The translations under genes were made by a program, and so were the position numbers. The notes below the pieces were generated by a model. That model was not told where the DNA came from, did not search any database, and worked only from the letters and a program-made list of their open reading frames with translations. From a virus: a DNA stretch of 40,244 bases. Each line of letters begins with the position of its first letter. The first letter of the stretch is position 1. The stretch lies in the IMG/VR virus record IMGVR_UViG_3300037459_000186, positions 1 to 40,244 of that record, one strand, 5' to 3'. This document shows, one piece after another, positions 1 through 40,244 of the stretch.

Positions 1-42
1 ATAATTTACAAAGCTTCCTATTCTTAATTCTGATGCATTCAT
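1..42 (-). CDS. Partial gene, start only (MNASELRIG family)
   Basis: Only the first 14 codons are inside the window. The start codon (42-40) overlaps the stop of the upstream primase-like gene as ATGA, the spacing seen repeatedly in this operon. The opening residues MNASELRIGSFV match a start common to small uncharacterised proteins of Bacteroidota phages (M-x-x-E-L-R-I-G). No function is known, and the rest lies beyond the left edge. Confidence 0.6.
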   Translation of the reverse strand, partial: MNASELRIGSFVNY

Positions 43-941
43 GACCTAAACATATTAGTTTGATTACCTTTTTTCTTGAGTATCTCTCTGATACCAAATT
101 CACTCTGATTGTGCTTATAGGCGCTATGCACCACTCCGCTCACCTCGGAGAACCCTAATCCTGAGTATCGCTTGAAAACCTGATTCAATGCTATCTCCTC
201 TTCCATGCCGGCCCTGTTCAGAATGCAGGCAAGATTGAAGATGTAGTTGTTCCTGTTCCCTTGGACATAGGAGTTCTTCCTGCCCGCCCATTCGTTGGCG
301 GTGTCGAACACCTCCTTAATCGAGATGCTGGGCTCGTAGTTCTCGCCGTACTTGAATCCTCCTACCGAGATAAAATTACTGGTGGACAGGTCGACCTTGA
401 ATATCTCGTAGTCATTGCACCAGTACAGATCAGGATCGTAGCTGACATAGCACAGCCTGGTGAAATCTTTCCCCGAAGGATCGATCTCTAAACCATACGT
501 CTCCAGTATGTACTCTTCCACCTGCACGAAAGCCAGATCGCGATGGTGCTCCACCTGAGAATCCACGACGAACAAAGCTTTTAATCGTCCGCTGGGAGAG
601 TCGAACACCACCGAGATATAAGGGTCTTCTTTCAGCAATTGCTTTATCTTCCTGTGATCGCGGGGAGGGTACTTGTCAAAGTCCAACGGAATCACCTGAG
701 AGTACTCGATGACATTATCCACCATCTGAATCCTTCTGGACAGCACCGCAGCGAATGTAACAGCAGGGAGGTTCTCTGCCTTGTACTTGTTGCGCTCGGT
801 TCTGTTCTTGATGCTTCTGGTTTTCTCAATGACATCACTCCAGCGACCATCGATGATCCACTCCAGTATCTCTATGACATGCGCAGGCTCCCCGAGATTA
901 TCGCCCGACCCCCAGTAGAAAGAACATCTTTTGCTATCCAT
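39..941 (-). CDS. VirE/BT4734-like N-terminal domain protein, primase-related
   Basis: This 300-aa protein resembles the BT4734/VirE N-terminal domain found in Bacteroidota phages and mobile elements, a primase-like fold thought to act in DNA replication or mobilisation. Visible features are an IPLDFDKYP acidic motif near residues 84-92, then ISVVFDSPSGRLKALF near 109-124, the usual SPSG-x-x-K pattern. The C-terminal third is helical and may be a primase C-terminal helper region. The extreme C-terminus reads QTNMFRS, where QTNMF resembles a sliding-clamp binding pentapeptide (Q-x-x-[LM]-F); a clamp gene lies 0.3 kb upstream in the same operon. The start overlaps the end of the upstream gene by 8 bp. 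Priming activity is inferred, not shown by the sequence. Confidence 0.75.
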   Translation of the reverse strand: MDSKRCSFYWGSGDNLGEPAHVIEILEWIIDGRWSDVIEKTRSIKNRTERNKYKAENLPAVTFAAVLSRRIQMVDNVIEYSQVIPLDFDKYPPRDHRKIKQLLKEDPYISVVFDSPSGRLKALFVVDSQVEHHRDLAFVQVEEYILETYGLEIDPSGKDFTRLCYVSYDPDLYWCNDYEIFKVDLSTSNFISVGGFKYGENYEPSISIKEVFDTANEWAGRKNSYVQGNRNNYIFNLACILNRAGMEEEIALNQVFKRYSGLGFSEVSGVVHSAYKHNQSEFGIREILKKKGNQTNMFRS

Positions 942-1191
942 TAGATGCGACAGGTCTAAGCGGTTTGCTGTCCTTTTCGATATTCTCTTTTGGTTGCCAG
1001 TGTGTTACATGTCCATACTCAATAGCTATTTGCCAATCGTACCACGTATTACTGTTGGAAATTCTACCGATGTTTATTTCGCCCTCTTGTTGAAGGATTA
1101 CGACATTCTTTCCAACAGGCGGTAACTGAACCTGAACATCAGTCCAGTGTCCTTTCTTTAGACGTTGATTCCATATTTCGATTCCTGTCAT
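934..1191 (-). CDS. DUF551-like small protein
   Basis: This is an 85-aa protein whose C-terminal half contains IEYGHVTHWQPKENIE. The V-T-H-W-x-P signature is typical of DUF551, a small phage and prophage domain of unknown role. Tryptophans near residues 7, 16, 50, 53 and 65 fit that family. It sits between the sliding clamp gene (22 bp upstream) and the primase-like gene (8-bp overlap), so it is co-transcribed with replication genes. Nothing in the sequence gives a function. Confidence 0.7.
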   Translation of the reverse strand: MTGIEIWNQRLKKGHWTDVQVQLPPVGKNVVILQQEGEINIGRISNSNTWYDWQIAIEYGHVTHWQPKENIEKDSKPLRPVASNG

Positions 1192-1212
1192 CTATTCTAA
1201 GGTTTTGTAAAA

Positions 1213-2343
1213 CTAATCTATAAGCACCGGAGCTAATATCCAGTTGTGAACAAAATCATTATCACCATCTTTCTCCATCATGAATGCCGAGGTGTCTCTG
1301 GCCGTAGCCATGAATATCACATAATCGGTATTCATGCCAGCTAGGGTCCCCGTAAGATATTTCGGAGAGAATCCTATGGTGAGATCATCAAAATCATTAT
1401 TCTCGATGTCTAGCTCCTCATGACCTGAACTGGCTTGCATCGCGCTCTCGCAGGAAAGCGTCATGGTGTCTCCACTTATCTCCAAGGCAATGTAGTCAGC
1501 CCTCTCTTTCTCTTTACGGGAGAACATGTTCATCCTTCTGACTGAAGCTAAAAACTCCTTTCTTTCCACGGTAATGTAATTGTGAGGCGTCATGCCTTCC
1601 CAGAAGGAATCCATATTGGGAAACTTATGCTCCAACAGTACGCACGTCACCGTAGCCTGTCCCGTCTTCATGATGATATGATCGCCATTGGATCCTACTT
1701 CTATCTCAGGAGTTACATCGAGAGCGTCCAGGGTCACCGCAGCACCTTTGGGTAACAGCATATCAGGAATGTCTCCGGGGGAGCCTATGACCATCTTTAC
1801 GCCGCCGAAATTGGTAGTGCCTGTAATCTGCAGTTTATTATTTCTAACCTGAATACTCACACCGCTTAGGGCTGTCAGGATAGCGTCTTTCTTCACTGCT
1901 GTAGAAGCAATACCCACAGCTCCCGCGAAGGGCTTCATGGGCATGGTGAAGTATTGCATCTCCTTCGCTGAATAAAAAGGAGAGAAATGCTCAGGATCGA
2001 TCCCCGTCATGGTGAACTTCTTCTTGTTCCCCTTGATCCAGATGGTGGTGACAAAAGCTTTCCCTTTGATGTCGGTCTTGATGTTTATCTCCTCGCTGGT
2101 GAGAGATTTAATGGTATCATAGAACAGCTTACCCGGAACGCAGAACTCGTAGTCCTCGTCGGCCTTCAAAGCTTTGCAGTACGACTGCACCTGCAACTCT
2201 GAGTTACGCGCATAGATATTCATGCTCTTATCCACCACCTCAATCCTGAGATGCTCCCACGCCGAGAAAGGAGTGGTTCCCATGCCCAGCATAGCCGTGG
2301 TGAGGCTCTTGAAGAATACTTCCCTATTGACCGTTATCTTCAT
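1213..2343 (-). CDS. dnaN: DNA polymerase sliding clamp (beta-clamp-like)
   Basis: A 376-aa protein of the size of bacterial beta clamps, beginning MKITVNREVFFKSLTTAM, which matches the usual start of that family. It would form a ring around DNA and tether polymerase and partner proteins. Three tandem domains of about 120 aa fit the length, though I recognise the N-terminal one best. I chose the ATG at 2343 because it gives the family start; an in-frame upstream ATG at 2400 would add 19 residues overlapping the preceding gene. The clamp start lies 20 bp inside the upstream gene, which itself ends in a clamp-binding-like peptide. No polymerase gene is in the window, so its partner could be viral (outside) or the host replicase. 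Confidence 0.82.
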   Translation of the reverse strand: MKITVNREVFFKSLTTAMLGMGTTPFSAWEHLRIEVVDKSMNIYARNSELQVQSYCKALKADEDYEFCVPGKLFYDTIKSLTSEEINIKTDIKGKAFVTTIWIKGNKKKFTMTGIDPEHFSPFYSAKEMQYFTMPMKPFAGAVGIASTAVKKDAILTALSGVSIQVRNNKLQITGTTNFGGVKMVIGSPGDIPDMLLPKGAAVTLDALDVTPEIEVGSNGDHIIMKTGQATVTCVLLEHKFPNMDSFWEGMTPHNYITVERKEFLASVRRMNMFSRKEKERADYIALEISGDTMTLSCESAMQASSGHEELDIENNDFDDLTIGFSPKYLTGTLAGMNTDYVIFMATARDTSAFMMEKDGDNDFVHNWILAPVLID

Positions 2344-2845
2344 CGAATAGCTCCTTTTGGTTCGGGTTGACTGTTGGGCTGAGGAATTCAAAGAAGTCAT
2401 CCCCTACGTTCTTGCGGCATGCCTTCTGCATGGCCCCATCGGACTGGTCGATGAATTTGTTGAACTGTTCTTTTACTTCTTCTGTAAACTTTTCCATTTT
2501 CTGTTTTTTGAATTCTTGTAAGTATTCGTCATCAATCCACATTATGGGGCCTCCCGTAATTCCTGAGGCAACCATCTTTCCATCTGATGTTCGATGAACG
2601 CTTGTTATGGCAACACTTCCTTCGGGATGGCCGGGATCGCAACCCATAACAAATGTGCTCGTAGAGCCAACACTTCCCGTCTTCTTTAACCAAGGATGGA
2701 TCATCTTTGGTCTGCATGAGCTATGCTCTGTCAGTAGTTTCGGTCCCTGAAGGAAATCAGGAAGTTGATTAAGTTGCTTCCTCATTCTCTTGACGGTCTG
2801 ATATTGGGAAAACGATCTCATAATGGTTCCTCTGGCTATGGTCAT
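2324..2845 (-). CDS. Unknown protein with C-terminal clamp-binding-like motif
   Basis: I do not recognise the family of this 173-aa protein. The N-terminal 45 residues are basic. A central stretch near residues 68-76 reads GCDPGHPEGS, with a hydrophobic pattern that could be a small alpha/beta fold. Residues 105-140 are a charged helix. It ends NPNQKELFDEDNGQ; QKELF fits the beta-clamp binding consensus QL(S/D)LF. Its 3' end overlaps the clamp gene by 20 bp, so it is translationally linked to its likely partner. It lies 4 bp downstream of the SNF2 helicase gene. A clamp-associated replication or repair accessory is the best guess. Confidence 0.6.
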   Translation of the reverse strand: MTIARGTIMRSFSQYQTVKRMRKQLNQLPDFLQGPKLLTEHSSCRPKMIHPWLKKTGSVGSTSTFVMGCDPGHPEGSVAITSVHRTSDGKMVASGITGGPIMWIDDEYLQEFKKQKMEKFTEEVKEQFNKFIDQSDGAMQKACRKNVGDDFFEFLSPTVNPNQKELFDEDNGQ

Positions 2846-2849
2846 AATG

Positions 2850-4586
2850 TCACTTTACAGAAACAAACCCCGTCTTCTTCTCGATGGGTATTCCCTTCAT
2901 GGTTTTATAATCCTCGATTAATTTGTCTATGAGCGTATCGGACAGGCTGTCGTAGTGAACTACTCCCTCTTTCCCTTCGTCCAGAATATTGCTGATGTCC
3001 TTGCTCTTCGGAGCTACGATGGTGAAGATGTGCTCATCAATAGTTCCTCTGCCGTAGGTTAAATACACATTGACACTTACCTTCTGACCTATGCGGTGAA
3101 GTCGCTTGAATGGCTGCTCCATATCGTCATGAGTAAAAGGAAAGTTCATGTACACCACATCACGAGCGTTGACAAGGTTGATCCCCACACCGGCAGCTTT
3201 GAAGTTGCCCAGAAATAGAAAACACTCATCATCATCCTTGAACTTGTTGACCAGTGATTGCCGCTTATGAGAATCCACTGTCCCATCAATCTTGACACAA
3301 TTCCCTTCGAACATCACTTCGAGTGCTCTCAGGGCGTCTCTGTATCCTGCGAAGACGACTGTTTTGCGTCCGATCTCCCAGTTGGCCCTGACCATCTCTG
3401 CGATGCCCTTAGCCTTAGCGACCGATGTAATTCTATTAAGAGTGTGGATGTTACCATCAATGGCAATCTTAAGCTTCGCCTTCTCTTTTCCTTCTGCACT
3501 GTCGTATTTCTCCTTCGTTAAAAATATCTCCTCCAACACTTCTTCGTACTCACCATCCAGATCACCGACATCGAAGTAGTACTTCTGCACATTAAGATCC
3601 GGAAGGTCGATACATTCCTCTGTTTTCTTTCTGATCAGGAAGTTGCTCATCTTAAGTTTCAGGTCGTCCATATTCTTCGTTCCGAGAATCTTACCGCCGC
3701 CGAAAGGTTTGCTAGTGCGAGCATAGTCGATCTTGAACTTGCTAAAGTTATTACCCAGCGGATGCCCTACAAGCTTGAAGTAAGCGAATAGGTCGATCAC
3801 ACGGTTCGTAATGGGTGTTCCTGACATCAAGGTCACGCGAGCATCAGAAAAGTGATCTACGAGCTTCTTTACGCTTCCCCACCGTTTTGTCTTGTGGTTT
3901 TTTATCATGTGCGCCTCGTCCAGGATGATGTGGCCGCACTGACTCTTCACGAGCTTACCCCAGTGCTTCTCGATCATCTCGTAATTGATAACCAGAAATC
4001 TTTCCTGCAGGGCAGGCATGCACTTTGACTTCTTCGCGTCCAGAATGGTCCAGTAGAGAGGATTGAAGTTCCAGTCTCTGGTCATATCCTCAAACCAGTT
4101 CCACTTCACCAGCGCAGGGCATACGATGATAGTCCTTCTGATATTGGAGAGCTTGGATACTGTAGCTGACGTAAGGGTCTTTCCAAGCCCCTGCTCGAAA
4201 GCAAGGAAATTGTACTGTCGCGGTATCATCAGATTTACAGCGCTCTTTTGATGCTTAAACATAGCTCTCTGATAATCTGCCTTCTCATCGAACCCATCAA
4301 GGAAATTCTTCTTGACATCAGTATACATCCTCCTCAACTGAAGGAACAGCGCATCCCTAAAAGACTTGTTGGTGATGACCTGCGGGAATACTTGCTTCAT
4401 AAAACCGAACAGAGCGTGACCGCACACTATCCTGATGTCGGCAGCTAGGAACTCACAAGCTTTCTCTTTCCCTTTGCCCGTAGAGACCACAATGTCCAAA
4501 CACTCAGCCAAGAAGAAATCTTCTTCCTTCCATTGCGGCTTGTAGAACCTCACGGTGAACTCGTCTATGATGTCGATGCTTTTCAT
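2850..4586 (-). CDS. SNF2-family DNA helicase/translocase
   Basis: A 578-aa superfamily 2 ATPase. Motif I is EQGLGKTLTSAT, motif II is ILDEAHMIKN, motif III is LMSGTPITN, and the C-terminal RecA lobe ends with AAGVGINL and the motif VI stretch FKRLHRIGQ, the SNF2 signature. It should translocate on double-stranded DNA using ATP, probably in replication, recombination or remodelling. The ATG at 4586 forms an ATGA overlap with the upstream methyltransferase-like gene; a start at 4616 would add 10 residues but overlap more. No nuclease domain is fused. SNF2 helicases are common in the replication modules of large Bacteroidota phages. Confidence 0.9.
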   Translation of the reverse strand: MKSIDIIDEFTVRFYKPQWKEEDFFLAECLDIVVSTGKGKEKACEFLAADIRIVCGHALFGFMKQVFPQVITNKSFRDALFLQLRRMYTDVKKNFLDGFDEKADYQRAMFKHQKSAVNLMIPRQYNFLAFEQGLGKTLTSATVSKLSNIRRTIIVCPALVKWNWFEDMTRDWNFNPLYWTILDAKKSKCMPALQERFLVINYEMIEKHWGKLVKSQCGHIILDEAHMIKNHKTKRWGSVKKLVDHFSDARVTLMSGTPITNRVIDLFAYFKLVGHPLGNNFSKFKIDYARTSKPFGGGKILGTKNMDDLKLKMSNFLIRKKTEECIDLPDLNVQKYYFDVGDLDGEYEEVLEEIFLTKEKYDSAEGKEKAKLKIAIDGNIHTLNRITSVAKAKGIAEMVRANWEIGRKTVVFAGYRDALRALEVMFEGNCVKIDGTVDSHKRQSLVNKFKDDDECFLFLGNFKAAGVGINLVNARDVVYMNFPFTHDDMEQPFKRLHRIGQKVSVNVYLTYGRGTIDEHIFTIVAPKSKDISNILDEGKEGVVHYDSLSDTLIDKLIEDYKTMKGIPIEKKTGFVSVK

Positions 4587-5077
4587 TGGTTTTCCGTCTT
4601 TATAAAAGTCATCCAAATCGTTTTCCCGGTCTTTCCTGTGAAGTCTCCAAACAAAGGTTTTACAGGGAGCAGGTTTATTAACTCAGATGCCTTGATGCTG
4701 TTTTCGTTCCATTTGAAAATCAAGACACCGTAATCTTCGAGAACTCTCCAGCACTCATTGAAACCATCAACCAAATCTTCTCTCCACGTCTCTTTATTCA
4801 GGAGCCCGTATTTCTTGTTGATTACACTTTTCATGCTTCCGTTCGTTAGATGCGGAGGATCAAACACTACCATCTTGAAACTCTTGTCTTCAAATGGCAT
4901 CTTTCTGAAATCTACCATTTCATCAGGCTTGACACACCAATTTGGATTCCAGTTGTTTGCGAACGCCCCCTTGTCAACCTCTCGATTATCCACGAACAAA
5001 GTGAGAGGGTTTTCCTTTTCGTACCAAAACATCCTACCTCCGCAACAAGCATCTAATATTATTTTGTTTGAACTCAT
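4583..5077 (-). CDS. SAM-dependent methyltransferase-like protein
   Basis: A compact 164-aa class I methyltransferase-like protein. Motif I is the LDACCGGRMFW stretch near residues 8-18, an acidic ribose-binding position follows at FVDNRE, and the catalytic-type motif IV is VVFDPPHL near 90-97. DPPH is close to the DPPY of amino-methyltransferases, but no target-recognition domain is present, so the substrate is unknown. ATGA overlaps on both sides link it to the SMC-like ATPase upstream and the SNF2 helicase downstream, which places it in the DNA-metabolism operon. DNA or nucleotide modification is plausible but unproven. Confidence 0.75.
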   Translation of the reverse strand: MSSNKIILDACCGGRMFWYEKENPLTLFVDNREVDKGAFANNWNPNWCVKPDEMVDFRKMPFEDKSFKMVVFDPPHLTNGSMKSVINKKYGLLNKETWREDLVDGFNECWRVLEDYGVLIFKWNENSIKASELINLLPVKPLFGDFTGKTGKTIWMTFIKTENQ

Positions 5078-6405
5078 GACTCAGTAAATTGAACTTCCAG
5101 ATCCCCTCCTTCATGGTCCACTTTCTCGATGAGTATCTGATACCCTTCCTTCGCGCAGATTTTGAGGATGAACTTCATGGTTTCCTTGTCCAGCAGTGAG
5201 CCGTCTTTTATGGTCAGTAGTTTTAGGTTCGGGTTCTTGCCCATGCCTATCCTGATGCCCACCCCGATCATTACGGAGGTAGAATGCTGGTCTTCATTGA
5301 ACGGCAGTCCCTTGTAGTATATCTGGTCCTCGTCGAAGATCAGGTCTTTGACGGGTAGTGGATTGTCAGCGAACAGCTCCTGCTTCTCAGCTTGGATAGA
5401 TTTCAAGCGGCTGGTCTTCTGCTCCGATACTTTCTCCAAGTCCTTGATAGAGATCTGCTTCTTCTCCAGCTTCATGATCTCCTCGTGCCAACTGTTGTGA
5501 TAGTTGATGGCCGTAAGCTCCTCGGTTAAAGAATCAATGGATGGTTTGTCGGGATTCTTATGAATCCATTTTTTGGTTTTCTGGAGATTAACTTCATTTA
5601 CACTCATATCTTTCTGAAGCTCTCTTAGCTTGTCAGACAAGATTCCCATTTCTTCATGGATATTTCTAATGTTTTTTCTGTATTGCTCTTGCGCAGTATC
5701 TGCCCTGTTCCACTTCTCGATCTCACCGGAGAGCTTCGAGATCTTCTCAGTAACCACTTCAGCATCCTTACGAACAGAATAAGTATCAATCTCCTCCTGA
5801 GTAAGCTCAATCTCAGCTATCTGCCCGTTGATGTTCTTTATCTCCAGGTTCTTCTCAGCTCTTTCCGAGTACACTTCCTTAGCTTCTGCTTCCAATGCCG
5901 AGAATGCTTCCTTGACATCATAAGGCATAAAGCCTTTCAGAAGCTCTATCTGCTCCCGCACACCGCTTGTAGACACTTTCCCCGACGATGTAACACCAAG
6001 CCTGAGAAAGGCCATTATATCGAACCCTATGGCCCCTACCAGAGAATCTACTATGGCTCGCTTGGATCCTAGCTTACCGCCATCGGCGTTCAGGACATTG
6101 AGTCGTCCGCGCTTATGCTCGGCGGAGAAATAGAGTCCGATGGTATATTTTACTTTCTCACCATCCAGCGTCCCTCCGATCATCAGTTCGACATGGCCCT
6201 TCTCCTCGCCTTTCTTGATGGGCTCAGATGGGATAAAGCTAGCATCCACAGGTGAGAAGATAGCCTGTATCAGGCTGGACTTACCAGCCCTGTTCTTGCC
6301 GATGATAAATACCGATCTCCCGTCGAAGTCAATCTTCTTATAGGAGATACCCTTGAAATTCTTGATCTCGGCTTCGAGTATTCTTAGTCCGTTTTTTTGT
6401 GGCAT
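5074..6405 (-). CDS. SMC/Rad50-like ABC ATPase
   Basis: A 443-aa protein with an N-terminal P-loop IIGKNRAGKSSL near residues 33-44, a central charged coiled-coil of about 150 residues (roughly 170-345), and a short C-terminal ATPase lobe with HSTSVMIGVGIRIGM where the ABC signature helix is expected and a LLTIKDGSLLD Walker B/D-loop-like stretch. It is much shorter than Rad50 or SbcC, like the short RecF/Rad50-type ATPases of phages. No SbcD-type phosphoesterase is next to it; a PD-(D/E)XK-like gene lies 1.2 kb upstream. It probably acts in DNA end processing or recombination. ATGA coupling ties it to the methyltransferase-like gene downstream. Confidence 0.8.
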   Translation of the reverse strand: MPQKNGLRILEAEIKNFKGISYKKIDFDGRSVFIIGKNRAGKSSLIQAIFSPVDASFIPSEPIKKGEEKGHVELMIGGTLDGEKVKYTIGLYFSAEHKRGRLNVLNADGGKLGSKRAIVDSLVGAIGFDIMAFLRLGVTSSGKVSTSGVREQIELLKGFMPYDVKEAFSALEAEAKEVYSERAEKNLEIKNINGQIAEIELTQEEIDTYSVRKDAEVVTEKISKLSGEIEKWNRADTAQEQYRKNIRNIHEEMGILSDKLRELQKDMSVNEVNLQKTKKWIHKNPDKPSIDSLTEELTAINYHNSWHEEIMKLEKKQISIKDLEKVSEQKTSRLKSIQAEKQELFADNPLPVKDLIFDEDQIYYKGLPFNEDQHSTSVMIGVGIRIGMGKNPNLKLLTIKDGSLLDKETMKFILKICAKEGYQILIEKVDHEGGDLEVQFTES

Positions 6406-6423
6406 TGAGTTATTTTTAAATTG

Positions 6424-6750
6424 TTATAGATGAGTTGTATAATTCAGCACTCTCAACCTTGCTGATTCAAATTCTTCAGCGCTGCACTTTAATTCATCAT
6501 CAAACTCCCAATCAAGATTTTTGAGAGCGCTTCTATCTATATCGTAGCTGTACAATCCGCTGTCGTCACAAAACTCCTGAATAGATATATGATGATCCTT
6601 TGTAATCTTCCCGTAGGTCATGTTGATCGGAGCGCAGATGCAAGGAAGTTTATCTTTCCGATCCGCGTTAGCATCATTTTTGTAGTAGTATGGTAGTTCT
6701 ACATCAATGGTTTCTTTTTGCTCTACGTATCGCGTAACAGTTAATTTCAT
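6424..6750 (-). CDS. Hypothetical 108-aa acidic protein
   Basis: I do not recognise this family. The protein begins MKLTVTRYVEQKETIDVELP, which looks like a beta-strand-rich N-terminus, continues with a charged middle that includes PCICAPINM, and has an acidic C-terminal helix with ALKNLDWEFDDELKCSAEEF. I chose the ATG at 6750. The frame stays open to 6966, but that extension would translate the tRNA-like element and adjoining structured RNA, which is not credible. It is the first gene after the tRNA-like element, so its message may begin with or be processed at that structure. Confidence 0.65.
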   Translation of the reverse strand: MKLTVTRYVEQKETIDVELPYYYKNDANADRKDKLPCICAPINMTYGKITKDHHISIQEFCDDSGLYSYDIDRSALKNLDWEFDDELKCSAEEFESARLRVLNYTTHL

Positions 6751-6781
6751 GATTGTGTTTTTTGAAATGATTGTTAAAAAA

Positions 6782-6858
6782 TTGAACAAGAACGGTATGA
6801 ACTTTGATTCCCGAGTCATCAAAACAACGGCTCCATATTTACTCCGCCGCCTGTTCAA
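6782..6858 (-). other. Structured leader of the 108-aa gene, tRNA-like element downstream flank
   Basis: On the leftward strand TTGAACA (6858-6852) can pair with TGTTCAA (6788-6782), enclosing a second hairpin TTTGAT/ATCAAA with a 9-nt loop (6823-6803). The outer stem is followed by TTTTTTAAC. The layout, a closing stem with an inner arm and a U-rich tail, could be an attenuator or weak terminator between the tRNA-like element and the 6424-6750 gene. Pairing was found by eye only. Confidence 0.35.
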
Positions 6859-6863
6859 CTTAG

Positions 6864-6923
6864 AGATCAGGACGGGACTTGAACCCGCAACCCATAGGCT
6901 CCACCAATCGAGCTGCCTGATCT
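6864..6923 (-). tRNA. tRNA-like element lacking the anticodon arm
   Basis: A 60-nt leftward element folds as a tRNA without an anticodon arm. The acceptor-like stem is AGATCAGG/CCTGATCT (8 bp). Next comes a near-canonical D-arm, GCTC-GATTGGTG-GAGC, with the invariant GG. The T-arm is perfect: GCGGG-TTCAAGT-CCCGT, with the T-loop consensus TTCRANN. Between D- and T-arms there are only 9 nt, where a tRNA needs about 23, so there is no 7-nt anticodon loop. No CCA is encoded. It cannot decode in the normal way. It could be a decayed tRNA, an RNase P or RNase Z processing signal, or a tRNA mimic. Similar elements occur elsewhere in this window. Confidence 0.7.
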
Positions 6924-6964
6924 GCCAAAAGAATGCGCCCAGAAACGTATCAATAGAATCTGTC

Positions 6965-7600
6965 ATCTAGAAAGAACGCATTCAATGGGATTAAATACTA
7001 CCGCCCTCCAAAGCGGAACGCTTCATTGGGACACGATCACTTGCGGATCCCGAAGAATTCCTCTCACGCTCACATGCTACCCCTATCCACGCCTTAGTAC
7101 AGGATAGCACTCTTGGAAATGCCGAGTGGAAAATCTTCCGGACTCTTCTCATTTAGTCCGGACACTCTTTCCTGCCTTATAAGCAGTAGTATTTAAAAAG
7201 GTGAGCGGATTAAAAAAAGCAACACAGCGCTGTCTAAATGTATCAAACCCAACAGTGTGCGCTACAATAATCCTCCGCTCAATATCAATATGTAAAGAAC
7301 TTTCGAATTTAAAGGAGGCGATATTTCACCGCCCCCTTAGTTGCTGCCTCGCTGGGACCGTCCAATAACACCATTAGGGGACGTACGATCAATAGACCCT
7401 CTTCTCTGTTTTAGGTGCTCTTTTGGAGCTTCTTATAAAAAAGGCATCCCCCATCACCAATTATTTGAAATCACCCATCTAACCTAAGTTGAGGCGCGGG
7501 GACTGCTCATAATACTAAACCAGCACCGCCGCAAACACAGACCGGGCTATGAAACCGATCCGGTAATTGAATCTCAAAACAACTACTGGCGGTGCTGGTG
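6965..7600 (-). ncRNA. Candidate large structured non-coding RNA
   Basis: About 635 nt without a credible reading frame on either strand, between the PD-(D/E)XK-like gene and the tRNA-like element. It is dense in stems. A 12-bp pair ACCAGCACCGCC/GGCGGTGCTGGT (7519-7530 with 7588-7599) encloses ACCGG/CCGGT (7541-7545 with 7560-7564). AAGGAGGCG/CGCCCCCTT (7312-7338) has its only mismatch become G-U on the leftward RNA. Others are GAGCGGA/TCCGCTC (7203-7209, 7274-7280), TCCGGACT/AGTCCGGA (7137-7162), CTATCC/GGATAG (7083-7107) and AAGCG/CGCTT (7011-7023). Large ornate RNAs such as GOLLD and ROOL occur in phages next to tRNAs; this is a candidate for that class or a new one. I could not compare it with their consensus. 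Orientation is inferred from the wobble and neighbouring genes. Confidence 0.5.
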
Positions 7601-7602
7601 TA

Positions 7603-8586
7603 TTATTGACCTGCCTTGTCGGCAAGCAGTTCGAGTCTCTTGGCCCTTTGGGGACACACGTGAGCTACGGCGCAGTACTTCTCGCATCGCTTGTCCGATC
7701 CTGGGCGGAACTCAATCTCTCCGTTGCCGTCTCTCTTCATAAGGAAAGCTTCTGCTGCTGCCTGAGAATCGAAGATGCCTCCAGGTAACGCTCTCTTGCC
7801 GCCGACCTTCCTGACGGCGAACTTATCAACTTCATTCCATCGGTCCTCAGCCGTGCATGGCGGTACGGACCCCTCGACAGCTTTCTTGTGAAGCGAAACC
7901 CTCTTGGCTATAATATCTTGAGTCACATCGTCAGCATATATCTGCATACCGATAGTCATCAACGGAAACTCCGGATAGTCCTTGTTCCTCTGGCTGCTGG
8001 AGTAGTCTTTAAAGATAGCTATAACTTCAGCCGTATCAACCTCGTAGCCTTCACCTCTCAACAGATGCGCACAGAGATTTACCTCACCCAGCCACTTCTT
8101 TCTATTCTCAGGGTAGATGTATTGATATACTGAACAGACCTTTATGAATTGTAGCTTCTTTTCGCTCTTGATATAACGATCAACTTTACCGTAGACGGTC
8201 CAGTCACCCACTTCTCGTGAGGCAGTATAGCCACGAAGGATGTCATCATTGAGATCGTAGGAGTCCTTGACGTGCTTCAGGAGCCATTCTCCGGCTTTCT
8301 TCCCGTCTTCTGACTTCATGAGCACTGAAGCCGCCGAAAGTAGCTGAGAGGCCTCCAATGAGTTGCTGTCGCCCTGAGCTACTGCGTCGTGGATGGCATT
8401 GTTCATCAGTAGCCACACCCGATCCATTACATCGACCTCGATGTCGTTGTCTCTCCTGAGGATTCTTATCTGCGGGGAGTCCAACAGCTGACCGACGGAG
8501 ATGTCTCCCTCAACCTTAAAATCATTACTGGTGATTGCTTTCTCAATAGCCGACGGAACGCCGTTATTGTTAGTGTACTTTATCAT
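7603..8586 (-). CDS. PD-(D/E)XK superfamily protein with atypical active site
   Basis: A 327-aa protein resembling the Cas4/RecB-type PD-(D/E)XK family carried by many phages. It has the GKVDRY motif (residues 132-137) for the first acidic residue, a YIYPENRKKW segment after the catalytic strand, an IAIFKDYSSSQ strand, and a C-terminal cysteine cluster, CEKYCAVAHVC, as in iron-sulfur forms. The strand that should carry D/E-x-K reads LQFIKVCS, so the acid appears to be phenylalanine, and the following W-x-x-Q-x-x-x-Y helix reads WLGEVNLC with Glu for Gln. It may be inactive or use another residue. The family normally resects DNA ends. Its stop lies 3 nt from the first stem of the candidate RNA. 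Confidence 0.68.
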   Translation of the reverse strand: MIKYTNNNGVPSAIEKAITSNDFKVEGDISVGQLLDSPQIRILRRDNDIEVDVMDRVWLLMNNAIHDAVAQGDSNSLEASQLLSAASVLMKSEDGKKAGEWLLKHVKDSYDLNDDILRGYTASREVGDWTVYGKVDRYIKSEKKLQFIKVCSVYQYIYPENRKKWLGEVNLCAHLLRGEGYEVDTAEVIAIFKDYSSSQRNKDYPEFPLMTIGMQIYADDVTQDIIAKRVSLHKKAVEGSVPPCTAEDRWNEVDKFAVRKVGGKRALPGGIFDSQAAAEAFLMKRDGNGEIEFRPGSDKRCEKYCAVAHVCPQRAKRLELLADKAGQ

Positions 8587-8612
8587 AAGTTCTCTTGCCG
8601 TTATTACGGTTT

Positions 8613-8620
8613 CAAATGTA
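8613..8620 (-). promoter_or_regulatory. Possible -7 box, TACATTTG
   Basis: On the leftward strand TACATTTG fits the Bacteroidota TAnnTTTG box and lies 27 bp before the nuclease-like start. A TTTG at the expected distance upstream is absent, so this is half a promoter. A small CCGT-TATT-ACGG hairpin follows it. Confidence 0.3.
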
Positions 8621-8640
8621 TGCTAAATTGATGAATTTTC

Positions 8641-8823
8641 CTAGGATTTTCTCTTCAGGTATCTCTCAAGATGATTCAATCTCAAAGCTGCCAATCTTGT
8701 GTTTGCGGCATCGTGACCTTCCGCAGCGAAACAAAGATTAAATTCAGCTATTAATGTTTCGTGATAATCGTTCAATGTCGGAATCTCCAGACTTCTGACG
8801 CCTCCTAAAATAGTTTGACTCAT
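8641..8823 (-). CDS. Hypothetical 60-aa helical protein
   Basis: This is a small, mostly helical protein with a leucine- and arginine-rich C-terminus (ALRLNHLERYLKRKS). Its ATG overlaps the stop of the 176-aa gene upstream as ATGA, which supports a real, translationally coupled gene. I see no known motif. The basic C-terminal helix could bind nucleic acid, but that is only a guess from composition. The downstream gene, the nuclease-like protein, starts 55 bp later after a possible promoter. Confidence 0.6.
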   Translation of the reverse strand: MSQTILGGVRSLEIPTLNDYHETLIAEFNLCFAAEGHDAANTRLAALRLNHLERYLKRKS

Positions 8824-9350
8824 GACTTCACAGATTTAAAATTAGTACCCCTACCCTTATTGGTCAGGTAGTCTTTAGAATTGGGAATGTTTTGCACTCC
8901 CATGACCGCTTCGAGGAATATGATGCAGTCATTGATAAACAGCCTCAGACGATCCTTGGTCATCTTGGACTTATCCTCGGTATAGTAGCCGAACGGTTCT
9001 CCATTCTTAGTCATGGGAACTTTGGCGAACATGCGCTTGAACTCACAGTCTACAAGTACAGCATCCACAAACTCATACCCCGCATTCCTGAAGGCTGGTA
9101 TAGCCACCGACATCAGCGGACCAGCATAGAAGGCGTACATGCGCATCTTCTCGCTCTTGAGCACCGCAGGGGAGAGCTTCAGGTCTAAGGCTATAGGAGC
9201 CTTCCATTCACGATCAGCAATGCCCGGATACGCCATCTGCACGATGTAGTCCTGAAAGTCAGGATTGTCCGTCAGTGGTCTCAGCAGACCTATGCTCCAT
9301 TTCTGATGAATGCCGATCTGATTGGGGGTGAATTTGAAGTTGGCTTTCAT
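8820..9350 (-). CDS. Hypothetical 176-aa protein
   Basis: I do not recognise this protein. It reads as a soluble globular domain: an N-terminal strand region (MKANFKFTPNQIGIHQKW), a segment with LSPAVLKSEKMRMYAFY, a middle section FVDAVLVDCEFKRMFAKVPM, and a basic C-terminal tail ending GRGTNFKSVKS. The ATG at 9350 overlaps the stop of the preceding 33-aa membrane peptide as ATGA and is preferred over an in-frame upstream start that would overlap that whole gene. Its position among DNA-processing genes suggests a replication-related role. Confidence 0.7.
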   Translation of the reverse strand: MKANFKFTPNQIGIHQKWSIGLLRPLTDNPDFQDYIVQMAYPGIADREWKAPIALDLKLSPAVLKSEKMRMYAFYAGPLMSVAIPAFRNAGYEFVDAVLVDCEFKRMFAKVPMTKNGEPFGYYTEDKSKMTKDRLRLFINDCIIFLEAVMGVQNIPNSKDYLTNKGRGTNFKSVKS

Positions 9351-9448
9351 TGCTGCTTGTTTCCATGAATGACAATTAAAACAAGTCCTATTATTCCAAT
9401 TGCTGCAAAACTGAAGAAGCAAATTATTATTATCGAATCTTCGCTCAT
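9347..9448 (-). CDS. 33-aa single-pass membrane peptide
   Basis: This very short gene encodes MSEDSIIIICFFSFAAIGII followed by more hydrophobic residues and a polar end, HGNKQQ. Almost the entire peptide is one transmembrane helix (about residues 6-27) with an acidic N-terminus. Both ends are ATGA overlaps, with the 35-aa gene upstream and the 176-aa gene downstream, which is strong evidence that it is translated. Small membrane peptides in phages can act in superinfection exclusion or as small lysis factors; nothing here decides between these. Confidence 0.6.
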   Translation of the reverse strand: MSEDSIIIICFFSFAAIGIIGLVLIVIHGNKQQ

Positions 9449-9552
9449 AATTTCTTAGTTTTTGCTTTGAATTTGAATTTTAAATATTGGATCAGACCAA
9501 CATAAAAATATTGTCCTGTTTCAGGGTCTCGGTATGTTACCATTATCTTCAT
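9445..9552 (-). CDS. 35-aa basic peptide
   Basis: The peptide starts MKIMVTYRDPETGQYFYVGL and ends in a lysine-rich tail (KFKFKAKTKKL). The first part looks like a beta hairpin around DPETGQ. Its stop overlaps the ATG of the membrane peptide (ATGA) and its start lies 5 nt after the stop of the 57-aa gene, so it belongs to the chain of tiny coupled genes at 9.35-9.88 kb. No function is recognisable. Confidence 0.5.
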   Translation of the reverse strand: MKIMVTYRDPETGQYFYVGLIQYLKFKFKAKTKKL

Positions 9553-9557
9553 GTGGC

Positions 9558-9731
9558 TCAGGTGTTTAGCGCAATAGCTTTTACTATGACAGCTTTTAGC
9601 TCTTGCGGTGTGCATTCCAGAACTATGAAATTTTCGCTTTTAGCTCCGGATTTGTACTTCCCGGCAACGTCAATCTCTCTTATCTGAATCCGCACTCTTT
9701 TAGTTTCTAGTTCATTATCTGGTAATCTCAT
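9558..9731 (-). CDS. Hypothetical 57-aa protein
   Basis: This 57-aa frame begins MRLPDNELETKRVRIQIREI, continues with alternating hydrophobic residues (VRIQIREIDVAG, ENFIVLECTP) that suggest a small beta sheet, and ends with a helix (ELKAVIVKAIALNT). It follows the 41-aa gene after 21 nt and precedes the 35-aa gene by 5 nt. It matches no family I know. It is accepted because of its amphipathic pattern and its place in a tightly packed operon. Confidence 0.5.
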   Translation of the reverse strand: MRLPDNELETKRVRIQIREIDVAGKYKSGAKSENFIVLECTPQELKAVIVKAIALNT

Positions 9732-9752
9732 ATTATTATTTTGTTGCTGATT

Positions 9753-9878
9753 TTAAATTCCCCAGTTGAAAGCTTCAACCCATTGACCTTTTCTCTTGCG
9801 AAGGATAATGAGCCTGTTTGACTTAGTTCGACGAAAGTACATTCCGAAGAACTTGAAATTCCATTTACATTCTTCCAT
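9753..9878 (-). CDS. 41-aa aromatic, basic peptide
   Basis: The peptide begins MEECKWNFKFFGMYFRRTKS and ends AFNWGI, with many aromatic and basic residues and two predicted strands. It starts 1 nt after the stop of the 147-aa gene, which supports coupled translation. I see no known motif. It is one of four consecutive tiny genes in this stretch. Confidence 0.5.
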   Translation of the reverse strand: MEECKWNFKFFGMYFRRTKSNRLIILRKRKGQWVEAFNWGI

Positions 9879-9879
9879 A

Positions 9880-10323
9880 TCAATTCAAATAAAATTCACC
9901 CATAAAATCTACTGAATAGATCGGGCTATGATTTTTAACTTCTCCTGTCTTGGGATCGGTGTAATTGGTCAGCGGATGGATTCTTTGAATGGACTGATGC
10001 TCCCATTTAGCCATCCGGGCCCATTCATGATCGAGGTAAAAAGGATGTTTCTTCATCGGCTTCCACAAATACTCTATCCTAGTCGTCTGACTGATGAGAT
10101 AGAAAGCATAGCCGACGATCTCATCAGCCCTTTCAGGATTGCTGAGGCATAATCCTCTTCTCCCGTGGTATACAGGCTCGTAGTATGTCTGCATGTTCAA
10201 TTGAACCAATGCTCTCTGTACTCGCTGCGGATCCATGGTGATGACCATTCCGAACTTGCCGTCTTTCTGAAGCGCGTTCTTCAGGATATGGATGTACTCT
10301 TGATTTCTTCCTGCTCGGCTCAT
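9880..10323 (-). CDS. Hypothetical 147-aa protein
   Basis: I do not recognise the family. The protein begins MSRAGRNQEYIHILKNALQK, has a possible beta section (GKFGMVITMDPQRV), a helical centre with ERADEIVGYAFYLISQ, and a tryptophan- and histidine-rich stretch (HPFYLDHEWARMAKWEHQ). It ends DFMGEFYLN. I chose the ATG at 10323; an upstream TTG at 10329 adds only two residues. It follows the 140-aa gene by 2 nt. It may bind nucleic acid given its basic character, but there is no motif. Confidence 0.65.
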   Translation of the reverse strand: MSRAGRNQEYIHILKNALQKDGKFGMVITMDPQRVQRALVQLNMQTYYEPVYHGRRGLCLSNPERADEIVGYAFYLISQTTRIEYLWKPMKKHPFYLDHEWARMAKWEHQSIQRIHPLTNYTDPKTGEVKNHSPIYSVDFMGEFYLN

Positions 10324-10325
10324 AA

Positions 10326-10748
10326 TCAATCATTTAAATGTCTCACCTCTTCCCTAAGGAAATTGTACAGAATCGATTTCTGCATCAGTGCTTTCATCTT
10401 CCGCTCTCCTGTTACGCTCTCGACCAGGTTATCGGCCAAGCCCTCACCTCTGATTATCCCTTTGATGATCTTGTCGTAGTCGTGGGTTTTTCCAACCCAC
10501 CTGAGAGCCTTCAGTAAATCTTTCTCAGCTTCCTTCCTGACCTGAGTTTTTTCTACATCCTCAAAAGCGAACGAAGTTACGAAGGTCTCGAAGTTCTGCA
10601 GGAACAGATCTCTCTTGGATTTCCTAAAGTAGGAATGAAGCGCATAGCTACTATCAAAAGCTCTCAGGTCGTTGATCCACTTGTCATCCCTAAAACAATG
10701 GAAGGTGAACCCTATCCTGCCCGAGTCGCGTAGATATTCGTTTATCAT
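10326..10748 (-). CDS. Hypothetical 140-aa helical protein
   Basis: This 140-aa protein is rich in helices and basic residues. It begins MINEYLRDSGRIGFTFHCF and includes YFRKSKRDLFLQNFETF, KEAEKDLLKALRW and ERKMKALMQKSILY. The ATG at 10748 overlaps the stop of the 76-aa gene as ATGA and is preferred over an upstream in-frame ATG at 10793. I know no homologous family. Its composition would fit a DNA-binding or structural adaptor of the replication module. Confidence 0.65.
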   Translation of the reverse strand: MINEYLRDSGRIGFTFHCFRDDKWINDLRAFDSSYALHSYFRKSKRDLFLQNFETFVTSFAFEDVEKTQVRKEAEKDLLKALRWVGKTHDYDKIIKGIIRGEGLADNLVESVTGERKMKALMQKSILYNFLREEVRHLND

Positions 10749-10975
10749 CGCGACCCTCCAGCTCCACCCATGTATCCAAGAAGTCCGCCGCAAGCACCAC
10801 CTTTGTTTTGTGCGCTTCCGAACATCGCGCTCTTGGCAAGATTGCTGCTCATTTTCACTCTTTTCCTGATAGCATCAGCTTCGGTGCTGCCGGATTCGAT
10901 TACCAATGTGTGGATTTGCTTCCTGAGTTTTTCGTTCTCAGCTTTGATCTTCTGGTATGAGGATAGTTTTTTCAT
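10745..10975 (-). CDS. 76-aa coiled-coil protein with Gly-rich tail
   Basis: The first 30 residues form a short coiled coil (MKKLSSYQKIKAENEKLRKQ). A polar middle follows, then a glycine- and cysteine-rich tail (GGACGGLLGYMGGAGGSR) that is probably unstructured. ATGA coupling joins it to the 140-aa gene. The coiled coil suggests it oligomerises; nothing more can be said from the sequence. Confidence 0.6.
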   Translation of the reverse strand: MKKLSSYQKIKAENEKLRKQIHTLVIESGSTEADAIRKRVKMSSNLAKSAMFGSAQNKGGACGGLLGYMGGAGGSR

Positions 10976-11009
10976 CGTTTGAAGTTTTGAATTTGACTAA
11001 AAAAATCAT
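10938..11009 (-). CDS. Possible 23-aa leader peptide with strong ribosome site
   Basis: A 23-codon frame (MIFLVKFKTSNDEKTILIPE, then three more residues) starts 9 nt after a GGAGGTG Shine-Dalgarno sequence and overlaps the first 38 bp of the 76-aa coiled-coil gene in another frame. A 7-bp hairpin, TCGTGAT/ATCACGA (11026-11044), stands just before the ribosome site. It may be a leader peptide that couples translation, or chance. Confidence 0.3.
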   Translation of the reverse strand: MIFLVKFKTSNDEKTILIPEDQS

Positions 11010-11025
11010 ATAGGATAACACCTCC

Positions 11026-11044
11026 TCGTGATTCTACATCACGA
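11026..11044 (-). promoter_or_regulatory. Hairpin beside a GGAGGTG ribosome binding site
   Basis: TCGTGAT/ATCACGA is a perfect 7-bp stem with a 5-nt loop, in the 78-bp gap between RNase H and the coiled-coil gene. On the leftward RNA it is followed at once by GGAGGTG. It could modulate ribosome access or stabilise the mRNA end. Confidence 0.4.
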
Positions 11045-11053
11045 CAGAGCATA

Positions 11054-11536
11054 TCAATTATTCTTTGTACACACCACAGCACTACCTGCGGTAGCTGCTG
11101 CGAATGCTAGTTTATCGGCCATCTCGTTAAATCCGTTCCCGGCATGGCCACGTATCCAGTTGACTGTAATCTTTGAGCCTTTGTGCTTTTGAAGATTGAG
11201 AGCTTTGACCAGCCGTCTCCACAGATCGGGATTGGCTTTCTCATCCAGCGTCCCGCTCCTGATCCAGTTCTTCACCCACTTGTTAGTCCCGTCAGTGACA
11301 TAAGTCGAGTCGCAGTAGATATCGATCATGTAGCCGGGCTTGACGTGCTCCAAAGCGAAGATAACGCCTTTGAGATCCATCCTCTGCGATGTCGTGTCGG
11401 TGTAGCACTTGCTCTTGAATTTCTTCAGTCTGCCATCCATGCTCATCACTACGCCGTAGCCGCCCACCTTGCCGTGCTCCCGAGAGAATGATCCGTCGGT
11501 GTATATCTGTATGGGGATTTGGGATTTTAGAGTCAT
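11054..11536 (-). CDS. rnhA: Ribonuclease HI
   Basis: A 160-aa type 1 RNase H, which cuts the RNA strand of RNA-DNA hybrids, for example to remove primers. The family motifs are in order: YTDGSFS (first Asp), TTSQRMDLKG (second acid), YCDSTYV (third Asp), and WIRGHAGNGFNEMADKLA (His and fourth Asp). Length is normal for the family. The second acidic position, usually Glu in N-R-M-E, is Asp here, a conservative change that may alter activity. It sits in the leftward replication operon, 4 nt downstream of the 141-aa gene. Confidence 0.92.
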   Translation of the reverse strand: MTLKSQIPIQIYTDGSFSREHGKVGGYGVVMSMDGRLKKFKSKCYTDTTSQRMDLKGVIFALEHVKPGYMIDIYCDSTYVTDGTNKWVKNWIRSGTLDEKANPDLWRRLVKALNLQKHKGSKITVNWIRGHAGNGFNEMADKLAFAAATAGSAVVCTKNN

Positions 11537-11540
11537 AGAA

Positions 11541-11966
11541 TCACCTCATTTTAGTAATATCATTCATGAAGTCCGTCGCTCCGATCATCAGTTCTTTGGC
11601 AATTGCTTCGGAAATAAGTTTGAATACTGCTCTTACAATAGAGTCATTACCGAAGCGTCCGTTCAGGGCGTGCTTATGCTCCCAATCATATTTACTCGCA
11701 ATCTCTTCCAGTTTGTACTCCTTGCCGTTCAGAGTGAAGCTAATCAGGAAGACCAGCTTATTCTCCATTGCGTCCTGATAGAACACGATAGCTTTTGCTT
11801 TCAGGTAATTTTCCTCAACAACAATCCTCGCAAGGATGTTCTCCGAAGCCTTCTGTTCCATCTCGTTGAGAAGTTCGACGCTCTTGTCTGTGACCGCTCT
11901 GTTCTCTGTAACCGTAACAACGTGGTTATGGTCGTGCTTTTCGGTACCGTGATATTCTCCGGGCAT
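11541..11966 (-). CDS. Hypothetical 141-aa protein
   Basis: An unrecognised protein with a histidine-rich start (MPGEYHGTEKHDHNHVVTV), an acidic helix around ELLNEMEQKASENIL, a strand-rich centre (KLVFLISFTLNGKEYKLEEI), and a C-terminal helix with two hydrophobic stretches (AVFKLISEAIAKELM). It lies 4 nt upstream of RNase H and 11 nt downstream of the 227-aa gene, so it is part of one transcript. The N-terminal histidines could bind metal, but no known motif is formed. Confidence 0.65.
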   Translation of the reverse strand: MPGEYHGTEKHDHNHVVTVTENRAVTDKSVELLNEMEQKASENILARIVVEENYLKAKAIVFYQDAMENKLVFLISFTLNGKEYKLEEIASKYDWEHKHALNGRFGNDSIVRAVFKLISEAIAKELMIGATDFMNDITKMR

Positions 11967-11977
11967 AATGTTTGTTT

Positions 11978-12661
11978 TTAAATGAATTTTCTGAGGTAGT
12001 CAATTGGATTCTCTTCCAGCACCATCTGCTGCAAATGCCATTTCCATGCTGGCTTGGTCTTCATCGCTCCCTTGTCGTCCTGGAACCATTCACTCTGCTG
12101 GTGACCCCAGAAGGCCTTGGCGATAGGGTGATAGAAAAATTCTCTAGCCATTTTGTCGGGAAACATTATAACACCGGGCTGTTCTATCTCAAGAGCTTTG
12201 TTTCGACAGTATGTGTTGTTCTTCCCAGCTTTTTTCAGTGCCGCAAGAACCACCTGCTCATCGGTTAGTGTTCGTGTATAATCTTTAGATTCCACATACT
12301 CGTGTTCCATCCCATCAATTTCCACCGTAGGCGTCGCATCAGGGTAGTAATCAAGCATCGTCATCGGTCCCGGCGTTCCTCCTTTGATGTCTCCTGTCAC
12401 GGTGCTAATGGCGATCTTTGATTTGACGCCTTTGCGATGAGCCCTGCCTTCGATCTGAAGATTAAGAAGAACCTCTTCAGAGGTGGCATCAGTAAATCCA
12501 TCAAATTTCAATCTTATAAAAGTCTCTTTTCCGATCTCTTCCGTAACAGAGCTTAACCTTAACGATTCGACTCCTACCGGGTATTCACCTTTTGACGGGC
12601 CAATAGTTCGCCATACGTGGCTAAGATTGTGATTCTTGTAATAATAAATCTTGTCTGCCAT
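11978..12661 (-). CDS. Unknown protein with C-terminal AFWG/DYLRKFI domain (copy 2)
   Basis: A 227-aa protein made of an unrecognised beta-rich N-terminal domain (about residues 1-150) and a C-terminal module of about 60 residues with the pattern KAFWG, W-x-x-HLQQMVL, NPIDYLRKFI. The same module ends the adjacent 132-aa protein, so the pair is probably a duplication or domain fusion. Short modules of this kind occur at the ends of many phage proteins of unknown role. The N-terminal domain is not shared with the neighbour. It starts 3 nt after the neighbour's stop. Confidence 0.65.
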   Translation of the reverse strand: MADKIYYYKNHNLSHVWRTIGPSKGEYPVGVESLRLSSVTEEIGKETFIRLKFDGFTDATSEEVLLNLQIEGRAHRKGVKSKIAISTVTGDIKGGTPGPMTMLDYYPDATPTVEIDGMEHEYVESKDYTRTLTDEQVVLAALKKAGKNNTYCRNKALEIEQPGVIMFPDKMAREFFYHPIAKAFWGHQQSEWFQDDKGAMKTKPAWKWHLQQMVLEENPIDYLRKFI

Positions 12662-12664
12662 AGC

Positions 12665-13063
12665 TTAAATGAATTTACGTAAGTAATCTATTGGGTTGTC
12701 GCAGAGGACCATTTCTTTAAGATGGTAGCCCCACCGGAGATCGAGTCTATCAATCTCAAAACCTAAAGGATAGTGCATCCCGTCTTTTCTTTGTTGAATA
12801 AATTCTTTTTCCGAAAGACCGTAGGTGCTATCAACAATGTCCCCGCCCCAAAAAGCTTTTGCAAAATCATGACAAAATATAAGGTTGTAATCAGGATGAA
12901 TTAATTTAGATGTCTCTACACTCCAAATAGAACCGCCAAAATTATCACGATATTCTGTTTTCTGAAGTCCTCCATCATAGGCTTTTTGAAGTACTGCCCT
13001 GTATACATCCTCATTTCTTGTAAAACTCTGCTCTTCCTTGTTCGTATTCTCTTTTGTGCTCAT
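12665..13063 (-). CDS. Unknown protein with C-terminal AFWG/DYLRKFI domain (copy 1)
   Basis: A 132-aa protein ending with the same module as its downstream neighbour: CHDFAKAFWGGD, RWGYHLKEMVL and NPIDYLRKFI. The N-terminus is short and polar, with a VYRAVLQKAYDGG helix. The start at 13063 lies 53 bp inside the 3' end of the HNH-like gene; the ORF contains no other obvious start nearby, so this overlap is accepted with caution. The function of the module is not known. Confidence 0.62.
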   Translation of the reverse strand: MSTKENTNKEEQSFTRNEDVYRAVLQKAYDGGLQKTEYRDNFGGSIWSVETSKLIHPDYNLIFCHDFAKAFWGGDIVDSTYGLSEKEFIQQRKDGMHYPLGFEIDRLDLRWGYHLKEMVLCDNPIDYLRKFI

Positions 13064-13436
13064 CGTATTCTGCTTTTAGGTCTGCTTCGAGTTTGAAGAC
13101 GTGCTCCCATTTTGGGTCGTCCTTGATTTTTGATTTATGATACTCCCACATCATGTGCTCACCCAGAGCTTTCAGTACAATGTTTTTCTTGTACAGCTTG
13201 AACATGGGATATCTATTCCTCGCTTTGCTGAGGACATGAGAGAAGTGGTAAGCGTACATGTCATGTTGATTGGGCAATGGCTTGCCCGTCACGAAAGAAA
13301 CTCTCTCCTCGGGCTCCAGGCTGCCCCATATTCCCTTGAAGACAAAACCTTCACCAGTAGCTTTCTTGGTCAGTCCGCCTTTCTTCTTCTTCCTGCCGCT
13401 ACCGCGGGCGGAGTGCTCTTTGCTTATGGCTGGCAT
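13011..13436 (-). CDS. Putative HNH-like endonuclease
   Basis: A 141-aa basic protein with the pattern SFVTGKPLP (residues 46-54), YHFSHVLSKARNRYPMF (63-79), then KNIVLKALGEHMMWEY (84-99). The order (F-x-T-G-K, H-x-L-S-K-A, N-I-V-L, late His) resembles HNH-type recombination or packaging nucleases of phages. The usual N-terminal zinc cysteines are not present, so the assignment is tentative. The N-terminus is very basic (GSGRKKKKGGLTKKA), fitting nucleic-acid binding. Its start overlaps the 109-aa gene by 13 bp. Confidence 0.5.
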   Translation of the reverse strand: MPAISKEHSARGSGRKKKKGGLTKKATGEGFVFKGIWGSLEPEERVSFVTGKPLPNQHDMYAYHFSHVLSKARNRYPMFKLYKKNIVLKALGEHMMWEYHKSKIKDDPKWEHVFKLEADLKAEYDEHKREYEQGRAEFYKK

Positions 13437-13753
13437 AGTCGTCTCATGTTACACCTGATGCGTGATAGTGGGAACCAGTACCATTTGAATAGATCATCGT
13501 AGATGCTGATCACTCTCTCCGGCTGATCGTAGTAGAAAAGGAATTTAGCTCCGCGTCGCTTGTTGCGAATGCCGTTGTGCACAGCAACCTTCGGAACGAA
13601 AGCATTTCCCTTGACATAATACCAGATAATCTCGTCAGCGATGACAATAGACTGACCCTCATCGATCACCCTCTTATTGGTGCCGAGGCATAGCGTCATG
13701 TCTCGCTCAAGAATCTCCCGAGCGAAGTCTTGTTTTGTTTTCCACTTTTTCAT
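13424..13753 (-). CDS. Hypothetical 109-aa basic protein
   Basis: An unrecognised basic protein with an N-terminal helix (MKKWKTKQDFAREILERDM), a strand section (SIVIADEIIWYYVKG) and an aromatic, arginine-rich C-terminus (YDDLFKWYWFPLSRIR). It starts in an ATGA overlap with the small Cro/CI-like regulator and ends inside the start of the HNH-like gene, so it is firmly in the operon. No motif gives a role. Confidence 0.62.
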   Translation of the reverse strand: MKKWKTKQDFAREILERDMTLCLGTNKRVIDEGQSIVIADEIIWYYVKGNAFVPKVAVHNGIRNKRRGAKFLFYYDQPERVISIYDDLFKWYWFPLSRIRCNMRRLCQP

Positions 13754-13947
13754 AATTCCCCATTTAAGATTATAGATACATTCAAGACTTTGATGATCTT
13801 CTCCAGCTTCTCGGTGCTGGTGATGTCGCCCTGCTCCACCCTGCTGATGACCGAGATGCTTATTCCTGTAGCATCCGAGAGTTCCTTCAGGGTTTTGTCC
13901 TGCTTCTCGCGGTGCTGCTTAAGGTCTTTTCCTAGTTGCTCTAGCAT
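13750..13947 (-). CDS. Cro/CI (XRE) family regulator, 65 aa
   Basis: A minimal helix-turn-helix protein. The five-helix XRE fold covers the entire length, with the recognition region KELSDATGISISVISRVEQG (residues 21-40), followed by a LEKIIKVLNVSIILNG end. It probably binds a palindromic operator as a dimer and regulates phage genes. It is ATGA-coupled to the 109-aa gene and overlaps the second regulator upstream by 7 bp. Two regulators in tandem, with a third at 15 kb, suggest a regulatory switch. Confidence 0.85.
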   Translation of the reverse strand: MLEQLGKDLKQHREKQDKTLKELSDATGISISVISRVEQGDITSTEKLEKIIKVLNVSIILNGEL

Positions 13948-14219
13948 ATCTTCAGTATTACTTCCGTCCCAACAGGAACATGAATGATTTTGTATCCCTC
14001 GATGCTTTTTGTCACCAAGGTTTCTCCTGTGATGATCTCCACGAACTCGATGAAGGTCATATTCATAGCCTTAGCGATAGCTTGAGACATAGCTAAGCCG
14101 AGCTTAACTTCTCCGCGTTCTATCTTTCCGTATCCAGACTGTGATATGCCGATCTTGTCGGCTATAGCTTGCTGGTCTATGTCGGATGTCAGCCTGGCTG
14201 CGCGTATGTCGTATTTCAT
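13941..14219 (-). CDS. Cro/CI (XRE) family regulator, 92 aa
   Basis: A 92-aa XRE regulator. The helix-turn-helix is QQAIADKIGISQSGYGKIER (residues 16-35), with the usual GEVKLGLAMSQAIAKAMNM helix pair after it. The C-terminal 30 residues form a strand-rich tail (GYKIIHVPVGTEVILKIC), likely for dimerisation. It directly precedes the 65-aa regulator. Probable targets include the inverted repeats near 20.2-20.5 kb, but no binding evidence exists in the sequence. Confidence 0.85.
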   Translation of the reverse strand: MKYDIRAARLTSDIDQQAIADKIGISQSGYGKIERGEVKLGLAMSQAIAKAMNMTFIEFVEIITGETLVTKSIEGYKIIHVPVGTEVILKIC

Positions 14220-14237
14220 CTTCTAGTGGGTTGAGGG

Positions 14238-14429
14238 TTACTCGAAAATATTTATTGCGTTTTTCGGGGCATCAATTGTTAATGCGGACAATATGTTGTC
14301 AATCCGAACCTGAGCTATCGCGCTTACGTGCTCATCAGTCATCGCTTTTGCTATTTCAATCCTCGCATCCATAATGTCAGAATGAACCTCACTATACAAC
14401 GCGTCTTTTTTCTTTTTGCTAATCGCCAT
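14238..14429 (-). CDS. Hypothetical 63-aa protein
   Basis: The protein begins with a basic stretch (MAISKKKKDALYSEVHSDIM) and continues as one or two amphipathic helices (ARIEIAKAMTDEHVSAI). It is not recognised. The start has an AGGAG ribosome site 15 nt upstream that can pair with CTCCT in the preceding hairpin, so translation may be regulated. It lies 18 bp upstream of the 92-aa regulator gene. Confidence 0.55.
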   Translation of the reverse strand: MAISKKKKDALYSEVHSDIMDARIEIAKAMTDEHVSAIAQVRIDNILSALTIDAPKNAINIFE

Positions 14430-14444
14430 AATATTCTTTCTTTT

Positions 14445-14472
14445 CTCCTACCCTACTAGAGAGGAGGAGGGT
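14445..14472 (-). promoter_or_regulatory. Hairpin that could mask a ribosome binding site
   Basis: On the leftward RNA, ACCCT/AGGGT (14472-14468 with 14454-14450) forms a stem whose loop carries CCTCCTC. An alternative stem pairs that CTCCT with AGGAG (14449-14445), the ribosome site of the 63-aa gene. Two exclusive foldings would give an on/off leader. Confidence 0.35.
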
Positions 14473-14681
14473 TATTTTACAAGTTCGTTTAATGCGTCGA
14501 GCGTGTCTGAAATTTCTTCAGTGGTAAATGTCCAACATTCGTTATATGATTGCGGATCTGTGTGCCCCGGAATTATCTGCGACTCACTTTTAAGCGTGCT
14601 AAGCATCAGCAATATATACTGCTTCAACTGTGGAATTGTTCGTGTCCCGTCTTCGTGATCTTCAATTATTTGGTTTGCCAT
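14472..14681 (-). CDS. Hypothetical 69-aa protein
   Basis: This 69-aa protein has an acidic start (MANQIIEDHEDGTRTIPQL), a leucine-rich helix (KQYILLMLSTLKSE) and a C-terminal helix (TEEISDTLDALNELVK). No family is recognised. It starts 30 nt after the end of a tRNA-like stem structure (14711-14755) that separates it from the third XRE regulator. It has no clear Shine-Dalgarno sequence, unlike most genes in the next 4.5 kb. Confidence 0.55.
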   Translation of the reverse strand: MANQIIEDHEDGTRTIPQLKQYILLMLSTLKSESQIIPGHTDPQSYNECWTFTTEEISDTLDALNELVK

Positions 14682-14710
14682 TGTCTTTAAGTATAAGATT
14701 GTTTAAAACA

Positions 14711-14755
14711 AAGGCTACCAGCCCTCCTATGAAGGGATAGAGTGCCGGTAGCCTT
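14711..14755 (-). ncRNA. Intergenic acceptor-plus-T-arm-like RNA element
   Basis: A 45-nt element in the gap between two genes. AAGGCTACC/GGTAGCCTT is a perfect 9-bp closing stem. Inside it, near the 3' side, CCCT-TCATAGG-AGGG forms an arm with a 7-nt loop, in the position and size of a T-arm, separated from the closing stem by 2 nt. A single-stranded 10-nt link replaces the D- and anticodon arms. The loop is not a TTCRA consensus. It is grouped with the other mini tRNA-like elements by architecture only. A terminator is the alternative; TGTTTTAAAC follows the stem. Confidence 0.4.
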
Positions 14756-14779
14756 GTCCGTTCCTTGGAGGAAACGTCT

Positions 14780-15205
14780 TTAATCCTGTTTTGCTTCGAG
14801 TATTGCAATGGTTTTCTTCTGGGCCTCAGCCAATTCTTTTAAAATCTGAAGTTGATATTTTAAGCCTTCCAGTTCCGCTTGCCAATTATATCCTGCCGTC
14901 GATCCTAAGAGTCCAGATTTTGCACCATAACCAGCAGGTCTAGCCGTGGATAGTGTCACATCTGCATTATGACCAATAACAAAACCTTTTTCCTTGAAGT
15001 GCACAATATCAAACTCACCGCACTGGAAAATCTTCGCAATCTTCACTAGTTTCTCCCATGTCACTTTGGTTGCTCCGCGTTCCAGTTTTCCGTAGGAGCT
15101 CTGAGAGACTTTCATCTCCTCCGCCATGAATTCCTGCGAAATGTTTTTCAGTATCCGCATTGTACGGATGTTGTCATAAATCTGCTTGCTTTCCTTCTCT
15201 GGCAT
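14780..15205 (-). CDS. XRE regulator with C-terminal coiled coil
   Basis: A 141-aa regulator. The helix-turn-helix is MAEEMKVSQSSYGKLERGAT (residues 27-46), preceded by the usual IRTMRILKNISQEF helix. After a glycine- and serine-rich linker (about 90-108) it ends in a coiled coil (LKYQLQILKELAEAQKKTIA), probably for oligomerisation. This layout is frequent for regulators of Bacteroidota and their phages. It opens the regulator end of the leftward accessory cassette. Its own start lacks a Shine-Dalgarno sequence. Confidence 0.85.
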   Translation of the reverse strand: MPEKESKQIYDNIRTMRILKNISQEFMAEEMKVSQSSYGKLERGATKVTWEKLVKIAKIFQCGEFDIVHFKEKGFVIGHNADVTLSTARPAGYGAKSGLLGSTAGYNWQAELEGLKYQLQILKELAEAQKKTIAILEAKQD

Positions 15206-15226
15206 AATATTGTTGTTAGTACTGGG

Positions 15227-15772
15227 TTACACTACTTTGAATCCGCTGTAATTCAAAACCTCCTCCGCATCCATAGCGGACAATTTCTTGCAGAGATCGA
15301 TTACTTCCTGGCTGGATGTTGTTGAAAGGATGTTGTTTGGAAAATCTTCACACAGTCCCAACCAAACATGGTAGGTCATTTCTTTGTATTCATCCGAAAG
15401 ATTCGGATCACAAATATCAACACACAATACCACGTCCTCGCCAAAATCTTTGAATATCGCATCGACCTTTATGTCTGTAGCACTTTCAGTTGTTGAAAAC
15501 TCAAGCCCAAACAAAGCCATTAGAAGCCTCTGAACAGGTAAAGGTGACCGTGAGGTGTAGATTGAGATGAAAAGGTCTGTAGCGTCCTGCTTTTTGCTTG
15601 CAAGGACTTTCTTCGTGCCTGTGTTCAATGAAAATATGTGAGCGCTGATACAAGAGTAGTTTTCTTTGTATTCCGGATGCTCCATTCCGGGGTTACTAAT
15701 TTTGTTGACAGCAATTGTTATTCCTGCTGCTGCTTTGTCTGTTATCCAGTATAAATTTTCTAGTTGTGACAT
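15227..15772 (-). CDS. Hypothetical 181-aa protein
   Basis: An unrecognised acidic protein. It has an N-terminal alpha/beta look (GITIAVNKIS, CISAHIFSLNTGTKKVL), a middle with PLPVQRLLMALFGLEF, a strand EDVVLCVDICDPN, and a helical C-terminus (SSQEVIDLCKKLSAMDAEEV). A GGAGGA ribosome site lies about 9 nt before the ATG, a feature of this cassette and rare in the rest of the window. It is followed 21 nt later by the XRE regulator. Confidence 0.65.
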   Translation of the reverse strand: MSQLENLYWITDKAAAGITIAVNKISNPGMEHPEYKENYSCISAHIFSLNTGTKKVLASKKQDATDLFISIYTSRSPLPVQRLLMALFGLEFSTTESATDIKVDAIFKDFGEDVVLCVDICDPNLSDEYKEMTYHVWLGLCEDFPNNILSTTSSQEVIDLCKKLSAMDAEEVLNYSGFKVV

Positions 15773-15811
15773 TTGTTGTTTCCTCCAATTAAAGGGTTTG
15801 TAATTACTCGG

Positions 15812-16129
15812 TTAAAAAGGTAAATCATCATCCGCTACAGGTTCATATACAGCAGGTGCTTTTTGTGTTTTACTTCGCCAATTCTGAACAGAGGCACTCA
15901 TTTGTGGCGCTACATTGGGCGGATCGTGAGTAATGACAACCTTGAACTTTAGTGGCCCCTCTATAATCCAGTTTTCCCAATCTCGTTCAGTTTTATGTCT
16001 CGGCTCACGCCTGTACTCTTTACTAATTTTCCGCAACCACTTCTGAGACTTAAGATCTCCCGTGATATTGCTATTGAACTTTTCCTTCTCGATGAGCCTG
16101 TCACCGAGATATACTTTGATAATAATCAT
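15812..16129 (-). CDS. Unknown protein with SSB-like acidic C-terminal tail
   Basis: A 105-aa protein with a strand-rich N-terminus (MIIIKVYLGDRLIEKEKF), a basic middle (SKEYRREPRHKTERDWENW), and a low-complexity linker. It ends EPVADDDLPF, nearly the DDDIPF tip with which bacterial single-stranded DNA-binding proteins recruit partners. The body is shorter than the usual OB-fold SSB and I cannot confirm an OB fold. It may be a divergent SSB or a mimic of the SSB tail that diverts host repair proteins. I chose the ATG at 16129 because a GGAGGA site precedes it by 7 nt; the longer frame from 16183 reads into the leader. Confidence 0.6.
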   Translation of the reverse strand: MIIIKVYLGDRLIEKEKFNSNITGDLKSQKWLRKISKEYRREPRHKTERDWENWIIEGPLKFKVVITHDPPNVAPQMSASVQNWRSKTQKAPAVYEPVADDDLPF

Positions 16130-16190
16130 TTCAATGTCCTCCAAGACGTTTAAAATTGTTAATAACTCCCTGCACATTCCCATGCAGTGG
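16130..16190 (-). promoter_or_regulatory. Conserved structured leader, SSB-tail gene
   Basis: The leader carries CACTGCATGGGA, a CTGCA/TGCAG hairpin (16170-16187), the block TAACAATTTTAA and a GGAGGA ribosome site, in that order. The same blocks occur before the genes starting at 16521, 17881 and, in part, 18828. Confidence 0.5.
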
Positions 16191-16197
16191 CAACAGT

Positions 16198-16521
16198 CTA
16201 CTCTTCATCGCCTTGGTGAGTGGTCATAACTGATCCGGGAGGCTTGAAGTTTCTATCGTAGAATTCATCTGCGCTCATTTCATTAGCCGCATTTTCCTTT
16301 CGGGGCGCGGGCTTGAAAACACTATCGCAAAGGTTTTTATCCACCTCAACAGGATTGTGCACATATCGATAGTGACTTTTGTCAATATCAGAGTGCCTCA
16401 TGATTTGATCGTCGTCAAGCCCTTCGGTGTCGGTATCTATCACCACTAGTTGAATTTCTGAGTCAGTGAGTACGTGGGAAACAATTCCCTTCTCGATAAA
16501 CACTATTACTTTGGTTGGCAT
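16198..16521 (-). CDS. Hypothetical 107-aa acidic protein
   Basis: The first 60 residues have a regular strand pattern (MPTKVIVFIEKGIVSHVL, then IQLVVIDTDTEGLDDD), consistent with a small alpha/beta or ubiquitin-like fold. The C-terminal half is polar and likely disordered (FKPAPRKENAANEMSADEFY). A short phrase, VIVFIEKGIVSHVLTDSE, recalls small phage and conjugative proteins of unknown role. It has a GGAGGA ribosome site and a conserved leader that overlaps the end of the upstream membrane protein gene. Confidence 0.62.
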   Translation of the reverse strand: MPTKVIVFIEKGIVSHVLTDSEIQLVVIDTDTEGLDDDQIMRHSDIDKSHYRYVHNPVEVDKNLCDSVFKPAPRKENAANEMSADEFYDRNFKPPGSVMTTHQGDEE

Positions 16522-16586
16522 AATGAATTCCTCCTTTGTTAAAATTGATTAATATCCTTGTGAGCACTCCCATGCAGTGCTAAGTG
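16522..16586 (-). promoter_or_regulatory. Conserved structured leader, 107-aa gene
   Basis: The leader shows the same order of blocks as the one at 16130-16190: CACTGCATGGGA, a GCACT/AGTGC hairpin (16564-16580), ATTAATCAATTTTAA and GGAGGA. Its 5' half lies inside the last codons of the upstream 108-aa gene, so the RNA element constrains that protein's C-terminus. Confidence 0.45.
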
Positions 16587-16875
16587 GTGTAACAAACCCC
16601 GTATCAGGCCCCTGGACTTCGAGGTAGTAGATTGAATCTCCTCCGAAGCGTTCCCCCTCGTAGTTTTTGTCGAGGTAGATGGTTGAGGTGAATGGTGGTG
16701 TAGGTTTTTCGCTTTCAAGATGTCCGGTCAGGAGCGAAACAATCAAGCTTACTACCAACACACCGCTAAACACCAAAGACCAACCAAATTTACGTAGTGC
16801 GCTATTGCTGTTGAGTTGGGCCTGATCAAGCGCTTGTTTCATTTTGTTCATTAATGTGATCTCTCGATTATCCAT
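16549..16875 (-). CDS. 108-aa single-pass membrane protein
   Basis: The protein has an N-terminal polar helix (MDNREITLMNKMKQALDQ), one clear transmembrane segment (SLVFSGVLVVSLIVSLL, about residues 33-49) and a 58-residue polar C-terminal domain containing PPFTSTIYLDKNYEG. There is no signal peptidase site, so a membrane-anchored protein with one exposed domain is likely; orientation is uncertain. Its last codons carry part of an RNA leader shared with a neighbouring gene. Two structured elements lie just upstream of the start. Function unknown. Confidence 0.65.
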   Translation of the reverse strand: MDNREITLMNKMKQALDQAQLNSNSALRKFGWSLVFSGVLVVSLIVSLLTGHLESEKPTPPFTSTIYLDKNYEGERFGGDSIYYLEVQGPDTGFVTPLSTAWECSQGY

Positions 16876-16907
16876 AATATTTCAGTTTGAATTGTTGAGT
16901 AAAAGAA

Positions 16908-16976
16908 AGAACCACCAGCGCTATTCATAATCACTAACCTTTGCCTCGTTTGGGATGAGGCTACGCTGATGGTTCT
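16908..16976 (-). ncRNA. Intergenic cloverleaf-like hairpin element
   Basis: AGAACCACCAGCG (16908-16920) and CGCTGATGGTTCT (16964-16976) form a 13-bp stem whose single mismatch becomes G-U only on the leftward RNA. Inside, next to the 5' side of the leftward RNA, GCCTC/GAGGC makes an arm with a 9-nt loop, and 22 nt are left unpaired. On the RNA the stem is followed by TTTCTTTT, so an intrinsic terminator or attenuator is a good alternative to a processed RNA. Confidence 0.45.
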
Positions 16977-16983
16977 ATTTTGT

Positions 16984-17030
16984 TTCCCTCCCAGCCCTCA
17001 ACCGTAGTACGCCTGGGCTTTGGAGGGGAA
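16984..17030 (-). terminator. Nested hairpin after the 85-aa gene
   Basis: CCCTCC/GGAGGG encloses AGCCC/GGGCT with a 17-nt loop, 3 nt after the stop of the 17033-17290 gene. On the leftward RNA the stem is followed by AAACAAAATAG rather than U, so it may protect the 3' end or act as a processing site instead of terminating. The outer stem contains both a CCUCC and a GGAGG, and so could also sequester a ribosome site. Confidence 0.4.
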
Positions 17031-17032
17031 TG

Positions 17033-17290
17033 TTATCTAATTCTTTTTGTTCCGGTATACATGAATGTCTTTTCATCTTGAGGTAAGTTGCAATAGATTC
17101 TAGTAACTCCGCTGGTGTATGATGTTGCTAAACTATTCGCCCCGTACATGTTTTGCTTCTGTATAGGCAAGTAAGCCACAGGGTATTGCTTGTTTCGTTG
17201 CTCAAGAACAATTTCAACAAGGTCTTCAGGATCACGATCTTTAAGCGCGTCCATAAGCTCTCTTACGGTGCAGTTTTCACTATTTGCCAT
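17033..17290 (-). CDS. 85-aa protein with TVRELMDAL domain
   Basis: The N-terminal half reads TVRELMDALKDRDPEDLVEI, a helix followed by a strand, a pattern (T-V-x-E-L-x-x-x-L-x-x-x-x-P-x-x-x-V) found in many small phage proteins of unknown role. The C-terminal part has strands around VAYLPIQKQNMYG and VTRIYCNLPQ. The start is preceded by GGAGGA, placed in the last codons of the 195-aa gene, which ends 3 nt earlier, so the two are translationally linked. Confidence 0.65.
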   Translation of the reverse strand: MANSENCTVRELMDALKDRDPEDLVEIVLEQRNKQYPVAYLPIQKQNMYGANSLATSYTSGVTRIYCNLPQDEKTFMYTGTKRIR

Positions 17291-17293
17291 GAT

Positions 17294-17881
17294 TCAGTCC
17301 TCCTTTTGTTGTGGTAAATTACTTAGGTTATGCGGCACAAAGTCTTGTCCGTACTCGAAAGTATACCCAAGCTCTTTGACTTTCTCCAGCAAAACTTCAG
17401 TGTCTGAGACCTCAGCTACGGCTCTCTCGTGCTTGTCCATCCACTGTTTCAACAAGTCCTGGAGTTCCGGGGGCCATTGTGAGTCGTTAAACTGTATAGC
17501 GTCTTCAATATCGATCAATTTCTCCGCTGTTACCTTGTCCTCAACAATTTCAGAGAGGAGTTCAAGGATTATATCTTCGTTGTAAACAAATTCAATTGCC
17601 GTTAGTAAAGGGCTAGGATAGCGCTCCCTTTCCTCCTCTGACAGATAGGCACAGTCATTGTCCAGGAACTCAACCCAGTGATCAATTAGCTCCATCTCCG
17701 TTGTTGTCTTCGTCAGTGTGATGTCGTGACCATCAACTTCAACCCGCAGGTCAATCTTATAATGACCATACCCAGCGAACTTCTTGCCGACACCCCAAAA
17801 CTTAATATCGTTATCAAATAAAACTAAATTGTTGAGGTCGCTATCTTGAACGCCTTTGATGTAATTATGAACATTTTTCAT
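17294..17881 (-). CDS. Hypothetical 195-aa acidic protein
   Basis: A strongly acidic protein of unknown family. It begins MKNVHNYIKGVQDSDLNNLV, has a strand-rich section (YKIDLRVEVDGHDITL), then helices with many Glu and Asp residues (HWVEFLDNDCAYLSEEERER, LELLSEIVEDKVTAEKL). Such acidic early phage proteins sometimes mimic DNA, but nothing specific supports that here. The ATG at 17881 follows a GGAGGA site and a conserved structured leader; the longer frame from 17971 translates the leader. Confidence 0.65.
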   Translation of the reverse strand: MKNVHNYIKGVQDSDLNNLVLFDNDIKFWGVGKKFAGYGHYKIDLRVEVDGHDITLTKTTTEMELIDHWVEFLDNDCAYLSEEERERYPSPLLTAIEFVYNEDIILELLSEIVEDKVTAEKLIDIEDAIQFNDSQWPPELQDLLKQWMDKHERAVAEVSDTEVLLEKVKELGYTFEYGQDFVPHNLSNLPQQKED

Positions 17882-17930
17882 TGTTATTTCCTCCAAAATT
17901 GTTTCCCTGCAAGAATACCCTACAGAGTGG
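17882..17930 (-). promoter_or_regulatory. Conserved structured leader, 195-aa gene
   Basis: This is a third example of the leader: CACTCTGTAGGGTATT, a short CTGT/GCAG hairpin (17907-17925), CAGGGAAACAATTTT and GGAGGA. It aligns with the leader at 16130-16190 over CACT, GGG-AT, TGCAGGGA and AACAATTTT, with differences in spacing. Confidence 0.45.
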
Positions 17931-17937
17931 TGATGAG

Positions 17938-18519
17938 TTATGCGGGCACTGCAATTTGAATTTCTTCCCAATCGAATTCGTGCATTGAATCTGCTTCGAG
18001 GTGAATTGAGTTTTCGTTGATCATATCAATTGCTTCCTGCTCTGCTTCGTCAACGTGGTGCTGTATGATCCAATCGTTGTTGGCAAACAGGCTAGCGATA
18101 TAAAACACTCTTAGTGAGGGGTTGTATCCTTTTTCGCAAATGAACGCCTTAACGATCGTTCCTCGCTTCTCTAACACGTCATTCATCACCGTACTTGCGT
18201 AACTCATGTTAGGACAGCTGAGGTCTTCGTGTACATCGTCTTCGTCAACTTCAACCTGAAGAACTACTAATGTTTGTTCGCCTACTCCCTGTATTGCTGC
18301 ACATATTTGGGCAGAGTCAAAAGCATAGCGTAAGGCTGAGCCTAGTACCCATTCCTCCTCATCTTCTTCATCGTGCTCGCCTTCTCGAATCTTTTCCAAG
18401 TCCCAGAAATATGTCTCCTCGTAGCTTGAACAGTTCCAGTTTTCATTTTCAGGACTGAAACCCTCCTCAAGTATTTTCAAATAGTTGGCATGCGTTGTGC
18501 CGTGAAATAAAGTTGCCAT
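17938..18519 (-). CDS. Predicted ADP-ribosyltransferase-fold protein
   Basis: A 193-aa protein that starts MATLFHGTTHANYLKILEEG. The F-H-G-T motif followed by an x-x-x-x-x-I-L-x-x-G-F helix is the NAD-binding start of ADP-ribosyltransferases of the H-Y-E type. Further on, GSALRYAFDSAQICAAI resembles the helix after the second motif, and TLVVLQVEVDEDDVHEDLSC a core strand pair. The final Glu of the triad is not certain. It may modify a host protein or nucleic acid, or be a catalytically altered relative. It begins after a GGAGGA site at 18519. An acidic insert (EGEHDEEDEEEW) is unusual. Phage ADP-ribosyltransferases such as T4 Alt and ModB reprogram the host early; whether this one does is inference. 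Confidence 0.6.
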   Translation of the reverse strand: MATLFHGTTHANYLKILEEGFSPENENWNCSSYEETYFWDLEKIREGEHDEEDEEEWVLGSALRYAFDSAQICAAIQGVGEQTLVVLQVEVDEDDVHEDLSCPNMSYASTVMNDVLEKRGTIVKAFICEKGYNPSLRVFYIASLFANNDWIIQHHVDEAEQEAIDMINENSIHLEADSMHEFDWEEIQIAVPA

Positions 18520-18570
18520 TTTGTTGTCCTCCAAATAGATAATAGGTTAATACTAATTTGTTTTGCACTA

Positions 18571-18828
18571 TCACCACGTCCTCATGTGACGCGGCATTAA
18601 AAGTCTCCAATCAAGAGTAAGACACTGATTGTTCCCAACTAGCCCCGCTTTGCGCTCTCTTAATCGTGCTAGTACATCTTTAGCGCTTCGGTTGTAGTTG
18701 GCGCCACCATGAGTCATAAAGTCTCCATACACGCCTATAATTGTGTAATCGCTGTTGTTAGAGTGAGGGCAAAATGTAATCTCTAAATCACCATCAATTA
18801 TAACAATTCTGTTTTCTCGGTTATTCAT
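18571..18828 (-). CDS. Hypothetical 85-aa protein
   Basis: The protein begins MNNRENRIVIIDGDLEITFC, a likely beta hairpin, continues with SDYTIIGVYGDFMTHGGAN and a basic helix (SAKDVLARLRERKAGLV), and ends LLMPRHMRTW. No family is recognised. A GGAGGA site precedes the ATG at 18828; the frame open to 18885 would run through the tRNA-like element. The gene follows that element directly, like the 54-aa and 108-aa genes elsewhere. Confidence 0.62.
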   Translation of the reverse strand: MNNRENRIVIIDGDLEITFCPHSNNSDYTIIGVYGDFMTHGGANYNRSAKDVLARLRERKAGLVGNNQCLTLDWRLLMPRHMRTW

Positions 18829-18854
18829 TTTATTCCTCCATTTAAAATTGTTTG

Positions 18855-18906
18855 CACTGCACAAGGGAGTTGAACCCCTGCGCACAGCCTTGAACTGATT
18901 GCAGTG
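18855..18906 (-). tRNA. Mini tRNA-like element lacking the anticodon arm
   Basis: A 52-nt leftward element. The acceptor-like stem is CACTGCA/TGCAGTG (7 bp). The T-arm is complete, AGGGG-TTCAACT-CCCTT, with a TTCRANN loop and one G-U pair that closes only on the leftward RNA. A 3-bp arm, CAG-TTCAAGG-CTG, stands where the D-arm would be. There is no anticodon arm and no CCA. It lies 2 nt after the stop of the 124-aa gene and is followed by AACAATTTTAAATGGAGGA and the start of the 85-aa gene, so it occupies a leader. Its first bases (CACTGCA) match the opening of the two other leaders at 16.2 and 16.6 kb. Confidence 0.65.
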
Positions 18907-18908
18907 TG

Positions 18909-19283
18909 TTAATTTCCTTTCGAGACGTCTTGAAGTTCAATGTCGTCTCTGTAATCTTGCACAGGGGACGACAGAACACCCGAAGCCCACATCATTTGCT
19001 GCTCAATACTTTTGAGTTCGTCGCCTTTCATGCCCGGAAAGCAGTTGAAAGTTTTAGTTGTGCTATCAACAAATGTCAGTTCCAGAACAGGAGTAGCCCA
19101 ATTTGAACCCTGAATCCCTCCAATTGTTGTTTCACTGGTCAGCTCTCTTGAATATTTCTCTGCCTTTGTCCAAACCGTATCAGCTGTCCAGAACCAATCT
19201 TCGTGCATGCCTAATGCAGCACTGTCAAGGTCTTTACTCGAATCTATAATTTGCTTTGCTAGTCTAAAATCGTAGTTAGCCAT
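18909..19283 (-). CDS. Hypothetical 124-aa protein
   Basis: The protein begins MANYDFRLAKQIIDSSKDLD, has a tryptophan-rich segment (HEDWFWTADTVWTKAEKY), a strand pair (WATPVLELTFVDSTTKTFNC) and a C-terminal helix (ELKSIEQQMMWASGVL). I know no family for it. I chose the ATG at 19283, preceded by an AAAGGAA site; an upstream in-frame ATG at 19298 adds five residues. It is the second gene after the leftward promoter region. Confidence 0.65.
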   Translation of the reverse strand: MANYDFRLAKQIIDSSKDLDSAALGMHEDWFWTADTVWTKAEKYSRELTSETTIGGIQGSNWATPVLELTFVDSTTKTFNCFPGMKGDELKSIEQQMMWASGVLSSPVQDYRDDIELQDVSKGN

Positions 19284-19339
19284 AATAATTCCTTTCAAAT
19301 AATAGTTGTTGTTAATACTCAGTAAGTAACAGATAATAA

Positions 19340-19504
19340 TTACGAGACTACACCACAGGCGCTAAGAACGATTGTAATGCCCAATATGATGCCTAGCACT
19401 ATTATTGCATAGTTATCCTCTCTGGGGGTCCGCAAACGCGCTCTATCGTCATTGTGCTGACGTTCTAATACTTCTGTCTGTACTGTCTTTGATAAATTTG
19501 TCAT
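19340..19504 (-). CDS. 54-aa single-pass membrane protein
   Basis: This short gene encodes an N-terminal soluble part of about 31 charged residues (MTNLSKTVQTEVLERQHNDD and a basic stretch) and one transmembrane helix, NYAIIVLGIILGITIVLSAC, ending GVVS. The hydrophobic helix runs to within four residues of the end, as in tail-anchored proteins. It starts 29 nt after a tRNA-like element. A role in superinfection exclusion, membrane signalling or lysis is possible; the sequence does not decide. No Shine-Dalgarno site is visible. Confidence 0.6.
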   Translation of the reverse strand: MTNLSKTVQTEVLERQHNDDRARLRTPREDNYAIIVLGIILGITIVLSACGVVS

Positions 19505-19533
19505 AGTTTCTAGTTGTTTTGAGATTAGTTAGC

Positions 19534-19581
19534 ACCTTGCTGCGGCCTCGAACCGCACTATCACCCATACGTATGCAAGAT
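19534..19581 (-). tRNA. Mini tRNA-like element, acceptor and T-arm only
   Basis: A 48-nt leftward element: a 7-bp acceptor-like stem, ATCTTGC/GCAAGGT with one G-U, joined directly to a perfect T-arm TGCGG-TTCGAGG-CCGCA (5 bp, TTCRANN loop). The 17 nt between the 5' strand and the T-arm can form at most a 3-bp D-like arm, and no anticodon arm exists. Acceptor stem stacked on T-arm is the minimal RNase P substrate. It lies in the leader of the 54-aa membrane protein gene. Confidence 0.65.
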
Positions 19582-19608
19582 GTGTAGGGCCTTTAACCCT
19601 CGAATCAT
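19561..19608 (-). CDS. Possible 15-aa leader peptide
   Basis: ATG at 19608 after GAAAGGAAACAAATT starts the 15-aa frame MIRGLKALHILHTYG, whose stop lies inside the tRNA-like element at 19534-19581. A ribosome translating it would open that structure. It may be a regulatory leader peptide, or a chance frame. Confidence 0.25.
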   Translation of the reverse strand: MIRGLKALHILHTYG

Positions 19609-19642
19609 AATTTGTTTCCTTTCTTCATTCGTGAAATTTCAG

Positions 19643-19696
19643 CACTTTGCCGACCCTGCGAGAGTCTAGCGGATACTCATTGCATCCAACAAAGCG
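19643..19696 (-). ncRNA. Mini tRNA-like element with diverged T-loop
   Basis: A 54-nt leftward element with the same plan as its neighbours: acceptor-like CGCTTTG/CAAAGTG (7 bp, one G-U), 2 nt, a D-like arm GGAT-GCAATGAGT-ATCC, 4 nt, a T-like arm GACT-CTCGCAG-GGTC with a 7-nt loop, 2 nt, and the acceptor 3' strand. Both wobbles (acceptor G-U and T-stem U-G) close only on the leftward RNA. The loop CTCGCAG differs from the TTCRA consensus. No anticodon arm. Confidence 0.45.
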
Positions 19697-20216
19697 AACA
19701 GTCAAAGACAATCGTACTCCAAACTCTGACCCGACTGATAGCGTCTATGCGCTGAACGCAGGTACTAACAAGATGAAATAGAATCGATTGTGATTGCTGT
19801 AAATAATAATTGTAATCTAAGAAAAGGGTATTGAACATCAGCGCCCCCTGTTGGCGCCTTTCGGATTGCATGCCTGCTATCTCAAAGTAAGAGCGTACAC
19901 TATGCCGCTTTAATTATCCTACTCGTTAACCCATGCAACCCATCGGCCACACAGTACGCACACATAGTAGTGAACAAGACTTTAAAATTGATCCTGTCAG
20001 GTGTCTACATGCATCCCAATACGTCAAAGAACCCCGAATCGCTCTATTCATAATACTATCTATTGAATCCCAGTGTGCCGAGTACCACCAACGCAGGTGT
20101 TGTTTATTCATGGGTAACCACTCTAGCTAAGCTATACTACTCGTGAGAGTGTGTTAATGAAAGAAAGATAGTATGTAAAAGAACTCTTGCCGTGTCAGTG
20201 TCGATCACCAACACAA

Positions 20217-20247
20217 CAAAGATAGTATGTTTCCCGTACCACGCAAA
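20217..20247 (-). promoter_or_regulatory. Bacteroidota-type promoter, leftward
   Basis: On the leftward strand TTTG (20247-20244), a 19-nt spacer, and TATCTTTG (20224-20217) match the Bacteroidota primary sigma factor consensus exactly. Transcription should start near 20.21 kb and run into the accessory cassette. The box lies in a 13-bp direct repeat (AAAGATAGTATGT), whose second copy at 20164-20176 is a weaker TATCTTTC. Confidence 0.7.
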
Positions 20248-20281
20248 TTATAATAGAGGTATTTTAGTGTGAGACGGGAAA
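20230..20281. repeat. Operator-like inverted repeat over the promoter
   Basis: TTTCCCGT (20230-20237) and ACGGGAAA (20274-20281) are perfect 8-bp inverted copies 36 bp apart. One arm lies in the spacer between the promoter boxes and the other upstream, a layout suited to a repressor acting as a loop or dimer pair. One of the three XRE regulators in the window may bind it. An RNA stem is excluded for the leftward message because both arms lie upstream of the start. Confidence 0.45.
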
Positions 20282-20476
20282 AATAGGTGTTTATACGTAG
20301 TGCTCGGTAGCATATCAGATAGGAACACGCGACCACCGTAACAGGTGAGCGAGGCAACGTGTAGCCTAGAGCCACGGTGTCCAAGAGCCATAGCGTAGAT
20401 GAGCCGGAGATAGTGAGAGAGGGTATTATTGTATACCCGCACACAATCCCCAGACCAGGATACGCTCATAATACCA

Positions 20477-20504
20477 ATTTAACATAATAATCATTATGTT
20501 AAAT
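20477..20504. repeat. 28-bp AT-rich palindrome
   Basis: ATTTAACATAAT and ATTATGTTAAAT are perfect 12-bp inverted arms around AATC. It stands in a non-coding stretch, 230 bp upstream of the leftward promoter. It may be an operator, or a melting or cruciform site of a replication origin. It has no U-tract and so is unlikely to be a terminator. Confidence 0.55.
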
Positions 20505-20534
20505 AGACACGTAGATGCAGTGATAGCAAGGGCT

Positions 20535-20664
20535 CACAGTGACACGATACATGTTTTCCTTTGAACACGTAAGAAACGCACAGCGAGCCACCAGGAAAAA
20601 GACACAGGCTCACAGCGCCACACAGCACAGTAGCTGAGCGCCACAGCCCACCACGGGCACACAG
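20535..20664. repeat. Eight CACAG repeats (CTGTG on the other strand)
   Basis: CACAG occurs at 20535, 20579, 20603, 20611, 20621, 20626, 20642 and 20660, all on the same strand, several as GCGCCACA or CTCACAG variants. Spacing is irregular, between 5 and 44 bp. Clustered short direct repeats beside an AT-rich palindrome resemble iterons of an origin, but the match is loose. Confidence 0.35.
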
Positions 20665-20821
20665 CTAGCATCTAAGAGCACTTCAATCACTTGGCCTCTC
20701 TCAGTCTCACTTTCAGATTCACTTTGCTTTTCGAAGGGGGAGGGGGCCGTCGCGGGTCCTCAGTACCCCACGCATACCAACTGGTTTTTCACCATGAAAC
20801 TAGGATTCCAAGCAAAAGAAA

Positions 20822-20846
20822 GTCTCAGCCCGTAGATGACTGAGAC
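20822..20846 (-). terminator. Intrinsic terminator after the DNA methyltransferase
   Basis: On the leftward RNA GTCTCAG/CTGAGAC is a 7-bp stem with an 11-nt loop, followed by TTTCTTTTGC. It lies 64 bp after the methyltransferase stop and ends the 20.9-29.4 kb transcript before the control region. A small CCAG/CTGG hairpin precedes it. Confidence 0.7.
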
Positions 20847-20909
20847 CAATTACCAGCAAACACTGGCAATCTAAGAAAATGATGATTATGCTATGATTCC
20901 AACAATAGG

Positions 20910-21674
20910 CTATCCAGAGACAGGAATAAGCCCTTTTTCGTACTCACTCAGCGGCATCGACAGCCACGCTTCTATCTTCGCTACCTCCCTAGGGTCTTTC
21001 TCTATCAGGATGAGCTTGCGCCCCGTTATCTGACACGCTCTGCCTACCGACCCTGATCCTGCGCAGAAGTCGCATACTGTATCTCCGGGGTTTGTGTAGG
21101 TGAGGATCATGTTGATCAGCAGGTCTAGTGGTTTTTGATTGGTGTGTCTACGATCATTGTCGGGCACTATGTCGTAGCGGAGGACTGATCTTGGATGACG
21201 CTCTGTACTGCTGTAGTCGGCTCTGCGGTGCTTGCTGTACACTTCTGTATCGGTGGCGTTCTTTCTCTGGCTCACCAGTGATGTCTTAAGCTTGTGGCCT
21301 TTTGTCTTCTGCGGTTTGTACAGCGGCAATCTCTCATAGTACACCTGAATGTTCTCATGGGCTTGCATTGGCATACGTCCTGAGTTGAGGTGGCCTGTAG
21401 CGGTGTTCTTCTCCCATATCCATTCGTGCTTGAATTGTTTCAGGTTGCTGCTTGCTAGTACGATTGAGTAGGGTGCTTTAGCGAAGTGTAGTGTTGGAGT
21501 TCTGATCTTCTTGCTGTGTGTTATTCCTTTCCACATCTCGGGCAGGTCCAGTATCTTGTCCCAGTCTGACTGCGTGGTGCCGAAGGGCGTGTCGACCAGG
21601 AATAGGTCGATTGATTCTTTGTCGAGATTAAAAAGTTCTATCTCAGCTTTGCCGGTGATTATCTTTCCGTTCAT
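20910..21674 (-). CDS. DNA methyltransferase (N6-adenine/N4-cytosine type)
   Basis: A 254-aa DNA amino-methyltransferase. Motif IV reads LFLVDTPFGTTQSDWDKI; the usual D-P-P-[YF] is D-T-P-F here. Then comes WEKNTATGHLNSGRMPMQAH, typical of this family, and the C-terminal SAM-binding motif CDFCAGSGSVGRA followed by LILIEKD. This order (catalytic motif first, SAM motif last) marks the beta class. It probably protects phage DNA from host restriction; no restriction enzyme is adjacent. I chose the ATG at 21674, MNGKIITGKAEI; starts at 21707 and 21785 are also open. It is the last gene before a terminator. Confidence 0.88.
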   Translation of the reverse strand: MNGKIITGKAEIELFNLDKESIDLFLVDTPFGTTQSDWDKILDLPEMWKGITHSKKIRTPTLHFAKAPYSIVLASSNLKQFKHEWIWEKNTATGHLNSGRMPMQAHENIQVYYERLPLYKPQKTKGHKLKTSLVSQRKNATDTEVYSKHRRADYSSTERHPRSVLRYDIVPDNDRRHTNQKPLDLLINMILTYTNPGDTVCDFCAGSGSVGRACQITGRKLILIEKDPREVAKIEAWLSMPLSEYEKGLIPVSG

Positions 21675-21696
21675 AGTAAAAAGGGGGTGGGGGTAC

Positions 21697-21954
21697 TTAG
21701 GTACCATCGGGTACCTGTGCAGATGAAGGAATGGGTTTGCGGGACCTTGATTTGTACTCTTCAATTTCGGAGTCGGTTGGATCACCTACAACCTGATCGC
21801 ATTGTTTGCAGAGTCTTTTGAGTGACATGCTTCCGACTCTCCAGGAGTAGTACATTACACAGTAGTCTTCGTGGGGACATTCTTTACGGAGATCTTCCAG
21901 CTTCTCGTTGGCTTCTTTGATTGCCCGATACAGCTTGTCTATCTTTTCTCTCAT
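21697..21954 (-). CDS. 85-aa zinc-ribbon-like protein
   Basis: The N-terminal third is a coiled-coil helix (MREKIDKLYRAIKEANEKLE). It is followed by a cysteine pair in RKECPHEDYC and a second in RLCKQC, a C-x(5)-C plus C-x(2)-C layout with a His that suggests one zinc site. The C-terminus is polar and basic. Small proteins of this helix-plus-ribbon plan are common in phages, with unknown role. The ATG at 21954 overlaps the stop of the preceding gene as ATGA. Confidence 0.7.
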   Translation of the reverse strand: MREKIDKLYRAIKEANEKLEDLRKECPHEDYCVMYYSWRVGSMSLKRLCKQCDQVVGDPTDSEIEEYKSRSRKPIPSSAQVPDGT

Positions 21955-22349
21955 CCTTCTTTGATTTTGGTCTCCATGATGTCCATCCATTCGCTGACGA
22001 TTAGGGAGAGGAGTTCTTTATGGGAGACGGCTTGTATTTCGGCTGTCTTGTGGCGCAGTGTTATTAGTCCGCCGCTGTGGTCTGTGTATGTCCAGGGGTG
22101 TTTTGCGTTCTGGTCTGGAATCTCCTTCTTGATAAATTCTTTGAATACCGCCTCGATTGTTCTTCCTTCGGTGAGGAGTTCCACTTCGCTGATTCCGACA
22201 GTGGCGTACTTGCTTCCGTCCATGTAGGTCACTACGGCGTCATTGATGGTTCCGACAACCAGATTTATTTCTCCGTTCTCGATTTGTACGAGATCAGGCA
22301 CGAATGCCAGTTCGGTCTCTTTGTCCCGGAATTTTAGGTTTAGTTTCAT
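21951..22349 (-). CDS. Hypothetical 132-aa protein
   Basis: A beta-rich N-terminus (MKLNLKFRDKETELAFV, then GEINLVVGTINDAVVTYMDG), a helix with EAVFKEFIKKEIPDQ, and a C-terminal helix ending MDIMETKIKEG. No family is recognised. ATGA overlaps join it to the zinc-finger gene upstream and the zinc-ribbon-like gene downstream. Confidence 0.65.
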   Translation of the reverse strand: MKLNLKFRDKETELAFVPDLVQIENGEINLVVGTINDAVVTYMDGSKYATVGISEVELLTEGRTIEAVFKEFIKKEIPDQNAKHPWTYTDHSGGLITLRHKTAEIQAVSHKELLSLIVSEWMDIMETKIKEG

Positions 22350-22522
22350 TTGTTCTCAGTTTTGGTCAATGATTTTTCTCGTGCAAAGTGGTGCTTGTAG
22401 GTTTCGTTGAAACTGTATGTGATTTCGCAGTCTTCCTCCTTGTCACGATGCATCGCCCGATGTCTTGCTATTCCTAGTCGATGGAAATCCTTTTCACAGG
22501 TATGGCAGTAGCACGTTTTCAT
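22346..22522 (-). CDS. 58-aa C2H2 zinc-finger-like protein
   Basis: The sequence CHTCEKDFHRLGIARHRAMH has the C-x(2)-C-x(11)-H-x(3)-H spacing of a classical zinc finger, followed by a basic-acidic tail (RDKEEDCEITYSF). Small one-finger proteins of this type recur in phages of Bacteroidota and others and probably bind DNA, RNA or a host protein. The ATG at 22522 overlaps the upstream stop as ATGA; the frame from 22552 would overlap that gene by 34 bp. Confidence 0.75.
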   Translation of the reverse strand: MKTCYCHTCEKDFHRLGIARHRAMHRDKEEDCEITYSFNETYKHHFAREKSLTKTENK

Positions 22523-22872
22523 AATCCAAATTCTTTTGGTTTGTACATCCATTCAAATTCGGCTAGGTCAGAAACTATGTTTTCATCCCTGTCTGCATAA
22601 ATCCAGTACTCGCCCTGATAATCATACTTGATCACCGCAAATCCTATTCCCGATCCCTCAGCAAGTACGTAGGGGCTGTAAGTATCATCTTTTAGCGGGT
22701 CGTTCTGATCCCATTCAGGTGTCTCCGTATGCGGATAGGTTTTGTTGGCAACGGCTTTCTCTTGCTTTTCTAGGAATGCTGCCATTATACGCGCCATTTT
22801 CTCAGAGTGTACCAAGTGGAGCCCTGTGGGGCTTCCGATGTCTTTCAGGTATTGCTTTGCTTCTTCTGACAT
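22519..22872 (-). CDS. Hypothetical 117-aa protein
   Basis: The N-terminal half is helical (MSEEAKQYLKDIGSPTGLHL, KMARIMAAFLEKQEKAV). The C-terminal half is strand-rich (GFAVIKYDYQGEYWIYAD) and ends with FEWMYKPKEFGL, which vaguely recalls the W-x-P end of DUF551-like proteins. Function unknown. It is ATGA-coupled to the zinc-finger gene. Confidence 0.65.
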   Translation of the reverse strand: MSEEAKQYLKDIGSPTGLHLVHSEKMARIMAAFLEKQEKAVANKTYPHTETPEWDQNDPLKDDTYSPYVLAEGSGIGFAVIKYDYQGEYWIYADRDENIVSDLAEFEWMYKPKEFGL

Positions 22873-22889
22873 GATTACAGTATTTCGAT

Positions 22890-23375
22890 TTATTTCTTTG
22901 GATATGCCTCAGCGATCTTTTCCCTGAACATGTCTACGCAATCATCCACGGTCACAGTGCCGTTTTCGAAGGCTTTGTCCAGCGTTTCCTCCGTCAGGCT
23001 CTCACATTCTCTCCTGTCGTAGTTTGAGAATCCTAATACCAAATCGCTGACGTGTCTCAGTATGTTGTCTTTGATTTCCAGCGCGGACGGATCGTTGTGG
23101 CTTCCTCGGCTCCACAGGAGCGGTCCGACATCTTCGGGCACAAAGTATCCTTTGAAAAAGCTAGGGGCTTCGTAGATTTCCATTATGTCGTAGTTTCCTT
23201 TGTACTGCGCGGCGCAAAGCATGCTGTCGCCGTATTCAAGAGAAAGCAGCCCGTCTCTTCCTTCTCGAACCAGAGTATCCATATCTCCTGTGTTTGTCAT
23301 GGCGATGTAGAATATTCCGTTTCGAAGCTTCACTCGCATTCCTGTCTTTATCTGTGATCTTGTAAATTCTTTCAT
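22890..23375 (-). CDS. Hypothetical 161-aa protein
   Basis: The start, KTGMRVKLRNGIFYIAM, is a small beta-barrel-like opening seen in several phage proteins of unknown function. The middle contains LLSLEYGDSMLCAAQY and IMEIYEAPSFFKGYFV; the C-terminal third is helical and acidic (TEETLDKAFENGTVTVDD). It is unrecognised beyond the opening. ATGA coupling connects it to the 64-aa gene upstream. Confidence 0.65.
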   Translation of the reverse strand: MKEFTRSQIKTGMRVKLRNGIFYIAMTNTGDMDTLVREGRDGLLSLEYGDSMLCAAQYKGNYDIMEIYEAPSFFKGYFVPEDVGPLLWSRGSHNDPSALEIKDNILRHVSDLVLGFSNYDRRECESLTEETLDKAFENGTVTVDDCVDMFREKIAEAYPKK

Positions 23376-23566
23376 AATATTTCGATTGTTACTTTAACTT
23401 TCTTGATTCTCCATCCGTGACGATACCAATAACGCCAAACTTTCTTTTTTTGCTCGGGGCATATGGAGAGCCATTCGATCTCAACGCTTTTTCTCCACTG
23501 ACTCCTTATCGATGCCTTTAGCCCCCCATCAGGACCTTGTATGCAGTATTGAATTTCAGTTGTCAT
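23372..23566 (-). CDS. Hypothetical 64-aa basic protein
   Basis: A short basic protein, beginning MTTEIQYCIQGPDGGLKASI, with a tryptophan- and arginine-rich C-terminal half (KVWRYWYRHGWRIKKVKV). The ATG at 23566 overlaps the stop of the DnaA-like gene as ATGA and is preferred over a much longer in-frame extension that would lie inside that gene. Nucleic-acid binding is plausible from composition only. Confidence 0.55.
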   Translation of the reverse strand: MTTEIQYCIQGPDGGLKASIRSQWRKSVEIEWLSICPEQKKKVWRYWYRHGWRIKKVKVTIEIL

Positions 23567-24147
23567 CGTATCAATCCTCTCTTTTTCAGTTCGTGTATGC
23601 ACAGGTTGAGCATCCCTTCCCAGTATTCGTCCTTGCCGAGGCGTCCCAGCGATCTTTTGAGCGACGAGGAGACGCTGGAGTGGTCTGTATATCCTACTCT
23701 GCGAGCTACGTCTGCTTCGGTAAGGTTCTTCTTGTGGTAGAGTATCCACACTATCACATCGCGGGGACGGACGATCTTTCTCTTCTGCTCCCTGCGGATG
23801 ATCAGCTCGGGATCGATGTCAAAACGTATCGCTACATGCTCGATGATTCTGATGACACTATCCTCGAAGGAAATGTCTTGCGTAGCTATGACGGAGAACT
23901 TTACTCCTTCGCGCACTTCTTTCATCTCCGCCGTTAAAGCTTCTATGGATCCTATCAGGCTGTGTGAGGTATCGGATGTTTCAATTATACATTCGATGTC
24001 GTTCTTGCCCGTGGTGGCCGCAAAGGCGTTGTATTCGGCTACCAAGTTTAATTCCTTAGGTTTCTTCTGCCTCAGGATCTCCTTTACGAACCTGAGGCAT
24101 TTCTCACGCAGTAGGCTCCTGAGGAATATCTGTTCTTCTTTGTTCAT
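23563..24147 (-). CDS. DnaA domain-IV-like DNA-binding protein
   Basis: A 194-aa protein. The C-terminal 90 residues match the DNA-binding domain IV of the replication initiator DnaA: RIIEHVAIRFDIDPELII, a basic stretch, RPRDVIVWILYHKKNLTEAD, then ARRVGYTDHSSVSSSLKR, where G-x-x-D-H-S-S-V is the DnaA signature. The AAA+ domain is missing. The first 100 residues are helical and not recognised. Such proteins may bind DnaA boxes to start phage replication or to interfere with host initiation. I saw no TTATCCACA box in the window's non-coding DNA. ATGA-coupled to the gene downstream. Confidence 0.8.
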   Translation of the reverse strand: MNKEEQIFLRSLLREKCLRFVKEILRQKKPKELNLVAEYNAFAATTGKNDIECIIETSDTSHSLIGSIEALTAEMKEVREGVKFSVIATQDISFEDSVIRIIEHVAIRFDIDPELIIRREQKRKIVRPRDVIVWILYHKKNLTEADVARRVGYTDHSSVSSSLKRSLGRLGKDEYWEGMLNLCIHELKKRGLIR

Positions 24148-24166
24148 TCTTGCCGGTGTTAATTTC

Positions 24167-24352
24167 TTAATTCATCCACCACACCCAGAGGCGCGGCGAT
24201 ATTCTGAATACAATTTGTCCAGCCTTCCACTTCCAGACGTTTTGCCAAAAGCCGCTCTTGCAAGCGCTGCAATTGTCGTCTTTATCGAAAGCGTGGCGAC
24301 TGCAAATGCTGAAGTACTTTTCCCTCCACCATAATATTCCTTTGTCTTTCAT
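24167..24352 (-). CDS. 61-aa Cys/Trp-rich protein
   Basis: A small protein with LWWREKYFSICSRHAFDK, NCSACKSGFWQNVWKW and a terminal SPRLWVWWMN. The four cysteine or histidine ligands (C-x(2)-H and C-x(2)-C) suggest a metal site, followed by a tryptophan-rich tail that may lie at a membrane or a protein surface. I recall similar short proteins in other phages, without function. ATGA overlap with the upstream gene supports it. Confidence 0.6.
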   Translation of the reverse strand: MKDKGILWWREKYFSICSRHAFDKDDNCSACKSGFWQNVWKWKAGQIVFRISPRLWVWWMN

Positions 24353-24597
24353 GCTGTTTTGTTTTTATCTCTCTCAATCTCGCCCATGGCGATGCACAGC
24401 TCGCGTGTTCTCTTCATAGTAGCCTCGTCGGTGACGCACAGGTGGCTGATGTCGTTGTACCTCTTTCTGCCGTCGTGCCTGACGTAGGACTTGTACTGCT
24501 GGAGCATGGTGCCCTGATATACGTGATCTACATACAGCTGGGCGAATATTACCGCCTGCTGCTGTATCTTCTTCTCCAGCTGCTCTGCGTCGGTCAT
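24349..24597 (-). CDS. Hypothetical 82-aa protein
   Basis: Mostly helical: MTDAEQLEKKIQQQAVIFAQ, a middle with MLQQYKSYVRHDGRKRY, and a C-terminal helix (ATMKRTRELCIAMGEIERD). No family is recognised. ATGA overlaps with both neighbours place it in a tight operon. Confidence 0.6.
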   Translation of the reverse strand: MTDAEQLEKKIQQQAVIFAQLYVDHVYQGTMLQQYKSYVRHDGRKRYNDISHLCVTDEATMKRTRELCIAMGEIERDKNKTA

Positions 24598-24926
24598 TCG
24601 GACAGTCTTTCGAGTTCAGTTCTTTTATCAGGGTCTATCTTGTAGCATCTTGTGTCCGGACCACAAACTCCGACTAGCACCACATTCTTCCTGTCTTCCT
24701 GTACGGGTATTACGCTGGCTTTGTGACAATCAGTTAGAAAACCCCTCATCGCAGCATGTTTCCAATCCTTGACGCTTTGAGCTTCTTTGGTCCCCCGAAA
24801 GAAAGACTGACTTACGGGCTGAAGAAATCTTTCTCCTTTTTCCGTGCTCACACGGACATTGGTACAGATAATAAAATGCTTGTCTGATTCCTCAATGTGA
24901 ATCTCCGGGTATATCTTGTCTGTCAT
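24594..24926 (-). CDS. Hypothetical 110-aa protein
   Basis: A strand-rich N-terminus (YPEIHIEESDKHFIICTNV), a middle with LQPVSQSFFRGTKEAQ, and a second strand section (NVVLVGVCGPDTRCYKI). Unrecognised. Its start lies 35 bp inside the 3' end of the 61-aa gene. ATGA coupling to the following gene supports translation. Confidence 0.62.
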   Translation of the reverse strand: MTDKIYPEIHIEESDKHFIICTNVRVSTEKGERFLQPVSQSFFRGTKEAQSVKDWKHAAMRGFLTDCHKASVIPVQEDRKNVVLVGVCGPDTRCYKIDPDKRTELERLSE

Positions 24927-25077
24927 CTTTTCTCACTTTTGCAATTATCTCCTCGAAAGGGACGCTCCCCTTCGGGTTTTCTTTTATGAACCGCATGGCC
25001 TTCAGGGCCACCTGCGTCTTGGTTCCGTTGTCCAGGAACTGCAGGCGGGGGAGGGTCCATATTTCGCTAAAGGTCAA
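24892..25077 (-). CDS. Hypothetical 61-aa protein
   Basis: A small, mostly helical protein containing PRLQFLDNGTKTQVALKAMR and a PFEEIIAKVRKDD helix. It overlaps the neighbours at both ends (35 bp downstream, 11 bp upstream), more than is usual here, so the exact start could be later. No function is visible. Confidence 0.5.
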   Translation of the reverse strand: MTFSEIWTLPRLQFLDNGTKTQVALKAMRFIKENPKGSVPFEEIIAKVRKDDRQDIPGDSH

Positions 25078-25330
25078 ACTTGAGCCTGATTAATGATTCG
25101 ACATATTCGTTAAAAGTTCGCTTGAGGAACTCTTTGATAGACTCAAGTTCTCCATTGCTATCCTCAGTCGGTCCATCGTCTTCGGAGTTCCACAGCATGT
25201 GATCGTGGAAATGTACGAATTCAATCGATCCGTCGGTGGAGTACATGAAAAAGTCCAAAGCGGAATCCATATTGTCGTCATCCCAGATTTCCTCGTTGAT
25301 CTCTTCTACTGCCCATAGTGTTTCGCTCAT
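25067..25330 (-). CDS. Hypothetical 87-aa acidic protein
   Basis: A strongly acidic protein, starting MSETLWAVEEINEEIWDDDN, with a histidine cluster (FVHFHDHMLW) in the middle and a helical C-terminus (ELESIKEFLKRTFNEYV). It is not recognised. ATGA coupling to the upstream 81-aa gene supports translation. Confidence 0.6.
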   Translation of the reverse strand: MSETLWAVEEINEEIWDDDNMDSALDFFMYSTDGSIEFVHFHDHMLWNSEDDGPTEDSNGELESIKEFLKRTFNEYVESLIRLKFDL

Positions 25331-25572
25331 TTCTCATCCTCCTTTTTCTTCTCCTCGTGATGCGAGCATTTCTTGGTTGGGATGGGCGGCATGAATCCCG
25401 GCGCGAATTCGGGTATTCCGAGGCACAAGGCCGTCTTGTGCGTGCCTCCCGAAGAGGATTTATGCTCGTGGCGGAAGCTGTGCTCGCATGTCAGGCATAG
25501 CCCGTAGACATCCTTGTCAGTCTTGACGATCTCGCCGGTGATGATACCAGCTTTGGTTTTTATGTATGTCAT
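25327..25572 (-). CDS. 81-aa protein with a Cys-rich zinc site
   Basis: An N-terminal beta hairpin (TKAGIITGEIVKTDKDVYGL) leads into CLTCEHSFRHEHK. Two more cysteines follow, in TALCLGIPEF and PTKKCSHHEE. Together they could bind one zinc. The tail is highly charged. Function unknown. ATGA coupling to the gene downstream; the exported 3D-domain gene follows upstream after 3 nt. Confidence 0.6.
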   Translation of the reverse strand: MTYIKTKAGIITGEIVKTDKDVYGLCLTCEHSFRHEHKSSSGGTHKTALCLGIPEFAPGFMPPIPTKKCSHHEEKKKEDEK

Positions 25573-25575
25573 TGA

Positions 25576-25956
25576 TTAGAGTTTTTTGATTAATAAATTA
25601 TAATGCCTCCCATAGATTGGTCGGTCATAGAATTGGAGGAAGTCGATCCTCAGGGTGTAGCGCTTGTTCATAGTGTCGTGAATGACCCACTTGCCGTTTG
25701 CGGCGTCGGTTCCACGTGAAACCACGATAGTATCACCGTAGCTGAACGGACCACCCCAGCGACTCAGCAGATCTCTCGACAGGGCGCACCAGCGGATCTT
25801 CCCTTGCTTGAGCAGTACAGTATCGATCACCGATCCGTCGGCTGTACCTAAGGGGTTAGAATCGCACTGCGCCGCTACGGGCTGGTACTTGGTGCCAGTG
25901 ACGATAATCTCGCCGCTGAAGGCAGCCATGAAGGCTAGGAGTAGGAGTGTTTTCAT
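25576..25956 (-). CDS. Exported 3D-domain protein (MltA/DPBB-like)
   Basis: A 126-aa protein with a short N-terminal hydrophobic segment (MKTLLLLAFMAAFSGEIIV) that looks like a signal peptide or anchor. It is followed by a 3D domain: VTGTKYQPVAAQCDSNPLGT, WCALSRDLLSRWGG, FSYGDTIVV and WVIHDTMNKRYTLRIDF, with the conserved aspartates. The same double-psi barrel occurs in MltA-type lytic transglycosylases and similar exported proteins. A role in cell-wall remodelling, entry or lysis is probable. Its location in the leftward, non-structural arm is notable. It starts 3 nt after the 176-aa gene. Confidence 0.75.
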   Translation of the reverse strand: MKTLLLLAFMAAFSGEIIVTGTKYQPVAAQCDSNPLGTADGSVIDTVLLKQGKIRWCALSRDLLSRWGGPFSYGDTIVVSRGTDAANGKWVIHDTMNKRYTLRIDFLQFYDRPIYGRHYNLLIKKL

Positions 25957-25958
25957 GA

Positions 25959-26489
25959 TTATTTGATGTCAAGGGTCCAGTTTAGTTCTGGACTTTTTTC
26001 TTTAAACAAATCAAAAGCTTTCTTAATCTCTATCAAAGGGATCTTATCTTTCTCTGACGGTTCGCATCTGGCTACAATAACAACGACTGCCTCCATTTCT
26101 ATCTTATCGTGCGGATAGTTTGTTTGAATTCTGGGAACAACAAAATCTCCGTCCATCACAAAAGATGCGCCTGTTGGTGCTTCTTGCGGGCCATCGACAG
26201 CTTCGTAAACAGCCTTCCTTATTTCTTCGCCAACACCGTGCCCCTCCTGCGGTGGATTAAGATCTATAGCTGAAGGATTTGATTCAGGCTCAAAGATTTC
26301 TGTCTTCTCATCAGGCACTATCTCCTTCAGCCCTTCGAACAGGACGCAGTTCAGGATGTAGGTGGTGCTGGTGTCGCTCTGCACCTCTCTATTGCCGAAG
26401 ACTTGCAGGAATTGAGCCTGATCCTCTGAGATTTCCGATTGAACACCGGGGGAGCTGGTCCTGCCGATGGTTACTTTGAATTTTTTCAT
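25959..26489 (-). CDS. Hypothetical 176-aa protein
   Basis: Not recognised. The first 65 residues have a strand and helix mix (MKKFKVTIGRTSSPGVQSEI, TTYILNCVLFEGLKEIV); a Pro- and Glu-rich linker follows (residues 70-100), then a C-terminal alpha/beta section with IEMEAVVVIVARCEPSEKDK and IEIKKAFDLFKEKSPE. It may be a two-domain protein. The following gene is the exported 3D-domain protein. Confidence 0.62.
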   Translation of the reverse strand: MKKFKVTIGRTSSPGVQSEISEDQAQFLQVFGNREVQSDTSTTYILNCVLFEGLKEIVPDEKTEIFEPESNPSAIDLNPPQEGHGVGEEIRKAVYEAVDGPQEAPTGASFVMDGDFVVPRIQTNYPHDKIEMEAVVVIVARCEPSEKDKIPLIEIKKAFDLFKEKSPELNWTLDIK

Positions 26490-26503
26490 TGTTCTAATTT
26501 GGA

Positions 26504-26626
26504 TTAAGGTGTTACATACTTGAAGGTGTAAATCGGAATCCCCAGAAAGTAAATTCTAGTTGTGGTAGTTTCTGGCTGGCTGGTTCCGGGGCGCAGAGTT
26601 TCAGTTGTTTTCTTTGTGATAATCAT
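26504..26626 (-). CDS. 40-aa Thr-rich peptide
   Basis: A short frame, beginning MIITKKTTETLRPGTSQPET and continuing with RIYFLGIPIYTFKYVTP. The second half is strand-forming and hydrophobic. It lies 14 nt upstream of the 176-aa gene and fills an otherwise empty gap; its codon pattern looks normal for the window. No ribosome site or motif supports it further. Confidence 0.42.
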   Translation of the reverse strand: MIITKKTTETLRPGTSQPETTTTRIYFLGIPIYTFKYVTP

Positions 26627-26712
26627 AGTTTTAAGATTTAGTTGTATATTCGTGTTGTTATTTAAAAATAACGGTCACACGTTTTTCCATTTGGATAAAT
26701 GGGTTAAAGAGT

Positions 26713-26741
26713 CGCTACACCACTGATGTGTAGCGTTTTTT
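26713..26741 (+). terminator. Rightward intrinsic terminator in the leftward arm
   Basis: CGCTACAC/GTGTAGCG is a perfect 8-bp stem with a 7-nt loop, followed on the plus strand by TTTTTT. On the leftward RNA the stem is followed only by ACTCTTTAA. It points against the genes around it, in a 147-bp gap that also holds hairpins CCATTT/AAATGG and GTTATTT/AAATAAC. It may stop antisense transcription. Confidence 0.6.
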
Positions 26742-26773
26742 ATTTCGCAATTAATTTCTACTGACATCAATTC

Positions 26774-28054
26774 CTAATTTTCATCGTACTCCTCCTTACT
26801 CACAGGAGTGAAGGTCCCGTCCGCGATGCATTTTCTGAGAATGACTTTCATTCCCTCTTTGTCGATAACCTTGTCTGCTTTAGGATTGAACTGCATGGTC
26901 GACCCCTTGAATCTGTAGGCAATCATATTGTCGGTTTCTTCTAATTCATAATAGAATATTCCTTCTGTTCCCTCTCTCAGTCGCTTCACGTATTGAGGCA
27001 GTCCTTCAATCTCTACCCATCGTCCTTTGTAGCAGATCATCCAGTCCTCCCCTTTGGTGTTAAGCCTTCTGAAAGTATCTGACTCAGCATAATACATGTA
27101 CTCCTTGAATTCCCCCAAATCTCTAAACTCAGGCTTGAGATAAACTTCTCCTGCGTCAGTCACCGCAATAGCGCAGATTATCTTTATCGAGCCACTGCCG
27201 AAGCCTCGCTTGTTTGCTTCGTCTTCCAGTTCTAATTGAGCATAGTTTTCCATGACTGCTTCTGTCGGGTCGGGTTGGTGTTCGTCGTCTACTTCTGAGT
27301 TTTTTTCCATGAACTCCTTTGCTCCGTCAGGAATGTCTTCATAATACCATTCAAAATCACTGGCAATCTCATGATCCTGAGTTAATCCGATAAACCATTT
27401 CCCTTCTGTATAGTTCCCCCACCCCCAGCTAGCTTCAGCATACTTTATACCCACGAGGGTAGGATTGTCAGAGCTAAACACAGGCGGTGCTGACTTCTTG
27501 TGAAGATTGCCCGGACCTACAGTCTCAAAAGGCACAGGGCTCTTCTCCTCCACCAGTTCTTCAAGAGTAGTGGCGATATCGCCTACTGAGTCGGTCTGCA
27601 TGGGCAGGTTCATGCCTAGCCCGTTGAGAATTATGATGGCGTGGTACATGCTGTCGAAGAATACTGTGCTGGTGGGGTATTTGTCTTCTGCGTCGATGAC
27701 CTTGGTGGTATCCATCACCAGCCAGCGCATGTTGTTGTGAGGATTGTCGTCCGAGAGATCCTGGCGCGTCTTGCTCAGGCAGAAGCCGTCGCGGGAGTAT
27801 ATCCGTGTCGTCCTTCCGCTGGAATCGTCAGTGGTCTCCTCAAATCCCATGTATTCGGGTATGAAGGGCTGGTCTGCGAGGTGGAGGCCCATCTTTAGGC
27901 CGTGTTCGAGGTGGGCAAGATCTTTACCTGTCAGGTCGTTGTTGTCAGCCGTCAGGATAGCAATTTGCTGCACAAGTTTTTTATTCTCTTTTACATGCCG
28001 CACGTTTGAACCCGTGATTTGTACAACCTTTTCTTGAAGTTCCTTCTTGTTCAT
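26774..28054 (-). CDS. Hypothetical 426-aa protein
   Basis: The longest unrecognised gene in the leftward arm. It has an N-terminal coiled coil (KKELQEKVVQITGSNVRHVK, residues 2-45). Then comes a domain with YSRDGFCLSKTRQDL and NMRWLVMDTTKVIDAE, a central section with YAEASWGWGNYTEGKWFIGL and SDFEWYYEDIP that recalls the tryptophan-rich DUF551-like domains, and a C-terminal domain including IICAIAVTDAGEVYLKPEF. Several small domains may be fused. It begins 18 nt after the 304-aa gene. Function unknown. Confidence 0.7.
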   Translation of the reverse strand: MNKKELQEKVVQITGSNVRHVKENKKLVQQIAILTADNNDLTGKDLAHLEHGLKMGLHLADQPFIPEYMGFEETTDDSSGRTTRIYSRDGFCLSKTRQDLSDDNPHNNMRWLVMDTTKVIDAEDKYPTSTVFFDSMYHAIIILNGLGMNLPMQTDSVGDIATTLEELVEEKSPVPFETVGPGNLHKKSAPPVFSSDNPTLVGIKYAEASWGWGNYTEGKWFIGLTQDHEIASDFEWYYEDIPDGAKEFMEKNSEVDDEHQPDPTEAVMENYAQLELEDEANKRGFGSGSIKIICAIAVTDAGEVYLKPEFRDLGEFKEYMYYAESDTFRRLNTKGEDWMICYKGRWVEIEGLPQYVKRLREGTEGIFYYELEETDNMIAYRFKGSTMQFNPKADKVIDKEGMKVILRKCIADGTFTPVSKEEYDEN

Positions 28055-28072
28055 CGATATTTCGTATTTGAT

Positions 28073-28987
28073 TTATGTCGCTCTTGTATACTTCTTACGC
28101 ACTGGTTTCCAGCGACTTACACCATGCAAAAAAGAGAAAGTACTCTTCTGTAAACTACCCATAGTAGTTGCCTTGCCTGTTAAACCGTAAGCGTGAGGTG
28201 TGCGCATGGATATGAAGTCGACCTCTCTGGTGAAGACGATGTTGCGATCCTTGCTGAACCACTGCCTGGTCATGCATACCTTCATGTACATCTTCCTGCC
28301 GCTGGGCAGTATGCCGTATGCTCTGCTCTGGCGGATGTTCTTCTCGCACTGGATGAGATTTAAAAATAGGAGCTTCTTCTTTAGGAGGGCTCCTGCGGTT
28401 TTCTTTTTTCCAACTAGTGATCCAAACTTCTGTACTGAAAGTTTTGTTCGTGCATTTCCGCTCGGGCATTTCCTTTGGCCAGTGGTTTTTTTTGTACCTT
28501 TGGCTTCAAGTGCCCCAGAATGACTCTGGAAATCGCGCTTTTTCTTCATAAGATACCCTTGCCGGGTCAAGTTGGCTGCAACTAAAATTGCGGCCAATCT
28601 TGCTTCTAGCACACGGGCATCATCATGAGAGGAGGCTTGAATCATCGTTGAATGAGTGAGCCTGTTATGTTGCAGGCCACTTTTTCTATATAAAGTTTTT
28701 AGATTGCAAAAGACAAGATCCTTTCGATCTTTACGTACCCACCCCAGCTTCTCGAATTGCTTCATGTACATCCTCACGGTACGCTCAGGAACACCAGAGG
28801 AGCGCGATAGCTGCGCTCTGTTGCCCTTATTGACTCGCCCGGCGGTAAATGTATACTTAAGCTTAATGAAGTGCGCATACGCTCTTAAAAGGCCTTGTTC
28901 GGCCAGAGCGGACACCAGGAGTTCGTGAGTTCGAATCTCGATGGTCTTTTCTTGGGTATTGCGATATGTCGTTGTGGTGGGTGTCAA
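28073..28987 (-). CDS. Winged-helix/HTH DNA-binding protein
   Basis: A 304-aa basic protein. Residues about 30-90 form a winged helix: NRAQLSRSSGVPERTVRMYM is the helix-turn-helix and KLGWVRKDRKDLVFCNL the wing. The remaining 200 residues are very basic (KGTKKTTGQRKCPSGNARTK; KKKTAGALLKKKLLFLNLIQ) and contain a repeated YMK and RQWFSKDRNIVFTREV segment. Such proteins in Bacteroidota elements include replication initiators and regulators. It is the first large gene after the leftward terminator at 29.05 kb. Confidence 0.7.
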   Translation of the reverse strand: MTPTTTTYRNTQEKTIEIRTHELLVSALAEQGLLRAYAHFIKLKYTFTAGRVNKGNRAQLSRSSGVPERTVRMYMKQFEKLGWVRKDRKDLVFCNLKTLYRKSGLQHNRLTHSTMIQASSHDDARVLEARLAAILVAANLTRQGYLMKKKRDFQSHSGALEAKGTKKTTGQRKCPSGNARTKLSVQKFGSLVGKKKTAGALLKKKLLFLNLIQCEKNIRQSRAYGILPSGRKMYMKVCMTRQWFSKDRNIVFTREVDFISMRTPHAYGLTGKATTMGSLQKSTFSFLHGVSRWKPVRKKYTRAT

Positions 28988-29030
28988 TCCGTCATAAATT
29001 TATGTTTTTGTCAATTCTGTTAAAAATAAA

Positions 29031-29066
29031 CCCCGAATCCTCCTTTGGATCAGAATCCTCGGGGGT
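29031..29066 (-). terminator. Intrinsic terminator after the 87-aa gene
   Basis: CCCCGA/TCGGGG with a 22-nt loop; on the leftward RNA it is followed by TTTATTTTT. It ends the 87-aa transcript. TATTTTAT on the other side means it might also act rightward. Confidence 0.7.
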
Positions 29067-29127
29067 ATTTTATGAAGGATTGACGCCGCTAAGATACGAA
29101 AAAAGCAGCTAATACGCAAAGGCACTA

Positions 29128-29391
29128 CTAGAGCGCTACTGTGTTGTTGGTGTTAAACTGAGCGAAGTCAGTGTCGCGAAGGTTAGCCGTAGCGTATCTC
29201 CAAGTCACCTCTTTCGGCTGATTGTCAGCATCAGACATCTGGAAAATAATTGAGAATTGATTCTTTCCGTTTTGGGTATTGTCGGCTAAGATATCGAGCG
29301 TATTCACTGATTGAATAAGTTCGACATTGATCGGATCCACGTCGCCGATAGCATTGGCGGTCGTGGTTAATGGTTTTGCTAATGCACTCAT
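29128..29391 (-). CDS. Hypothetical 87-aa protein, own transcript
   Basis: The protein reads MSALAKPLTTTANAIGDVDP, then a strand section (NVELIQSVNTLDILADNTQN) and QFSIIFQMSDADNQPKEVTW, ending FAQFNTNNTVAL. It resembles a small beta-sandwich. It is a single gene between the divergent start region and a leftward terminator, so it is probably transcribed alone. Low lysine and a strand-forming pattern suggest a structural or surface role, but this is a guess. Confidence 0.62.
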   Translation of the reverse strand: MSALAKPLTTTANAIGDVDPINVELIQSVNTLDILADNTQNGKNQFSIIFQMSDADNQPKEVTWRYATANLRDTDFAQFNTNNTVAL

Positions 29392-29529
29392 GAGAATGTA
29401 ATTTTCGTGAAAAAATATATTTTCCTGTGAAGGTACTGATTTTTTGATGTTTGATTTTTAGGTAGGTACTCTTAGTTGTACATTTACAAGGCACAGCAAA
29501 TAAGCTTTGCGTTATAAATACATACATAC
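29392..29529. promoter_or_regulatory. Divergent intergenic region, strand switch
   Basis: A 138-bp gap where leftward and rightward genes diverge. It contains TTGTA/TACAA with a 4-nt loop (about 29476-29489), an AT-rich stretch, and TAAGCTTTG, one base longer than the TAnnTTTG box, before the rightward gene. Promoters for both directions must lie here, but no perfect match is seen. Confidence 0.4.
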
Positions 29530-29787
29530 ATGTTTATTTTAAGAAGAATTACTTCCGATGGTAGGGAGTCTAACACTATTCTAGGCGAAACCTATCACCT
29601 CATTGACAAAGAAATAAGCCCAGAAGATTTCGGCGAAACGAAAAAGAGGTGTGATCCCGACGAGGAGGGGGTGTATGCATACATCGGTTACGGAAACGGA
29701 GAGTCGTTGATGGCGATGTATAAGCCATCTCACTACTACATAATGACAAGCAACGGAAAGACTTTTGCGAATTTGACACGTAGGTAG
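29530..29787 (+). CDS. Hypothetical 85-aa conserved phage protein
   Basis: The first rightward gene. It begins MFILRRITSDGRESNTILGE and ends YYIMTSNGKTFANLTRR. I recall proteins of this plan, M-F-x-L-R-R-x-T-S-D at one end and IM-x-x-x-G-K-T-F-x-N-L-T at the other, from Bacteroidota phages, of unknown role. The middle contains VYAYIGYGNGESLMAMYK. A strong terminator follows 24 bp after the stop, so it is a single-gene transcript. Confidence 0.7.
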   Translation: MFILRRITSDGRESNTILGETYHLIDKEISPEDFGETKKRCDPDEEGVYAYIGYGNGESLMAMYKPSHYYIMTSNGKTFANLTRR

Positions 29788-29810
29788 TAGTCACATAAAG
29801 AAAGAAACGA

Positions 29811-29841
29811 AAAGCCTCTGTCGAAAGACGGGGGCTTTTTT
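29811..29841 (+). terminator. Strong rightward terminator
   Basis: AAAGCCTCTGTC-GAAA-GACGGGGGCTTT forms a 12-bp stem with two G-U pairs that close on the rightward RNA, a GNRA tetraloop and a six-U tail. Confidence 0.85.
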
Positions 29842-29858
29842 AGTTTTGGGAAAAATCC

Positions 29859-29866
29859 TATATTTG
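29859..29866 (+). promoter_or_regulatory. -7 box, TATATTTG
   Basis: TATATTTG fits the Bacteroidota TAnnTTTG box. TTTT stands 19 nt upstream where TTTG is expected. Only 5 bp separate the box from the ATG of the 171-aa gene, so the message would be nearly leaderless. Confidence 0.5.
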
Positions 29867-29871
29867 AGGTG

Positions 29872-30387
29872 ATGAAGACAAACGACGGACTCAAATTACT
29901 TGCTGATCAGAGTAATACACTGATGATTGCAGCCAATGCCTTCGAGAAGTACAAAGTACAGTTCGAATGGGGGAGCATCAAGAAAAATGAATTTTCGGAC
30001 AGCAAGAATTACGCTGAGGTTCGCAAAAACCTTCTGACGGCCATCAACAGCATCGAAGCGATGAAGGCTCACCTGAATGCAGGACTGGGCCATGACATCA
30101 AAGCGAAGAAATACACTGCTGATGACCTGCCAAAGCCAACCAAGAATTTTCCGCATAGCAGTACAGCCGAATCCCGGGCAGCCATCTGCACGGGTGACAT
30201 CAATGCGGTGATTAAGCAGCTGGAGAATATGGGAGGCAAGAAACCCGAGAATCTCAAGTACCGAACATTCGTCAATGGTGATAACAGCAAGGTAGACCTG
30301 AAGAAAGGCTACTTCACCAAGAGAACCGAAGCATATAAAGCATTGAAAACGACCACGGCCAAGCTTAAGATTCTTTCTAAAGCGTAG
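29872..30387 (+). CDS. Hypothetical 171-aa protein upstream of terminase
   Basis: A helical protein (MKTNDGLKLLADQSNTLMIA; ALLTAI-like stretch NLLTAINSIEAMKAHL; AVIKQLENMGGKKPENLKYR) of unknown family. It stands one gene before the large terminase, where a small terminase subunit often lies, but no helix-turn-helix is visible and a terminator separates the two genes. I chose the ATG at 29872; a GTG at 29869 is adjacent. Confidence 0.55.
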   Translation: MKTNDGLKLLADQSNTLMIAANAFEKYKVQFEWGSIKKNEFSDSKNYAEVRKNLLTAINSIEAMKAHLNAGLGHDIKAKKYTADDLPKPTKNFPHSSTAESRAAICTGDINAVIKQLENMGGKKPENLKYRTFVNGDNSKVDLKKGYFTKRTEAYKALKTTTAKLKILSKA

Positions 30388-30414
30388 CTACTCTATAATA
30401 ATTTGTTTGTTACT

Positions 30415-30452
30415 AAAAAGCCCTGAAAGACTTGTTCCTTCGGGGCCTTTTT
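30415..30452 (+). terminator. Rightward terminator before the terminase
   Basis: AAAAAG and CCCTGAA pair with TTCGGGG and CCTTTTT with a 1-nt bulge and an 11-nt loop; the 3' strand ends in a U-run. It lies 5 bp before the terminase ATG, so read-through or a hidden promoter is needed to express the late genes. Confidence 0.75.
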
Positions 30453-30457
30453 GAAAT

Positions 30458-32779
30458 ATGTCAACACGAAAGCACGAAAATACCGTCATAACGGAAAACT
30501 ACCTTGATTTCCTCGAAGACCTCCACCGCAGGGGTATGGCGATATCCGACGAGCATTTTAACCTGCTTAAGAAGAAGGGCAGGATCGAGGATAACATCCC
30601 AGCGATAAAAAAAGGGGTTCGATACCTTGCCTCGCAGGATCCCAATACGAAAAGCCGCCGACAGCAGGTTGCCGACGAGTTTGTTGACGTCATCGACAAT
30701 ACGGGCGGCGACATCGGGCAGAAGGATGTTTTCATCTTCGACACCGACACCTTCGATAAGCTTTCCGACACGGCAGCCTTCAAATACCAAGGGGATAAAG
30801 AGATCAGCAAGAAGGACTGGATGCCGCGCAGCACGACGCAGCATACGGTAGACTTCGTGCGTTTCATCGACAGCCTCAACACCGGCATACAGAATTTAAC
30901 CAACTACAAGCCATTCCAACTCTACTGCCAGCAGTCTTCCGACTGGCTCGCAGAGAACGGAAGCATCTCGGACTACAAGAACGGCGGTGAACGTCGGGAG
31001 TACGCCGTAGAGGAGCAGCGAAGGGGTTTTGACAACTCGCTCTACTTCCTGGATAAATATCTGATGCTGAAGGAGGCCGCTCTGGACGGTATTACGAAAT
31101 ACGCTTCCAAGCCGGTGCATAAGATAATCTGCTTTCTCTTCGACTGCGGATACTCCACCATGCTTGGCAAAGGCCGTCAGATAGCAGCCACCTCCACCTA
31201 TGGAGGATGCGCCATGAAGAAGATGATCCTGAACAAGAACTTCTTCATAAAGTTTATCACCGAAGATGTTCTCACGGGAGCGGAGATTTTCGAGGATAAG
31301 ATAAAATACCCCTTTGGCGAATTACCGGACTGGATGAAGCCCGACGTCAGCAACGACCGTGACAACCTCTTCAAAATAAGTAAGAAGGGCGACAAGAAAG
31401 GATCCAAGAAAGGCGTCAACTCAAAGCTGCAGGTGGTGGCACCATCGATATCAGCGATCAATGGAGGTTCCCCACAACTGGTGATGGTGGATGAGGCTGG
31501 TTACATCAGCATACTGGGCAAGATGATGACACAGGCTCGACCTACCATGTTCGGCTATAATCCCACCACCGAAAAGCTGGAGATGAAGCGCCAGATCATC
31601 ATCTGGGGTACAGGCGGGCAGATGGACAAAGGTGGCAAAGCCTACGAGGAAGCTTACTACGATTGTGTCGACAAATGGAATAACAGGGAGTTTGGTTACG
31701 GTATCATCCCGCTGTTCTTCGACTGGACATGTCGCCCCGGTATGACGCGGGAGTTTTACGAGTCAGAGAAAGCAAACGCTACTACCGACGGCCCTGACAA
31801 GGAAGAGAAGATGGTGGCCTTCCGTCAGACCTATCCCTCTACCGTTGCGGACATGTTCCTGACGTCGGCCAAGCTGTTGGTAGGCGTCGAGTGGCTGGAG
31901 ATTCAGCGCAACAGGATCAAAACCCTCAACCACGATCTCCGCCCGCAGAAAGGATACTTCGAACCCGTATACAACACAGCCAAACCCACCAGCGAGCACA
32001 GTCACACTCCTTTTGAGATCGTAGGAGCCACATTCGTTCCCATCGACGACATAGCAGACGAGAGCAGGGCTTCGGTGACGATCTTCCAGCACCCCAAACC
32101 CAATTGGCGCAACAGGTACTACACAGGCGTTGACCCCATCGCTTCGGACAATGGCTATTCCAATCAGGCGGGAGCAATATTTGACGCACACTTCAAAACA
32201 ATCCCGGCGATAGTTAATTACAGGGAGAACGATCACCTGAACACCTTCCTGCAAACGATGATGCTCGGGCTGTACTATGGAGCGGAAGATTTAAGAACTC
32301 CGGAGTTGGTGGAAGCAAATATCGGAACGGCCTATATTGATTATGTCAACATAAGTGGTTTCCGGAAGTCTATGGTTCACAGGACGCAGCTTCCCGAGTA
32401 TTTCCAAGGCGGAGGTAACGAGATAGGCATTGACAACAGGGGCACCAGATCGAAGCTGATCATCAGTAAGATGTTCGAGGTCTTCCAGGCTTTTGGCGAT
32501 AGGATGTGGATTGATGAGATATTCAAGCAGCTCAGGACTTTCGTTTGCACCATAACCGCCAACGGCAACGAAACATGGGGCGTTTCAGATAAGAAGAAAT
32601 ACCATGATGACGTTTTATACGCAATCGTTTTTGCATATATTTGTCATCTGTGCTACGAGCACAAACCTCCTTACGAGATCAAGGAAGAAGCCGACAAGTT
32701 CGTTATGAGGTCTAGGCAGTTTAGGGATTCCAACGGGGAACTCTACAGGCAAGATGTTCTAGTTAGAATTCATAAGTAA
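30458..32779 (+). CDS. terL: Terminase large subunit
   Basis: A 773-aa packaging motor. The ATPase part has GKGRQIAATSTYGG (residues 244-257) as the Walker A-like loop, which is degenerate (no GKT/S), and LVMVDEAGYI as Walker B with its catalytic Glu. The C-terminal RNase H-like nuclease has YYTGVDPIASDNGYSNQ (first Asp), TAYIDYVN and KKKYHDDVLYAIVFA (late Asp pair). It cuts concatemeric DNA and pumps it into the capsid through the portal. The length fits terminases of large Bacteroidota phages. It overlaps the next gene by 1 bp (TAATG). Confidence 0.88.
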   Translation: MSTRKHENTVITENYLDFLEDLHRRGMAISDEHFNLLKKKGRIEDNIPAIKKGVRYLASQDPNTKSRRQQVADEFVDVIDNTGGDIGQKDVFIFDTDTFDKLSDTAAFKYQGDKEISKKDWMPRSTTQHTVDFVRFIDSLNTGIQNLTNYKPFQLYCQQSSDWLAENGSISDYKNGGERREYAVEEQRRGFDNSLYFLDKYLMLKEAALDGITKYASKPVHKIICFLFDCGYSTMLGKGRQIAATSTYGGCAMKKMILNKNFFIKFITEDVLTGAEIFEDKIKYPFGELPDWMKPDVSNDRDNLFKISKKGDKKGSKKGVNSKLQVVAPSISAINGGSPQLVMVDEAGYISILGKMMTQARPTMFGYNPTTEKLEMKRQIIIWGTGGQMDKGGKAYEEAYYDCVDKWNNREFGYGIIPLFFDWTCRPGMTREFYESEKANATTDGPDKEEKMVAFRQTYPSTVADMFLTSAKLLVGVEWLEIQRNRIKTLNHDLRPQKGYFEPVYNTAKPTSEHSHTPFEIVGATFVPIDDIADESRASVTIFQHPKPNWRNRYYTGVDPIASDNGYSNQAGAIFDAHFKTIPAIVNYRENDHLNTFLQTMMLGLYYGAEDLRTPELVEANIGTAYIDYVNISGFRKSMVHRTQLPEYFQGGGNEIGIDNRGTRSKLIISKMFEVFQAFGDRMWIDEIFKQLRTFVCTITANGNETWGVSDKKKYHDDVLYAIVFAYICHLCYEHKPPYEIKEEADKFVMRSRQFRDSNGELYRQDVLVRIHK

Positions 32780-33354
32780 TGACAGAGGACTCAATCAAAT
32801 ATTCTCTTTTCGCCCCAAAGTCCAAGCATGGGCTCATGGCGGATTACCCTGAACTTGCGAAGTACGACAAGTTGATGAAGCTCAAGAAGGTTGAGCTTCT
32901 ATTCGTTTGGTATTTCGCTTGTGAGCTATCTCCTTTTCACGGCATTGAAGTTCGTGCGGACAGGGTTGAGAAATCACTGGAGATGTCGTTCTACAAAGAA
33001 GAGAAAGACCCCCTGAAGCAAAAGAAGAGGGCGCAATGGGCTGCGGGCAGCTTCGACACCGTGATGAGCGAAGCCATCGAGCAGATGAGCGCCTTTAAGC
33101 CCGGATCCAGAATTCAAGCTAAGGAAATGGCTGATAAAATTTTAAGGGATTATCGGTACATCATTCTTAGTGAGAAAATAGAAGATCTTAAAGATGGTGA
33201 CAAAAGGAAAGACTATGTTGCGATTACCAAAGTAATTAGCGCCGCCCTTCCAGCGCTGGTGGAGCAAACCGAAGGCGGATACGGCATTACAGAAGAAGAG
33301 TCTAATCTTCACGACGGAGAGAATTTTTCAGACGATTTTCATAACGCAGAATAA
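32779..33354 (+). CDS. Hypothetical 191-aa protein between terminase and portal
   Basis: The protein has a helical core: YDKLMKLKKVELLFVWYFAC (near residues 30-49), EVRADRVEKSLEMSFYKEEK, and an SFDTVMSEAIEQMSAFKPG helix, ending with an acidic tail (SNLHDGENFSDDFHNAE). Its position, with a 1-bp overlap to the terminase and 2 bp before the portal, makes it likely a packaging or head-assembly accessory. I do not recognise the family. Confidence 0.68.
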   Translation: MTEDSIKYSLFAPKSKHGLMADYPELAKYDKLMKLKKVELLFVWYFACELSPFHGIEVRADRVEKSLEMSFYKEEKDPLKQKKRAQWAAGSFDTVMSEAIEQMSAFKPGSRIQAKEMADKILRDYRYIILSEKIEDLKDGDKRKDYVAITKVISAALPALVEQTEGGYGITEEESNLHDGENFSDDFHNAE

Positions 33355-33356
33355 CC

Positions 33357-35630
33357 ATGAGCAACTTCCTTGTACCGACAAAATCAGAGAAGCCCAATCG
33401 TTTAGATCCGGCGGCATACCCGAACAAGGACACCAACGAGCAGTATCATCTCGACTACGGACGATGGGCGCTGTATAATGCCTATTCCGGAAGTCATGAG
33501 AAATGGCGCTTGCAGACGAGGATCAACAAAAGATTTTATAAGAATGATCAGTGGTTTAAGACGGAAGACCTCGAAGGGTTTCTTCAGGATGACTCGGGCC
33601 ATCAGCGAAGCAGGATAAAAGTTACCAACAACTTGATCCGCCCCATGGTGGAGCAGTATCGTGGTAACGCCATCAGGATGCGTATTAACGCTACGGTGCA
33701 AGCAATCTCCAAGATGGCCATCAATCGCCGGGAGCAGAAGCTGGCAGAGAAATTATTCAAGACAGACGTGGCGAATGAATTCCCCGGAGTGGGCGGATTG
33801 ATGCGGGCCAATGACAAGTCGATAGGGGAGACGCGCGGCGAGACCAAGGAGATATTTACCAATCTATGGGTTGACACTTTCGTGCGGGACATGAATAAGC
33901 TTCTGCGGTACGTCAACGAGCTGAACGAGTTTGAGAAGATGCAGCCAGACGCTGCGTTGAATTTGGGTCTTTCCGGATTATGTGTTACAGAAGCTTATGA
34001 ACATGCAGGACATCAGCGTTATGATATTTTTGATTCTGAGGACTTTCTCTTTGACCATGATGCCAGAAAGCGAGACCTCACCGACGCATCGTACATGGGC
34101 AGGGAGAGATCTATGGATCCTGCAGAGGTGTTTGAGCGGTGGGACGGAATCTCCGAAGAAAACAGGAAAGCCATTGAGAAATCGGTATCTCTTAACAGTT
34201 CAGACAATCACATAAACAACCACAGCAGCTACGGAAGTGCTTCTGACTCAAAGACCTACAACGCAGGAAAGGTTCCGGTGTATATCATGTATTGGAGAGA
34301 CATCGAAAAAGATGTTTACGGTTATGTGAAAGACTTTGCGGGCTATGATTATCTAGCAAGGATGGGCGAGCCCAAGAAGGGCGTTGACGGTGAATTTTAT
34401 CAGGAGAGCGATGTGATCGACCCTCCTGATACTTCGGGTAACAGAAAACGCTTCAAAAAGAAAAATACAGCACCGCTATATGCAGACGTTCTTCGTTTTT
34501 GCTCATTTATTCCCGGAGAGGCCGTAGTGGGCTCGCAGCAGGTGTCTGAGAATAAAGAAGGAACCTTCGATATCGTTCTTGATTTTGGGAAAGCTCCTCA
34601 TCAGGAGACAGAATACCAAGATCTGAATAATGTAAAATACCCCTTTAAATGTTACACCTGGGGATATGTCGATGGGGAAATTTTCAGTCCTGTCGACGAT
34701 GCTATCGACCCGCAGCGATTCATCAACAGAATACTTTCTGCTACAGAGGGAATCATCAACACCTCGGGCGGATCGAACATCGTTGTGGAGAAGGATGCTA
34801 TCCCCGCTCAGGATTATGAAGCCTTCCATCATAACATCAAGGAGGGCAACCCGATAGAGCTTGAGACCAGAGGTAAAGGGATTACTAATGCGGTAGGCAC
34901 TTACGATGCTACACCGGGGAGGAGCGTCTATGAGATGTTCAATCTCATTCCGCTGATGAAAGGGCTGATGCAGGACACCACGGGCATCAACGAGGGCCTC
35001 AAGGGAGAATCTACCGGCCCCGACCAGCTTGTGGGAGTTACCGAGCTTTTGATACAGCGCGGATCGCTGATGCAGGAGCCCTTCTACGACGCCATGACGC
35101 AGCTATTCCTTCAGATGTTTCAGCATATCGCTACGGTGGGCAAGCGGATTTATATTGATAACGAAAGAGAACTTGTCATAGCTGTAGGCGACGCAGCAGC
35201 GGAGACTATCAAGCTGTCGAAAGGAATGCGCAACGAAGATTTCAGAGCTTTTGTACAGCGGGAAAATGACGAAGGAGCGTTGAAAAATCAGGCGAATCAA
35301 TTGCTTACAGTGTTTTTCATAGATTTACAGATTATCGACAAGCAGACATTTGCAAACCTCTATGACAGATCAACGCCAAACGAGGTTACAGCAGCGCTCA
35401 GAGAGAGTGTTGGCAAGCAGATTGAAAACGAACGCAGGCAAGCCGTTCAGGCGAAAGAAGAAGCTCAGATTCAAGGAGAGCAGGAGCAGCAGGTAGTAGC
35501 AGCAGCGGAGCAGGAAGGCAAGCGACAGGAAGCGATGGCGAGAGCGGACAAACTCAATACCCAGGACCACGAGATGGACAAGATAGGAATGAAAGGACTC
35601 GTGGACAACGCGGCCAAGCAAGCATCATAA
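33357..35630 (+). CDS. Portal protein
   Basis: A 757-aa portal. N-terminal features are HEKWRLQTRINKRFYKNDQW (residues 42-61) and IKVTNNLIRPMVEQYRGNAI (78-97), typical of P22-like portal clip and wing entry. A long central beta-rich part has YIMYWRDIEKDVYGYV. A helical crown section has QDTTGINEGLKGE and TELLIQRGSLMQEPFYDAM, the latter resembling the stem region of podoviral portals. The C-terminus is a Gln/Glu/Ala-rich coiled coil (RRQAVQAKEEAQIQGEQEQQ). It forms the dodecameric ring at the capsid vertex. Position after the terminase supports the call. Confidence 0.85.
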   Translation: MSNFLVPTKSEKPNRLDPAAYPNKDTNEQYHLDYGRWALYNAYSGSHEKWRLQTRINKRFYKNDQWFKTEDLEGFLQDDSGHQRSRIKVTNNLIRPMVEQYRGNAIRMRINATVQAISKMAINRREQKLAEKLFKTDVANEFPGVGGLMRANDKSIGETRGETKEIFTNLWVDTFVRDMNKLLRYVNELNEFEKMQPDAALNLGLSGLCVTEAYEHAGHQRYDIFDSEDFLFDHDARKRDLTDASYMGRERSMDPAEVFERWDGISEENRKAIEKSVSLNSSDNHINNHSSYGSASDSKTYNAGKVPVYIMYWRDIEKDVYGYVKDFAGYDYLARMGEPKKGVDGEFYQESDVIDPPDTSGNRKRFKKKNTAPLYADVLRFCSFIPGEAVVGSQQVSENKEGTFDIVLDFGKAPHQETEYQDLNNVKYPFKCYTWGYVDGEIFSPVDDAIDPQRFINRILSATEGIINTSGGSNIVVEKDAIPAQDYEAFHHNIKEGNPIELETRGKGITNAVGTYDATPGRSVYEMFNLIPLMKGLMQDTTGINEGLKGESTGPDQLVGVTELLIQRGSLMQEPFYDAMTQLFLQMFQHIATVGKRIYIDNERELVIAVGDAAAETIKLSKGMRNEDFRAFVQRENDEGALKNQANQLLTVFFIDLQIIDKQTFANLYDRSTPNEVTAALRESVGKQIENERRQAVQAKEEAQIQGEQEQQVVAAAEQEGKRQEAMARADKLNTQDHEMDKIGMKGLVDNAAKQAS

Positions 35631-35642
35631 TTGAATTTTAGC

Positions 35643-35650
35643 TATATTTG
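35643..35650 (+). promoter_or_regulatory. -7 box, TATATTTG, before the scaffold gene
   Basis: TATATTTG lies 21 bp before the scaffold-like ATG, in the 41-bp gap after the portal. No TTTG is found at the expected upstream distance. It may drive extra transcription of scaffold and capsid genes. Confidence 0.45.
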
Positions 35651-35671
35651 TTTTTAAAGATAAAAGACAAG

Positions 35672-36850
35672 ATGTCAGAACAAGCAACAGAAACAGCACA
35701 ACCAACAGAAGCTGAGCAAGCGATTGCCGGCTTTAGTTCAGTCTTCGGGACTGATGTGCCAGAGACGCCAGAGCCGTCTCCAGAAGCAACCGAACAACCA
35801 CCAGCACCTCCGATAGTAGAAACACCACCTGTCGAATCCGCCCCAGCAGTTGTAGCCCCGCCGGTCGAAACACCGGGCGCAGAGGATACACCCGCCGAGC
35901 CGGCACCCGCAGTCTCTATCGTGAAGAACGAGATGTTCAAGGACGGTGAGATGACGATTGCTCCTCCTGCCGAAATTTCCACTCCAGACGTTTTCAGTCT
36001 TGAGACCATGGAGGAGGTTGAGAACTTCGCGCTGGAGAATTTCGAGACGAAGGATTTGAGCGAAGCAGCGAAGAGCTATAAAGATATGGGTGTTCAGGTG
36101 ACTGAGCTTACCAAGTCAAAAACTGAACTCGATGATCATACTAAGTTCATCGAAGGATTGCCACCAGCACTGTACAGGGGCTTACAGCTTCATAATGAGG
36201 GAAAAGACTGGCGCGAAGCCATCAAAGACGACTCTGCGCTTGATATTACCAAGAAAGCAGAGGATCACAAACCTCAGGACCTTGTTGATGCCTTCAACCC
36301 GGATTCTTTTTCAAAAGAAGATTGGGCCGAGTACGGAACCGAGGATATTGATCCCGGCATGAAGAAAGGCATGGACGCGGTGCTTGCGGCCTCAAAGGTT
36401 CAGTACGTTGCCAAGCAGAACGAGTTGTTAAAGGAGCAGCAAAGTCTTGTTGATGGACAGACAGAGAAGACTCGTTTGTTCGGAGAGTCCATCACGACAA
36501 CCATGGGCAGCTTCACTTCAGGATTTGAAGCAATAGGAGGAGCGCCTTTGAGTGTTGAGTACGCAGGGGCATTACAGAAAAGCATTGAAAACAATGAGAT
36601 CGTATCTCATTTCTATAATAACGACGGATCGTTGAAAAAAGACGCTGCACAAAGTTTTGCTATGGCGCGAGACGGCATTAAGCTGATCGAGTCAATCAAA
36701 CAAGCTGCGGCCTCGAAAGCAATAACCGAAGAACGGCAAAGGGCATTAGATAGAGGAGCTGACACACCGCCGATAGGAGGTGGAGGAGCTGCTGCTGCGA
36801 CAACAACTGCGCAGAATATCGAAGAAGGAGTAGCTGGGATTTTTAGTTAG
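35672..36850 (+). CDS. Putative scaffolding protein
   Basis: A 392-aa protein between portal and capsid genes, the standard place of a scaffold. The N-terminal 95 residues are Pro/Ala/Glu-rich and probably disordered (TPEPSPEATEQPPAPPIVET). Then come helices (NFALENFETKDLSEAAKSYK) and a coiled-coil-like region (VQYVAKQNELLKEQQSLVDG), with a Gly/Ala-rich C-terminal tail. The ATG at 35672 is preferred to an earlier TTG that overlaps the promoter-like box. No protease motif is seen, so maturation protease activity would have to be elsewhere. Confidence 0.68.
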   Translation: MSEQATETAQPTEAEQAIAGFSSVFGTDVPETPEPSPEATEQPPAPPIVETPPVESAPAVVAPPVETPGAEDTPAEPAPAVSIVKNEMFKDGEMTIAPPAEISTPDVFSLETMEEVENFALENFETKDLSEAAKSYKDMGVQVTELTKSKTELDDHTKFIEGLPPALYRGLQLHNEGKDWREAIKDDSALDITKKAEDHKPQDLVDAFNPDSFSKEDWAEYGTEDIDPGMKKGMDAVLAASKVQYVAKQNELLKEQQSLVDGQTEKTRLFGESITTTMGSFTSGFEAIGGAPLSVEYAGALQKSIENNEIVSHFYNNDGSLKKDAAQSFAMARDGIKLIESIKQAAASKAITEERQRALDRGADTPPIGGGGAAAATTTAQNIEEGVAGIFS

Positions 36851-36861
36851 CATTTTTTGGG

Positions 36862-36883
36862 GCTTAAACGTAAGAATTTAAGC
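36862..36883 (+). promoter_or_regulatory. Hairpin in the capsid gene leader
   Basis: GCTTAAA/TTTAAGC, a 7-bp stem with an 8-nt loop, lies 16 bp before the capsid ATG. It may protect the 5' end of a processed capsid message. No U-tract follows, so it is not a terminator. Confidence 0.45.
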
Positions 36884-36898
36884 AACAAAAATTAAAAC

Positions 36899-38176
36899 AT
36901 GGCAAATACCACCTATGTCCCACAGGGACAGAACAGACCTTTCGGTCTTCAAAACACGAACGCACAATCCTCACTCTACGGGCAGGAATCACAATATAAC
37001 CCTACAGAGTCGAATCTTATAGCGAAGGCAATAAAGAAGCACCTTTTCGATGCTGCCCCTGCGCAATACAATGCTCTGAAAATCCTATTCAACAAGCCGT
37101 ACAGAAATGTGCTCTCTGATGAATTTGAATACCTCGAATATACTTTCGGGCGTACAGCCATTGAGTCTACAGGTGCTGTAGCTGCTCAGGTTGCTGCCGT
37201 AGGCGCAAACCAGACGCAGATTATTCCTTTGACGGCAGCGTCGATTGACAGGATTTCTCTTGACCTGATCATTACCTATCCTGATGGAACCAAAGGAACC
37301 ATCGTGCTCATTGCGGGTCTTAACATCACCGTGAACTCGGTGACCAACCTTGGACTACCAGCGGTAGCAATTGGCGATATATTTTCTATTCACTCAACCA
37401 TCATTGGTGATGGAATGGATGAATTCAAGAACTTTAGCCGTCTTGAGAAGATTGACCGTTACAACTACGTTCAGTTCTTCCTCCGCGCACAACGATGGGG
37501 AGAGATCGAACTTCAGAAATTCAAAAATACAGGCACCACTAACTATCTGACAATAGATAAAGGGGAGAAGGTGAAGCAGCTTCGCATTGACCTCTTTAAT
37601 TCCATGTGGAATGGCCAGCGTGGTGAGTACAACCTTTCCAATGCCGTAGTAGCCAAAGGCATGGGCGGAATTTACCCAACGATGATCGCTGCCGGATCCG
37701 CTTCTGCAAATCCAACGCTTGGCGGCTTGAAATCAGCTTTCGAGTCATTGGCGTTCGCTACGAACTACAAGGTCGAAGGCGGAACACGATTCATGTATGG
37801 AACTGATGAGAACCTTTACAATTTTTCACAGATCTACAAGCAGCCAGGACTTCGTTACGAGCCGAACGATGAGATTGCAAACCTGAGACTCAAGAAGATT
37901 GAGATCGGAACGCAGAACATTGTTCTTGTCCCTACCGAGTTATGGAGAGAGCAAGCTTGTTTCCCTGCCGACTGGGCGAAGCGTCTTATCATCCTGGATC
38001 AGGACACTATTACTCCTGTGAAGATGCAAGGCATCCCTGCTATGAATGCAGGTGGAACACTCAACCGCGAAGGAGCCAAAGGTTCTCGCGAGCACTTCCA
38101 GGATTTTTATGTTACTACTCAGTTGAGTCTTGAGTTCAACAACCCAACAGGTTCGTTCATCATTGATATTCAATAA
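36899..38176 (+). CDS. Major capsid protein
   Basis: A 425-aa protein, begin MANTTYVPQGQNRPFGLQNT. Its position after portal and scaffold and its plan fit an HK97-fold capsid protein: an N-terminal arm, a long helix with SNLIAKAIKKHLFDAA, an inserted beta domain (about residues 85-150, with IDRISLDLIITYPDGTKGTI), and a C-terminal part with RYEPNDEIANLRLKKIEIGT and LNREGAKGSREHFQDFYVTT. Hairpins flank the gene on both sides, which may give a stable monocistronic message for the most abundant virion protein. Confidence 0.82.
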   Translation: MANTTYVPQGQNRPFGLQNTNAQSSLYGQESQYNPTESNLIAKAIKKHLFDAAPAQYNALKILFNKPYRNVLSDEFEYLEYTFGRTAIESTGAVAAQVAAVGANQTQIIPLTAASIDRISLDLIITYPDGTKGTIVLIAGLNITVNSVTNLGLPAVAIGDIFSIHSTIIGDGMDEFKNFSRLEKIDRYNYVQFFLRAQRWGEIELQKFKNTGTTNYLTIDKGEKVKQLRIDLFNSMWNGQRGEYNLSNAVVAKGMGGIYPTMIAAGSASANPTLGGLKSAFESLAFATNYKVEGGTRFMYGTDENLYNFSQIYKQPGLRYEPNDEIANLRLKKIEIGTQNIVLVPTELWREQACFPADWAKRLIILDQDTITPVKMQGIPAMNAGGTLNREGAKGSREHFQDFYVTTQLSLEFNNPTGSFIIDIQ

Positions 38177-38188
38177 GAAAACAAACTA

Positions 38189-38223
38189 ATCTCCCTGAGA
38201 CTCGTTTTGAGCCTCAGGGAGAT
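38189..38223 (+). terminator. Strong hairpin after the capsid gene
   Basis: ATCTCCCTGAG/CTCAGGGAGAT is a perfect 11-bp stem, extended by CTC/GAG across one mismatch, with a GTTTT loop. It is followed by AAATAAACT, without a U-run. It may partly terminate, or protect the capsid mRNA 3' end. Confidence 0.6.
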
Positions 38224-38237
38224 AAATAAACTAGAAA

Positions 38238-39023
38238 ATGGCATTGAAAAAGACAGAGGTTTCGTCAGAAGCCGGAGAATCAGAACAGTCGTCACCAGAG
38301 TTGACGAAAGAACAACCCGCAGCAATTGAGCCTGAGGCTATGAAGCAGATGCTGGAAAAGATGGGCGCCATGGAGAAGAAGATTTCTTCCATGGAAAAAA
38401 GCGGAGGATCAGGAAGCCAGACGGCTGACATTATCAACGCATTGACCAAGCGATCAGAGGAAGAAAAATTTGGCGGCAGCTACACCCGTGTTGAAGACAT
38501 GGATCCCGGCGACCTCTTATCCGCAGAGGAAGCGGTGACATTTTTCGCATATAAAACGGAGTACGTTATTGTTGACGACAAGCGAAATGGTTTCGAAGTT
38601 AAAACCCCGTATTACAACGAGATATTTTTCAAGCAAATAGCCAGCAGAGCTGTTAAGAACGGCAAAGATACTGATATTTTCACACTCTGCTCATACGTAT
38701 GCAGAAGCAAGAAGGAGGTTGAATGGCTTCGGGCTCACACGTTTTACAACACTCTATTTTTTGACAAGCAACAAACTGAAATTACTCAGGATGCCGTCTT
38801 TGCCTCGTATCTGTCAAAGGCTATGATGGGCTTGAAAACCATGAATCAGATTCAGATAGTAGGTTTAGCTAAGGATCGCGGGATGACACTATCTCAGGAT
38901 ATTAACATAATGAGAACGGAACTTGCAACTCTGCAGGCGAGGGATCAAACAAAAAAAGCTGTCAAGGTGAGCCAAACTGCTTTACAAGAAGCGCAAAAAG
39001 ACACGTTAGTGATTCAGAAGTAA
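38238..39023 (+). CDS. Putative structural protein, 261 aa
   Basis: The first 70 residues are polar and partly coiled-coil (MKQMLEKMGAMEKKISSMEK). A folded domain follows with SYTRVEDMDPGDLLSAEEAV, VEWLRAHTFYNTLFFDKQQ and MMGLKTMNQIQIVGLAKDRG. The C-terminal 40 residues are a helix rich in Gln and Lys. It lies directly after the capsid gene and may be a head-completion or head-decoration protein. The family is not recognised. Confidence 0.6.
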   Translation: MALKKTEVSSEAGESEQSSPELTKEQPAAIEPEAMKQMLEKMGAMEKKISSMEKSGGSGSQTADIINALTKRSEEEKFGGSYTRVEDMDPGDLLSAEEAVTFFAYKTEYVIVDDKRNGFEVKTPYYNEIFFKQIASRAVKNGKDTDIFTLCSYVCRSKKEVEWLRAHTFYNTLFFDKQQTEITQDAVFASYLSKAMMGLKTMNQIQIVGLAKDRGMTLSQDINIMRTELATLQARDQTKKAVKVSQTALQEAQKDTLVIQK

Positions 39024-39035
39024 CAACAACACATT

Positions 39036-39791
39036 ATGATAAGTGTTCAGGACATCGTAGACAGAGCAAAGTCAGAGCTGGACGCTGAAGGGTCAGACAG
39101 GTATCTATTTGACCAAGATTTTAAGCCCGCGATAAATTCCGCTGTAGAATGGATTACAGCAGTGTTTAACGCGGCTTTTTCGAATAAGAAGCTTTCGGAG
39201 GAGCAATTGCGGGAGCTGATAAGGACTGTCGTATGGCAGATGAGTGAGTTTTCGAGGTTTTACTTTGATCCCGTTGCTACCGGCGACAAACTCTGGTCTG
39301 TAATTGGCATCTCTCCAAAACCCACAGTACACCCTGTTCTCCCACTTGTCCCCACCTCCGCCCCTGAGAAGTCTGTTTTCAGAGGTGATATGTCGTTCAT
39401 CAGCAGCGAGTTCTCCACCAACAGGATGACTCCCGAGCAATGGAATGAGGGTTCGCAGAATGTTTTCGAAGCGGGGAACACAATACTTGACGATTCACTA
39501 GTTGTGTATGCGCACAAAAATCCATCGAACTACGGATCATCAAATTATGATGCCGGAGGTGAAGAATTCGAAATACGTCCATCTGTAGCCAAGGAGTATA
39601 TCGGACTTGAGTATTTGCGATATCCCGAGCCGGTAGTTTTAATTACAGACTTTATCGCATACCCCAATTCACTAATTGATCTGATTGTCAACAAGACTCT
39701 GAACGTCATATCGGTGAAGCAGGGCGACCAGACAAACTTGTTCAGTGTAACACAGCAGGACATTTCAACGTTAGTTAGCATAATGGTATAA
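39036..39791 (+). CDS. Putative head-tail connector protein
   Basis: A 251-aa protein with a helical N-terminal half (MISVQDIVDRAKSELDAEGS; FKPAINSAVEWITAVFNAAF; LRELIRTVVWQMSEFSRFYF), a pattern that resembles head-tail adaptor proteins, and a strand-rich C-terminal half (SVAKEYIGLEYLRYPEPVVL). The location, two genes after the capsid, agrees with a ring or adaptor role. A 1-bp overlap (TAATG) couples it to the next gene. No firm family match. Confidence 0.55.
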   Translation: MISVQDIVDRAKSELDAEGSDRYLFDQDFKPAINSAVEWITAVFNAAFSNKKLSEEQLRELIRTVVWQMSEFSRFYFDPVATGDKLWSVIGISPKPTVHPVLPLVPTSAPEKSVFRGDMSFISSEFSTNRMTPEQWNEGSQNVFEAGNTILDDSLVVYAHKNPSNYGSSNYDAGGEEFEIRPSVAKEYIGLEYLRYPEPVVLITDFIAYPNSLIDLIVNKTLNVISVKQGDQTNLFSVTQQDISTLVSIMV

Positions 39792-40244
39792 TGGCAACTA
39801 TTCTAAGAGACATAGTAAATGATTTGATGACTGACTTCAAGCAGGTGTTTGATGACAAGTCTATTCAGCAGTCTCAGATTGCCTACTGGGTAACCATGAT
39901 CGGCAATCGGATAAAGTCTCAGCACATCGGCAAAAGGGACTCAGGGGCCTTCCTAAGCGTTTTTTGTGATGTTCCGGTATTGAGATTTACTCAGAAGAAA
40001 AAGAATGAGATTCCCGGACGTCAGTACATCGAGATTCCTGAAAGCATCTTTGATTATGACAGGGATGGAGGGATTGAATACATCAGCTACTGGGTGAACA
40101 AAGAAGTGGACAAAAAGAAGCCCCCTCGTTTTACAGAGCAGACATTCACCAGAACAACACCAAAAGATTCAGAGCGTCTTTATTACTCGAAGTACGAAAA
40201 GCCTTCACCTGAAAATCCGTATTTTTATCGTGTAAGCGCATTTA
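39791..40244 (+). CDS. Partial connector-region protein, 3' end outside
   Basis: The first 151 residues of a gene cut by the window edge. It starts MATILRDIVNDLMTDFKQVF, followed by SQIAYWVTMIGNRIKSQHIG and a strand-rich part (GRQYIEIPESIFDYDRDGGI; EYISYWVNKEVDKKKPPRF). Its start overlaps the previous stop by 1 bp. Position and length suggest another head-tail connector or ring protein; its function cannot be read from the part present. Confidence 0.65.
   Translation, partial: MATILRDIVNDLMTDFKQVFDDKSIQQSQIAYWVTMIGNRIKSQHIGKRDSGAFLSVFCDVPVLRFTQKKKNEIPGRQYIEIPESIFDYDRDGGIEYISYWVNKEVDKKKPPRFTEQTFTRTTPKDSERLYYSKYEKPSPENPYFYRVSAF

What the first reader, a model, noticed from the sequence alone, without database searches (positions are those of the whole stretch)
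6864..19696. A set of mini tRNA-like elements without anticodon arms, placed in gene leaders
Seen: three leftward elements (6864-6923, 18855-18906, 19534-19581) pair a 7-8 bp acceptor-like stem with a perfect T-arm carrying a TTCRANN loop, but are only 48-60 nt long and have no room for an anticodon arm. Two more (14711-14755, 19643-19696) share the plan with changed loops. All but perhaps the 19643 one lie just before a gene, and several have G-U pairs that close only on the leftward RNA. Known: RNase P accepts an acceptor stem stacked on a T-arm as a minimal substrate. Inference: the elements may be punctuation signals where host RNase P or RNase Z cuts the polycistronic phage message, or stable tRNA mimics. 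I know of no described phage system of this type.
Basis: partly seen in the sequence, partly recalled or inferred. Interest (0 to 1): 0.88.

Follow-up and report, generated by a model that had tools for sequence, protein, structure and literature searches.

The report
Phage tRNAs without an anticodon arm
This phage carries shrunken tRNA look-alikes that cannot read codons; many unrelated phages keep similar ones, sometimes exactly at the ends of giant phage RNAs, which suggests that they mark places where the host's tRNA-processing enzymes cut phage transcripts.

Summary
Three of the five elements (6864-6922, 18855-18906, 19534-19581, minus strand) pair an acceptor stem with a perfect T-arm and have no anticodon arm; this motif appears about 0.008 times per shuffled window. 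14711-14755 is better read as a terminator; 19643-19696 is undecided. The first element also keeps the D-arm and belongs to a phage class not described in the papers I could search. I found about 80 examples in viral contigs, most with an 8-10-nt linker, a covarying Watson-Crick 26-44 pair replacing the anticodon arm (35/41, against 7/85 in ordinary tRNAs of the same loci) and a kept 15-48 pair. In several families the element is 91-100% identical while its flanks are near the random baseline. A relative of the window's phage has a tRNA-like element at the same place, with an expanded anticodon arm. Elsewhere an anticodon-less tRNA abuts the 3' end of GOLLD RNA, and at ROOL 3' ends full and anticodon-less tRNAs interchange. 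Best reading: tRNA-shaped punctuation, cut by host RNase P and partners, possibly leaving a stable small RNA. Cleavage is inferred, not shown. The two smaller window elements are statistically real but were not found in the relative.

The parts
6864..6922 (-). Element 1: anticodon-less tRNA. Acceptor GATCAGG/CCTGATC, D-arm GCTC-GATTGGTG-GAGC, linker C26-TAT-G44-GGTT (no anticodon arm), T-arm GCGGG-TTCAAGT-CCCGT
   Evidence: Rfam tRNA 31.7 bits without anticodon arm; independent model R3 53.6 bits, E 1.7e-17; a tRNA-like element at the same place in a relative
18855..18906 (-). Element 2: mini element, 7-bp acceptor plus 6-bp T-arm (loop TTCAACT), 19-nt bridge containing GG, no clear D-arm
   Evidence: strict motif scan, 0.008 hits per shuffled window; 14.9 bits, E 0.013 with R3; starts 2 nt after TAA, ends 26 nt before ATG 18828
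19534..19581 (-). Element 3: mini element, 7-8-bp acceptor plus 5-bp T-arm (loop TTCGAGG), 17-nt bridge containing GGG
   Evidence: strict motif scan; weak with the covariance model (8.6 bits, E 0.7); about 29 nt before ATG 19504
19643..19696 (-). Possible degenerate relative: three-way junction without TTC loop; undecided
   Evidence: fold z -2.7
14711..14755 (-). Not part of the set: hairpin plus T-rich tail, best read as an intrinsic terminator
   Evidence: z -4.2
6967..7602 (-). Long intergenic region just upstream of element 1, strongly structured as RNA; possible unnamed large noncoding RNA
   Evidence: fold z -5.0 over 636 nt, 20 shuffles; no Rfam match
7603..8586 (-). Exonuclease gene (phrog_2139), left syntenic marker
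5074..6405 (-). SbcC-like/AAA ATPase gene (phrog_1499), right syntenic marker
6424..6750 (-). Small ORF downstream of element 1 (ATG 6750; in-frame ATG at 6819)
18909..19298 (-). ORF whose stop codon precedes element 2 by 2 nt
18571..18828 (-). ORF downstream of element 2, with GGAGG ribosome-binding site
19340..19504 (-). Small ORF (54 aa) downstream of element 3
   Evidence: read

Best explanation
The elements are tRNA-shaped processing marks. They keep what host RNase P (and probably RNase Z and the CCA enzyme) reads in a tRNA: acceptor stem stacked on the T-arm and, in element 1, the D/T elbow and core. The part needed only for decoding is gone. The long phage transcript is cut at the acceptor 5' end, which makes a 3' end for the upstream RNA, and probably at the acceptor 3' end, which frees a downstream leader; the roughly 58-60-nt piece may persist as a stable small RNA. 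Shown here: structure, covariation, conservation in spite of diverged flanks, widespread occurrence in phages, and exact placement at GOLLD and ROOL 3' ends elsewhere. Inferred: cleavage, the enzyme, and any function of the released piece.
For: Pattern scans of viral contigs gave 88 unique elements with a near-perfect acceptor and full T-stem and a linker peak at 8-10 nt (46 of 88; an ordinary tRNA has 22-23), plus a second group at 15-18 nt, several with shrunken hairpin arms; about 18 more came from a further pattern. Among unselected hits with linker 8-13, 53 of 62 have at least 6/7 acceptor pairs in fixed register. Pairs covary. In linker classes 8-9 the 26-44 pair is Watson-Crick in 35/41, with no excess at neighbouring offsets; 15-48 is Watson-Crick in 57/60; ordinary tRNAs of the same loci have 26-44 Watson-Crick in 7/85. 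Families with flanks near the random baseline have elements mostly 91-100% identical, in one family differing only in the linker. Window synteny: a relative with 57% identical terminase has a cloverleaf-like element with an expanded anticodon arm between the same two genes. GOLLD ends 3 nt before an anticodon-less tRNA in L104; ROOL 3' ends overlap a full tRNA (L346, L348) or an anticodon-less tRNA (L020/L347) by 7-10 nt. E. coli RNase P cleaves acceptor/T-arm model hairpins (PMC11143913). Element 2 fills almost the whole gap between a stop codon and the next ribosome-binding site.
Against: No RNA ends or cleavage data exist. Punctuation alone would not need the D-arm and tertiary core that element 1 keeps, which argues for a folded product with a role of its own. 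Elements 2 and 3 were not found in the relative. Most members encode no CCA, and many do not start with G. Only 2 of 50 records searched carry GOLLD or ROOL, and upstream RNA structure is only modestly enriched (16/47 with z <= -2 upstream against 9/46 downstream).
Confidence: 0.58

Rival explanations
1. Stable anticodon-less tRNA mimic: the released RNA is the product, acting as bait or competitor for proteins that bind the acceptor/elbow half of tRNA (for example host defence tRNases that cut anticodons), and resisting them because the cut site is missing.
For: The whole tRNA core is kept (U8-A14, 15-48, G18G19, the 26-44 cap), more than RNase P needs. Some elements stand alone before a terminator (L104, L169). 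A few encode CCA (Vibrio K476).
Against: No target is identified; acceptor sequences share nothing; elements 2 and 3 lack the core; the placements at ROOL/GOLLD ends are explained better by processing.
Confidence: 0.25
2. Decaying tRNA pseudogenes that lost the anticodon arm by deletion and have no function.
For: Vibrio K476's element is tRNA-Arg(cct) of its relative D504 minus the anticodon arm.
Against: Linker lengths cluster; the 26-44 pair was re-made as a covarying Watson-Crick pair; elements stay conserved while flanks reach the random baseline.
Confidence: 0.07
3. Phage attachment sites copied from host tRNA genes.
For: Tyrosine integrases often use tRNA 3' ends (general knowledge; PMC9897764).
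Against: Both acceptor strands are intact, there can be several elements per phage, and in the host genomes of two elements the other tRNAs share only short conserved stretches (about 21 nt or less), not the acceptor 3' half.
Confidence: 0.03
4. Mimic of the tRNA-like domain of tmRNA that titrates SmpB, AlaRS or EF-Tu.
For: The tmRNA tRNA-like domain also lacks an anticodon arm.
Against: The alanine identity pair G3-U70 is present in only 4 of 42 and 5 of 31.
Confidence: 0.03

Closest known systems
Transfer RNA (Rfam RF00005)
   Same: 7-bp acceptor, U8/A9, D-arm with G18G19, TTCRA T-arm, 15-48 pair; the anticodon-less elements score above Rfam's tRNA threshold
   Different: No anticodon arm; Watson-Crick 26-44 pair with a 2-3-nt turn instead; most lack encoded CCA; cannot decode
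tRNA punctuation of polycistronic transcripts (animal mitochondria)
   Same: tRNA shapes between genes define RNA ends (from general knowledge)
   Different: Here the mark need not be a decoding tRNA: the anticodon arm is absent, and the setting is phage
GOLLD (RF02032) and ROOL (RF03087) ornate phage RNAs, reported near tRNA islands (PMC12286853)
   Same: In L104 and L020/L347 anticodon-less tRNAs sit exactly at their 3' ends
   Different: The window's structured region matches neither family; the one paper on them I could read does not mention anticodon-less tRNAs in the passages shown
Acceptor/T-arm model substrates of RNase P (PMC11143913) and natural non-tRNA substrates (PMC4919913)
   Same: Elements 2 and 3 have the same plan: acceptor stem on a T-arm
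   Different: Natural, in phage leaders; cleavage not tested
Pseudo-tRNA tRNA-Other of Bacillus cereus (PMC3399842)
   Same: tRNA-like RNA outside translation
   Different: It has a Trp anticodon
Truncated tRNAs of animal mitochondria (PMC7609411)
   Same: tRNAs with missing arms
   Different: They lose D- or T-arms and keep the anticodon: the opposite deletion

Membership tests
tRNA | acceptor stem, D-arm and T-arm with conserved loop letters | tested here: met
   element 1 and the class; elements 2 and 3 lack a proper D-arm
tRNA | anticodon stem-loop with 7-nt loop | tested here: not met
   linker of 9 nt in element 1; ARAGORN calls no tRNA
tRNA | aminoacylation and use in decoding | not testable with these tools
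   no anticodon; charging unknown
Anticodon-less phage tRNA class defined here | linker 8-10 nt, Watson-Crick 26-44, 15-48 pair kept (element 1) | tested here: met
   element 1: C26-G44, A15-U48, linker 9; independent model 53.6 bits
Anticodon-less phage tRNA class defined here | same features in elements 2 and 3 | tested here: not met
   no clear D-stem, 17-19-nt bridge; only acceptor, T-arm and a GG in the bridge are shared
RNase P substrate | cleavage at the acceptor 5' end by RNase P | not testable with these tools
   shape is suitable; no cleavage data
tmRNA or tmRNA mimic | G3-U70 alanine identity and tag reading frame | tested here: not met
   G3-U70 in 4/42 and 5/31; no tmRNA called
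GOLLD / ROOL | match to RF02032 or RF03087 upstream of the element in the window | tested here: not met
   region is structured (z -5.0) but unmatched
tRNA attachment site (attP) | identity with the 3' half of a host tRNA | tested here: not met
   two host genomes; not testable for the window, whose host is unknown
Intrinsic terminator (14711-14755) | GC-rich hairpin followed by a T run | tested here: met

The most novel reading that the evidence does not exclude
Phages have repeatedly evolved a dedicated class of anticodon-less tRNAs, with a Watson-Crick 26-44 cap in place of the decoding arm, as portable processing ends for phage transcripts, including giant ornate RNAs such as ROOL, GOLLD and possibly an unnamed one in this window; the cut-out RNA may in addition act as an uncleavable bait against host tRNA-targeting defences.
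Probability: 0.3. Interest if true: 0.93.

Novelty: new variant of a known kind. Interest (0 to 1): 0.84.

Why it matters
tRNA genes are recognised by their anticodon, so tRNAs without one are skipped or filed as 'undetermined', as happened in isolated Polaribacter phages. If they are processing ends, they give a concrete hint of how the 3' ends of the ROOL and GOLLD cage RNAs are made, and a DNA sign for finding further large phage RNAs. If the released RNA has a function, phages have turned the oldest adaptor RNA into something unrelated to decoding. Both ideas can be tested in isolated phages and in Lactobacillus prophages.

Tried and rejected
Close relatives of the window by single-sequence search: none; terminase and portal have no tblastn hit in INPHARED. 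phi80 M3 RNA, recalled as an RNase P substrate: it is an oop-like hairpin, not tRNA-like. Attachment sites and tmRNA mimicry: disfavoured. Random pseudogenes: disfavoured for the class, although K476/D504 is one deletion case. L004/L034/L038/L040 and L015/L016/L018/L027 matched the first pattern but have another plan and were left out. Of the 28 bacterial-genome hits only L042, L047, L054 and L066 are clean; the others are N-masked tRNAs, tandem arrays or mismatched acceptors. A plasmid search gave nothing convincing from its table. Model R2 (sequence only) was built and not used. Larger ROOL and GOLLD searches in Lactobacillaceae failed technically; a smaller genus search worked.
Full report
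What is in the window. The window is a 40,244-base viral record of a phage without close relatives in INPHARED: no DNA match for 23 kb, no tblastn match for terminase or portal. A strict motif, a 7-bp acceptor stem directly abutting a 5-6-bp T-arm with G53, TTCRANN and C61, occurs three times, always on the minus strand: 6865-6922, 18855-18906 and 19534-19581. 1200 dinucleotide shuffles gave 10 hits in all. The motif was defined after seeing the elements and the 6-bp T-stem was allowed for the second, so the exact odds are soft, but three in one window is far from chance. The fifth (19643-19696) folds well as a three-way junction but lacks the T-loop letters; I leave it open.

Element 1 is an anticodon-less tRNA. 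It matches Rfam's tRNA model over its whole length with only the anticodon arm missing. It has a D-arm with the GG of the D-loop, and between D- and T-arm only nine bases, C-TAT-G-GGTT.

A class in other phages. A pattern with a D-arm too close to a T-arm (4-20 nt apart) hit 39 stretches of viral contigs and 28 stretches of the 257-billion-base genome collection; of the latter only four are clean anticodon-less elements, and three of these are the same sequences as viral-contig records. Two wider patterns and a filter on pairing left 88 unique viral elements. Their linker lengths peak at 8-10 nt (46 of 88), with a second group at 15-18 nt, in several of which the anticodon arm is a small hairpin. 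The acceptor was not part of the patterns, yet among unselected hits with linkers of 8-13 nt, 53 of 62 have at least six of seven acceptor pairs in fixed register. Acceptor and T-stem pairs covary strongly, with the caveat that alignment rows were chosen for good pairing.

How the missing arm is closed. In elements with 8-9-nt linkers the linker reads N26, a turn of 2-3 nt, N44, then 45-48 as in tRNA. N26 and N44 form a Watson-Crick pair in 35 of 41 (C-G, T-A, G-C, A-T), above shuffles and unlike neighbouring offsets; 15-48 is Watson-Crick in 57 of 60. In 85 ordinary tRNAs of the same loci 26-44 is Watson-Crick in only 7, and C at position 26 does not appear, in line with the literature, which noncanonical (PMC4919913). 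So these are re-capped, not merely cut. Element 1 has C26-G44, A15-U48 and C8-G14.

Conservation. In three families whose flanks are mostly near the random baseline (about 0.5 identity) the elements are mostly 91-100% identical; in one, only the linker differs, in length 8, 9, 13 and 14. This speaks for selection on the RNA, although spread of the element as a cassette could also contribute. Isolated phages have it too: Polaribacter phage Danklef (annotated tRNA-OTHER, NNN; 78.6 bits with model R3, whose training set it was in) and Vibrio phages of the K476 type. K476's element is its relative's tRNA-Arg minus the anticodon arm, which shows how such elements can arise.

The window's relatives. 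Two contigs encode the phrog_1499 protein at 43-46% identity; one (G048) shares terminase (57%), portal, helicase and gene order. Between the same two genes that flank element 1, G048 has a cloverleaf-like element with acceptor, D- and T-arm but an expanded anticodon arm; ARAGORN does not call it a tRNA, Rfam does at 50.5 bits. The other relative has a different structured RNA there. Elements 2 and 3 were not found in G048, so their conservation is untested.

The smaller elements. Acceptor plus T-arm elements of 43-46 nt with a GG-bearing bridge recur in phages that also carry anticodon-less or short-armed tRNAs: L126, L020, L077, and in ROOL-bearing Lactobacillus loci L346 and L348. They resemble elements 2 and 3. 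In the window, element 2 fills the gap between a stop codon and the next ribosome-binding site.

The link to giant RNAs. Rfam finds GOLLD in L104 ending 3 nt before an anticodon-less tRNA that is followed by a terminator-like hairpin, and ROOL in L020 whose 3' end overlaps the first 10 nt of an anticodon-less tRNA. In four ROOL loci of the same genus, ROOL is followed by a full tRNA (L346, L348), an anticodon-less tRNA (L347, the same phage as L020) and, by eye, a tRNA-like element with an enlarged middle (L349). In L347 a full tRNA also ends 2 nt before ROOL. Full and anticodon-less tRNAs thus appear interchangeable at the ROOL 3' end, where decoding is unlikely to matter. The simplest reading is that RNase P, cutting at the tRNA 5' end, makes the ROOL 3' end. 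In the window, 636 nt upstream of element 1 fold far better than shuffles (z -5.0) and match no Rfam family, so element 1 may cap an unnamed large RNA; this is a guess. Across the class upstream structure is only modestly enriched and ROOL or GOLLD is rare.

Mechanism and rivals. Shown: structure, covariation, conservation, distribution, placement. Inferred: recognition and cutting by RNase P (known to accept acceptor/T-arm substrates, PMC11143913) and perhaps RNase Z, and release of a small RNA. The kept tertiary core argues that the product itself may matter; a bait for tRNA-binding or tRNA-cutting proteins is the main rival. Attachment sites, tmRNA mimicry and pseudogenes are disfavoured.

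Limits. No expression data; the host of the window's phage is unknown; patterns favoured one D-arm type; E-values of home-made models are rough; the literature search covered open-access papers only.

Noticed in passing
window 6967-7602, minus strand: 636-nt intergenic region with strong predicted RNA structure (z -5.0), including a long closing stem around 7196/7000; no Rfam match.
   Followed up: partly
L047 3800-4030, minus strand: Right after the anticodon-less tRNA lies a tRNA-Ile-like sequence with a roughly 50-nt hairpin inserted in its D-loop.
   Followed up: no
L020 6700-8720, minus strand (Lactobacillus xujianguonis phage): tRNAs, ROOL and at least four mini or anticodon-less tRNA-like elements within about 2 kb.
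   Followed up: partly
L035 186-256, minus strand: tRNA-like with encoded CCA whose anticodon arm is a 6-bp hairpin with a 3-nt loop (AGCCAC-TGA-GTGGCT), next to an anticodon-less tRNA.
   Followed up: no
L077 and L116: ARAGORN reports tRNAs with 2- or 4-letter anticodons in phages that also carry short-armed or anticodon-less elements.
   Followed up: no
linker group 15-18 nt, e.g. L085, L097, L122, L143, L153: A second class of phage tRNA-like elements with the anticodon arm shrunk to a small hairpin (CTAG-GAAA-CTAG in L085).
   Followed up: partly
L098, L079, L117, L119: T7-like phages with the anticodon-less tRNA between scaffold and major capsid genes, right after the capsid gene, or next to the scaffold gene.
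   Followed up: partly
L136, L163, L213 (Danklef): Intrinsic-terminator-like hairpins lie directly upstream of the anticodon-less tRNA, leaving little room for a promoter.
   Followed up: no
L263 3264-3356: In the second relative of the window the same intergenic place holds another structured RNA (z -2.9) closed by an 8-bp stem, not tRNA-like.
   Followed up: no

What the first reader, a model, noticed from the sequence alone, without database searches (positions are those of the whole stretch)
6965..7600. 635-nt candidate large structured RNA next to the 6.87-kb tRNA-like element
Seen: no reading frame, at least eight stems of 5-12 bp, one whose mismatch becomes G-U on the leftward RNA, and a tRNA-like element 40 nt beyond. 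The gene density elsewhere is near one per 300 bp, so an empty 635 bp is exceptional. Known: the large RNAs GOLLD and ROOL are found in phages and often near tRNAs. Inference: this may be one of these, or a new class in Bacteroidota phages.
Basis: partly seen in the sequence, partly recalled or inferred. Interest (0 to 1): 0.82.

Follow-up and report, generated by a model that had tools for sequence, protein, structure and literature searches.

The report
Large phage RNA with armless tRNA
A phage genome has a stretch of about 700 bases that probably makes a large folded RNA ending in a tRNA-shaped element with no anticodon arm; armless elements of the same kind turn up in many other phages, in one case directly behind the known giant RNA GOLLD, which suggests that they mark or protect RNA ends and do not take part in translation.

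Summary
The observation largely holds. On the minus strand, 7607-6925 is a protein-free, strongly structured region (z -4.8 minus, -2.8 plus). It ends 9 nt before a tRNA-like element (TLS) at 6922-6864. This TLS keeps perfect acceptor, D and T arms, but 9 nt replace the anticodon arm, so it cannot decode.

No Rfam large RNA matches (GOLLD and ROOL models tested), and no nucleotide homologue was found, so covariation of the 680-nt part is untested.

The TLS is not a relic. Armless TLSs recur across IMG/VR phages: 59 of 120 pattern matches carry a perfect 7-bp acceptor, against 0.8% in the control. A covariance model built from 40 others finds the window TLS at E 1e-19.

GOLLD shows the same architecture. 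In 11 streptococcal phage loci its 3' end is followed 3-10 nt later by a canonical tRNA, an armless TLS or a TLS with a 63-nt insert (7 loci), or by a degenerate T-arm-like sequence (4 loci).

Best explanation: an operon-encoded ornate RNA whose 3' end is set or capped by a translation-dead tRNA mimic, through RNase P and possibly RNase Z or CCA addition. This RNA class would be new; GOLLD/ROOL membership is not met. Processing, expression and function are inferred, not shown.

The parts
7511..7607 (-). 5' hairpin of the RNA: 20-nt arms 7607-7588 and 7530-7511, overlapping the stop codon of the exonuclease gene; candidate upstream processing site (inferred)
   Evidence: inverted repeat, 90% complementary; z -5.95 on minus for 7507-7607; pair probability 0.94-1.00
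6925..7510 (-). body of the candidate large structured RNA (multibranched); main helices 7453-7445/7383-7375, 7338-7327/7323-7312, 7281-7274/7209-7202, 7196-7181/7006-6991, 7162-7155/7144-7137, 6983-6976/6938-6931
   Evidence: z -3.05 minus, -1.22 plus for 6925-7505; helices with pair probability 0.90-0.99; no ORF over 55 aa wholly inside; no Rfam match
6864..6922 (-). armless tRNA-like element: acceptor 6922-6916/6871-6865, D arm 6913-6898, 9-nt linker 6897-6889 in place of the anticodon arm, T arm 6888-6872, discriminator position U6864, no encoded CCA
   Evidence: Rfam tRNA 31.7 bits; armless-TLS model R1 52.7 bits, E 1e-19; only strong hit of the TLS scan in the window
6855..6863 (-). 3' strand of a candidate closing helix P1 (CTAAGTTGA) pairing with 7492-7484 (TCAACTTAG), starting at the base next to the TLS
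   Evidence: 9 bp, pair probability 0.80, but 17 of 300 shuffles do as well: weak
6776..6858 (-). downstream leader with TTGAAC...GTTCAA and a T6 run (6781-6776): possible weak terminator, uncertain
   Evidence: sequence; fold z -1.49 only; not called by the terminator scan
7603..8586 (-). upstream gene: PD-(D/E)XK-type phage exonuclease
   Evidence: phrog_2139, E 3e-36; tblastn matches annotated PD-(D/E)XK nuclease or exonuclease
6424..6750 (-). downstream small ORF of 108 aa, no known family

Best explanation
A leftward phage operon encodes a structured noncoding RNA of about 680 nt between the exonuclease gene and the next small gene. It is probably excised from the operon transcript: the long 5' hairpin (7607-7511) would be the upstream processing site, and the armless tRNA-like element the downstream module. 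The acceptor/T-arm stack with its elbow is what RNase P measures, so RNase P would cut just 5' of 6922 and release the 3' end of the large RNA; RNase Z or CCA addition could act at 6864, or the TLS could stay attached as a protective 3' cap. Without an anticodon arm the TLS cannot serve in translation. It works like the tRNA or tRNA mimic that directly follows GOLLD in streptococcal phages, and like mascRNA behind MALAT1. Shown here: the TLS anatomy, its membership of a recurring phage class, and the shared large-RNA-then-TLS architecture. Inferred: expression, processing, and the function of the large RNA (likely a structural or scaffold RNA made during infection, by analogy with GOLLD and ROOL).
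For: Strand-specific fold. TLS with all three stems perfect and no anticodon arm. Armless TLSs recur in phages: 59 of 120 unique matches with a 7/7 acceptor against 0.8% control, 96 of 120 with the free T-stem pairs against 5.3% expected; acceptor and T-stem pairs vary with pairing kept in 40 elements. GOLLD followed after 3 nt by an armless TLS in L270, after 4 nt by a TLS with a 63-nt insert in L328, after 8-10 nt by tRNAs in five more loci; ROOL followed after 10 nt by a tRNA in L242. RNase P recognises the T-arm/acceptor stack and cleaves non-tRNA substrates that present it (PMC4919913).
Against: No homologue of the 680-nt body and hence no covariation. No transcript data. Some coding windows of the phage fold with similar z. 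The syntenic slot in relatives holds different noncoding sequence, with non-significant folds. The TLS body can also form a competing D-arm pairing in the MFE of the long transcript.
Confidence: 0.5

Rival explanations
1. The TLS alone is functional, as a punctuation or stability element of the phage mRNA. The upstream 635 nt is ordinary, rapidly evolving intergenic sequence (decayed genes or an operon UTR) that folds well by chance and because of one strong hairpin.
For: Many armless TLSs sit between genes with only short gaps on both sides and no large RNA. No homologue of the body. Background windows with similar z exist. The same slot in relatives holds unrelated sequence or none.
Against: Minus-strand folding excess persists without the hairpin (z -3.05 against -1.22 on plus), and several long helices have pair probability above 0.9. 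The region is long and free of ORFs in a phage that otherwise has few gaps of this size.
Confidence: 0.3
2. The TLS is an integral domain of one long RNA closed by helix P1 (7492-7484/6863-6855), comparable to the tRNA-like domain of tmRNA, and is not cut off.
For: Perfect 9-bp P1 whose 3' strand starts at the base after the TLS. Related phages carry tRNA elbows with long inserts in place of the anticodon arm, and permuted tmRNA genes occur in the lineage.
Against: P1 is reached by 17 of 300 shuffles. No comparable closing helix in the other TLS loci tested.
Confidence: 0.12
3. A decayed tRNA gene: the anticodon arm was lost and the element is a pseudogene without function.
For: Annotation pipelines label such elements undetermined tRNA (Danklef_1: tRNA-OTHER, Undet NNN).
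Against: All three remaining stems are perfect. Dozens of independent phage elements keep full acceptor pairing with diverse sequences, with compensatory T-stem changes between homologues (L171/L209, L217/L229). Random decay would not spare exactly these arms.
Confidence: 0.05
4. The large RNA is a highly divergent GOLLD or ROOL below the detection limit of the Rfam models.
For: Same size range, phage setting, and a tRNA-like element directly behind it, as for GOLLD.
Against: No match to either model even at E up to 10 with permissive filters; no match in 32 related records.
Confidence: 0.05

Closest known systems
GOLLD RNA (RF02032)
   Same: Large structured phage RNA; 3' end followed within 3-10 nt by a tRNA, an armless TLS or a TLS with an insert in seven of 11 streptococcal loci, and by a degenerate T-arm-like sequence in the other four
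   Different: No covariance-model match; different phage lineage; homo-oligomeric cage not testable here
ROOL RNA (RF03087)
   Same: Similar size (574-position model); encoded in phages near tRNAs (PMC12286853); in L242 a tRNA starts 10 nt behind it
   Different: No covariance-model match
tRNA (RF00005)
   Same: 7-bp acceptor, D arm with GG, T arm with TTCAAGT
   Different: No anticodon arm; not callable by ARAGORN; scores far better with the armless model (52.7 against 31.7 bits)
MALAT1/mascRNA and other RNase P-cut tRNA-like 3' modules
   Same: Long noncoding RNA followed by a tRNA-like element; RNase P substrate by shape (PMC4919913)
   Different: Bacterial virus, unrelated sequence; cleavage not shown here
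tmRNA and the engineered 'tRNA scaffold'
   Same: tRNA acceptor, D and T arms with the anticodon arm given up for other RNA (PMC3753655); related phages have such elements naturally
   Different: In the window the arm is deleted with no insert; no tag frame; the large RNA lies 5' of the TLS, not inside it
tRNAOther of Bacillus cereus and 'undetermined' phage tRNAs (Polaribacter phage Danklef_1)
   Same: tRNA-like elements not used in translation (PMC3399842 abstract); the Danklef_1 element is armless
   Different: None of the papers found describes a phage class lacking the anticodon arm (open-access library only). The B. cereus structure was not compared here

Membership tests
GOLLD | match to the RF02032 covariance model (conserved 3' domain) | tested here: not met
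   no match in the window up to E 10; the library rings in L270 and L323
GOLLD | encoded in a phage next to a tRNA or tRNA-like element | tested here: met
   TLS 9 nt behind the last predicted helix
GOLLD | homo-oligomeric RNA cage | not testable with these tools
   needs cryo-EM or similar (PMC12286853 for GOLLD)
ROOL | match to the RF03087 covariance model | tested here: not met
   no match; the library rings in L242
ROOL | homo-oligomeric RNA cage | not testable with these tools
   needs cryo-EM or similar
canonical tRNA | acceptor, D and T arms | tested here: met
canonical tRNA | anticodon arm | tested here: not met
   only 9 nt (CTATGGGTT) between D and T arms; ARAGORN finds no gene
armless phage TLS class (defined here) | three stems kept, linker too short for an anticodon arm, match to model R1 | tested here: met
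   52.7 bits, E 1e-19, window sequence not in the training set
tmRNA | tRNA-like domain plus tag reading frame | tested here: not met
   no tmRNA by ARAGORN or Rfam in the window
RNase P substrate | T-arm/acceptor coaxial stack of 12 bp | tested here: met
   7 + 5 bp by sequence
RNase P substrate | cleavage at the 5' end of the TLS | not testable with these tools
   needs in vitro cleavage or end mapping

The most novel reading that the evidence does not exclude
Phages use a widespread, so far undescribed RNA module: a tRNA mimic with the anticodon arm deleted or replaced, kept only as an RNase P/CCA punctuation or 3' cap element and used in particular to finish giant ornate RNAs. The window encodes both such a module and a first member of a new ornate RNA class in Bacteroidota phages.
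Probability: 0.35. Interest if true: 0.88.

Novelty: new variant of a known kind. Interest (0 to 1): 0.72.

Why it matters
GOLLD and ROOL form RNA-only cages of unknown function, and why they sit next to tRNAs is unexplained. Armless TLSs behind GOLLD and behind this new RNA suggest an answer that can be tested directly: the neighbour is there for its shape, as a processing site or cap, and not for translation. It also gives a cheap signature (an armless TLS) for finding further large phage RNAs, and it means that some 'undetermined' phage tRNA annotations are probably functional non-tRNAs.

Tried and rejected
- BLASTN and whole-record searches for homologues of the 680-nt body in phages, 47 related viral records and 395 Bacteroidota genomes: none.
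- Close relatives through the exonuclease, ATPase and helicase genes in IMG/VR: none; only terminase alignments reached the lineage.
- GOLLD or ROOL membership: rejected on covariance-model evidence.
- Folds of the G011 and G002 slots as homologous large RNAs: different sequence and not significant, so the slot, not the RNA, is shared.
- The closing helix P1 as proof of an integral TLS: only p of about 0.06.
- A Bacteroidota-type promoter just upstream of the RNA: none in the stretch examined. A sigma-70-like site at 7296-7267 is within chance.
- A 981-nt 'TLS' in the window (30707-31737) was rejected as a chance hit inside the terminase gene.
- Enrichment of armless TLSs in phages over bacteria: 31 viral stretches against 20 in 257 Gb of bacterial genomes, of which 6 have perfect stems and 2 of those are identical to viral records. 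The viral collection's size in bases is not given, so no ratio is claimed.

Full report
WHAT IS THERE. The window is a 40,244-bp viral record. Its ATPase is related to those of Alistipes, Parabacteroides and Flavobacterium phages as well as Arthrobacter phages, and its primase has a BT4734-like domain, so a Bacteroidota host is likely. On the minus strand the order is: a PD-(D/E)XK-type exonuclease gene (8586-7603), the noncoding region, a small ORF (6750-6424), and an AAA ATPase (6405-5074). The noncoding region has no ORF above 55 aa lying wholly inside it.

FOLD. Minus-strand RNA 7610-6925 has MFE -233.6 kcal/mol against a shuffled mean of -200.0 (z -4.77, 0 of 100 shuffles). The plus strand gives z -2.78. 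Without the 5' hairpin the values are -3.05 and -1.22. The 5' hairpin alone has z -5.95 and the 6985-7200 domain z -3.7. Caution: some other windows of the same phage reach z -3 to -4.7, so folding energy alone does not prove an RNA gene.

THE tRNA-LIKE ELEMENT. At 6922-6864 (-): GATCAGG CA GCTC GATTGGTG GAGC CTATGGGTT GCGGG TTCAAGT CCCGT CCTGATC T. All pairs of the acceptor, D and T stems form, and the loops carry GG and TTCAAGT. Only 9 nt stand where the anticodon arm should be. Rfam gives 31.7 bits as tRNA and ARAGORN none.

RELATIVES OF THE PHAGE. Terminase alignments reached a lineage of related phages. Their records hold many tRNA-like elements whose anticodon arm is missing or replaced by other sequence: 13, 42, 55, 57, 58, 67, 78, 93, 128 and 168 nt between D and T arms, against 22-23 in the ordinary tRNAs of the same records. 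In G011 a TLS (44507-44612) lies in the same exonuclease-to-ATPase slot, followed by about 275 nt of noncoding DNA with a GCGTG...CACGC hairpin and T run. In G002 a TLS with a 168-nt insert (22095-22313) lies between ATPase and helicase. G012 has no gap in the slot. The sequences of these slots are not alike and their folds are not significant, so the large RNA of the window is not shared in a recognisable form.

ARMLESS TLSs ARE A CLASS. With a later scan there were 120 unique matches: 59 have a perfect 7-bp acceptor (control 0.8%), 96 have all three free T-stem pairs (expected 5.3%), and 47 have both plus the D-stem partner GCTC. They lie between genes, nearly always with the upstream gene on the same strand. 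In 40 aligned elements, acceptor and T-stem columns vary widely with pairing kept (covariation score 0.82 against 0.17 shuffled; slid controls 0.11-0.16). The rows were chosen for good pairing, apart from the Danklef_1 element, so this is descriptive; the unselected fractions are the test. Elements such as L171/L209 and L217/L229 differ by compensatory T-stem changes. A covariance model from the 40, none of them the window's, finds the window TLS at 52.7 bits, E 1e-19. In bacterial genomes a stricter pattern hit 20 stretches in 257 Gb; 6 have perfect stems, and 2 of those (L286, L292) are identical to viral records. The isolated Polaribacter phage Danklef_1 has one, annotated 'tRNA-OTHER, Undet NNN'.

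LINK TO GIANT RNAs. In L270 GOLLD (6773-7161) is followed after 3 nt by an armless TLS (7165-7223). In ten further streptococcal phage loci the GOLLD 3' end is followed by tRNA-Phe (8 nt), tRNA-Ser (10 nt, three loci), a tRNA with anticodon TTA (8 nt), a TLS with a 63-nt insert (4 nt), or, in four, a degenerate element of which only the T arm is clear. The ten are not all independent: several are near-identical phages. ROOL in L242 has a tRNA 10 nt behind it. The identity of the tRNA changes and the anticodon arm may be lost, but a tRNA shape directly behind the RNA stays. The literature found says 'near tRNA islands' or 'tRNAs in the linker' (PMC12286853) and reports a pseudo-tRNA inside a mycobacterial GOLLD gene (PMC6582537).

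MECHANISM. RNase P measures the T-arm/acceptor stack and cleaves other RNAs that present it, including long noncoding RNAs such as MALAT1 (PMC4919913). An armless TLS keeps exactly this part. The most likely reading is that the operon transcript is processed at the 5' hairpin and at the TLS, leaving a large RNA with a defined 3' end, or that the TLS is matured and stays as a cap. The last predicted helix ends at 6931, and CTTTTGGCA separates it from the TLS. An alternative, an integral TLS closed by the 9-bp helix 7492-7484/6863-6855, has weak support (17 of 300 shuffles). What the large RNA does is unknown; by analogy with GOLLD and ROOL a structural or scaffold role in infection is the best guess, and it is only that.

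MEMBERSHIP AND NOVELTY. The window RNA is not GOLLD or ROOL by the Rfam models (positive controls). It works in the same arrangement. I rate it a new variant of a known kind: a probable new large phage RNA with a translation-dead tRNA mimic behind it. The armless TLS class is the firmer and, as far as the open-access searches show, undescribed part.

Noticed in passing
window 19284-20909: A second, larger ORF-poor region of 1.6 kb. It and its counterparts in G001 (52416-54368), G002 (6824-9131), G011 (27209-28898) and G012 (59618-61356) share CTAYTTAACATAAT; in the window this is part of a palindrome (AACATAAT-GATT-ATTATGTT). Possible origin, promoter or regulator site, or another large RNA.
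   Followed up: partly
window 18855-18905 (-): A second, even smaller tRNA-like element: acceptor (CACTGCA/TGCAGTG) and T arm only, 15.6 bits, E 6e-4 with model R1, just upstream of a GGAGG and ATG start.
   Followed up: partly
window 19534-19581 (-): By eye, a third acceptor-plus-T-arm element: ATCTTGC ... TGCGG TTCGAGG CCGCA GCAAGGT, inside the 1.6-kb gap (sequence).
   Followed up: no
L028 2804-3152 (-) (G001), L165 366-706 (-) (G019): Permuted tmRNA genes in phages of this lineage (ARAGORN; Rfam RF04321 at 67 bits for G001); a similar 3' piece is seen in G009.
   Followed up: partly
G001 56157-56358 and 60587-60917, G002 22095-22313, G020 15200-15327, 18801-18916 and 35175-35283 (L154, L155): tRNA elbows whose anticodon arm is extended or replaced by inserts of tens to 168 nt: natural counterparts of the engineered 'tRNA scaffold'.
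   Followed up: partly
L200 (IMGVR_UViG_2529292852_000001) 350-410, 2052-2113, 3556-3610, 10701-10761 (-): A 180-kb phage record with several short tRNA-like elements, three of them armless by the pattern, two of which are followed by ATTGGAG, plus a HEARO RNA.
   Followed up: no
L328 1096-1208 (Streptococcus phage Javan584), L327 2415-2525 (phi5218): Unannotated TLSs with inserts of 61-63 nt in place of the anticodon arm; the one in Javan584 is directly behind GOLLD, the one in phi5218 lies between the late regulator and HNH genes.
   Followed up: partly
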